Shown: positions 1 to 33,783 of the stretch, in pieces
Numbering within the stretch: position 1 is the first letter of the stretch
How the letters are laid out: every line of letters begins with the position of its first letter
Assembly (NCBI GenBank): GCA_945900945.1
Contig: CAMDKL010000058.1
Coordinates: 1 to 33,783 of the forward strand
Direction: 5' to 3'
Length of the DNA stretch: 33,783 nucleotides
DNA from: Pirellula staleyi DSM 6068
GTDB taxonomy: Bacteria; Planctomycetota; Planctomycetia; Pirellulales; Pirellulaceae
Program-made: the position numbers and the translations under genes
The notes under the pieces: model-generated
Database searches by the model: none
What the model was told of the DNA's origin: nothing
Seen by the model: only the letters and a program-made list of their open reading frames with translations

Positions 1-183
1 TCAATGATTTCATGAATGCATGCTGAGTAAATAGGGCCCTCCATCAAAAACGGAGGCGACTTGCATCCTTGGTAGGGCGCTAAAGCAATTCGCAAAACGC
101 TAGCGATATGAAAATCCACGATTGGAAACGACATTTAGCGTTGCGGACACATCCATTGGTTCGCTAGCATTTTTCGAACTGCT

Positions 184-219
184 GTGGGTTCGTTGGTACG
201 TTTTTATTGTCCGGTTGCC
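184..219. repeat. 36-bp repeat, inverted partner at 33641-33676
   Basis: This stretch is the reverse complement of 33641-33676 with one mismatch in 36 bases (T here, G expected). It lies 1 bp before the stop codon of the truncated LEPR-motif gene. At the other end of the window the partner follows directly on a truncated GxxExxY gene fragment. It is therefore probably one end of a dispersed genomic repeat that sits beside broken genes. I see no gene in 1-183; that stretch reads like further intergenic repeat sequence, but I cannot pair it inside this window. Confidence 0.85.
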
Positions 220-220
220 G

Positions 221-859
221 TTATAAGACTAGCTGCTGGCCCAGCGTTAACGGTTGGGTGAGCATATTTGCGCCGGTGAAATTCGCATTGGATAGTGGAA
301 TCTCATCGAGGTTGGTACGAGGTCCGAAACTTTGGCCAACTTGGAGGGAAACCGTTTCGATATTGCTGTCGAACGAGCCGTTCGAGACTTGGTATGCAAA
401 AATGTCTGGACTAATGTAGCCCGTGGTTGGCCGATAAGTAAACGTTCCATTGGAGTTAAAGGAAACGATGGACCCATGGGCTGGGCTGGCCACAACAGAG
501 GCAACTAAGGCCACGCTGTCGATCTCGAAATCGTTGTTGACTATTCCTTGAGAAGTGCTCGATATTACAAGATCGGTGCTAATTGGCGTTGTGTATATTG
601 GATCGTCCATTGCGAATGGTACGGATGCCATCAGATGACGAGGTTCCAAGGATTCGAGCAATGCTCGATGATGTACGATGGATCGATTATTTCGAAATCG
701 AGAGCTAGAATTTTCGATGAGAGCTTGCCGGAATGCAGTGCGTTTCAGTTTTCGGCTGGCTAGAGAAACCAAACGCAAGACGCTATTGCGCAAGAGAGAG
801 AAGTGCAAGAATCGAACCTTGATCAACAATTCCAAACTGCGAGCGTAATGCAGGAACAA
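221..859 (-). pseudogene. Truncated LEPR-motif (planctomycete surface/cadherin-like) protein, N-terminal remnant
   Basis: The 212-residue frame carries a basic N-terminal stretch followed by LEPRHLMA at residues about 71-78. This matches the 'LEPR' export-type motif seen at the N-terminus of very large planctomycete surface proteins. It is followed by one Ig/cadherin-like repeat, visible as a VASPAHGSIV...FTYRPTTGY...FAYQVSNG pattern at about residues 108-160. Full-length relatives usually run to many hundreds or thousands of residues, whereas this one stops soon after a single repeat. A dispersed 36-bp repeat starts 1 bp beyond the stop codon, so truncation by a repeat or rearrangement is the likely explanation. 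The first possible start is TTG at 859 and no ATG precedes the motif, so the true start is uncertain. No catalytic role is suggested; an exported adhesion or structural protein is the family expectation. It could still be an intact short secreted protein. Confidence 0.6.
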
Positions 860-1130
860 TTGAGGGCAAGTGATCTACAAGTGATCGAAATAGAAGCCAT
901 GAGGATTCTGAACGCAATGGCTTCCAACTAGCAATTTAAAAATTTCCTGCGTATTTACGGGTCGTGTTTTCTACGTGTGTTTCGTTCGAACAATGCCACA
1001 TGCATTTGCAAAAGTGCGACATCATTTTTAGAAAAACAGAAAATACTTTCGAAGCGAATTCTGAATGTCCCCTCCATTGCTGATAGCAAATTTGCGTACA
1101 GTATTTGATTGTTTTTGCTCAAATGGAAAT
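860..1130. other. Intergenic, no gene seen
   Basis: No convincing coding frame or RNA is visible here. The stretch is moderately AT-rich and lies upstream of the LEPR remnant and downstream of the serine hydrolase. The next 105 bp are occupied by palindromic element A. Confidence 0.5.
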
Positions 1131-1235
1131 AAGCATCGTGCGGAAAATTACTGTCGTGGCCGACGCTGCCACCGTCGGCTCGGATGCTAGCAGCATCCGC
1201 CACGTTGGGACACTTGTTTTCCGTACGATGCTAAG
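1131..1235. repeat. Palindromic element A (REPIN/MITE-like)
   Basis: The outer arms are AGCATCGTGCGGAAAA (from 1132) and the reverse complement of AGCATCGTACGGAAAA (ending 1233). The pairing continues with mismatches to a shared TGTC about 24 bases in. Inside lie two smaller hairpins, CCGAC...GTCGG and CGGATGCT-agc-AGCATCCG. The element starts directly after the TAA stop of the serine hydrolase (1236-1238, minus strand). The arms match elements B and C closely and D/E more distantly. It may act as a transcription terminator for the hydrolase gene, although there is no strong U-run. Confidence 0.85.
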
Positions 1236-2333
1236 TTATTTTTCGATTGCAGAAATGCGATCGGACGCGAGTTGGCGGGGGTGGTTTTTAAGCGTGCCAG
1301 CGGGCAATGTTGTTAGTACCACGCAAACTCGATCTCGCTCGGGGTCCGCCCAAGCGATCGTACCGGTGGAGCCCGTGTGGCCGAAGGTCTTGTCCGAACC
1401 GCTGGGACAGATTGTACTCATACCTACATCCAATCCTAGACCGCGTGACTCTAGCCCCACCGGGTTGTGATTGCGAATCATTAGTTTGGCGACGTCGGGA
1501 CGAAAGATCTTGCCCGTGGGCTGCATGAATTCTTCGAGAAAGAGTCCGATGTCCGATGCTGACGCATGAGCACCGCCCCATGGTGCACCTAGGCCTCGCC
1601 AGTAGGAACTATTCCAATCCCAATCTCGAGAATCAGGCGATCCGCCACCCGATTCGACTGCTCCGAATTCCACTTGACATGCCATCGTCTCCTCGGCCTT
1701 CAATCTTCCCATTCCAAATGCCGAGTGATGCATCTCAAGCGGCTGAAGAACGGTCTTATCAATAAACTCCTTGAACTCGACCCCCGAAATTCGCTGAGCG
1801 ATTTCGATCGCAAGTACAATGGCCATACTTGAGTATTCGTATTGAGTTCCAGGCTCAAAATGCAAAGGGACACGAATGGCCGCTTTGACGAATTCTGAAA
1901 AAGGAGCATGACACATTCGCAAAAGCGAGTTTTCCGGCAACTGGTCAGGAAGCCCAGAAACATGGGTTAGTAAATGCCTAATCGTAACCCGGTCCTTGGC
2001 GTAACCATTGAATTCCGGTATGTACCTTTTTACAGTGTCATCCAGATCGAATTTTCCTTGATCGAACAACGTCATCAAAGCGGCAATCGCAATCGGCTTG
2101 GAGATCGAGCCTAACAGGAAAGACGAGTCAACGGATTTGGCCTCACCGAATGCACGATGGAGTATCCATTTTCCAAGACGAGCATAGATGACCGCTGCGC
2201 GAACTTGCCCACTTGCTACAGCGCTCGCAAGGACGCTCGCCGCCTCATCCAACTTGTCGCCATTCAACATCGCAAACACCGGCCTCGTTATAAACGCACT
2301 AACTCCACAACCTAATAAAGTTCTACGCTTCAT
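1236..2333 (-). CDS. Beta-lactamase-family serine hydrolase (class C / esterase type)
   Basis: This 365-residue protein belongs to the penicillin-binding-protein-like serine hydrolases (class C beta-lactamase, D-aminopeptidase, EstB-type esterase). The SxxK motif is S76-I-S-K79, a Y167-S-S motif follows, and HTGSTG near the C-terminus fills the KTG-like position. The start is set at the ATG giving [10 protein letters not shown]: a twin-arginine-like, hydrophobic leader containing LLGC, so the protein is probably exported and may be lipidated at Cys9. A longer frame from 2372 would add 13 residues before this leader and seems less likely. It overlaps the end of tgt by 11 bp, implying co-transcription from the tgt promoter. 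The 3' end abuts palindromic element A. The substrate cannot be told from sequence; beta-lactam hydrolysis is only one option. Confidence 0.9.
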
Positions 2334-3447
2334 GACATTTCTCACTGGAAGCCAGTTTTCTTCGCTGCTCAATCAAAAACTCAGTATATCGATCTTCTTC
2401 TATCGCTTGCCTCGCCCAACCCATGAGCCGTTGATAGAAAGTCAAATTGTGAATAGACAATAACATTGGACCGAGCATCTCGTCCGCTTGGAATAAGTGC
2501 CGTATGTAGGCTCGGCTATGCCTACAAGCCAAACAAGGGCAATCCGTTTCGATCGGTGAGTCATCTCTTGCATGGCAAAGATTCCGCATCTTCAGCGGGC
2601 CTTCGGCGGTAAACGCTGACGCATTGCGTCCGTTGCGAGTCGGCATCACGCAGTCAAACATGTCGATCCCGCGTGCGATCCCCTCGACCAGATCGATGGG
2701 CCGACCAACGCCCATCAAATAGCGAGGCTGATCGTTTGGCAGAACAGGGCAAATCTCATCTAGAATCCGGTACATCTCGGCCGGAGGCTCACCGACGCTC
2801 AAACCTCCCACCGCGTAGCCATCAAACCCAATTCCGATGAGTTGCTCAGCGCATTGGATGCGCAACTCTGGGTTGAGGCCACCTTGAACGATTGCGAATT
2901 TAGCCTGATCCATTCGTATAGCAGCATCCTTGCACCGCCGTGCCCAACGGACGCTGCGATCACTGGCATTCTTTACGGCTTCGTCGGTTGCGGGTAACGC
3001 AATCACTTGGTCCAAAACCATCGCAATGTCGCTACCTAACTTTTCCTGTATGAGCATCGAATCTTCAGGACGCAAGTGAATCGTCGAACCATCCAAGTGC
3101 GACTTGAATGTTGCACCATCCTCAGTGACTTTGTTCATGTCTCCGAGTGAAAAAATTTGGAAACCACCGCTGTCGGTCAAGATAGGTTTGTCCCAGCCCA
3201 TGAATCGATGCAAGCCACCGAGCTCCGCTATCAGCTCACTGCTGGGCCGCAACGACAAATGGTAGGTGTTACCAAGTAGAATCGTAGCGCCGGTGTTGGC
3301 AACTTGATCGATAGTCAAGCCCTTGACAGTCCCCTGCGTCCCGACGGGCATGAACGCGGGCGTTTCTACAACGCCATGTGGCAATTGCAATCGACCTCGT
3401 CGAGCCATGGTTTTGGTATCCGCATGAATCAAATCAAACGGAAACAT
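2323..3447 (-). CDS. tgt: Queuine/preQ1 tRNA-guanine transglycosylase
   Basis: Tgt exchanges guanine 34 in the anticodon wobble position of GUN tRNAs for preQ1, the first tRNA-bound step of queuosine formation. Diagnostic segments are [40 protein letters not shown] and [17 protein letters not shown], which contains the catalytic aspartate. The zinc site DCPCLAC followed by a downstream H is near the C-terminus. Length (374 residues) is typical. I chose the ATG at 3447 ([11 protein letters not shown]) because family members begin at this point; in-frame starts at 3462 and 3531 would add non-conserved residues. No Shine-Dalgarno sequence is seen. The last 11 bp overlap the start of the serine hydrolase gene, an unrelated function probably carried by read-through. 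The other queuosine genes are not in the window. Confidence 0.96.
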
Positions 3448-3681
3448 ATTCGATCGAACCATAAAAATTAAAAAGCTTTTGAACGAATATGATGTAGCAT
3501 GGCTGCCTGGGCCGAACAGATCCCGAAGCAAAAATCAAGGTGCGCCGCCTTTCCGCTTGACCTTACCCATTTAGAACGAGTTGGGGAATAGCTTTGGGTA
3601 TTAAAAATTCGGTATTGACACGACTTTTTGATAAGCAGTTTTTGTTCCCCTAATTTTTAACAGCCCAGCCTACTGCTCTAG

Positions 3682-4719
3682 TCACAAGAAGCTACTTGCT
3701 CCCGTTTCAGGTTGCGACACGCGAACGATCTGCTTGCCAATGTTTTCACCATGGAGCATTCCCAGAAATGCTTTTGGAGCATTCTCTAATCCGTCGATAA
3801 TACTCTCGCGATGCTGCAGTTCGCCTGTTCCAAGCCATTCGGCCAGTTGCGTGAAGCCTTCTCTGAAACGTGGCGCGTAGTCCATGACGAGGAATCCCTG
3901 GACTTTGGCTCGTTTCTCGATCAGTTTCCATAGGAGCCGCGGACCGAGCTCGGGTTCCGTTAGATTGTACTGGGAGATTTGACCACATACGCAAATGCGA
4001 GCATGAACATTGAGATAGTGAAGGGCCGCATCGGTGAGTTCGCCGCCGACGTTATCGAAATAGACATCGATGCCTTGCGGACAGAGTTCTTTCAGCTTTG
4101 CAAAGTAATTGGTTTCGCTGCGATAGTTAAACGCAGCATCGAAGCCCAGTTTGTCGATTAGAAATCGTACTTTTTCGTCTGTGCCAGCTACCCCTATCAC
4201 GCGACAGCCTTGTAACTTTGCGATCTGGCCAGCGATAGAACCTACGGCCCCTGCCGCGCCGGAGATGAGCACTGTTTCTCCGGGCTTAGGTTGGCCAATG
4301 TCCAAGAGACCAAAAAACGCGGTCAATCCGGGCATTCCAAGCACACCGAGATAAGCTGAGAGCGGGGCAAGTTCACGGTTAACGCGATGAAGATCAGAGC
4401 CGTCACTCATGACAAAATCCTGCCACCCTAACATCCCTTGGACATAGGAACCGTTTGGAAACTTAGCGAGATTCGAGTGCACAACTTGCCCCACGGCGCC
4501 GCCGGTCATCACCGCGCCCAGTTTTACGGGATCAGCATACGAAGCGCGGTCGTTCATACGACCGCGCATGTACGGATCCACTGAGAGAAAGAGCGTTCGG
4601 ATCAAGACTTGACTGGGTCCGGGAACCGGAATCGGTGATTCGATAAGTTTGAAGTCCGATTCCTTGGGCCAACCAATCGGTCGACTGGCAAGGGTGATTT
4701 GGCGGTTTATTTTGTCCAT
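3682..4719 (-). CDS. NADP-dependent oxidoreductase, CurA/leukotriene B4 12-hydroxydehydrogenase type (MDR superfamily)
   Basis: The 345-residue protein is a zinc-independent medium-chain reductase. The N-terminal segment (NRQITLASRPIGWP... and SVDPYMRGRMN at about 46-56) is typical of the CurA / PTGR family. The Rossmann motif GAAGAVGS lies at about 154-161 and a FDNVGGE segment follows in the cofactor domain. Such enzymes reduce alpha,beta-unsaturated carbonyls with NADPH and are usually cytosolic detoxification enzymes. The length matches the family and the ATG at 4719 gives a normal N-terminus. It is divergent from the esterase at 4994; palindromic element C lies in between. Both neighbours on its own strand are functionally unrelated. 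Substrate is unknown. Confidence 0.93.
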   Translation of the reverse strand: MDKINRQITLASRPIGWPKESDFKLIESPIPVPGPSQVLIRTLFLSVDPYMRGRMNDRASYADPVKLGAVMTGGAVGQVVHSNLAKFPNGSYVQGMLGWQDFVMSDGSDLHRVNRELAPLSAYLGVLGMPGLTAFFGLLDIGQPKPGETVLISGAAGAVGSIAGQIAKLQGCRVIGVAGTDEKVRFLIDKLGFDAAFNYRSETNYFAKLKELCPQGIDVYFDNVGGELTDAALHYLNVHARICVCGQISQYNLTEPELGPRLLWKLIEKRAKVQGFLVMDYAPRFREGFTQLAEWLGTGELQHRESIIDGLENAPKAFLGMLHGENIGKQIVRVSQPETGASSFL

Positions 4720-4863
4720 TACTTAGTTGATTCTGAAAGAGAAAAACGTATATTGAATTCTTCGTCGATCGATAATGGTGATACCATGGTGATGCCGCTA
4801 AAAGCTGCTCGCCGAAAACGCAGAGTAGAAAACGATGATCTCCATTTTAACGCATGTGCCGCA

Positions 4864-4970
4864 CTTAGCATCGTGCGATCGTGTATTGTCGTCTTTCGCT
4901 CCGCGAAAGAATGTAAAAACGCTACTTTCGCGGAGCGAAAGGCGACACTTATTTCTCCTCCGATGCTTAG
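4864..4970. repeat. Palindromic element C (REPIN/MITE-like)
   Basis: This is a 107-bp palindrome in the divergent gap between the CurA-like gene and the esterase. The ends are CTTAGCATCG (4864) and the complement of CTAAGCATCG (4970). Further in, both arms carry TGTCG. The interior holds two hairpins, CTTTCGC-tcc-GCGAAAG (4893-4909) and CTTTCGC-gga-GCGAAAG (4925-4941), which are also inverted copies of each other. The TCGCtccGCGA hairpin core is shared with elements D and E. It ends 23 bp before the esterase start codon, so it may separate the two promoters or lie in the esterase 5' UTR. Confidence 0.87.
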
Positions 4971-4993
4971 CGACTCACTTTGCTCGAAGTGCG

Positions 4994-5863
4994 ATGGCAA
5001 TGACGTTGTTGACTGTGCCTTTCGCAGCTTTTTTTTTGGCATCTATCGCAATAGCCGATGAACCTACGCTGAGCGATGTCGTTTACGGTTCGATGGGTGA
5101 CGTTGCATTGCGACTTGATTTTTACGAGCCCACACAGCGTGTGCAGAAGCGACCGTTGATCGTGTGGGTCCATGGTGGTGCGTGGCGATCGGGCACCAAA
5201 TCCGGCGTTCCAATCGTCAAGCTCCGTGAGCAAGGTTTTGCCATTGCGAGCGTCGACTACCGACTTTCACCTGTCGCAAAGTTTCCTGCTCAAATTCACG
5301 ATATCAAATCAGCGATCCGATTCTTGCGAGCCAACGCGGACCGTTTTGGTGTCGACGCAAACCGTTTCGTCCTTGCGGGCTCGTCTGCTGGAGGACATCT
5401 TGCGGTCTTGGCCGCTGTTTCAGACGGTGTGTCTGAGCTAAGCGGCAATCCTAGGGTTGCTGAAAATATCTCTTCGAGCGTGCAAGCAGTTGTGTCGTTT
5501 TATGGTGCTGGCAATATTCAAACCATCCTTTCGCAATCGACGCCATTTGGGCTCGGTATGCGTGTACCGGCTCTCGAATTGTTTCTCGGTGGACAGCCTG
5601 ATCAACAGCCGACGCTTGCGCGATTGGCAAGTCCGGTGGTACACATCGATTCGCGTGATCCGCCGTTATGGTTGTATCATGGCGATCAAGATCCGCAGAT
5701 GCCGATCAATCAATCGTACGAACTTGAAGGAGCATACAAGAAAGTAGGCTTGCCAGTGAAGTTGGAAGTTGTTCACGGAGGGAAGCATGGCGGAGCAGGA
5801 TTCTTTACGGATGAGCAATTGAGTCGCCTAGGCAAGGAATTGCTAGACTCATTGCAGCATTGA
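4994..5863 (+). CDS. Secreted alpha/beta hydrolase, carboxylesterase (BD-FAE / HSL-like)
   Basis: A 289-residue exported esterase. It has a hydrophobic signal peptide (MAMTLLTVPFAAFFLASIAI, then ADEP). The oxyanion-hole motif HGGAW is at 60-64 and the nucleophile elbow GSSAGG has Ser131. A WLYHGDQDPQMP segment supplies the acid and VVHGGKHGGAG the histidine. The start is the ATG at 4994 or 5000; the frame is open back to 4835, but that part runs through palindromic element C and encodes no plausible protein. It is 21 bp from nanA and in the same direction, so it is probably the first gene of the sialic-acid operon. De-O-acetylation of sialic acids or of host glycans would fit that place, but this is inference. 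It could be a general carbohydrate acetylesterase. Confidence 0.92.
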   Translation: MAMTLLTVPFAAFFLASIAIADEPTLSDVVYGSMGDVALRLDFYEPTQRVQKRPLIVWVHGGAWRSGTKSGVPIVKLREQGFAIASVDYRLSPVAKFPAQIHDIKSAIRFLRANADRFGVDANRFVLAGSSAGGHLAVLAAVSDGVSELSGNPRVAENISSSVQAVVSFYGAGNIQTILSQSTPFGLGMRVPALELFLGGQPDQQPTLARLASPVVHIDSRDPPLWLYHGDQDPQMPINQSYELEGAYKKVGLPVKLEVVHGGKHGGAGFFTDEQLSRLGKELLDSLQH

Positions 5864-5884
5864 ACGGTTATAATAGCAAAGACA

Positions 5885-6838
5885 ATGATTATCCAAAAAA
5901 CAGAAGGACTCATCGCTGCCCCCTTTACCCCCATGCGGTCCGACCGATCAGTGAATCTAGATGTGATCAAAAGTTATGCGAACTGGTTACATAGCAATGG
6001 CGTGGTAGGAGCTTTCATCTGTGGAACGACGGGGGAGGGCATGTCGCTAACGATCGACGAGCGACAGAAAATTGCTGAGCGGTGGATGGCGGTTTCACCC
6101 AAGGGTCTGCGCGTCATCGTTCACGTCGGTCACGCGTCGCTTGCCGATTGTCGGACGCTTGCCGCTCACGCTGCATCGATCGGTGCTGACAGCACTTCTT
6201 ATCTTGCCCCGTTCTTTTTCAGACCGAATGGCGTAGCGGGGCTTGTCGATTGGTGCGTACAAGTCGCATGTGCTGCTCCGCAGCTGCCGTTCTATTACCA
6301 TCAGATTCCATCGATGACCGGCGTAACTTTGCAAGTGAGTGAGTACCTTAGGTTAGCATCCAAGCGAATTCCAAATCTCGCGGGGGTCAAATATACCTTT
6401 GAAGACATTGAGGATTGTACGCGTTGTATTCAACTCGAAAACGGCCGCTTCGATATCCTCTTCGGGCGAGACGAAATGCTGTTAACCTCGCTGGGTTTCG
6501 GAGTTCGTGGTGCCGTCGGTAGCACGTATAACTTCGCCGCTCCCATTTATCAGGCTCTGACTGTGGCCTACGATCGCGGCGATCTACCGAAGGCTGCTGA
6601 GTTGCAAGCGTTGTCCGTGCGGATGATTAACGTTCTCGTCGCGGGCAGTCCCTTTCCAACCGCGACGTTCAAGTGGTTTATGAGTCAGGTTGGGATTGAT
6701 TGCGGGCCAGCACGATTACCGCTCCAATACCCAACGCCAGTGCAGATTGCTGCTCTGGAAGCCAACCTAGAAACAACCGGTGTCTATGACTGGATTAAAA
6801 GGGCACCTGCGGTGCTAAAGCCAGTAGCCCGGGGCTAG
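5885..6838 (+). CDS. nanA: N-acetylneuraminate lyase (dihydrodipicolinate synthase/NAL superfamily)
   Basis: This class I aldolase splits N-acetylneuraminate into N-acetylmannosamine and pyruvate in the cytosol. The family motif GTTGEG lies at 47-52 and binds the pyruvate carboxylate. Tyr138 in FYYHQIPSMTG and the Schiff-base lysine Lys169 in GVKYTFED are in place, and FGRDEM follows. The FYYHQIP segment favours the neuraminate lyase branch over DapA, in which this region differs. Length (317 residues) is close to the usual 290-310. The gene sits 21 bp after the esterase and 32 bp before the nanM-like gene, and two sialidases follow, so the context agrees with the function. No Shine-Dalgarno sequence precedes the ATG. 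A different 2-keto acid aldolase activity remains possible. Confidence 0.93.
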   Translation: MIIQKTEGLIAAPFTPMRSDRSVNLDVIKSYANWLHSNGVVGAFICGTTGEGMSLTIDERQKIAERWMAVSPKGLRVIVHVGHASLADCRTLAAHAASIGADSTSYLAPFFFRPNGVAGLVDWCVQVACAAPQLPFYYHQIPSMTGVTLQVSEYLRLASKRIPNLAGVKYTFEDIEDCTRCIQLENGRFDILFGRDEMLLTSLGFGVRGAVGSTYNFAAPIYQALTVAYDRGDLPKAAELQALSVRMINVLVAGSPFPTATFKWFMSQVGIDCGPARLPLQYPTPVQIAALEANLETTGVYDWIKRAPAVLKPVARG

Positions 6839-6864
6839 CGCCCACCGGTTCACGATAACGCAAA

Positions 6865-6869
6865 AGGAG
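6865..6869 (+). promoter_or_regulatory. Ribosome binding site that bears on the nanM start
   Basis: AGGAG lies here with only 1 bp before the ATG at 6871, which is too close for normal initiation. The third codon is TTG (6877), which would be 7 bp from the site, a normal spacing. Translation may therefore begin at the TTG. This is one of the few clear Shine-Dalgarno sequences in the window. Confidence 0.5.
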
Positions 6870-6870
6870 A

Positions 6871-7989
6871 ATGGCATTGGGGTTCAACATTGCAAAGATA
6901 GATTTTCGAAAAATAAAATGTCATGCACCTCGTACATGGATTCTGTGTACATTCTCCATCGCGATCTCAATTGCATCCTACTGTACTGCGGACGATGCCA
7001 TGAACTGGAGCGAGTTGCCTTCGCTGCCAGATCCTAATGGTTTTGCGGGTCCATTCGTCGGCACTCACAACGGAGTATTGCTCGTGGCTGGCGGAGCAAA
7101 CTTTCCTGACCAGAAACCATGGCAAGGAGGTGCTAAGGTCTGGTACGACTCTGTCTTCGTCCTGGAACGACCTGATGGTGAATGGAAAGCTGTTGGTAAA
7201 CTTCCAAGACCGCTCGGCTACGGTGTCTCGGTTAACACCAAAGATGGTGTTGTCTGCATCGGCGGAAGCGATACAACGAGACATTACGTAGATGCCTTTG
7301 TCATGTCGTGGGGGAATGGCGAGGTAAAAACGTCACCCCTTCCTTCGCTGCCAAAACCGTGCGCGAATTTCTGTGGTGCAATGCTTGGCAATACGATATT
7401 GGTGGCTGGTGGTATCGAAACGCCGAGTTCGACGAGTACGCTCAAGACATTTTGGTCGCTGGATCTGGATTCAAATCATCCGAGTTGGCAAGAGCTTGAA
7501 GCCTGGCCGGGACCGGCGCGGATGCTGGCTGTCGCTGCGGTACAGGACAGGTCATTCTTTCTCGTAGGCGGTGCTGATTTAGCGAGTGACGCGAATGGCA
7601 AACCGGTTCGACGTTATCTGACCGACGCTTATCGATACCAACCTGGTCAGGGATGGACCCGCATCGCTGACCTGCCGCGTCCTTCGGTTGCTGCTCCTTC
7701 GCCGGCGCCAGCCTTTGGGCAATCACGATTTCTCATTCTCGGCGGCGATGATGGTTCACTCGTTGATTTTAAACCACCGGAGCGACATCCGGGATTCCCG
7801 AAGAGCATATTGGATTACAATACTACTACTGGAATTTGGAAATCGAACGGAGAAATGCCTGTGGCGCATGTAACCACCACGATGACTTTATGGAACCATC
7901 GGTTTGTAATGCCGACGGGCGAAGTCCGACCGGGAGTTCGCTCGCCTGCGGTTTGGGCTATTGACTATCCGTTACTAACTACACGCTGA
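6871..7989 (+). CDS. nanM: Kelch-repeat N-acetylneuraminate epimerase (NanM-like, cyclically permuted mutarotase)
   Basis: NanM-type beta-propellers interconvert the alpha and beta anomers of sialic acid outside the cytoplasm, speeding use of the alpha form released by sialidase. The 372-residue protein has an N-terminal hydrophobic segment (TWILCTFSIAISIASYC) acting as a signal. It then shows repeated kelch blades with GG pairs: LLVAGGANFPD, VCIGGSD, ILVAGGIET, FLVGGADL and FLILGGDDGS, each followed by a conserved Trp/Tyr strand. GGANFPDQKPWQGG is characteristic of the permuted mutarotase subfamily. The start may be ATG 6871 or TTG 6877; see the ribosome binding site entry. It lies 32 bp after nanA and is followed by the nanH-like sialidase. 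The assignment rests on family plus context; other kelch proteins are less likely. Confidence 0.9.
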   Translation: MALGFNIAKIDFRKIKCHAPRTWILCTFSIAISIASYCTADDAMNWSELPSLPDPNGFAGPFVGTHNGVLLVAGGANFPDQKPWQGGAKVWYDSVFVLERPDGEWKAVGKLPRPLGYGVSVNTKDGVVCIGGSDTTRHYVDAFVMSWGNGEVKTSPLPSLPKPCANFCGAMLGNTILVAGGIETPSSTSTLKTFWSLDLDSNHPSWQELEAWPGPARMLAVAAVQDRSFFLVGGADLASDANGKPVRRYLTDAYRYQPGQGWTRIADLPRPSVAAPSPAPAFGQSRFLILGGDDGSLVDFKPPERHPGFPKSILDYNTTTGIWKSNGEMPVAHVTTTMTLWNHRFVMPTGEVRPGVRSPAVWAIDYPLLTTR

Positions 7990-8009
7990 TGATTTAAATA
8001 GCAAATTTA

Positions 8010-8035
8010 CATCGATAGACAGGATGCACAGAATG
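8010..8035 (+). repeat. Short repeat related to GxxExxY leader, direct copy at 9339-9363
   Basis: The sequence CATCGATAGACAGGATG followed by CACAGAATG resembles 9339-9363 (CATCGATAAACAGGATG then GACAGGATCG) with about four differences. The two direct copies bracket the first sialidase gene. The ACAGGATNNACAGGAT pattern is the same type that encodes the MDLQDLQD-like leader of the GxxExxY fragments at 20.8 and 33.5 kb. Confidence 0.65.
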
Positions 8036-8067
8036 AATTTCCGTACCCGGACTAGTGGACTAGAAAA

Positions 8068-9225
8068 ATGAAAACCATTCTCACCTCACTGCTATGCATC
8101 CTCTGCCAACACTTCGTCTGCGCACAATCGTTCATGGACTCAACGGAGGTCTTTCCGGCAGGTATGAACGGTATTGCTTTGTATCGCATACCGGGCATCG
8201 TCGCGACGACCAAAGGAACTGTGCTCGCGTATTGCGAAGCGAGAAAGAATAGCAAATCGGACTGGGGCGAGATTGAGGTCCATCTGCGTCGTTCTACCGA
8301 TGGCGGCAAGACGTGGAATGCCCCGCAGAACATTGCTCATGATGGTTCACGTATTGAGGGGAACCCCCAAAAAAAAGAGGGCGGTGAACGTGAGCAAACC
8401 GTCAACAATCCAGTTGCTATCGTCGATCGAGAAACAGGTGCGATCGAGTTTTTGTACTGTATCAATTATGCGCGATGCTTCTCGATGCGCAGCACCGATG
8501 ACGGACTCTCATGGAGCAAACCCATTGAGATTACCAACGCATTCGAACCGTTTAGGGCGAAATACGACTGGAAAGTGATTGCTACTGGCCCTGGACATGG
8601 CATTCAGCTCAAGAATGGACGTCTCGTCGTCCCCATTTGGCTTGCCTATGGGAAACTGGGGGATCACCATCCTTCCGCTGCGGGAACGATTACCAGTGAC
8701 GACCACGGCAAGACTTGGCAAGCTGGCGATCTTGCCGTTCCGAATGAAGGTGAGTTCGGGGATCCAAACGAAACGATTCTTGCTGAATTGTCAGACGGCC
8801 GTGTCATGTTGGTGTCGCGCAGTGTCTCGAAACCAAATCGCAAGTTGATCTCGTACAGTCCGGATGGCGCTCGCAACTGGAGCACGCCAGTCTTTCACGA
8901 ACAGCTTTGGGAGCCGATTTGCATGGCGAGCATAATTGCTCATCCGTCCGCTTCTGGCATGTTGATCTTTTCGAATCCGCATAGTCTTGGGCGAGATAAG
9001 GATGGCAAGGAGATTCCTGCTGGACGTGGCAAGCGCGAGAACCTCTCTATCAAACTGAGTCGCGATTACGGAAAAACCTGGCCAATCAGCAAGACACTTG
9101 AACCTGGCCCGAGCGCTTACTCGGATCTTGCTGTTCTAGCTGACGGTACAATCCTTTGCCTCTACGAAGGTGATAACAAAATAGTCTCAACACGTTTCAA
9201 TATAGAATGGATTGTCACACGCTGA
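8068..9225 (+). CDS. nanH: Exo-alpha-sialidase (GH33, BNR repeat), secreted
   Basis: Sialidases release terminal sialic acid from glycoconjugates. The 385-residue protein begins with a signal peptide (MKTILTSLLCILCQHFVCAQ). YRIPG at 39-43 supplies the first active-site arginine (Arg40), the candidate acid Asp65 lies in NSKSDWGE, and a late Tyr lies in PGPSAYSDLAVL. Asp boxes (S-x-D-x-G-x-T-W) are seen as STDGGKTW at 76-83, STDDGLSW, SDDHGKTW, SPDGARNW and SRDYGKTW, which matches a six-bladed propeller. Length is typical for a single-domain bacterial sialidase; no carbohydrate-binding module is visible. A run of C5A8 at 8364-8376 inside the gene is a potential slippage site, though the frame is intact. 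It follows nanM after 78 bp containing a short repeat, and is the extracellular first step for the nanM-nanA pathway. Confidence 0.93.
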   Translation: MKTILTSLLCILCQHFVCAQSFMDSTEVFPAGMNGIALYRIPGIVATTKGTVLAYCEARKNSKSDWGEIEVHLRRSTDGGKTWNAPQNIAHDGSRIEGNPQKKEGGEREQTVNNPVAIVDRETGAIEFLYCINYARCFSMRSTDDGLSWSKPIEITNAFEPFRAKYDWKVIATGPGHGIQLKNGRLVVPIWLAYGKLGDHHPSAAGTITSDDHGKTWQAGDLAVPNEGEFGDPNETILAELSDGRVMLVSRSVSKPNRKLISYSPDGARNWSTPVFHEQLWEPICMASIIAHPSASGMLIFSNPHSLGRDKDGKEIPAGRGKRENLSIKLSRDYGKTWPISKTLEPGPSAYSDLAVLADGTILCLYEGDNKIVSTRFNIEWIVTR

Positions 9226-9299
9226 TTTCCTAGGCTCCGAAAACTGGACTTGGGCCGGTGGCCCATTGCAGGTACGGGAAGCAGAGCTTCCTGAGTGTG

Positions 9300-9325
9300 C
9301 GTTCCCAAGCTGGAGCTTGGGAACG
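9300..9325. repeat. REP-like palindrome between the two sialidase genes
   Basis: CGTTCCCAAGCT, two bases, then AGCTTGGGAACG forms a perfect 12-bp stem. It is a short intergenic palindrome of the kind dispersed through planctomycete and other genomes. It could act as a weak terminator or mRNA stabiliser downstream of the first sialidase. Confidence 0.85.
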
Positions 9326-9338
9326 AGTGAAAAAGAAC

Positions 9339-9396
9339 ATCGATAAACAGGATGGACAGGATCGAATGCCCTATCCTGTAAATCCTGTTCATCCAT
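9339..9396. repeat. Inverted pair of GxxExxY leader-like repeats
   Basis: Arms AACAGGATGGACAGGAT (9346-9362) and ATCCTGTAAATCCTGTT (9373-9389) pair with two mismatches around a 10-base loop. On the minus strand an ATG at 9396 opens MDEQDLQDR, resembling the start of the GxxExxY fragments at 20810 and 33530, but no GxxExxY core follows. This is probably a leftover of such a gene or of the repeat from which its leader arose. Confidence 0.7.
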
Positions 9397-9498
9397 GTAG
9401 GTTAAGATAAGCCTTTCCCATTTCGATCCTGGTGAATTTCGTGATCTAAGCGATCGAACCTTACTAATTTAGTTTTGCCTCTCATTGGAGCATTCTCG

Positions 9499-10557
9499 AT
9501 GCGATTCAATTGGTTTCTGGTGTTCGTTCTGCTGTCGAGTTCTACGCGCAGTGTCTCGGCTGAGTCACCTGGGATGCTAAAATCCGAGTTCATTTATGAA
9601 TCGGCGCCTTTTCCGTCGTGCCACGCTTCCACGATTGTCGAGCCGAAAGGTGGTGGGTTGGTCGCCGCTTGGTTTGGTGGTACGTACGAGAAGCATCCCG
9701 ACGTCGGCATTTGGGTTTCTCGTAGGGAGGAGGGTGTGTGGACCGTGCCAGTTGAAGTCGCAAACGGCATACAGTATCGAAAAGCAGACGGTGCGGTGTT
9801 GCGTCATCCGACTTGGAATCCTGTGCTTTTTCAGCCAAACAATGGACCGCTCATGCTCTTCTACAAGGCCGGTCCGGATCCACAGACATGGTGGGGTATG
9901 CTCACGACATCCACCGATGGCGGAAAAACTTGGGAACAACCAAGACGTTTGCCGGAGGGGATTTTTGGTCCCATCAAGAACAAACCGGTTCAGCTCGCAA
10001 ACGGTGAAATCCTTTGCCCCACTAGCAATGAGACAGATGAGAAACCGAGCAAGTGGGCCATCTACTTTGAACGCACACGTGACCTGGGGCGTACCTGGGA
10101 ACGGACCGATTTGCTCCATGACGGTGTCGCTATCCAAGCGATCCAGCCAAGTGTCCTCTTCCTTGGTGGCGACAAGCTCATGGCGCTTGGGCGTACCCGA
10201 CAAGGCAAAGTATTCAAGATCACATCCGACAATGCTGGCTCAACCTGGGGCGCGATCTCGCTAACGGAATTACCTAACCCGAGTTCAGGCACCGATGCCG
10301 TGACGCTCAAGGATGGACGCCACTTACTTATTTACAACCACACAGCCAAAGGCCGTTCGCCTCTTAACCTCGCCATCTCGAAGGATGGGAACAGCTGGCA
10401 GGCCGCCCTGGATCTTGAAACCGATCCAGGCGAATACAGCTACCCCGCCATCGTGCAGACCAGCGATGGACTTGTTCATATCACTTACACCTGGAAGCGT
10501 CAGCGTATCAAGCATGCAATCGTGGACCCAGCGAAGCTAACGCCTCGACCGATTTAA
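9499..10557 (+). CDS. Second secreted sialidase-family (BNR_2) protein
   Basis: The 352-residue protein starts at the ATG giving MRFNWFLVFVLLSSS, a clear signal peptide; an earlier in-frame start at 9475 would only lengthen it. FPSCHASTIVE and LVAAWFGGTYEKHPDVGIWVSR are typical of the BNR_2 exo-alpha-sialidase-like group, as is RHPTWNPVLF. Asp boxes are STDGGKTWE, TRDLGRTWE, SDNAGSTWG and SKDGNSWQ. In this group the usual YRIP motif is absent, so the true substrate may differ from that of the first sialidase (other nonulosonic acids, or a rhamnosidase-like or sulfated glycan activity). It is the last gene of the plus-strand sialic-acid cluster, 273 bp after the first sialidase, with repeats in the gap, and converges on kup. 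Sialidase activity itself is uncertain. Confidence 0.87.
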   Translation: MRFNWFLVFVLLSSSTRSVSAESPGMLKSEFIYESAPFPSCHASTIVEPKGGGLVAAWFGGTYEKHPDVGIWVSRREEGVWTVPVEVANGIQYRKADGAVLRHPTWNPVLFQPNNGPLMLFYKAGPDPQTWWGMLTTSTDGGKTWEQPRRLPEGIFGPIKNKPVQLANGEILCPTSNETDEKPSKWAIYFERTRDLGRTWERTDLLHDGVAIQAIQPSVLFLGGDKLMALGRTRQGKVFKITSDNAGSTWGAISLTELPNPSSGTDAVTLKDGRHLLIYNHTAKGRSPLNLAISKDGNSWQAALDLETDPGEYSYPAIVQTSDGLVHITYTWKRQRIKHAIVDPAKLTPRPI

Positions 10558-10615
10558 AGTGAGTGGGCAGCGACATAACTTACAAATTCAGGCATTGGCA
10601 CTAGTGCCCGCCCGT

Positions 10616-12931
10616 TCATGAAATCGAAAGGTCTGGTTGCGGTTTTTCGTCCGAGGTAACTTCGAGTTCGGGCAATCGGATTCGAACGCCATTGCGTCCG
10701 AATACGATCGGTATCAGTTCCTTGGAAACACCTGCATCGTAAGTTAGACCATAGTACTTGTGAGCTGGGGCAGACAATCTAAGCACCCATCGCAACAGAT
10801 CAACGCGTATGGCTTGAAACAAAGGTAGATCGGGTTGGCTGATAATCTCTTCCTCGCCGACCTCGACAATCCAGCGATCCGCCGCAATATTGATTTTACC
10901 TCGCCGTTGCAAGTCTTTGAGAGCGCCTCGAATATCGGTTGGCTCCATATAACCGTAGGTAACGTTTACAGCGTAAATATCGTTCCCCAGCTTGATGACC
11001 TCGTAGCGATTCGCGTTATCGTAGGTGGAACTTGAGATTTGGTTGATGTGAAACAGTGTCACATGGGACGGTAGAACGCCGTACTTTTTCAAGAAGACTC
11101 GTAGGGTAACGGGCGTGTAGTCGTCGAGTGTTCGGATAGGTTGCGAACATAGAAAGACCGCAGCTCGATCGCTTTCCACCAAACGGCGTCGACCTTGAAT
11201 GAGTGCCCGAGCCAACGGCAAATTTTCATCGATGGCGATCTGGATTTCATCAACCTTTTCACGCAACATCACGAGCCAGTCGATCTTCTTGCCTTCGCGA
11301 AAGCCGAAGTCATAGAACGCCTTGGCCATTTGCTTGCGTCCCCATTGCCACGTCACCATGATGATGACTAGAACCGACGCGATGCCGATTGGGAAATAGC
11401 CTCCACTTGCAAATTTTGTCAAATTGCTCACAAAGAACAACATATCGATCGCCAAAATCGGTGTGCAAATAGCGAACACATGCCACAGCTTCCATTGCCA
11501 TCGATAATAGGCTACGTAGCCAAACATGACGGTTGTGATCCACATGGTACCGGTTACCGCAATGCCGTATGCGGAAGCTAGATTACTTGCTGTCCTAAAC
11601 GAGAGAGTAGCGAAAACACAGCCTGCAAACAAAGCCCAGTTGACTGAGGGAATATAGACTTGGCCCTCCGCTTCGTGGCTCGTGTATTTCACCAATTGAC
11701 GAGGAGCAAACCCCAGAGCAATGGCTTGCTTGACAATCGAAAACATGCCTGTGATCAACGCTTGTGAAGCGATGAAGGCAGCACAGGCAGCGATGCACAA
11801 GTCGGCGACGGCGATCAGATGATTGGCCGCGTCTGCACCTGCGATTTGTGGTGTCATCGCAAAGAATGTACTTGCCCGAGGCGGAACTCCATTGGGGGAC
11901 AAGAGATAACCAACTTGGCCCGCGTAATTGATCAATAAACAGGGCATGACGATATAGTACCACGCCAGCATGACCGGGCGTCGTCCAGAGTCTTGGGGAT
12001 CCACGCTCATACCTTCAAAGCAGTGTTTCTTGGTTTTACGCGTAAAGTGGCCAATATCAGCATACTTGGCTTCACCACCCGTGATTGCCAAGACCACTAC
12101 GCCGAAAATCGCTAACATCCCCATGCTTGGAAAGTGGATGACAAAATCCCATGCGTACCAAGGGTTAACGGCACTGAAAACGGCGGGGCTCGAGATGATC
12201 CACGGTATCCCCTTCAAGGCAATCCAAGGAAACCAAACGAGCAGCATGAACCATCCAAACAAGCCCCCCACTTTGCTCGTGCCACGCCATTGTGACTTGA
12301 ACAATACGAATAGACTCGCCAGAGTTGCGATGATCGCCCAAAATTCGCCAAGTGGTTCGTACGCTCCCAACATGCTCATGGCAGGAGTGATGATGCCATC
12401 CGCAGCGAGCAAGCCTGCCGCAGAAGCGACCAGGAACGCAAGAAACCCGAGGCCGAATATCTTACCGGTGTGACCGCACAACAAGCCCCACAAAGCAAAG
12501 TCCCCACCTTCGCCACGGTTGTCGGCTCGCATGATGAGCAGGTCGTATTTCACGGTGAGAAAGACTAGAGCCCAGAAGATCAAACTGAGACTTCCGAGCG
12601 CTTCATTGCTATCGACCAAAGGCCTCCCCTCCAAATCCACTCGGCCGTTCGCAATCATCGCATTGATTTGATCGACCGGCAAATGATGGTACTTGAGTCG
12701 GATCGTTTCGCGAGTCAACTCCATTACCGTGTAAAGAACAGAGGTTCCGATGTCACCGTAAACCGTACCGGACGCTTCACGGATCTTGGTAAACATGCCC
12801 GAAACATGCTCGTTCGAAGCCAGACAATCTTCGTCGTCTATCTGAGAGGAATCATTTTCGACGTTGGGAGAAAGAGGTTTTGGTTGGGTATTATTCCCAA
12901 GTGATCCAGGACTAGCGTCCGATTCGCTCAC
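10616..12931 (-). CDS. kup: KUP-family potassium uptake transporter
   Basis: The 771-residue membrane protein imports K+ with protons. The N-terminal signature VYGDIGTSVLYT begins at about residue 57. About twelve hydrophobic segments follow, including ILVIIMVTW near the end of the membrane part, and then a cytoplasmic C-terminal domain of over 200 residues. It is longer than the common 620-630 residue bacterial form, because of an acidic, serine-rich N-terminal tail of about 45 residues and insertions between helices. The called start is GTG at 12931; an ATG at 12796 (MFTKIREASG) would remove most of the tail and is a real alternative. No partner genes adjoin: it converges with the second sialidase and its upstream side is the repeat-rich gap. 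Regulation by c-di-AMP or K+ cannot be judged from the sequence. Confidence 0.95.
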   Translation of the reverse strand: MSESDASPGSLGNNTQPKPLSPNVENDSSQIDDEDCLASNEHVSGMFTKIREASGTVYGDIGTSVLYTVMELTRETIRLKYHHLPVDQINAMIANGRVDLEGRPLVDSNEALGSLSLIFWALVFLTVKYDLLIMRADNRGEGGDFALWGLLCGHTGKIFGLGFLAFLVASAAGLLAADGIITPAMSMLGAYEPLGEFWAIIATLASLFVLFKSQWRGTSKVGGLFGWFMLLVWFPWIALKGIPWIISSPAVFSAVNPWYAWDFVIHFPSMGMLAIFGVVVLAITGGEAKYADIGHFTRKTKKHCFEGMSVDPQDSGRRPVMLAWYYIVMPCLLINYAGQVGYLLSPNGVPPRASTFFAMTPQIAGADAANHLIAVADLCIAACAAFIASQALITGMFSIVKQAIALGFAPRQLVKYTSHEAEGQVYIPSVNWALFAGCVFATLSFRTASNLASAYGIAVTGTMWITTVMFGYVAYYRWQWKLWHVFAICTPILAIDMLFFVSNLTKFASGGYFPIGIASVLVIIMVTWQWGRKQMAKAFYDFGFREGKKIDWLVMLREKVDEIQIAIDENLPLARALIQGRRRLVESDRAAVFLCSQPIRTLDDYTPVTLRVFLKKYGVLPSHVTLFHINQISSSTYDNANRYEVIKLGNDIYAVNVTYGYMEPTDIRGALKDLQRRGKINIAADRWIVEVGEEEIISQPDLPLFQAIRVDLLRWVLRLSAPAHKYYGLTYDAGVSKELIPIVFGRNGVRIRLPELEVTSDEKPQPDLSIS

Positions 12932-13107
12932 GATGCAATTTTTCCAAGGGGAAATTGGCGGGCAGAGGATTCTGTTAACTTATCATCATTTACTGGCCTA
13001 GGATAAACGCAAGAGCCTAACCCATAATGGGGGTGATGTTTTCGAGTAGTTTGCGTGGTTTTTGGTCAGCAGAATACGCAAATCAATAATCCGAGATAGC
13101 ATCTGGC

Positions 13108-13464
13108 AAGCATCGAGCGGAAAATTACTGTCGATTCTTAATTGTGGCATAGGCTGGTAGCCTTTTTATACCCCACAATTTTTTTGTACGACTCACACGA
13201 GCTTGTCTTGTGGGTGAGAGAGTTTGGGAACCAGATCGTGCCTACCCAGAATTCCTACTTTCAAAATTGCTGGACGCCGGCGGCGGCCAGCAATTTTGAA
13301 AATAGAGGGAAGACGCCTGGTTGGGAAATATCTGGTTACCAAACTTCGCTTCCTGCCAGGAGAGCGGTATCAGCTGATTTAAGGGGTATAAAAAGGCTTC
13401 TAGCCTGAAATTTTACGCCCACAGGCTGGAAGCCTATGCCACTTATTTTCCGCACGATGCTAAG
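13108..13464. repeat. Palindromic element B, composite (REPIN/MITE-like with nested repeats)
   Basis: The ends are AAGCATCGAGCGGAAAAT (left) and the complement of CTTAGCATCGTGCGGAAAAT (right), matching the arms of element A. Nested inside is a second inverted pair: GTGGCATAGGCT...AGCCTTTTTATACCCC (13144-13174) against 13383-13442, where the same words recur inverted with an insertion. A third pair, TTTCAAAATTGCTGG / CCAGCAATTTTGAAAA, surrounds a GC-rich loop at about 13259-13302. The open frames that cross this region (for example 13142-13408) mirror repeat sequence and are not convincing genes. With about 357 bp it is much longer than A, C, D and E and looks like a family member into which other repeats have inserted. 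Confidence 0.8.
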
Positions 13465-13554
13465 CGTTGGAAATGAGGGCAAAAAGGTTAAGCGACAACA
13501 TGCATGCCTCACCGGCTGGGGGCCATTTGGCAATTGCCAAAACGACAGTCGTAA

Positions 13555-13663
13555 CCTGGATATTGCAAGCGATCTTTAGCAATCAGCCGTTGGGCGTTAG
13601 CCCCGGTTTATGGATCTCGCGTGAACCGTGGCTAACGCCAAAACGGCTTATGCAATATCCAGG
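13555..13663. repeat. Long palindromic repeat, stem-loop of about 109 bp
   Basis: The outer arms CCTGGATATTGCA (13555-13567) and TGCAATATCCAGG (13651-13663) are perfect complements. The inner arms AGCCGTTGGGCGTTAGCC...CGGTT and AACCG...GGCTAACGCC...ACGGCT pair with few mismatches around a loop of about 15 bases. This family differs from elements A-E. It is a candidate dispersed non-autonomous element; no coding frame belongs to it. Confidence 0.88.
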
Positions 13664-14049
13664 CTAACCCCAAGGCACTGCGACAAACCTTAAATCCAGC
13701 GCAGCTTATGCTGAGTAGATTTAATTATATGGAAGTTTTTCTAATTTTTTTCAGGGAGTACTGATTGTTGGGCGATCAGCGTTTTCTCAACCATTTTCCG
13801 ATGTTACTAACGTATTCTTAACCAAAAATTTCTTGACTTGCCCTTGACCTGACGTCCTCCACGCCACTCCGACGCACAAAGTTGATTGACTTACTGCACT
13901 CAAATAGCTTCAATATCATAAGCACATACATTCACTCTATGGGGCGTAAACCTCCGAAGGTGGAAGACATTTCGAATTCTTAATGGAGCCGAAAGTCTCG
14001 TTTAACGCGGTTTGTTTTATTTTTTAGTCCTGTGTTGAAAGGTGTAATC
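13664..14049 (+). promoter_or_regulatory. Upstream region of the DUF1559 gene
   Basis: This 386-bp stretch is AT-rich in its first half and holds no gene. It must contain the promoter of the DUF1559/lipoprotein unit. A TTGACT at 13886 is a possible -35 box, but no well-spaced -10 is clear. GAAAGGTG at 14038-14045 is a plausible ribosome binding site, 4 bases before the ATG at 14050. I could not identify a riboswitch. Confidence 0.35.
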
Positions 14050-15138
14050 ATGTCAAAGAGTTCTTTGATCAGAACACGGGGGTTTACCCTCGTTGAGCTT
14101 CTGGTAGTCATCGCGATTATTGGAATTTTGGTTGGCTTGTTATTGCCAGCTGTACAAGCCGCACGAGAAGCTGCAAGGCGGATGCAATGCACCAATAATT
14201 TGAAACAGTTTGGGCTTTCTGTGCACAATTTCGAGAGCGCTTTCGGGAAACTTCCTCCAGGTAACGACCAGCGATTTAATGGAATCCATTGGAGATTGTT
14301 GCCATACATGGAACAGAATGCTATGTATCAGGCATTCGATAACGGTACCTATGGCACCGGGGGCAGTTGGTGGCCGTCCGCTGCAGCCTGGAATCTGCAA
14401 TCTGCGACTGCAAGACCACCCCAAGGCCGTTACGGCGTCGGCAAGCCAGATCTTCCAATATTTTTATGTCCATCTGCTCCAGCCCCAGAGACAACTGGAT
14501 GTCTCAATCAGTTTTCGTTCGGGGGAACTGAAGGCAAGCATTTTGCAGGAAGAATTCCTGGGGTTGCGCCGGGTGCAGTTAGTGGGTTCAGTTCAGCTTG
14601 GTATACAAAGTCTGGAACCCCAGTCCAACTTGCAAACGGAGGGATAACACATTATTTGTATAACCGCGGTTATCTTTCCGACAGCACATACGAAGGACCA
14701 TTCACTTACAGCGGAGCACTTTCTGCCGGAGCGTTGGGGAACATTTCAACGTTCCTGAATCCGCCAGCCGTTGGCTCGAAGTTTTCGGGAGTTACGGATG
14801 GACTAAGTAATACTGTCTTTATGGCAGAGTCTGCAGGTGGACTTGTTTTTGCTGGTACAGCTAACGAGGGTTGGGGCCAACGCAGTTGGGGACATGCGCC
14901 GTTCTACGCGGATCTTGGCGTTTGTCCGACTTCAGCAAATCCGAATTGCAAATTCGCCCCGGCGGTGCCTGGAGGTAAGGGTTTATCTGCCGGACTTCCG
15001 GGAAGTCTTCATGCCAGCAATGTCATCATTACGTTATATGGTGATGGTTCCATCCGGTCTATCAACGCAAATTTGAATTTCACTACATTTGTTTACATGT
15101 GTGGCGCGAAGGACGGTCAAGTAGTTTCGTTTGAATAA
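14050..15138 (+). CDS. DUF1559 protein with type IV pilin-like prepilin leader
   Basis: DUF1559 proteins are greatly expanded in planctomycetes and resemble type II secretion pseudopilins. The leader ends ahead of [20 protein letters not shown] (residues 11-30), the prepilin peptidase site with the conserved Glu at position +5, followed by [20 protein letters not shown]. The rest is a globular exported domain with [10 protein letters not shown] and, at the C-terminus, a region ([26 protein letters not shown]) typical of the family's closing H-x-G motif. The ATG at 14050 is preferred over the longer frame from 14032 because an AAAGGTG site precedes it and the leader length is then normal. Its molecular role is unknown; a surface or secretion-pilus component is the usual guess. 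A small lipoprotein follows in the same unit. Confidence 0.94.
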
Positions 15139-15164
15139 TTTTCTAGCAAAAGTAAAGGTGTCAT

Positions 15165-15347
15165 ATGGTTTTAAGAATTGCGTTAGGGGCTGGTTTTTTG
15201 AGTCTATTGTTTATTGCTGGCTGTAACTCGAATGCCCCAGCTATTACCCCGACATCCAATGTCGACAAGCCTTTAAAAATGGCTACGGAGGGTGGTGGCA
15301 CTTCAAAACCGGTGCCGGCTGCCGTAGAGGCAGTATCTAAGCCGTAA
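15165..15347 (+). CDS. Small lipoprotein, downstream partner of DUF1559 gene
   Basis: The 60-residue product has a basic start, a hydrophobic run and the lipobox FIAGC with the acylated Cys at residue 20, then about 40 polar residues rich in Pro, Thr and Lys. It is therefore probably a membrane-anchored lipoprotein. AAAGGTG precedes the ATG with a normal gap, the same type of site as before the DUF1559 gene 26 bp upstream. A clear terminator follows, so the two genes form one unit. Small lipoproteins at this position are often seen behind DUF1559 genes in planctomycetes; the function is unknown. Confidence 0.82.
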   Translation: MVLRIALGAGFLSLLFIAGCNSNAPAITPTSNVDKPLKMATEGGGTSKPVPAAVEAVSKP

Positions 15348-15389
15348 CTAGACAATTCGGTCTTTCATAGGACCGTCTTCTACCTGAAA

Positions 15390-15428
15390 CAAACCTCGCT
15401 GTTAGTTGACTTATCGGCGAGGTTTTTT
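15390..15428 (+). terminator. Rho-independent terminator
   Basis: AAACCTCGC (from 15390) pairs with GCGAGGTTT, followed by a T-run (TTTTTT) up to 15428. It closes the DUF1559/lipoprotein unit. It is also near the convergent end of astB and could work weakly in that direction because of the leading A-run. Confidence 0.88.
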
Positions 15429-15461
15429 CGTTAGACCCAATCTTCGTTGGGTTGATGGAAA

Positions 15462-16790
15462 TCAGGTTAACGCTGCCATTACTTTAGCTGTTGCGATTGC
15501 ATTTTCTGCGAAATCCAATCGGGCAAGATCGTTCAAGCTTAGAGTCGCTGGATACCTTTGCATTACCTCGGATCGGAGTCGAGCAAGGCGTTTCTCCGTC
15601 ACCTTGAAACGATCGCCCAACAATGATAATTGCTCGACCGTCAGCATCGCTCGCAAACGTAGGCAGGCCGGCCCCCCTCCGTTTTTCATGCTTTGATCGA
15701 GCGATAAATAACGAACCTCACGAATCGGATTGTTTTCGTCTTGCACCCATCGCTGAATCAATGCCGAAACCGCTGGCGACTCCAAGCAATCCGATGGACT
15801 AATCAATTCCATCGCCCCTGAATCACCTGACAATAACTGGCTATTAAAAAGGTAGGTTCGCACCGCCTCCTCTAGTGGTAGTTCGCTTTCGGATACGCAA
15901 ATCCCAGCGAACCCCTCGCCGGTTTTTGCATGGAACCGCTGCCGAATCGTCTCGACACCTTGCTCGCTGTTTTCAAATGCGTGTTCATGGTAGATCATCC
16001 TGTTGCCGTTGCTCATTGCAATGACATCGTTGTGAAACACCCCCGCATCGATCGCCTGAGCCGTCTGTTGAACAAAAACACAATCTTCGTCCCGGAGATG
16101 CAGCAAGCAAGCTACTCGTCGGGCTGCTAGCTCTGACTGCCGCGGAGTAAACCTTTTTGGATGCGGTTCAATGGATGGCCCGTGCTCGGAGGGCCCATGA
16201 ACGAAAACGTGGATCGCCTTTTTGCCGTCCCGACTGCAGTGTCGCATGTGGTTGGCTGCACCCTCATCGCGCAATGCAATGACCGATGGCAGCGGTTCAT
16301 GAATTTGTGCATCGTTTATTGAGCCAAACATGTTTCGCAACTGGTCGCGACGCTCAGCAGCCTCTTGGCCTCGGTGTAAATTGCTGCAAAGGTTTGCGGG
16401 CACGACATGGAGCCTACTATCCATCGTGTCGCTGGATGGAGCTACTGTGGCCGCGTTGGCGGTCCACATGAATGCGGAACTGTAGGCTGCCGACAATAGA
16501 CTCGGTGACTCATCGAAACATTTTCTCAAAACGTCTCGACGGTCCCCTGTAAACCCAAGCGATTCGAGCCAACACCAATTGGGACGCTCGGGTGGTGGCA
16601 AGTAAAACTGCGGGATCCCCATTCCGGCAACAAGTTCCATTTTCGCAAGCCCCTCCAACGCCGCCTCTCTCGGACTGGATACTTGATTTCGGCTAGCCAG
16701 GCTTGCAATATTCCCAACCCCTAAGCCACCGAAATGGTGAGTAGGACCAATCATCCCATCGATATTGATTTCAATATTTGGTGCCGTCAT
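15462..16790 (-). CDS. astB: N-succinylarginine dihydrolase
   Basis: AstB converts N2-succinylarginine to N2-succinylornithine, ammonia and CO2, the second step of the arginine succinyltransferase (AST) pathway. The 442-residue length fits the family (about 447). The N-terminus EINIDGMIGPTHHFGGLGVGN is the family signature. Catalytic residues are seen as Glu176 in RDEGAANH, His253 in VFHNDV and Cys376 in NGGGPACLRLR. The start is the ATG at 16790; the frame is open upstream to 16877 but that part overlaps astD. The astD stop codon ends 2 bp before this ATG (TGA-aa-ATG), so translation is probably coupled. Only astD and astB of the pathway are here; astA, astC and astE must be elsewhere if the route is complete. 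Confidence 0.96.
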   Translation of the reverse strand: MTAPNIEINIDGMIGPTHHFGGLGVGNIASLASRNQVSSPREAALEGLAKMELVAGMGIPQFYLPPPERPNWCWLESLGFTGDRRDVLRKCFDESPSLLSAAYSSAFMWTANAATVAPSSDTMDSRLHVVPANLCSNLHRGQEAAERRDQLRNMFGSINDAQIHEPLPSVIALRDEGAANHMRHCSRDGKKAIHVFVHGPSEHGPSIEPHPKRFTPRQSELAARRVACLLHLRDEDCVFVQQTAQAIDAGVFHNDVIAMSNGNRMIYHEHAFENSEQGVETIRQRFHAKTGEGFAGICVSESELPLEEAVRTYLFNSQLLSGDSGAMELISPSDCLESPAVSALIQRWVQDENNPIREVRYLSLDQSMKNGGGPACLRLRAMLTVEQLSLLGDRFKVTEKRLARLRSEVMQRYPATLSLNDLARLDFAENAIATAKVMAALT

Positions 16791-16792
16791 TT

Positions 16793-18238
16793 TCAAAATA
16801 TTTCTTGTAAACCAGGCGGTAAATTGCCAGGCAAATGAAGCTGATGATTCTCGATCGATGCGACCGGATAGCTGCAATAGTCCGCTGCAAAGTAGCCGCT
16901 CGGTCGATGGTTACCGCTTGCACCCGTACCGCCGAACGGCAGTCGCCCGCTCGCTCCCGTTGTGGGCGAATTCCAATTGACAATCCCAGCCCGAACTCGG
17001 TTTATAAAATGGTAATATGCCGAGGGATCGTCACTGAGTAAACCCGCAGCTAGCCCATATTTCGTTCGATTGGCGACTTCAATCGCGTCATCGAAGTCCT
17101 CGGCGAGGGTCGCTGTAACCAAAGGTCCGAAATGTTCCTCGTCGCTTGGTGTTCGATCGTTCAGGACTATTAAACCAGGAGTCAGCATTGCACCGCAGGC
17201 CTCGCTGGCTTTCGCTTCGTTCAGTACCATTGCACCATTGGCTCTCAACTCCTCCTGGACAGCCAGGATATTCGCCGCAGATTGGCAGGAGACGAGAGTC
17301 CCCATAAAAGGTTGACTCTCGGCGAGTGGATTGCCGACATGGATCTTTGCGATCGACCGGCTCAGTTCTTCTAGAAATCCTTGGTTTTCGGAATGATTAA
17401 CTACGATGAGCCGTCGAGCGCAGGTGCATCGCTGACCACTCGTAATGTAAGCCGATTGAATAATGGTGGCGATCGCCGCTGGTCGGCTCTTGACACGGTC
17501 GATCACGATCGGATTGTTGCCACCCATTTCGAGTGCCAACAAACATTCGGGCCGGCCTGCCAGTTGATGATGCAGTTGTTTGCCCGCAGCATAAGAACCG
17601 GTGAACAAGACGCCTGCTGTCTCCTGTGCACCAACAGCCCATTTCGCTTGATCCACCGCACCATGAATGCATCCTAGCGTGTAGTCAGGCGGATCAGTCG
17701 ATTGCCAAGCTCGCAAAATCCAATCGCCGACCGCAGGCGCTTTTTCACTCGGCTTGAATAGGACCGTGTTCCCCGCCAAGAGCGCCGGCACGATGTGAGC
17801 CCCTGGTAAATGCAGTGGCAGATTATACGGCCCCAACACTACGATCATTCCAAGCGGATTAAAACGGATCGCCGAATACGTTGATCCCGCTCCCTCGCTA
17901 GTCGTCCAACGACGCTTGCGTATTGCTTCGATCGCATTGTCCACTTTAGCGATCGCAGACAGGACCTCGAGATCACTCTCCCAAAGCGGCTTGCCTGACT
18001 CAAGTGTGATCGTTCTAGCGATCGCGGCCCGGTGGGCTTGCAGGAAACTCGCGTATTTTTTAACGAGCTCGATTCTCTTTTCGAGAGTGGTTCGCGACCA
18101 GCTCTTGAACGATAAACTAGCCCGTTGGACGGCACAGGCGATTTCATGGCTAGTGGCCCAGGTGCCTGACCAGGTAACCGAGTTGTCGACTGGGCTGCGA
18201 CGCTCTATTACATTCTCGTTTGATTGTGTTGCGTTCAA
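16793..18238 (-). CDS. astD: N-succinylglutamate 5-semialdehyde dehydrogenase
   Basis: AstD oxidises succinylglutamate semialdehyde to succinylglutamate with NAD+, the fourth step of the AST pathway. It is an aldehyde dehydrogenase with GPYNLPLHLPGAHIVPALLAGN, the general base Glu237 in ALEMGGNN and the nucleophile Cys271 in SGQRCTCARR. The C-terminus (ASGNHRPSGYFAADYC...LHLPGNLPPGL) is specific to AstD. At 481 residues it is slightly shorter than the E. coli enzyme (492), because it lacks the usual beta-strand opening segment. The first available start is TTG at 18238, and the frame is closed a short way upstream by a TAG inside palindromic element D. The original N-terminus may therefore have been trimmed by that element. 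It is followed by astB after 2 bp. Confidence 0.93.
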   Translation of the reverse strand: MNATQSNENVIERRSPVDNSVTWSGTWATSHEIACAVQRASLSFKSWSRTTLEKRIELVKKYASFLQAHRAAIARTITLESGKPLWESDLEVLSAIAKVDNAIEAIRKRRWTTSEGAGSTYSAIRFNPLGMIVVLGPYNLPLHLPGAHIVPALLAGNTVLFKPSEKAPAVGDWILRAWQSTDPPDYTLGCIHGAVDQAKWAVGAQETAGVLFTGSYAAGKQLHHQLAGRPECLLALEMGGNNPIVIDRVKSRPAAIATIIQSAYITSGQRCTCARRLIVVNHSENQGFLEELSRSIAKIHVGNPLAESQPFMGTLVSCQSAANILAVQEELRANGAMVLNEAKASEACGAMLTPGLIVLNDRTPSDEEHFGPLVTATLAEDFDDAIEVANRTKYGLAAGLLSDDPSAYYHFINRVRAGIVNWNSPTTGASGRLPFGGTGASGNHRPSGYFAADYCSYPVASIENHQLHLPGNLPPGLQEIF

Positions 18239-18279
18239 AGCGTCGACTCCGCGAAACGTACTGTTAGCTGCCAGAGTGT

Positions 18280-18388
18280 CCTAAGGACGGTTCGATAATT
18301 AACTGTCGCATTGTCGCTGATCGCTCCGCGATCAGAACGTTGGATCGCGGAGCGATCCACGACAATAATTTCTCGAACGGTCCTAAGG
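18280..18388. repeat. Palindromic element D, 98 bp identical to element E in inverse orientation
   Basis: Bases 18290-18387 are the exact reverse complement of 26353-26450. The ends are CCTAAGGAC...GTCCTAAGG. Inside are two hairpins, CTGATCGC-tcc-GCGATCAG (18317-18335) and GGATCGC-gga-GCGATCC (18342-18358), framed by TGTCG/CGACA. The TAG stop of the molybdopterin oxidoreductase gene (18383-18385, minus strand) is part of the element end. The other side lies about 40 bp before the astD start. It may act as a terminator between the two genes. Confidence 0.95.
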
Positions 18389-20407
18389 TACCTCGAGGAG
18401 CGAAACCTTGGTAACTCGAACGACAGGATTCCCAAATGTGCTGCCACCACCGAGATCGGTTAATCGCTCGCTGGTAATGTCGTTGAGACTCTTACGATCT
18501 GGAGCCAGCTTGGGCCACCATTGTCCCAAAGCAATTGCAACTCCAGGTTTCGCGTCATTGCTGACGATCGCTTTTCGAAGAATGCTGCCGTTGGAACTGG
18601 TCACATTAACGCGATCGCCATCGGCAATTCCGAGTGGGGTTGCGTCCGATGGATGAATGATGATTTGAGGTTCGCCCCCCGCCAGCTTAATTACGCTGGG
18701 AACGTTTCCCATGGATGTGTTGAGAATATACGGGCCCGGCGGCGAAATGAGCCGCAACGGATACTCGGAGCTCGGCTGAACCTCGAAGTCCAATTGCTGC
18801 GGCGCAGGCGAAAAGCGGATCTTGCGATCGGGGAAATTGCTCCCATCCGAATACGGCAAATAAGGATCTGGCAATTTCAGCTTCACACTCCGCTCTTTCA
18901 TGAGCTGCTGGGCTGTTATGCCCGCCAGATTCGGATTGGATGAAGTCAACAACTCCTCGACAATTTGCTTCGGTGTCCAATACAAACATTCGTCGTCGAA
19001 GCCCAATCGGCGGGCAAGTTCCATGAATACCCAACGGTTCGACTTGGATTGCCCACGTGCAGCCACTACTGGCTCTGAATACTGCAGATAGTAGTGGCCA
19101 TAGGCTGTGTACACATCGGTATGTTCTAGAAAGGTCGTCGCGGGCAACAAGTAATCGGCGTAGTCCGCCGTGTCGGTTTGGAAATGCTCCAAGACGACCG
19201 TAAAGAGATTCTCATTGCTCAATCCACGTCGAACCCGTGAGGAATCTGGCGCAACGGCCGCTGGATTGCTGTTGTATACGAATAAGCCACGGACACTCGT
19301 CGAATCTGGGTCGAGCTCTGAAGCTAACAAGGTCATATTGACGTGGCGCGACCCTGGCCGGATCAAATGGCTACCGGAAACACGATTTGTATTCAATCCA
19401 AATGCACCGCTCGTGGACAAGCACCCGCCACCGCCTTTTTTTCGCCAAGCTCCAATCAATGCGGGCAAGAGCGCTATTGCTCGCAACGCATTTCCACCTC
19501 CCTCGTTGCGAGTCATGCCGTATCCGACTTTAATAAACGGTGCTTCGCTTGTAGCAAATCTACGCACCATTTCCTTCAACGGCTGGTGAGGTATGTCGCA
19601 ATACTCTGCGGCGCGTTCGAGCGACCAATGACTGCAAGCCTTTCGGTACTCCTCGATTCCGAGGGCATGTTCATTCAGGTAATTATTGTCCTGCCAGTCG
19701 TTTCTGAAAATTTCGTGGCCGATTGCGAGGGCCAATGCTGCATCCGTGCCTACTTTGATTTGCCAATGCTCGTCGGCAAATCGAGAGGTTTCGTTGCGAT
19801 AGGGATCGATATGAAGAATATGGCAACCGTTTTTTCGGGCAATCTTGAGAATGGGTGCGATGTGCGAATTGCTTCGAAGCGCATTGATGCCCCAAAGTAC
19901 GATGGTTTTAGAATGAATAAGATCTTCTGGATCGGTGCCAATTTTGTTTGGCCCGTAGTTCGCCTCCCAAGCCGCCCCGCCGGTTGAAGCGCAAATCGTC
20001 TGATCTAACTCTAGCGCTCCTAGCTTGCGAAAAAAGGCAAAGGGCGAAGCGCCCTCGATAACTCCCATCGTGCCCCCATAACAATAGGGCAGAATGGATT
20101 GGGGCCCATGCTGTTCGACAATCGACCTGGTTCGTTCCGCGATCTCATCCAGTGCCGAGTCCCATGAAATCGTTTCAAAACGTCCTTCTCCTTTTTTGCC
20201 GACGCGTCGCTGCGGCAGCAGGAGTCGATCCTCTTGCTCTTGGCGTTGGGGGTAGCGAGCCATCTTGACGCATGCAAACCCTTGGGTGATCGGATGGGAG
20301 GAATCGCCGGCAAGATGAGTGACGCGATCGCCTTCGACTGTGATATGCAGTGAGCACGCGTCGGGGCAATCCAGAGCACAAATGGTCGGCAAAACAATTG
20401 GCGTCAT
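18383..20407 (-). CDS. Molybdopterin (bis-MGD) oxidoreductase with [4Fe-4S] cluster
   Basis: The 674-residue protein belongs to the DMSO-reductase superfamily of Mo/W enzymes. Cluster ligands are Cys10, Cys14 and Cys18 (CALDCPDAC) and Cys46 (GFACVKM). Cofactor-binding regions include ILPYCYGGTMG, VLWGINALRSNSHIAP, HIDPYRNET, KVGYGMTRNEGGGNALRAI and ADYADYLLPATTFLEHTD. The C-terminal MGD-binding beta-barrel (IHPSDATPLGIADGDRVNVTS) is complete. There is no Tat signal, so it is probably cytoplasmic. The substrate cannot be told; the ALDCPDAC subgroup is mostly uncharacterised and is distinct from nitrate reductase and formate dehydrogenase. No partner subunits or cofactor genes adjoin. It precedes astD on the same strand but is separated from it by element D, whose sequence forms its last codon and stop. 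Confidence 0.93.
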   Translation of the reverse strand: MTPIVLPTICALDCPDACSLHITVEGDRVTHLAGDSSHPITQGFACVKMARYPQRQEQEDRLLLPQRRVGKKGEGRFETISWDSALDEIAERTRSIVEQHGPQSILPYCYGGTMGVIEGASPFAFFRKLGALELDQTICASTGGAAWEANYGPNKIGTDPEDLIHSKTIVLWGINALRSNSHIAPILKIARKNGCHILHIDPYRNETSRFADEHWQIKVGTDAALALAIGHEIFRNDWQDNNYLNEHALGIEEYRKACSHWSLERAAEYCDIPHQPLKEMVRRFATSEAPFIKVGYGMTRNEGGGNALRAIALLPALIGAWRKKGGGGCLSTSGAFGLNTNRVSGSHLIRPGSRHVNMTLLASELDPDSTSVRGLFVYNSNPAAVAPDSSRVRRGLSNENLFTVVLEHFQTDTADYADYLLPATTFLEHTDVYTAYGHYYLQYSEPVVAARGQSKSNRWVFMELARRLGFDDECLYWTPKQIVEELLTSSNPNLAGITAQQLMKERSVKLKLPDPYLPYSDGSNFPDRKIRFSPAPQQLDFEVQPSSEYPLRLISPPGPYILNTSMGNVPSVIKLAGGEPQIIIHPSDATPLGIADGDRVNVTSSNGSILRKAIVSNDAKPGVAIALGQWWPKLAPDRKSLNDITSERLTDLGGGSTFGNPVVRVTKVSLLEVP

Positions 20408-20537
20408 TGAGTCTGCATTTATCTGGAAGTAGGCATCGTCACAGGCCTTCGCAATGGGTGAATGGTGGTTGAAGACCCATAGTTTAGCGACTTTTGTTGC
20501 GATCTAAGCACGTATGCATCAGTTTTCGAACAAAATG

Positions 20538-20573
20538 AATAAACATGGATGGACAAGATGTACAGGATGATTT
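20538..20573 (+). repeat. GxxExxY leader-like repeat
   Basis: AATAAACATGGATGGACAAG followed by ATGTACAGGATGATT resembles the leader of the GxxExxY fragments (ACATGGATNNACAGGATGAT). It points away from the GxxExxY pseudogene at 20590-20810 and has no GxxExxY core behind it. The rest of 20408-20589 shows no gene. Confidence 0.55.
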
Positions 20574-20589
20574 CAATTCGATGATAGAT

Positions 20590-20810
20590 TCACTTGTGTC
20601 GTGTGAATCGTTTGGTTTCGAGTTTCGGATTGCCAAAATTGATTAGCAGGCCGACGTCGATTCCAGTTGCCATTAGGTAGTTAATAATCTGGGCCTGGTG
20701 CTCGTGAGCGATCGCCTTTGCAGCCTGATGACTTCGAATGCACAACCGATGATTTTTTCATAGATTTCTCCAAACTGGTTGTCGGATTGACGATCATCCT
20801 GTATATCCAT
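20590..20810 (-). pseudogene. GxxExxY-family protein, internally deleted and frameshifted
   Basis: The ATG at 20810 opens MDIQDDRQSDNQFGEIYEKI, continuing IGCAFEVIRLQ, the N-terminal third of a GxxExxY-family protein. After that the frame shifts: the in-frame product ends at 20673 in unrelated residues. In another frame, AKAIAHEHQAQIINYLMATG and then IDVGLLINFGNPKLETKRF continues the family's C-terminus to a TGA at 20590. About 60 central residues of the usual protein (including the catalytic-looking core) are missing. The 5' flank CCGGAGAAACGAACATGGAT is shared with the fragment at 33530. GxxExxY proteins are small nuclease-fold-like proteins of unknown role, common in planctomycetes. This copy is certainly non-functional as a normal member. 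Confidence 0.88.
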
Positions 20811-21013
20811 GTTCGTTTCTCCGGTAGCGTGTCGCTCAAGCCGCCTGGCCTGAGCTAGGTAAATGGTTGGGCCTTCGGCCCGAAAACTATCGAAAGGTTT
20901 GCGTATTCTAACTCTCAAAGCACTAGGCTTGATTGGATTTGGAAGTTACATTCCTGCGAACTAGTTTTTCGCATTCCGGCGGCGAAGCGTCCGCACACTT
21001 TAATTTCCAGATT

Positions 21014-23107
21014 ATGGCTCGAGAACTTTCGACGATTAGAAATATCGGTATTATTGCTCATATTGACGCTGGCAAGACCACGGTTACTGAGCAAATGCTT
21101 TACATGAGCGGTACCAAGCATCGCGCCGGAGCCGTCGATTCTGGCACCACCGAAACCGACGACGATCCCGAGGAGCAGCAGCGAGGAATTACGATTTTCG
21201 CTGCTTGCGTTACGTTTCATTGGCGGGATTGCACCGTTAACTTGTTGGATACCCCTGGGCACGTTGACTTCACTGCCGAAGTCGAACGCTGTTTGCGAGT
21301 TCTCGACGGTGCTGTGGTGGTTTTCAGTGCCCGTGAAGGGGTCGAGGCACAGAGTGAGACGGTCTGGCGACAGGCTAATAAATATGTCGTTCCTCGCATC
21401 GTTTTTATCAACAAACTAGATCGCGAGGGTGCCGATTTTTATCGCGTTTTAGAGGAGATCGGGCCGCGACTCAACGCAGATCCCGTCGCGATCCAGATTC
21501 CAGTTGGACAAGGCCCGAGCCATACCAATGACCCATTCCAAGGCATCATCGATTTGATCGATTTGAAACTATTACGTTTCAACAAGGAGGACCAGGGCAA
21601 GACGGTCCTGGTGGAAGAAATTCCAAAGGAGCTACTGGGCGACGCGATGGATTGGCGGAACGTATTGCTAGAAAAACTTTATCTTCACAGCAGCGAGATG
21701 ATGGAGTTGGCAATGGAGGAAAAACCGATCCCCAACGACATGATTCGAAGAGCCTTGCGAGACGCTTGCATCGCATTGAAACTACAGCCGGTCCTTTGCG
21801 GCTCTGCACTTCACGGCGCTGGTGTGCAGCCTTTGCTCGATGGCGTCGCATCCTATCTTCCATGTCCATTGGATCGACCTCCGGTAATGGGAGTAGATCC
21901 CAAGAAACGAGACAAGGCGCTTCAACGCAAACCCGATCCCAAGGAACCGTTCTGTGCACTCGTATTCAAAGTCTTGCCAGCCAAGACCGGTGATATGTTT
22001 TGGATTCGAGTCTATTCGGGCAAGCTCGATTCGAATTCACGCGTCTACAATCCCAATCGTGACAAAAAAGAAAACGTAGCCCAGCTTTGGCAGATTCACG
22101 CCACGAAACGCGAACGCCAAGGGCAGATCGATGCGCTCGAATGCGGCGACATCGCACTTATTATTGGCCCTCGCGACTCGATTACCGGCGATACTTTGTG
22201 CGACACCCGCGACATGATCGAACTGCCGTCGATTCAGTTTGCTCAATCGGTGATTTCGATGGCCATCGAACCGGAAAACGCGACGGAACGAAAAAAGCTC
22301 GCCGAAGTCTTAGAAATGCGAAAGCGTCAGGACCCAACGTTTCACGCGATTGAGAATGCCGAGTCAGGGCAGACAATTATCAGCGGCATGGGCGAATTGC
22401 ATTTAGAAGTGATCAAGAACAGTCTCGTTCGCGACTACCATCTCAATGTTAAGTTCTATAGGCCAAGAGTTAGTTACCGAGAAACGGTTGGCAGTGCCAT
22501 TGAGGTTATTGGAGAATGCAATCGGCAGGTCGGTTCGCAACAGTTGTTTGCGAGACTGAGGGTGCGATTTGAACCGCTTGAAGATGTGTCGGGCAAAGTC
22601 ATTATTTTCGACCGAACTCCAGTCGAAAAAATGCTGCCAGAGATCCTGCGTCAAACCGCATTGGAGGAGCTGCGAAATCGATCGGAGGGTGGCGGCCTCA
22701 TTGGCTCCTTCCCTTTGACTGGCATGCGAATCAGTATTTTAGGAGGCGAAATTGCGGAAGTAGGATCGGACGAAGTTGCATTCAAAATCGCAGCCAACGA
22801 CGCTTTCGACGAGGGGTTGAAGGCGGGTGGCCCGACGTTGCTAGAGCCAGTCATGAAGATGGAAATCACGACTCCTCCAGATTACTTAGGCGAAATTGTG
22901 GGTGATCTACAACAACGCCGCGGGCTGATCGAACGCACCGAAGCTCGGGGAGCCTCATCGAGCATTACCGCGTTGGCCCCGCTCAAAGAATTGTTTGGTT
23001 ACTCGAGTGCTATCCGTTCTCTCAGTCAAGGTCGCGCGGGCTGTTCGATGGAGCCACACGGATATCAAATTGCCCCGAAAGAAGATGCTGAAGGGTTTGC
23101 GCTGTAA
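21014..23107 (+). CDS. Elongation factor G paralogue (translational GTPase)
   Basis: EF-G drives ribosome translocation or recycling with GTP hydrolysis. The 697-residue protein has all five domains. GTPase motifs are AHIDAGKTT (15-23), RGITI, DTPGHVDF, NKLD and GSALHGAG. Domain IV carries YRETV and the domain V end is intact. The ATG at 21014 (MARELSTIRNIGII) is the natural start; the frame runs back to 20933 without conservation. Switch I reads DSGTTETDDDPEEQQRGITI rather than the canonical ATMDWMEQEQERGITI, so this looks like a diverged paralogue, comparable with the second EF-Gs known in planctomycetes and spirochaetes (spdEFG type). No ribosomal genes are near. Its stop overlaps the tmk start in TAATG, so the two are translationally coupled. 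Which paralogue class it is needs a tree. Confidence 0.93.
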   Translation: MARELSTIRNIGIIAHIDAGKTTVTEQMLYMSGTKHRAGAVDSGTTETDDDPEEQQRGITIFAACVTFHWRDCTVNLLDTPGHVDFTAEVERCLRVLDGAVVVFSAREGVEAQSETVWRQANKYVVPRIVFINKLDREGADFYRVLEEIGPRLNADPVAIQIPVGQGPSHTNDPFQGIIDLIDLKLLRFNKEDQGKTVLVEEIPKELLGDAMDWRNVLLEKLYLHSSEMMELAMEEKPIPNDMIRRALRDACIALKLQPVLCGSALHGAGVQPLLDGVASYLPCPLDRPPVMGVDPKKRDKALQRKPDPKEPFCALVFKVLPAKTGDMFWIRVYSGKLDSNSRVYNPNRDKKENVAQLWQIHATKRERQGQIDALECGDIALIIGPRDSITGDTLCDTRDMIELPSIQFAQSVISMAIEPENATERKKLAEVLEMRKRQDPTFHAIENAESGQTIISGMGELHLEVIKNSLVRDYHLNVKFYRPRVSYRETVGSAIEVIGECNRQVGSQQLFARLRVRFEPLEDVSGKVIIFDRTPVEKMLPEILRQTALEELRNRSEGGGLIGSFPLTGMRISILGGEIAEVGSDEVAFKIAANDAFDEGLKAGGPTLLEPVMKMEITTPPDYLGEIVGDLQQRRGLIERTEARGASSSITALAPLKELFGYSSAIRSLSQGRAGCSMEPHGYQIAPKEDAEGFAL

Positions 23108-23712
23108 TGTTTATTTCCTTGGACGGTATCGACGGTGCTGGCAAATCGACTCAAATCGATTTGCTTCGCCAGCATCTCGTTGCGAAGGGAGCATCGGTCG
23201 AGTGCTTCCGAGATCCAGGGTCGACGAAACTTGGCGAGGCCGTTCGAGAAATACTCCTGCACCGCGAGGACATCCCGCTCTCTAATACCTCGGAGATGCT
23301 CCTATACATGGCAGCCCGAGCGCAACTCGTGTCGGAACAATTGCGTCCGGCTCTCGACGCCGGGACGACCGTTGTCTGTGACCGATTTTTGCTCGCCAAC
23401 GTCGTCTATCAGGGGGTAGCAGGCGGACTCAATATCGACGACCTATGGGCAGTCGGTTTTTGCGCGACGGGTGGCCTCTCACCCGACGCGACGATCGTTC
23501 TCGATATCGATCCGGAGGTTGCGGTCAAGCGGTTGCAAAGGGGTCCTGACCGACTTGAGAAAAGGGGACTCGAGTACTTTCGTCTCGTCCGAAACGGCTT
23601 CTTGGAACAGATATCCCGCGCTGGCGGGCAAGTTATGGTTGTCAACGCAGATCAAAGCATCGAACAAATCCATCGGCAAATCGTTGAGTTTATCGATCTA
23701 CTGCTCTCCTAG
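23107..23712 (+). CDS. tmk: Thymidylate kinase
   Basis: Tmk phosphorylates dTMP to dTDP for DNA synthesis. The P-loop GIDGAGKST is at residues 7-15. The substrate motif FRDPGSTKLGEAVR takes the place of the usual 'REPGGT' segment, with an aspartate for the glutamate. The VCDRF motif is the usual DR(Y/F) motif, and a LID region with GPDRLEKRGLEYF follows. Length (201 residues) is normal. The ATG overlaps the TAA of the EF-G paralogue in TAATG. Because the LID and the DP(G) motif deviate a little, a related nucleotide kinase is possible, but tmk is by far the best fit. Confidence 0.93.
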   Translation: MFISLDGIDGAGKSTQIDLLRQHLVAKGASVECFRDPGSTKLGEAVREILLHREDIPLSNTSEMLLYMAARAQLVSEQLRPALDAGTTVVCDRFLLANVVYQGVAGGLNIDDLWAVGFCATGGLSPDATIVLDIDPEVAVKRLQRGPDRLEKRGLEYFRLVRNGFLEQISRAGGQVMVVNADQSIEQIHRQIVEFIDLLLS

Positions 23713-23748
23713 TGCGCCGTCCAACAATAAAAAATGGGATGCAACACA

Positions 23749-23801
23749 GTGTAGCTCGGCACTCTGTGCCGAGAAAAACGGCAAGGAGTGCCGTTCTACA
23801 C
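23749..23801. repeat. Palindromic repeat downstream of tmk
   Basis: The outer arms GTGTAG and CTACAC enclose two hairpins, CTCGGCAC-tct-GTGCCGAG and ACGGCA-agga-GTGCCGT. This double-hairpin layout is like elements A-E but the sequence is different. It is a second or third family of small palindromic elements in this window, and may terminate the EF-G/tmk unit. The remaining bases to 23952 show no gene. Confidence 0.8.
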
Positions 23802-23952
23802 GGTGGCTGGTACCCGACCTAAGGGGTGTTTCGTTTTTAAACAAAGGGGAAACCTTGAGATCGTTTACTTTCCTTTGCCGTCGAACCGAAACTTTTCAAC
23901 CTGTGCGATTGGATTGGTAAGCGATGGTGAATAACTACTGGCTTGATTGCAG

Positions 23953-24426
23953 ATGAACACACACGATGTAGCTGCTTTTTTTGTTTACGGGACCCTCAAG
24001 AAATCGTACCTTCGGGGTGGACTGTGGCCTCGCAAACCGATACGAATCTTAGCGGGTGTCATTCAATCGGACTTGTATGATTTAGGGCCCTATCCCGCTG
24101 CTTTGCCGGGTACCAATTGGCTACTTGGCGAATTATGGGAGTTCAACCATGCAGATTTGGACCCAACCATCGCGGAACTCGACCTAATCGAGGGATACCA
24201 TCCTTCGAGAGAAAACAATGAATATGTGCGTCAGATTGTGACGGTGGAATTCGGACTTACCGAGTCGAAACCGGAGCGAGTGCGAGCCTATGCCTATTTT
24301 GCAGCCCAGACCAAACGATTGGCCTTAGCACGCAAAATTGAGCCCTTTTTAGAATCCTTAGGTAGACCCGTTGCTGCCTGGCCGGACGCGGGGACCCGGG
24401 TCCCGACAAGTTTTTCTGAAGAATAA
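23953..24426 (+). CDS. Gamma-glutamylcyclotransferase-like (AIG2/GGCT fold) protein
   Basis: The 157-residue protein has the substrate loop YGTLK (12-16), the glycine-rich LYDLGPYPAAL strand and the catalytic glutamate in LDLIEGYHP (Glu80). This is the BtrG/GGCT-like fold, whose members make 5-oxoproline from gamma-glutamyl amines or act as small-molecule cyclotransferases. The ATG at 23953 is preferred; an in-frame TTG at 23947 would only add two residues. The protein looks cytosolic with no signal. It stands alone between the tmk repeat and the TPR gene, with nothing in context to tell the substrate. Confidence 0.88.
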   Translation: MNTHDVAAFFVYGTLKKSYLRGGLWPRKPIRILAGVIQSDLYDLGPYPAALPGTNWLLGELWEFNHADLDPTIAELDLIEGYHPSRENNEYVRQIVTVEFGLTESKPERVRAYAYFAAQTKRLALARKIEPFLESLGRPVAAWPDAGTRVPTSFSEE

Positions 24427-24557
24427 GAAGTCCAATCCGAACTTTCTTTCGCAATGGCCTAGACGCTACAATGGGATGTGATCCCCATAGCATCCATCGC
24501 TAGAATTGTTTGGTGGAACGCTTGCAATCGACATTCCATGCATGACTAGGTTTCGAA

Positions 24558-26357
24558 ATGACTCAATCCAAAATGAATCCACCACCCGTTGTTCGTCGCA
24601 GGACAATCAACACACGCCGTCGTTTGTTTGCCAGTCTTTTGGTGTCAGGGACGATGTTTCTTGCTTGTCCGGTGCATGCCCAAGAAGGAGCAACGCAGAT
24701 ACCCGAAGGCAAAAAACCGGCCGAAATCGTTGTTCCCAAATCGTACGACGGTGACGCCGACTTCGAAGAAGCATGTCGGCTGCGGCTAAATGTCGAATCG
24801 GTCGACACGCTCAAGGAGATTATTACGCTCGCAAAATCAGCGGTTGAAAAGGGACTCGACAAAGCGGACATGGAAGCGGCAAAGAAATTGATTGCCGCGT
24901 CGTTCATGCAGAAGACCCAAGAGGTAGCTCGAACCCTGACACCCGGTATGTCGGCCTCGAGAAAAAACAAACTTTTAAACGACCTTTTGGGCGACTTGGG
25001 CGAAGCGATTGAATTCGATCCCTTGCTGGCTGACGCATATCTAATGAAAGCGGAACTGCACGCACGTCGCAAGGAACCGGATGCGGCAAGAGATGTTGCC
25101 AATGAAGGTATTAGTGAATTAGCGGCCTTCGTTGATTCCAAACTTGCTGAACCCGACATGAAGGTCAAGCTCAGCAGGCTTTTGATGATTCGTGCGGGGC
25201 TGCAATCCGAAAGAGACGAAGCCGTTTCCGATTTAAAGCGATCCATCCAGTACGATCCAAACAACCAAGCAGGTATTCTGGTTCTACGAGAGAGTCTTGT
25301 CCAAAACAAAAGGGAAGTAGAAGCTCTGGAGTTCTTCCAGAAATTGCTCGAATCGAACGCCGAAAACGAACTGGTAATCCAAAACACCGCAGAGCTTTTG
25401 GCTTCGGACAAGGATCGGATCAAGGATGCGTTGGAATTGCTCAGTGCCAAAATAAAGATTCTGCCAAACTCAATTGCACTGCTGAAGACGCGCGCACGAG
25501 TGCACGCTGTAAATCAAGAGCCAGACTTAGCAAAAGCTGACCTCGATCGAGTCCTGGAATTATCCAAAGACGACATTGAGGGACTTCTCTATCGGGCGAG
25601 GGTCGCCATCCAAGCAGAGGATCTCGATGCAGCGAAAAAAGATGTCGATACTGCTTTCGAGCTTGCCCCGAATAGAATCGATACAATCCTGTTGCGATCC
25701 ACCATCGCGGCGGAGCAGAAGCGGTTTGGAGATGCGATCGGAGACTTGCTTCTGATCATCAAGAACCAACCCAAGGATCAGCCGAATGTTGGCCTCCTCA
25801 TGCAACTCGGGCTGCTATACTCGATGGACGATCGTCCCTCGCAAGCGATCAAAGTATTTGGGCAAGTCATCAATCTCGATTCGGAGTACTGGCAAGCCTA
25901 TCGAATGCGAGCAGACACTTTATTGGCCATGAAAGATTATTCCAAGGCGATTGCAGATTTTGAAAAGGCACTGGAGCTTGCCCCCAAAAACGATGCAGAA
26001 CGTTCTGGCATATTGAATAACCTGTCTTGGACATTATCGACCAGTCTGGCGGATGACGTTCGAGACGGAAAGCGGGCCTTAGAGCTTGGACTGGAAGCCT
26101 GCGAACTAACGGATTTCAAGAAACCACATATCCTGAGTACGTTGGCGGCTGCTTACGCAGAAACTGGCCAATTTGACAAAGCCGTAGAGTGGTCCGAAAA
26201 AGCGGTTCAGTTAGGTCGCGAAACCAAGGAGCCGCAACTGGAGCAGTTGGAAGCAGAGCTGGAAAGCTACCGAAAAAAAGAACCTTGGCGGGAAAAGACC
26301 GAAGCCAAAGAAAACAAGATCCCACTCGTACCGCGAAGTTCTGGCGTCGACACTTAG
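24558..26357 (+). CDS. Secreted tetratricopeptide-repeat protein
   Basis: The 599-residue product starts with a basic stretch (RRRTINTRRRLF) and a hydrophobic signal segment (ASLLVSGTMFLACPVHAQ), so it is probably periplasmic or associated with the cell membrane. From about residue 140 onward, TPR units recur, for example AIEFDPLLADAYLMKAELHA, AKADLDRVLELSKDDIEGLLYRARVA, DVDTAFELAPNRI, KVFGQVINLDSEYWQAYRMRAD and KAIADFEKALELAPKNDAERSGI. At least seven to eight units can be seen. The C-terminal tail is charged. TPR arrays serve in protein binding; no catalytic domain is visible. The stop TAG (26355-26357) is contributed by the end of palindromic element E. It converges on slyX. The function is unknown. 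Confidence 0.9.
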   Translation: MTQSKMNPPPVVRRRTINTRRRLFASLLVSGTMFLACPVHAQEGATQIPEGKKPAEIVVPKSYDGDADFEEACRLRLNVESVDTLKEIITLAKSAVEKGLDKADMEAAKKLIAASFMQKTQEVARTLTPGMSASRKNKLLNDLLGDLGEAIEFDPLLADAYLMKAELHARRKEPDAARDVANEGISELAAFVDSKLAEPDMKVKLSRLLMIRAGLQSERDEAVSDLKRSIQYDPNNQAGILVLRESLVQNKREVEALEFFQKLLESNAENELVIQNTAELLASDKDRIKDALELLSAKIKILPNSIALLKTRARVHAVNQEPDLAKADLDRVLELSKDDIEGLLYRARVAIQAEDLDAAKKDVDTAFELAPNRIDTILLRSTIAAEQKRFGDAIGDLLLIIKNQPKDQPNVGLLMQLGLLYSMDDRPSQAIKVFGQVINLDSEYWQAYRMRADTLLAMKDYSKAIADFEKALELAPKNDAERSGILNNLSWTLSTSLADDVRDGKRALELGLEACELTDFKKPHILSTLAAAYAETGQFDKAVEWSEKAVQLGRETKEPQLEQLEAELESYRKKEPWREKTEAKENKIPLVPRSSGVDT

Positions 26358-26459
26358 GACCGTTCGAGAAATTATTGTCGTGGATCGCTCCGCGATCCAA
26401 CGTTCTGATCGCGGAGCGATCAGCGACAATGCGACAGTTAATTATCGAACGGTCGTTAA
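26353..26459. repeat. Palindromic element E, 98 bp identical to D in inverse orientation
   Basis: Bases 26353-26450 are identical to the complement of 18290-18387. It fills the gap between the convergent TPR gene, whose TAG lies in the element's CTTAGGACC end, and slyX, whose stop starts 2 bp beyond the element. It contains the same two TCGCtccGCGA-type hairpins. Its position between converging genes suits a two-way terminator. Confidence 0.95.
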
Positions 26460-26460
26460 C

Positions 26461-26706
26461 TCAATAGTGCGGTGGTTTGTCGTCCGCGAGTGGCCCTAGC
26501 GAACTATCAGCACCCGACATAGATCGAACGTCGGATTTCGCTTGCTCAAGTTGTCGGCAAAGGACATCGATTGTCTTTTGCTGCAAAAGCATGGCGGTGT
26601 TGAGGTCCTCGACGGTCTTTTGCAAATGAGTGACAACGAACTCCAGTTCTTGGATACGTTGTTCGTGCCGTTCCTGAAACGACGACTGTCCGCTTTGGGA
26701 TGCCAT
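26461..26706 (-). CDS. slyX: SlyX-family protein
   Basis: The 81-residue product is a short coiled coil (RIQELEFVVTHLQKTVEDLN followed by TAMLLQQKTIDVLCRQLEQ) ending in PPHY, the conserved C-terminal signature of SlyX. SlyX is a small protein of unknown function; it was named for its place beside slyD in Escherichia coli. The start lies 4 bp after the stop of the gene at 26711-28615, so the pair is probably co-transcribed. Its 3' end abuts palindromic element E. Confidence 0.88.
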   Translation of the reverse strand: MASQSGQSSFQERHEQRIQELEFVVTHLQKTVEDLNTAMLLQQKTIDVLCRQLEQAKSDVRSMSGADSSLGPLADDKPPHY

Positions 26707-26710
26707 CCGC

Positions 26711-28615
26711 TCACTTACCTAAAATAAAGCCCTGAATAGACCAGCCATCGTCCTCGGTTCGCATCACTCCACCACTCGGGGTAAAGAAATCGCGAATTGC
26801 TCCGAACGGGGGCAACTTGTCACCTTTGACTCGTTGAACTTGGGTTTGTCGTGGGTTCTTGGGCTTGAGAATCTTGTCCAAAATCGTTGCTAGCATGCTG
26901 CGGGATTCCGGAAGAATGTCTTGCCGAAATAATTCGTACTGCATTTCAAACGCTCGATCGGAACGAGTGATTTGATTCGTACTTCGGCCATCGTTGCCGG
27001 CAACGTTTTCAAGCATTGCGGACACTTTGGTTACGTCGGTTTCTTTTTCAAAAGCATTCTTCTGCCCCGGATTTTTAGCTCGGCTGAGCACATCCATGAT
27101 CATTTCGACATCGGAAGCGAAAATGAAGTAGTCACCGAAAATGGTGATTGCCCATTTGTCGAGAAGTGGTTCGTCCTCGTCGGCTGGTTTGTTCTTGGCG
27201 TCTTTTTTTCCGCCAAAGTCCAATTCGATCTCCGTATCCTCTTTGTTTTCGAAACTCCAGATGCGATTGCCTTCAAAATCAACGGGCTTGGAATCTGGCT
27301 CACCCTTTCCGTATCGATCTAAAATTTTTGGCAGTTTTTTGCCAGCATCATTTAGTTTGAGAATGACCATCGAACGTTTGCTATCGGGCGAAATCGGTTT
27401 AACAATTTCGGTTACCACGTGAAATTCGGAGGACAAAAAGGGCAGCACGTCTTTAAGGATATCGATCTGCGGCCCTTGGGTATCATCGCGAAGACCCTTG
27501 ATCATTTCATCGAACGTACCTGGGCCAACAAATGCGTCGACAATTCCTTTAAATTTCGGAAATGCTTCCTTGATATCCCAAGAGAATGACAAAACGGAAG
27601 CACTCTCCTTGTTGATCCAATCCGGTGCGACGAGCTTGGCTACGTTTGGAAAATCCAAAATCTGAACCGAGGTCGCAAGCGGCTTCTTTGCAACCATGTA
27701 AGCATGGTGAAAAAAGTCAAAGGGCTCCGCCGAAATTTGAATATTTCCCGCGATGCATTGCAAATCTCCAAATCCTTCTTTGTCGAGGATCAACAACACG
27801 TCCGATTGGTTTTTGGTGGGTTTCCCTGAGATGGATCGAAGCAATTTGGCAAATCCTATCGGACGTACAAAGTACTCGAGTTCTGGTTCGTCCCCTTCGG
27901 TCGGGATTTTCGACTGCGCTTGTTTGTAAAGTTCGGAATTTGCGAGAGAATCCTCCTTTGCACTGCGTTGAGCGGCTAACAACTCGGTTATTGTGACCAA
28001 GTCATCTGCGGCGAGGAGTTGGTTACTGGAAAGGGAATAGAAAGACTCGTTGACTCGGACATCACCGGTCGCCTTTGGAAGCGTGTACTGAAACACATTG
28101 GCTCCGCCAATTTCGATTTCTTTTGCGGTCGCGTTTCTAGATTTAAGTTCACTATCCAGTCTCTTCAAAAAGCGTTCGGCGGGTTCAGATCGGTTCACCG
28201 CATCGATCACCATCGCAATTGAAAACGGCTTGTTTTCGTCGCTAGATCTAGATATCCAGCCCAAAGTAGTCTGACCTCCAGCCATTTCGCTGATGTCTTC
28301 GACTTCTAAATTGAGCTGCCACCCGGCTTCGTTGAACCTATCTTGAATTTCCTTTCGCTGGGTTTCCCAAAACGCCTTTAATTTCGGGTCGTCGGCGAGT
28401 TTGCCGAGTTGCGTCTTGCCCCATCCCGCGAGGAATCCCTGGGAATCGGGGAGCGAAAAGAGCGCCTGTGTGTCCGCTGGAAAAAGTTTGCTTGCCTGCA
28501 ACGGTTTTTCCTCTCCAAAAGCGGGCGTCCCAGCCAACACCGAAGCTACGATCAGGGCCGTTAAATAGCCTGAAAATCCTACGCGTGCATCGTATGAAAA
28601 GGATTGTAAACTCAT
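26711..28615 (-). CDS. Large secreted protein of unknown function
   Basis: From the ATG at 28615 (MSLQSFSYDARVGFSGYLTA) a signal peptide ends near AFGEEKP, giving 634 residues. The frame stays open to 28903, but that part has no signal-like or conserved look, so the shorter start is preferred. No catalytic motif is recognised. Visible features are the opening LFPADTQALFSLPD segment, repeated mixed alpha/beta stretches, an acidic/lysine linker (DFGGKKDAKNKPADEDEP) and a closing GGVMRTEDDGWSIQGFILGK. The 'ASKLFPADTQALFSLPD...' start resembles planctomycete proteins that monitor or bind surface material (DUF3352-like), but I cannot confirm this. It is upstream of slyX with a 4-bp gap and divergent from the NUDIX gene. 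Confidence 0.8.
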   Translation of the reverse strand: MSLQSFSYDARVGFSGYLTALIVASVLAGTPAFGEEKPLQASKLFPADTQALFSLPDSQGFLAGWGKTQLGKLADDPKLKAFWETQRKEIQDRFNEAGWQLNLEVEDISEMAGGQTTLGWISRSSDENKPFSIAMVIDAVNRSEPAERFLKRLDSELKSRNATAKEIEIGGANVFQYTLPKATGDVRVNESFYSLSSNQLLAADDLVTITELLAAQRSAKEDSLANSELYKQAQSKIPTEGDEPELEYFVRPIGFAKLLRSISGKPTKNQSDVLLILDKEGFGDLQCIAGNIQISAEPFDFFHHAYMVAKKPLATSVQILDFPNVAKLVAPDWINKESASVLSFSWDIKEAFPKFKGIVDAFVGPGTFDEMIKGLRDDTQGPQIDILKDVLPFLSSEFHVVTEIVKPISPDSKRSMVILKLNDAGKKLPKILDRYGKGEPDSKPVDFEGNRIWSFENKEDTEIELDFGGKKDAKNKPADEDEPLLDKWAITIFGDYFIFASDVEMIMDVLSRAKNPGQKNAFEKETDVTKVSAMLENVAGNDGRSTNQITRSDRAFEMQYELFRQDILPESRSMLATILDKILKPKNPRQTQVQRVKGDKLPPFGAIRDFFTPSGGVMRTEDDGWSIQGFILGK

Positions 28616-28828
28616 GCTGGATCTTGGTCGGCGGTTGGAGGAGTTATTTAGTGAGGATGCAACGCATGGGTCCCGAAGGGCTTGCCCGGTTGCAATTTGA
28701 TCAAAAAGTGAATAGTCAGCCTTTGCTAAACCGTGTATCGTATCGCAAATAGGCAGGTCAAGGGAACCCTGTTTCCGCAGAGGCAACTCACCGAAGTCCA
28801 CTAAATCACGTAGAAAACGCGACACCCC

Positions 28829-29431
28829 ATGTCCAAAGACGAAGAAGTTCTTGTAATTCCCGCTCAATTGCTCGATCAGCTTGGACCGTTTTCTGGATTT
28901 CAACCCAACGTAGACCGATACCTTTCGACCATTTTAGACCGTTCGAATCAGTCATTCCGCCCTAGAAGTTTGGTGGAAACCGATCCGTCCTTCAAGCAAC
29001 TTATCCCGTACGTAATTCTTGAATGTAACGATGCAAATGGGACCCGAATTTTTCAATACACCCGAGGAAAAGGGCAGGGGGAGAAAAGATTGCATGCACT
29101 TCGGTCCATTGGCATCGGCGGCCATATCTCCGTAGAGGATGCTACTGGCGAGGATTGGTACCGAACCGGTATGCAACGTGAACTCGAAGAAGAAGTCTCT
29201 ATTGAATGCAACGGGCAGCAACGAATCGTAGGATTGATCTACGATAGTTCGACGGAGGTCGGCCGTGTCCACCTTGGAATCGTGCACATCATGCAACTCT
29301 CGTCCTGCAAAGTCCAAACGCGCGAAGAGCATCTCGAGGAAAGCGGTTTTCAATCCGTCGAGACAATTCAATCGGAGCTGGACAACTTCGAAAATTGGTC
29401 CCAGCTTTGCATCAAGCACCTCTACATGTAA
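28829..29431 (+). CDS. NUDIX-domain protein (COG4112-like predicted phosphoesterase)
   Basis: The 200-residue protein carries GIGGHI (95-100) and the RELEEEV helix (117-123), the core of a NUDIX box in which the final glycine is replaced. The leading part ([20 protein letters not shown]) and [10 protein letters not shown] plus [15 protein letters not shown] match the COG4112 group, MutT-related predicted phosphoesterases. These are expected to hydrolyse nucleoside-diphosphate-linked compounds using Mg2+ bound by the box glutamates. The ATG at 28829 has no Shine-Dalgarno sequence. The sulfatase starts 28 bp downstream on the same strand. The exact substrate is not predictable. Confidence 0.87.
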
Positions 29432-29459
29432 CTTTTTTTTAAGCACATCGAGCATATTC

Positions 29460-30938
29460 ATGAAGCCCCAATGGACCAAATGTGTTGGAATACTTTTGCT
29501 ACTTTCAATATTCCATTGCAGAATTGCCAACACGGCGGAACTGCCCAACGTTGTCGTGATCTTCATCGACGACATGGGTTACGCGGACATCGGTCCATTC
29601 GGTGCCAAAGCGTTTCCAACTCCCAATCTGGATCGGATGGCTCGCGAAGGTAGACGATTTACGGATTTCCATGTCTCCTCTGCGGTGTGCTCGGCTTCGC
29701 GTTCTGCACTGATAACGGGTTGCTATCACGAGCGAGTTGGGTTTTCTGGCGCATTGGGTCCAGGTGCGAATATCGGATTGTCATCCAGCGAGATGACTCT
29801 TGCGGAAGTTTGCAAGCAGAAGAATTATGCGACCACATGCATTGGGAAATGGCATCTAGGGCACCACCCCAAATTCCTGCCAACCCAGCACGGATTCGAC
29901 TCCTACTATGGTTTGCCATACTCCAACGACATGTGGCCAAATCATCCCGAGGAGTTGGCCAAGCGAGCGGCCGGCCAAGCAGTGAAGTCGGGCTATCCGC
30001 CTTTGCCACTCATTGAGAACACCACGATTATCGATGCCGAAGTGACCGGCGAAGATCAGACGCAATTGACTACGAACTACACGCAACGAGCCGTTGAATT
30101 CATTCGAAAACACCGCGATGTACCGTTTCTCGTCTACTTGCCCCATTCGATGGTCCACGTTCCTTTGTACGTGTCATCGAAGTTCGCTGGAAAAAGCGGA
30201 GCAGGACTCTTCGGCGATGTCGTCATGGAAGTCGATTGGTCCGTTGGCCAAGTCCTAGACACTTTGAAGGAAGTCGGCGTCGACGACAAGACTCTCGTGA
30301 TTTTCACGACGGACAATGGACCTTGGATGTCGTACGGTGACCACGCAGGATCTGCGACACCACTCCGTGAAGGAAAAGGAACTGCATGGGAAGGTGGAAT
30401 TCGCGTGCCAACACTGATGCGATGGCCAACCAAGATACCGGCAGGGTCAACTTGCGATGAATTGGCATGTACCATCGATATCTTGCCGACGGTTGCTGCC
30501 ATGATTGGGGCTCAACTACCGCAACACAAAATCGATGGCCACAACATCATGCCATTAATGCTCGGGACTGCGGGTGCTGTCTCGCCGCATAGTACGATGC
30601 CTTGCTACTTTGCAAACGACGAGCTTCAAGCCATTCGCGATCCGCAATGGAAGCTGATTCTGCCGCATCAATATCGAACTCTCGCCGGGAAACCGGGTGG
30701 TTCGGGTGGAATCCCTGCCAAGTACGAATCGGTCAAAGTAGGTCATGAGCTATACGACATGAAGATTGATCGAAGCGAAACCAAAAACGTCGCTCAAGAC
30801 CATCCCGAAGTGGTTGCTCGGCTCAAGGCAGCAGCCGAAGTTTGGCGAAGCGATCTCGGAGACAAACTAACAAACCGCAAAGGAAGCGGGGTACGGCAGC
30901 ACGCCGAGATGACTGCAAATGATTTGCGATTGAAGTGA
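29460..30938 (+). CDS. Secreted type I sulfatase (arylsulfatase family)
   Basis: Type I sulfatases hydrolyse sulfate esters using a formylglycine made from Cys. The motif is CSASR with Cys77 (V-C-S-A-S-R-S), the C-x-A-S-R form compatible with the anaerobic or FGE system. Metal ligands are DD at 37-38 ([11 protein letters not shown]) and the late TTDNGP segment; GKWHLG, and [21 protein letters not shown], are also characteristic. The ATG at 29460 gives a signal peptide ([13 protein letters not shown]...ANTAELPN); the frame upstream to 29265 overlaps the NUDIX gene. It has 492 residues, a normal length. Multiple sulfatases are a hallmark of planctomycetes living on sulfated algal or animal polysaccharides. 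The substrate cannot be assigned. No sulfatase-maturing enzyme is in the window. Confidence 0.95.
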
Positions 30939-31118
30939 GACCAATCCATACAATAAGCATGTGTTAGCCAATCGGTTAAGCCAGTTTCCAGCTGTGTAAC
31001 TTGTTGTACCCGCGCAGCGGTTGGCTCGCCTGACTATTTGCATTTTTTCAAGCACCTTTCAAGTGAACCGACTAGAATTTTACAGACGTATGATGGAGGA
31101 GCTGATTTCCTAGACCCT

Positions 31119-31124
31119 GGGAGG
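31119..31124 (+). promoter_or_regulatory. Ribosome binding site of the Uma2-family gene
   Basis: GGGAGG lies 7 bp before the ATG at 31132, a near-perfect site. It stands out because most genes in the window have none, and it fixes the start. Confidence 0.75.
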
Positions 31125-31131
31125 AAAACGA

Positions 31132-31689
31132 ATGAGCGTTTTAGCCAAAGTCACCGGTAGCGAATTCGACTCGATGGTCCTGCGGGGAGCCTTCGACGGG
31201 TTCGGCCCCAGAAAAATCGAACTTATCAGAGGAGAATTGCGATTCATGAATCCCGCTGGTCCTATCCACGACGACTACATCGATTTTTTGAACCGATGGT
31301 CAACAGAACAAACCGCAGCATCCGAAGTCACGGTTCGGGTGCAATGCGGTTTTGTCTGCGATGACAATCGACCGGAACCTGACGTGCTATGGTTGAAACC
31401 AAGACGTTACGGACGAACACGTCCAACTGCAGAAGATGTCCTGCTCCTGATTGAAGTTTCCGATAGCAGTCTCGCCGCTGACCTTCAGGAAAAGGCAGAC
31501 CTGTACGCTGAGAGTGGCATTGTGGAATACTGGGTCATAGACGTTCCAGCGTCGCGCATTCATGTGATGACTGGAAGTGATGGAAAGCATTACCGCAACA
31601 TCGAGATTGTCGTGCCGCCGCAGCAACTTGCACCCAAATGCCGCCCCATTGCAAAACTAATCACCACTGAATTGTTCGAGATTGATTAG
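31132..31689 (+). CDS. Uma2-family (DUF820) putative endonuclease-fold protein
   Basis: Uma2 proteins share the restriction-endonuclease-like PD-(D/E)xK fold and are multiplied in cyanobacteria and planctomycetes; their substrate is unknown. The 185-residue product shows PEPDVLWL (Asp84), LLIEVSDSS (Glu108), then KADLYAESGIVEYWVID, the usual closing pattern with the probable catalytic Lys121. A strong ribosome binding site lies just upstream. It precedes the alpha/beta hydrolase by 6 bp and may be co-transcribed with it, though Uma2 genes are often solitary. There is no target or immunity partner visible nearby that would make it a known restriction or toxin system. Confidence 0.93.
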   Translation: MSVLAKVTGSEFDSMVLRGAFDGFGPRKIELIRGELRFMNPAGPIHDDYIDFLNRWSTEQTAASEVTVRVQCGFVCDDNRPEPDVLWLKPRRYGRTRPTAEDVLLLIEVSDSSLAADLQEKADLYAESGIVEYWVIDVPASRIHVMTGSDGKHYRNIEIVVPPQQLAPKCRPIAKLITTELFEID

Positions 31690-31695
31690 TCATCC

Positions 31696-32487
31696 ATGGC
31701 ACGCTCTACACAACGTGTGAGTTTCACTGGACACGACGACAATCTTTTGGCTGGAATCGTCGAGCTTCCGGCTGGAACGCCGAACGGTTTCTTGGTCTTT
31801 TCACATTGCTTTACCTGCAATAAAGACCTGAAGGCCATTGTGCGGATCAGCCGCGCCCTAGCGGACAGAGGCTGGGCCGTTCTACGTTATGACTTTTCAG
31901 GACTGGGGAATAGCCAGGGAGATTTCAGTTGCACCCATTTTCGAACGAATCGAGAAGATCTTCGCGCTGCGGTGGCCTTTGTGGCTCGCGAGTATCAGCC
32001 CCCTACTTTCCTGATAGGCCATAGCTTCGGCGGGGCGGCGAGTTTGTCGATGGCGATGGAATTGCCGACCGTTCGTGGTGTGATTGCCGTTGCGACACCT
32101 AGCGATACCTATCACCTGGCAAACCTCCTGGAAAAGATGAACCCTGAGATCGTTTCCTACGGTGAGGGGTCTGTTTCGATTGGGGGCAGAAACCACCAGA
32201 TCAAGCGGCAGATGCTGGACGATTTCCGGTCCTATGATTTGAATTCAGCCGTTCGCTTGATCACCAAACCGATACTTGCATTCCATTCCCCAAGCGACGA
32301 AACGGTTGGTTTTCAAAACGCCTTGATCAATTGCGGAATGAATTCGGTGCCATCGAAATCTCAACTAATGGAGAGGTCTTTGATTAGTCTACCTAATTGC
32401 AATCATTTACTCACAACCAAAGACGAGGCTTGCGTTATGGTAGCAGAAGTAGCGGATGGTTGGTGCAGGCGATACATTGCTGACTAA
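31696..32487 (+). CDS. Alpha/beta hydrolase (COG1073 type, OsmC-linked family, OsmC domain absent)
   Basis: The 263-residue protein matches the hydrolase half of the bifunctional hydrolase/OsmC proteins: HCFTCNKDLKAIVRISRALA, LRYDFSGLGNSQGDFS and GHSFGGAA (nucleophile Ser110). HSPSDETV supplies the acid and PNCNHLL the histidine. In many bacteria this domain is fused to a C-terminal OsmC-like peroxidase domain; here the gene ends after the hydrolase, as also occurs in stand-alone members. Acyl-ester or peptide-like substrates are possible; none is known. It has no signal peptide. It begins 6 bp after the Uma2 gene. Its TAA shares three bases with the trpA stop on the other strand. Confidence 0.92.
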   Translation: MARSTQRVSFTGHDDNLLAGIVELPAGTPNGFLVFSHCFTCNKDLKAIVRISRALADRGWAVLRYDFSGLGNSQGDFSCTHFRTNREDLRAAVAFVAREYQPPTFLIGHSFGGAASLSMAMELPTVRGVIAVATPSDTYHLANLLEKMNPEIVSYGEGSVSIGGRNHQIKRQMLDDFRSYDLNSAVRLITKPILAFHSPSDETVGFQNALINCGMNSVPSKSQLMERSLISLPNCNHLLTTKDEACVMVAEVADGWCRRYIAD

Positions 32488-33284
32488 GGTTGTATCGCAG
32501 CCATTAGACTTGTTACGAGTTGATCGATCGATTGAAGAGCGATCACCTCCGATTTAGCCGCTTGTTCCATCAAACGAACGATGGCCGATCCAACGATCAA
32601 CCCGTCTGAAACGGGAGCCAGGAGCCTGACGTGTTCAGGTTTGGATATTCCAAATCCAATGCAAATTGGCAATGGTGTACGTTCTCGCAACCAAGAAACA
32701 CGATCCACTAAATCAGGCGGCAGTTCCGTTCGTTCGCCTGTTATTCCGGTGACGCTTACAAAATAAAGAAAACCGCTCGACAACTCTGCAATCTTCAATG
32801 CGCGTTCAGGTGGTGTCGTGGGTGTAACCAATTGAATCAAATTGAACTTCTTAGCTTTGCAGATCCGCGAAAGGGAGCCGCATTCCTCGACTAGCAAGTC
32901 AGGAACAATTGCGCCTGCGAAGCCAGCAGCCAACGCATCATCGACAAATCGTTCTGGCCCCTGTCGATGAATGATCGCATAGCTCACCATCGATACCAAT
33001 GGCATGGCGATGTTCGGTCTCTCCAAAGCGATCTGTTCAAATATATCATGAAGCTTGACATTGGTACCAAGTGCACGCGTGTAAGAGGCCTGAATGACCG
33101 GCCCGTCAGCAATAGGATCGCTATACGGAATCCCGATCTCAGCCATCGAACAGCCGAGTTGGTCTAATTTGCGAAGGACTTGACGAGTGAAAGCTAAATG
33201 AGGGTCGGCAGCCGTAATAAAGGGCATGAATGCTTTCTTGCGCTCGGCTTTTAGCCTAACAAACAGATCGTCGATTGCGGTCAT
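32484..33284 (-). CDS. trpA: Tryptophan synthase alpha subunit
   Basis: TrpA cleaves indole-3-glycerol phosphate to indole and glyceraldehyde 3-phosphate, passing indole to TrpB. The two catalytic acids, Glu49 in AEIGIPYSDP and Asp60 in IADGPVIQ, fall at their textbook positions when the ATG at 33284 is used. The phosphate-binding GFGISKPEHV and GSAIV segments are present. Length (266) matches the family. A longer frame from 33332 would disturb the numbering. It is convergent with the alpha/beta hydrolase, overlapping it by 4 bp at the stops. trpB and the other trp genes are not in the window, so it is either at the end of an operon extending beyond 33284 (unlikely, as no gene directly precedes) or a solitary trpA, as is common in planctomycetes. 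Confidence 0.97.
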   Translation of the reverse strand: MTAIDDLFVRLKAERKKAFMPFITAADPHLAFTRQVLRKLDQLGCSMAEIGIPYSDPIADGPVIQASYTRALGTNVKLHDIFEQIALERPNIAMPLVSMVSYAIIHRQGPERFVDDALAAGFAGAIVPDLLVEECGSLSRICKAKKFNLIQLVTPTTPPERALKIAELSSGFLYFVSVTGITGERTELPPDLVDRVSWLRERTPLPICIGFGISKPEHVRLLAPVSDGLIVGSAIVRLMEQAAKSEVIALQSIDQLVTSLMAAIQP

Positions 33285-33529
33285 TTGGTATTCCGAAGTC
33301 CAGTGTGTTTTTAAGCCGCGTTCGCTAGCCACAAATACGAAACCGATGGGGAGTTAGAACGCGACTCAGATGGTAACGATTCGGAAGGAAAAAAACAGCA
33401 CTGTGATTCGCGATCTCTCGAAACCGCCAAATGCCAACAAAATGTTTCGGCGGAGATACGTCAAGTAAGGACCTGTACCTAAGTAAACTGGCATAACCAT
33501 CACCCGTCGACACAGCCGGAGAAACGAAC

Positions 33530-33640
33530 ATGGATTTACAGGATTTACAGGATTTACAGGATGATCGTCGATCCGACTACCCGTTTGGAGAAATCACTGA
33601 GAAGATCATCGGTTGTGCATTCGACGTCATCAGGCTGTAA
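33530..33640 (+). pseudogene. GxxExxY-family protein, 36-residue N-terminal fragment
   Basis: ATG at 33530 opens MDLQDLQDLQDDRRSDYPFG, then EITEKIIGCAFDVIRL and a stop. This is the N-terminus of a GxxExxY protein, cut at the same residues (VIRL) as the pseudogene at 20590-20810. The first codons are three 9-bp tandem units (GGATTTACA, 33532-33558). The 5' flank CCGGAGAAACGAACATGGAT is shared with the other copy. After the stop comes the 36-bp dispersed repeat. 33285-33529, between trpA and this fragment, shows no gene. Confidence 0.85.
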
Positions 33641-33676
33641 GGCAACCGGCCAATAAAAACGTACCAACGAACCCAC
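33641..33676. repeat. 36-bp repeat, inverted partner at 184-219
   Basis: One mismatch in 36 to the complement of 184-219. It directly follows the stop of the truncated GxxExxY fragment and precedes the palindrome at 33678-33781. Confidence 0.85.
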
Positions 33677-33677
33677 T

Positions 33678-33781
33678 TCTGGGTGGGACAGTTGGTTCAC
33701 GCGGAAGTTCCTTGATGACTGCCACGCCTAAAGGTGATTTGACGCTTATTTATCTCGCGTGAATCGACTGTCCTACCCAGA
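33678..33781. repeat. Palindromic element near the window end
   Basis: The left arm TCTGGGTGGGACAGTTGGTT then CACGCG and the complement of the right arm TCTGGGTAGGACAGTCGATT then CACGCGA pair over about 26 bases with three mismatches. The interior of about 50 bp has no clear coding sense. It is a further family of small inverted-repeat elements, and sits next to the 36-bp repeat and a truncated gene. Confidence 0.82.
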
Positions 33782-33783
33782 TT

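Follow-up and report, generated by a model that had tools for sequence, protein, structure and literature searches.

A probable planctomycete MITE family whose insertions on stop codons restore a stop in the cases examined

MITEs of the ERIC, Nezha, RUP and Correia types duplicate TA, and the IS1031 subgroup duplicates TNA. REPINs are bounded by a tagged hairpin and show no target duplication, and HUH enzymes are not known to make one. ERIC and Nezha are named among small non-autonomous bacterial elements in PMC3733652. The target duplication (TSD) of PIF/Harbinger is given as TWA and the target of NuwaII as C|TNA|G (PMC4482050), the PHIS superfamily is described as mobilising Tourist-like MITEs (PMC2836001), and IS5 is reported to duplicate Py-T-A-Pu, mostly CTAG (PMC5493358).

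The window considered here is a stretch of 33,783 nucleotides from Pirellula staleyi DSM 6068 (contig CAMDKL010000058.1), in which the sequence-only reading had described five related palindromic elements, A to E. All five are present at the places described, beyond what chance yields in reversed-pattern controls, and the window has no Rfam match at gathering scores. Their positions stand but their ends had to be moved inwards, as the outermost three bases at either end belong to the duplicated target and not to the element (Table 1). The CTTAG arm pattern is now read as the target TTA followed by the element's first base, G. A, D and E were also said to begin at stop codons; D and E do overlap stops with the TAG as described, and A lies off its stop by a gap of 1 bp. 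All five very probably belong to a single family of non-autonomous transposons (MITEs) with palindromic interiors that differ by subfamily.

Table 1. Corrected bounds of elements A to E, their flanking triplets and the neighbouring stop codons
Feature	Position	Strand	Remarks
Element A, 99 bp	1133..1231		TIR GCATCGTGCGGAAAATTACTGTCG; interior GACGCTGCC.. double hairpin
TSD of A	left TAA 1130..1132, right TAA 1232-1234		
TAA stop of neighbouring gene	1236..1238	-	1 bp past A's right TSD copy; no overlap
Element C, 99 bp	4868..4966		interior CTTTCGCTCCGCGAAAG double hairpin
TSD of C	TTA 4865-4867 / TTA 4967-4969		
Element B, 351 bp	13110..13460		long form of GGCATAGGCTTCCAGCC type
Flanks of B	CAA 13107-13109 / TAA 13461-13463		triplets differ
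Element D, 99 bp	18285..18383		TIR GGACCGTTCGAGAAATTATTGTCG; interior GATCGCTCCGCGATC double hairpin
TSD of D	TAA 18282-18284 / TAA 18384-18386		
TAG stop of molybdopterin oxidoreductase gene	18383..18385	-	TA of TSD + terminal G of D; also TAG before insertion
Element E, 99 bp	26357..26455		D subfamily, opposite orientation
TSD of E	TTA 26354-26356 / TTA 26456-26458		
TAG stop of TPR-protein gene	26355..26357	+	TA of TSD + first G of E; TAA before insertion

With up to 3 mismatches allowed, the end pattern of the family occurs 151 times in the 6.47-Mb genome of the window and its reversed control 29 times; for a stricter pattern that includes the TWA, with up to 2 mismatches allowed, the figures are 43 and 0. 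The two-ended pattern TAAGSATCG..CGATSCTTA has no match in this genome. From the window and 54 loci, drawn partly from a list of 100 of the 151 end matches, 31 elements were obtained. A further 75 came from Dive96, which together with SZUA-33 forms a pair of closely related planctomycete MAGs; these come from 73 of the 80 loci listed among at least 115 stretches. The raw pairs of ends numbered 42 and 79, respectively, with 11 and 4 removed by hand as false pairings and one-ended copies left out. As no stop case was among the dropped pairs, the counts of stop-overlapping elements given below stand and the fractions rise. Two exact scans of viral contigs and one search of plasmids with one Dive96 copy found no element.

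Copies of the family have TIRs of about 24 bp in common (GCATCGWGCGG..., or GGACCGTTCG... in D and E), and comparison of the copies shows different interiors carried by the same ends. The length is 99 bp in 17 of 31 elements in the window's genome and exactly 119 bp in 66 of 75 in Dive96, and the first base is G in 105 of 106. The elements are short, multi-copy and without an internal transposase gene, all traits of MITEs, and none of the longer elements that were read holds an intact one. Movement appears to be recent: the 66 Dive96 copies of 119 bp lie a median of 1.7% from their consensus (49 within 3%), although one pair is only 42% identical, so that a few of them are probably misoriented or not close. 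The seven genome copies of the D/E subfamily are 94-98% identical to each other, which is likewise taken as recent movement.

Reconstructed pre-insertion sites give RC|TWA|GY as the preferred target, with TWA duplicated. The flanking triplets are identical in 20 of 31 elements in the window's genome (shuffled mean 10.1, maximum 19) and in 57 of 75 in Dive96 (shuffled mean 26.9, maximum 41); among elements in which both triplets fit TWA, the two middle bases match in 19/21 and 52/56 cases. Three empty sites in SZUA-33 hold a single triplet where Dive96 has two, the two MAGs being 95.5% identical over a 3.0-kb block and 97.2% over a 2.6-kb block. A 3-bp target duplication is shown in two genomes and at the empty sites of the MAG pair, as would be expected of a MITE. 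Counting against this reading, the triplets differ in 11/31 and 18/75 elements, and the empty sites come from the MAG pair and not from the window's genome. Among eight relatives read in the window's own genus, the closest of which is 77% identical at the D gene, no empty site was found, and their intergenic gaps could not be aligned by eye. Neither L228 nor L182, also compared between the MAGs, showed a clean empty site. A third candidate (L243) was rejected as it is filled in both MAGs, the extra 135 bp not being a copy of an element of this type.

The 3-bp duplication points to a transposase of the IS5/Harbinger type. No autonomous copy with the family's ends was found in the fragmented draft genomes, in which PF13359 and PF01609 were searched in two genomes and PF13340 in four. 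PF13359 had no match in G000 and G060. PF01609 had three (one in G000, two in G060), and none of the three loci has an end match at up to 4 mismatches within its 1.5-kb flanks. PF13340 gave 16 matches at E up to 1, three of them over the cut-off and none of these three in G000; in 0 of the 6 loci inspected does the gene lie between family ends. Near two of the three strong matches (L413, L414), at a distance of up to about 1.3 kb, there is an element copy that does not contain the gene. Three longer TIR pairs were considered as autonomous copies and rejected. C120 (2.1 kb) consists of two elements that flank host genes, and in both C8 (590 bp) and C32 (677 bp) an inner hairpin is interrupted by an insert. 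By eye this insert resembles a remnant of an IS110-type transposase, with no Pfam match for two pieces.

In all 22 insertions that overlap a stop codon, the stop was already present before insertion, the protein length is unchanged, and the rebuilt stop consists of the duplicated TAA or of TA and the element's own G. Pfam domains were found in 16 of the 19 tested proteins that end at such insertions. The element thus does not supply the stop. A trans-acting transposase, most likely of the DDE class and the IS5 or PIF-Harbinger type, would cut RC|TWA|GY and insert the element with duplication of TWA. The 22 cases show how the stop is regained: the duplicated triplet preserves a TAA stop, and a target read as T|TAA or as T|TAG turns into T|TA+G, which reads TAG. 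Insertion on a stop regenerates it because TWA holds either TAA or the TA of TAG, with a G at both ends of the element. The controls described below suggest that stop codons are, within gene space, places where an insertion does no harm, and that copies pile up on stops and in the 3' flanks of genes. It is doubtful that the TWA duplication and the fixed terminal G are an adaptation that repairs stops in both registers and at either end, with TAA and T-TAG as safe harbours, and that gene ends are to some degree actively preferred in the window's genome.

Compared genome-wide with stop codons, the elements of the window's genome show an excess (9/31 targets overlapping a stop, where all TWA sites would predict 0.5 and the non-coding ones 1.4-1.8), so that the earlier claim of a link with stops was not refuted. 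Without the window, 7/26 targets overlap a stop. In Dive96 the figure is 13/74 against 2.6 expected over all TWA sites, one element being too close to the edge of its locus. All these stop counts rest on gene calls from a home-made codon-usage caller.

Copies could also be found after genes if selection retained them there as bidirectional terminators or stabilisers of mRNA 3' ends, which we consider rather unlikely. The elements fold strongly, with z-scores of -3.7 to -8.8 (eight strands of A, C, D and E plus one Dive96 copy), and in Dive96 convergent gaps are over-represented (13 convergent and 6 divergent, with 186 and 493 in the control; Fisher p 3e-4). However, the same bias is expected where promoter regions purge insertions, and it is absent from the window's genome (2 convergent and 4 divergent, with 103 and 139 in the control; p 1). 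The suggestion that the elements replace terminators finds no support in a simple scan, as T-tailed hairpins occur in C (one) and B (two) and not in A, D or E, with totals near the shuffled means.

Another explanation would be active recognition of gene ends or stops, beyond RCTWAGY, on the part of the element or its transposase. When controls are weighted by target preference, the window's genome retains 9 overlaps against 1.8 expected of 30 non-coding targets (p 4e-5; 7/25 without the window, p 5e-4), but Dive96, with more copies, has 13 against 8.6 of 70 (p 0.08). Among sites on a stop or up to 50 bp downstream, the excess disappears in Dive96 (13/30 against 0.50) and is weak in the window's genome (9/14 against 0.35, p 0.025; 0.016 with the limit at 30 bp and 0.009 at 100 bp). 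With motif, loss within genes and 3'-end position accounted for, there is no significant excess in the MAG and a modest remainder in the window's genome (p 0.009-0.025), which longer selection on its copies could yield. Active recognition is improbable. The excess behind the proposed targeting of stop codons is real and largely a by-product of the RCTWAGY motif and the loss of insertions within genes.

The elements had been placed beside REPINs, and REPIN-like or TIR repeats moved by a RAYT/TIRYT tyrosine (HUH) transposase would have two inverted hairpins per element and several, mostly intergenic copies, as seen here. Di Nocera 2013 (PMC3733652) reports that Planctomycetes contain REPs and that TIR repeats lie next to tyrosine transposases. 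Copies of the D/E-type hairpin are found without family ends as well (L022/L143, L023, L024, L025), so the D/E interior may be REP-like in its own right. Against this, the hairpins of A, B and C are nearly confined to these elements in the loci examined in their own genome, and 400 kb of contigs without listed end matches gave six one-mismatch pattern matches and no hairpin copy by eye. The 3-bp target duplications and empty sites, with a boundary that is not a tagged hairpin, speak against the REPIN/RAYT frame, whose chances are very slim. That A lies near its stop and not on it would fit ordinary palindromes falling at three stops by coincidence, but this can be set aside almost with certainty, since the excess is found in two genomes as far as the gene calls hold.

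For the MITE family, the duplicated target and the first base of the element give a simple, checkable rule for small transposons gathering at bacterial gene ends, and the rule is expected to hold for any further elements that target TWA and have G as their end base. In different planctomycetes, the same set of transposon ends recurs around several palindromic interiors that are unrelated to one another, and it is possible to confuse elements of this kind with REPINs. No description of this family or of its stop-codon rule was found in the titles, abstract beginnings and passages of the open-access literature covered, which is not proof of absence. The passages covered on other small bacterial MITEs do not mention stop-codon neutrality, and a term search of the main text of a 2024 review of prokaryotic MITEs (PMC10969869) returned neither "stop codon" nor "planctomyc".

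The A-E family has the TWA duplication and the C|TNA|G target in common with PIF/Harbinger and NuwaII of the eukaryotic PHIS superfamily; unlike these, it is bacterial, and PF13359 is without a match in G000 and G060. It resembles bacterial IS5 in an AT-centred target that holds TAG or TAA, but differs in its 3-bp TWA duplication and in its TIR, which is unlike those described in PMC5493358. BrickBuilt, a MITE of Porphyromonas gingivalis with IS5-like ends, varies in the length of its duplication (PMC4596501), in contrast to the 3 bp of this family. Like ERIC, Nezha, RUP and Correia, the members of the A-E family are small non-autonomous bacterial elements. With REP/REPINs and TIRYT-associated TIR repeats (PMC3733652) they have in common short inverted hairpins and intergenic positions, often downstream of genes; unlike these, they make target duplications, are not bounded by the GTAG/CGTC tag and have outer TIRs that are conserved across genera.

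The five palindromes of the window belong to a family that is dispersed through the organism's own genome (6.47 Mb, 313 contigs), as judged from five places read and from searches with elements D and A. With up to three mismatches the end pattern has 151 matches in this genome versus 29 for the reversed control. Ends of types A, B and C are GCATCGWGCGGAAAATWASTGTCG and those of type D/E are GGACCGTTCGAGAAATTATTGTCG, each with variation, and the interior differs by type: GACGCTGCC.. in A, GGCATAGGCTTCCAGCC in both the short and the long form of B, CTTTCGCTCCGCGAAAG in C and GATCGCTCCGCGATC in D/E. The folds are long imperfect hairpins, with z-scores of -3.7 to -8.8 over eight strands (A, C, D, E and one copy from the planctomycete MAG Dive96_bin2.57, here Dive96). 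The long B form has the same ends with about 210-240 bp extra inside, with four copies in the counted set, and two C-type elements hold an insert within an inner hairpin loop, which may be a landing site for a second mobile element. By eye, the broken frames of these inserts look like an IS110-type transposase; Pfam matched none of two pieces.

The TWA-plus-end pattern (TWA being TTA or TAA) occurs, at up to two mismatches, in one of 60 genomes searched as relatives, which is the own genome itself, and in none of 26 others of the genus, in which element D likewise has no BLAST match at 1e-6. Across the phylum, two of 392 genomes carry the pattern at up to one mismatch, and an exact scan of genome contigs found it in at least 115 stretches. 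The 80 stretches listed are all titled planctomycetes: 73 from Dive96, five from the MAG DLM2.Bin10 and two from SZUA-33, a close relative of Dive96 (95.5% and 97.2% identity over blocks of 3.0 and 2.6 kb). End matches at up to two mismatches number 26 in DLM2.Bin10 and 9 in SZUA-33. Dive96 loci mostly hold a single form, its interior different again, of exactly 119 bp in 66 of 75 elements (median 1.7% from consensus, 49 of the 66 within 3%).

Flanking triplets are identical in 20 of 31 own and 57 of 75 Dive96 elements with both ends, versus means of 10.1 and 26.9 (maxima 19 and 41) in 2000 random re-pairings; the 11 and 18 elements whose triplets differ count against a duplication. With TWA on both sides, the two flanks share their middle base in 19 of 21 own and 52 of 56 Dive96 elements, which a TWA belonging to the element would not yield. 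Flanks of 80 candidate Dive96 pairs were also compared with 20 SZUA-33 stretches and a few loci. Five sites were read closely in this pair, which does not include the window's genome. Three of them are empty in SZUA-33 and show that a three-base duplication accompanies insertion, whereas L228 and L182 are not clean. The target before insertion is RCTWAGY, and 105 of 106 elements begin with G. The "CTTAG" arm of the sequence-only reading consists of a C, the target TTA and the G with which the element starts.

The same reading had placed three of the five elements (A, D and E) at stop codons. With genes called by a simple codon-usage model on sequences from which the elements had been removed, the 31 own targets comprise 9 overlapping a stop, 1 inside a gene and 21 between genes, and the 74 Dive96 targets 13, 4 and 57. 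The excess over random expectation is borne out, since control TWA sites of the same loci overlap stops in 1.7% and 3.4%, predicting 0.5 and 2.6 overlaps (1.4 and 5.7 from non-coding sites). Weighting by RCTWAGY raises the expected overlaps to 1.8 of 30 for the own genome (p 4e-5) and 8.6 of 70 for Dive96 (p 0.08); the own-genome excess persists when the window is left out, with 7 of 25 non-coding targets on a stop (p 5e-4). Among targets on a stop or up to 50 bp downstream, the overlap is 13 of 30 in Dive96 versus an expected fraction of 0.50, which is no excess, and 9 of 14 versus 0.35 in the own genome (p 0.025); limits of 30 and 100 bp give p 0.82 and 0.77, and 0.016 and 0.009, respectively. 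The weighted and gene-end-limited controls show that motif plus tolerance explains the Dive96 overlaps, and the own genome keeps a modest excess beyond this.

In all 22 overlapping cases the stop is older than the insertion, which leaves the protein at its former length. In 13 of them the triplet coincides with the stop and TAA remains TAA, in 7 T|TAG remains TAG, and in 2, including E, T|TAA becomes T|TAG by the element's own G. The genes look genuine, as Pfam matches occur in 8 of 9 own proteins and 8 of 10 tested of the 13 from Dive96, some reaching nearly to the last residue (lactate/malate dehydrogenase, 145-308 of 313; NamZ C-terminus, 627-776 of 783). Dive96 elements are enriched in convergent gaps (convergent to divergent 13:6 versus 186:493 in controls, p 3e-4), which is compatible with purging of promoter regions or with a function at 3' ends; the own genome has no such enrichment (2:4 versus 103:139, p 1). 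A scan of the elements found terminator-like sites in C (one) and B (two) and none in A, D or E, with totals close to shuffled means (22 versus 15.7, sd 3.9; 24 versus 23.4, sd 4.3).

Table. Elements, empty sites and other features ([119], the 119-bp element; C8 and C32, contigs of the own genome G000; L, fetched loci)
Feature	Position	Detail
Element A	window 1133-1231	
Element C	window 4868-4966	
Element D	window 18285-18383	
Element E	window 26357-26455	
B-type long form (320-351 bp)	window 13110-13460; L099:3764-4097; L102:3923-4243; L133:2972-3291	
C-type with insert	G000 C8:18564-19153 (L094); C32:32772-33448 (L100)	inserts of ~490 / ~580 bp
Empty site 1		Dive96 GGGTAA[119]TAAAGAGG; SZUA-33 GGGTAAAGAGG
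Empty site 2		Dive96 TTTACCTA[119]CTAATACAAG; SZUA-33 TTTACCGAATACAAG, one substitution
Empty site 3		Dive96 GCGGCCAA[119]CAAGGAGCG; SZUA-33 GCGGCCAAGGAGCG
Further end type, Dive96	L237:5855-5928	GGAGCGTTCG...CGAACGCTCC; 74 bp
119-bp element at CAA	L199:1222-1340	adjoins GGAGCGTTCG...CGAACGCTCC-type sequence in the bases following
Other interior type, DLM2.Bin10	L366; L370; L181:1558-1656	GGAACCTTTTGCGAGGAACTCGCC..; one end of GGATCGTGCGG type, the other of GCAATGAGCGG type
Putative sialic-acid gene cluster	window 5885-10557	DHDPS-family protein; NANM epimerase-like kelch protein; two BNR-repeat (sialidase-like) proteins
Separate hairpin	window 9301-9324	GTTCCCAAGCTGGAGCTTGGGAAC, downstream of gene ending at 9225; by eye outside the A-E family

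The short element, its long terminal inverted repeats, the three-base duplication and the recent spread together identify a MITE. Against this reading, part of the D/E interior may lead a REP-like life of its own, since hairpins of this type are also present in the own genome without these ends. The missing transposase counts against it too: PF13359 matched nothing in two genomes, PF01609 matched three genes in the same two, and PF13340 had 16 matches across four genomes, of which the three that exceed the cut-off all lie outside the own genome. None of the three PF01609 genes and six PF13340 genes inspected lies between these ends. An autonomous copy may have been lost in assembly, because the carrier genomes are fragmented and some contigs of DLM2.Bin10 break off inside an element. 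Loci L413 and L414, from DLM2.Bin10 and Dive96, have an IS5-type PF13340 gene no more than about 1.3 kb from an element copy, which is either chance or a hint to the transposase source.

In the literature, TWA duplication marks PIF/Harbinger, NuwaII transposons have the target C|TNA|G (PMC4482050), and the IS5 duplication is Py-T-A-Pu (PMC5493358). On these parallels, the agent would most likely be a DDE transposase of the IS5/Harbinger type.
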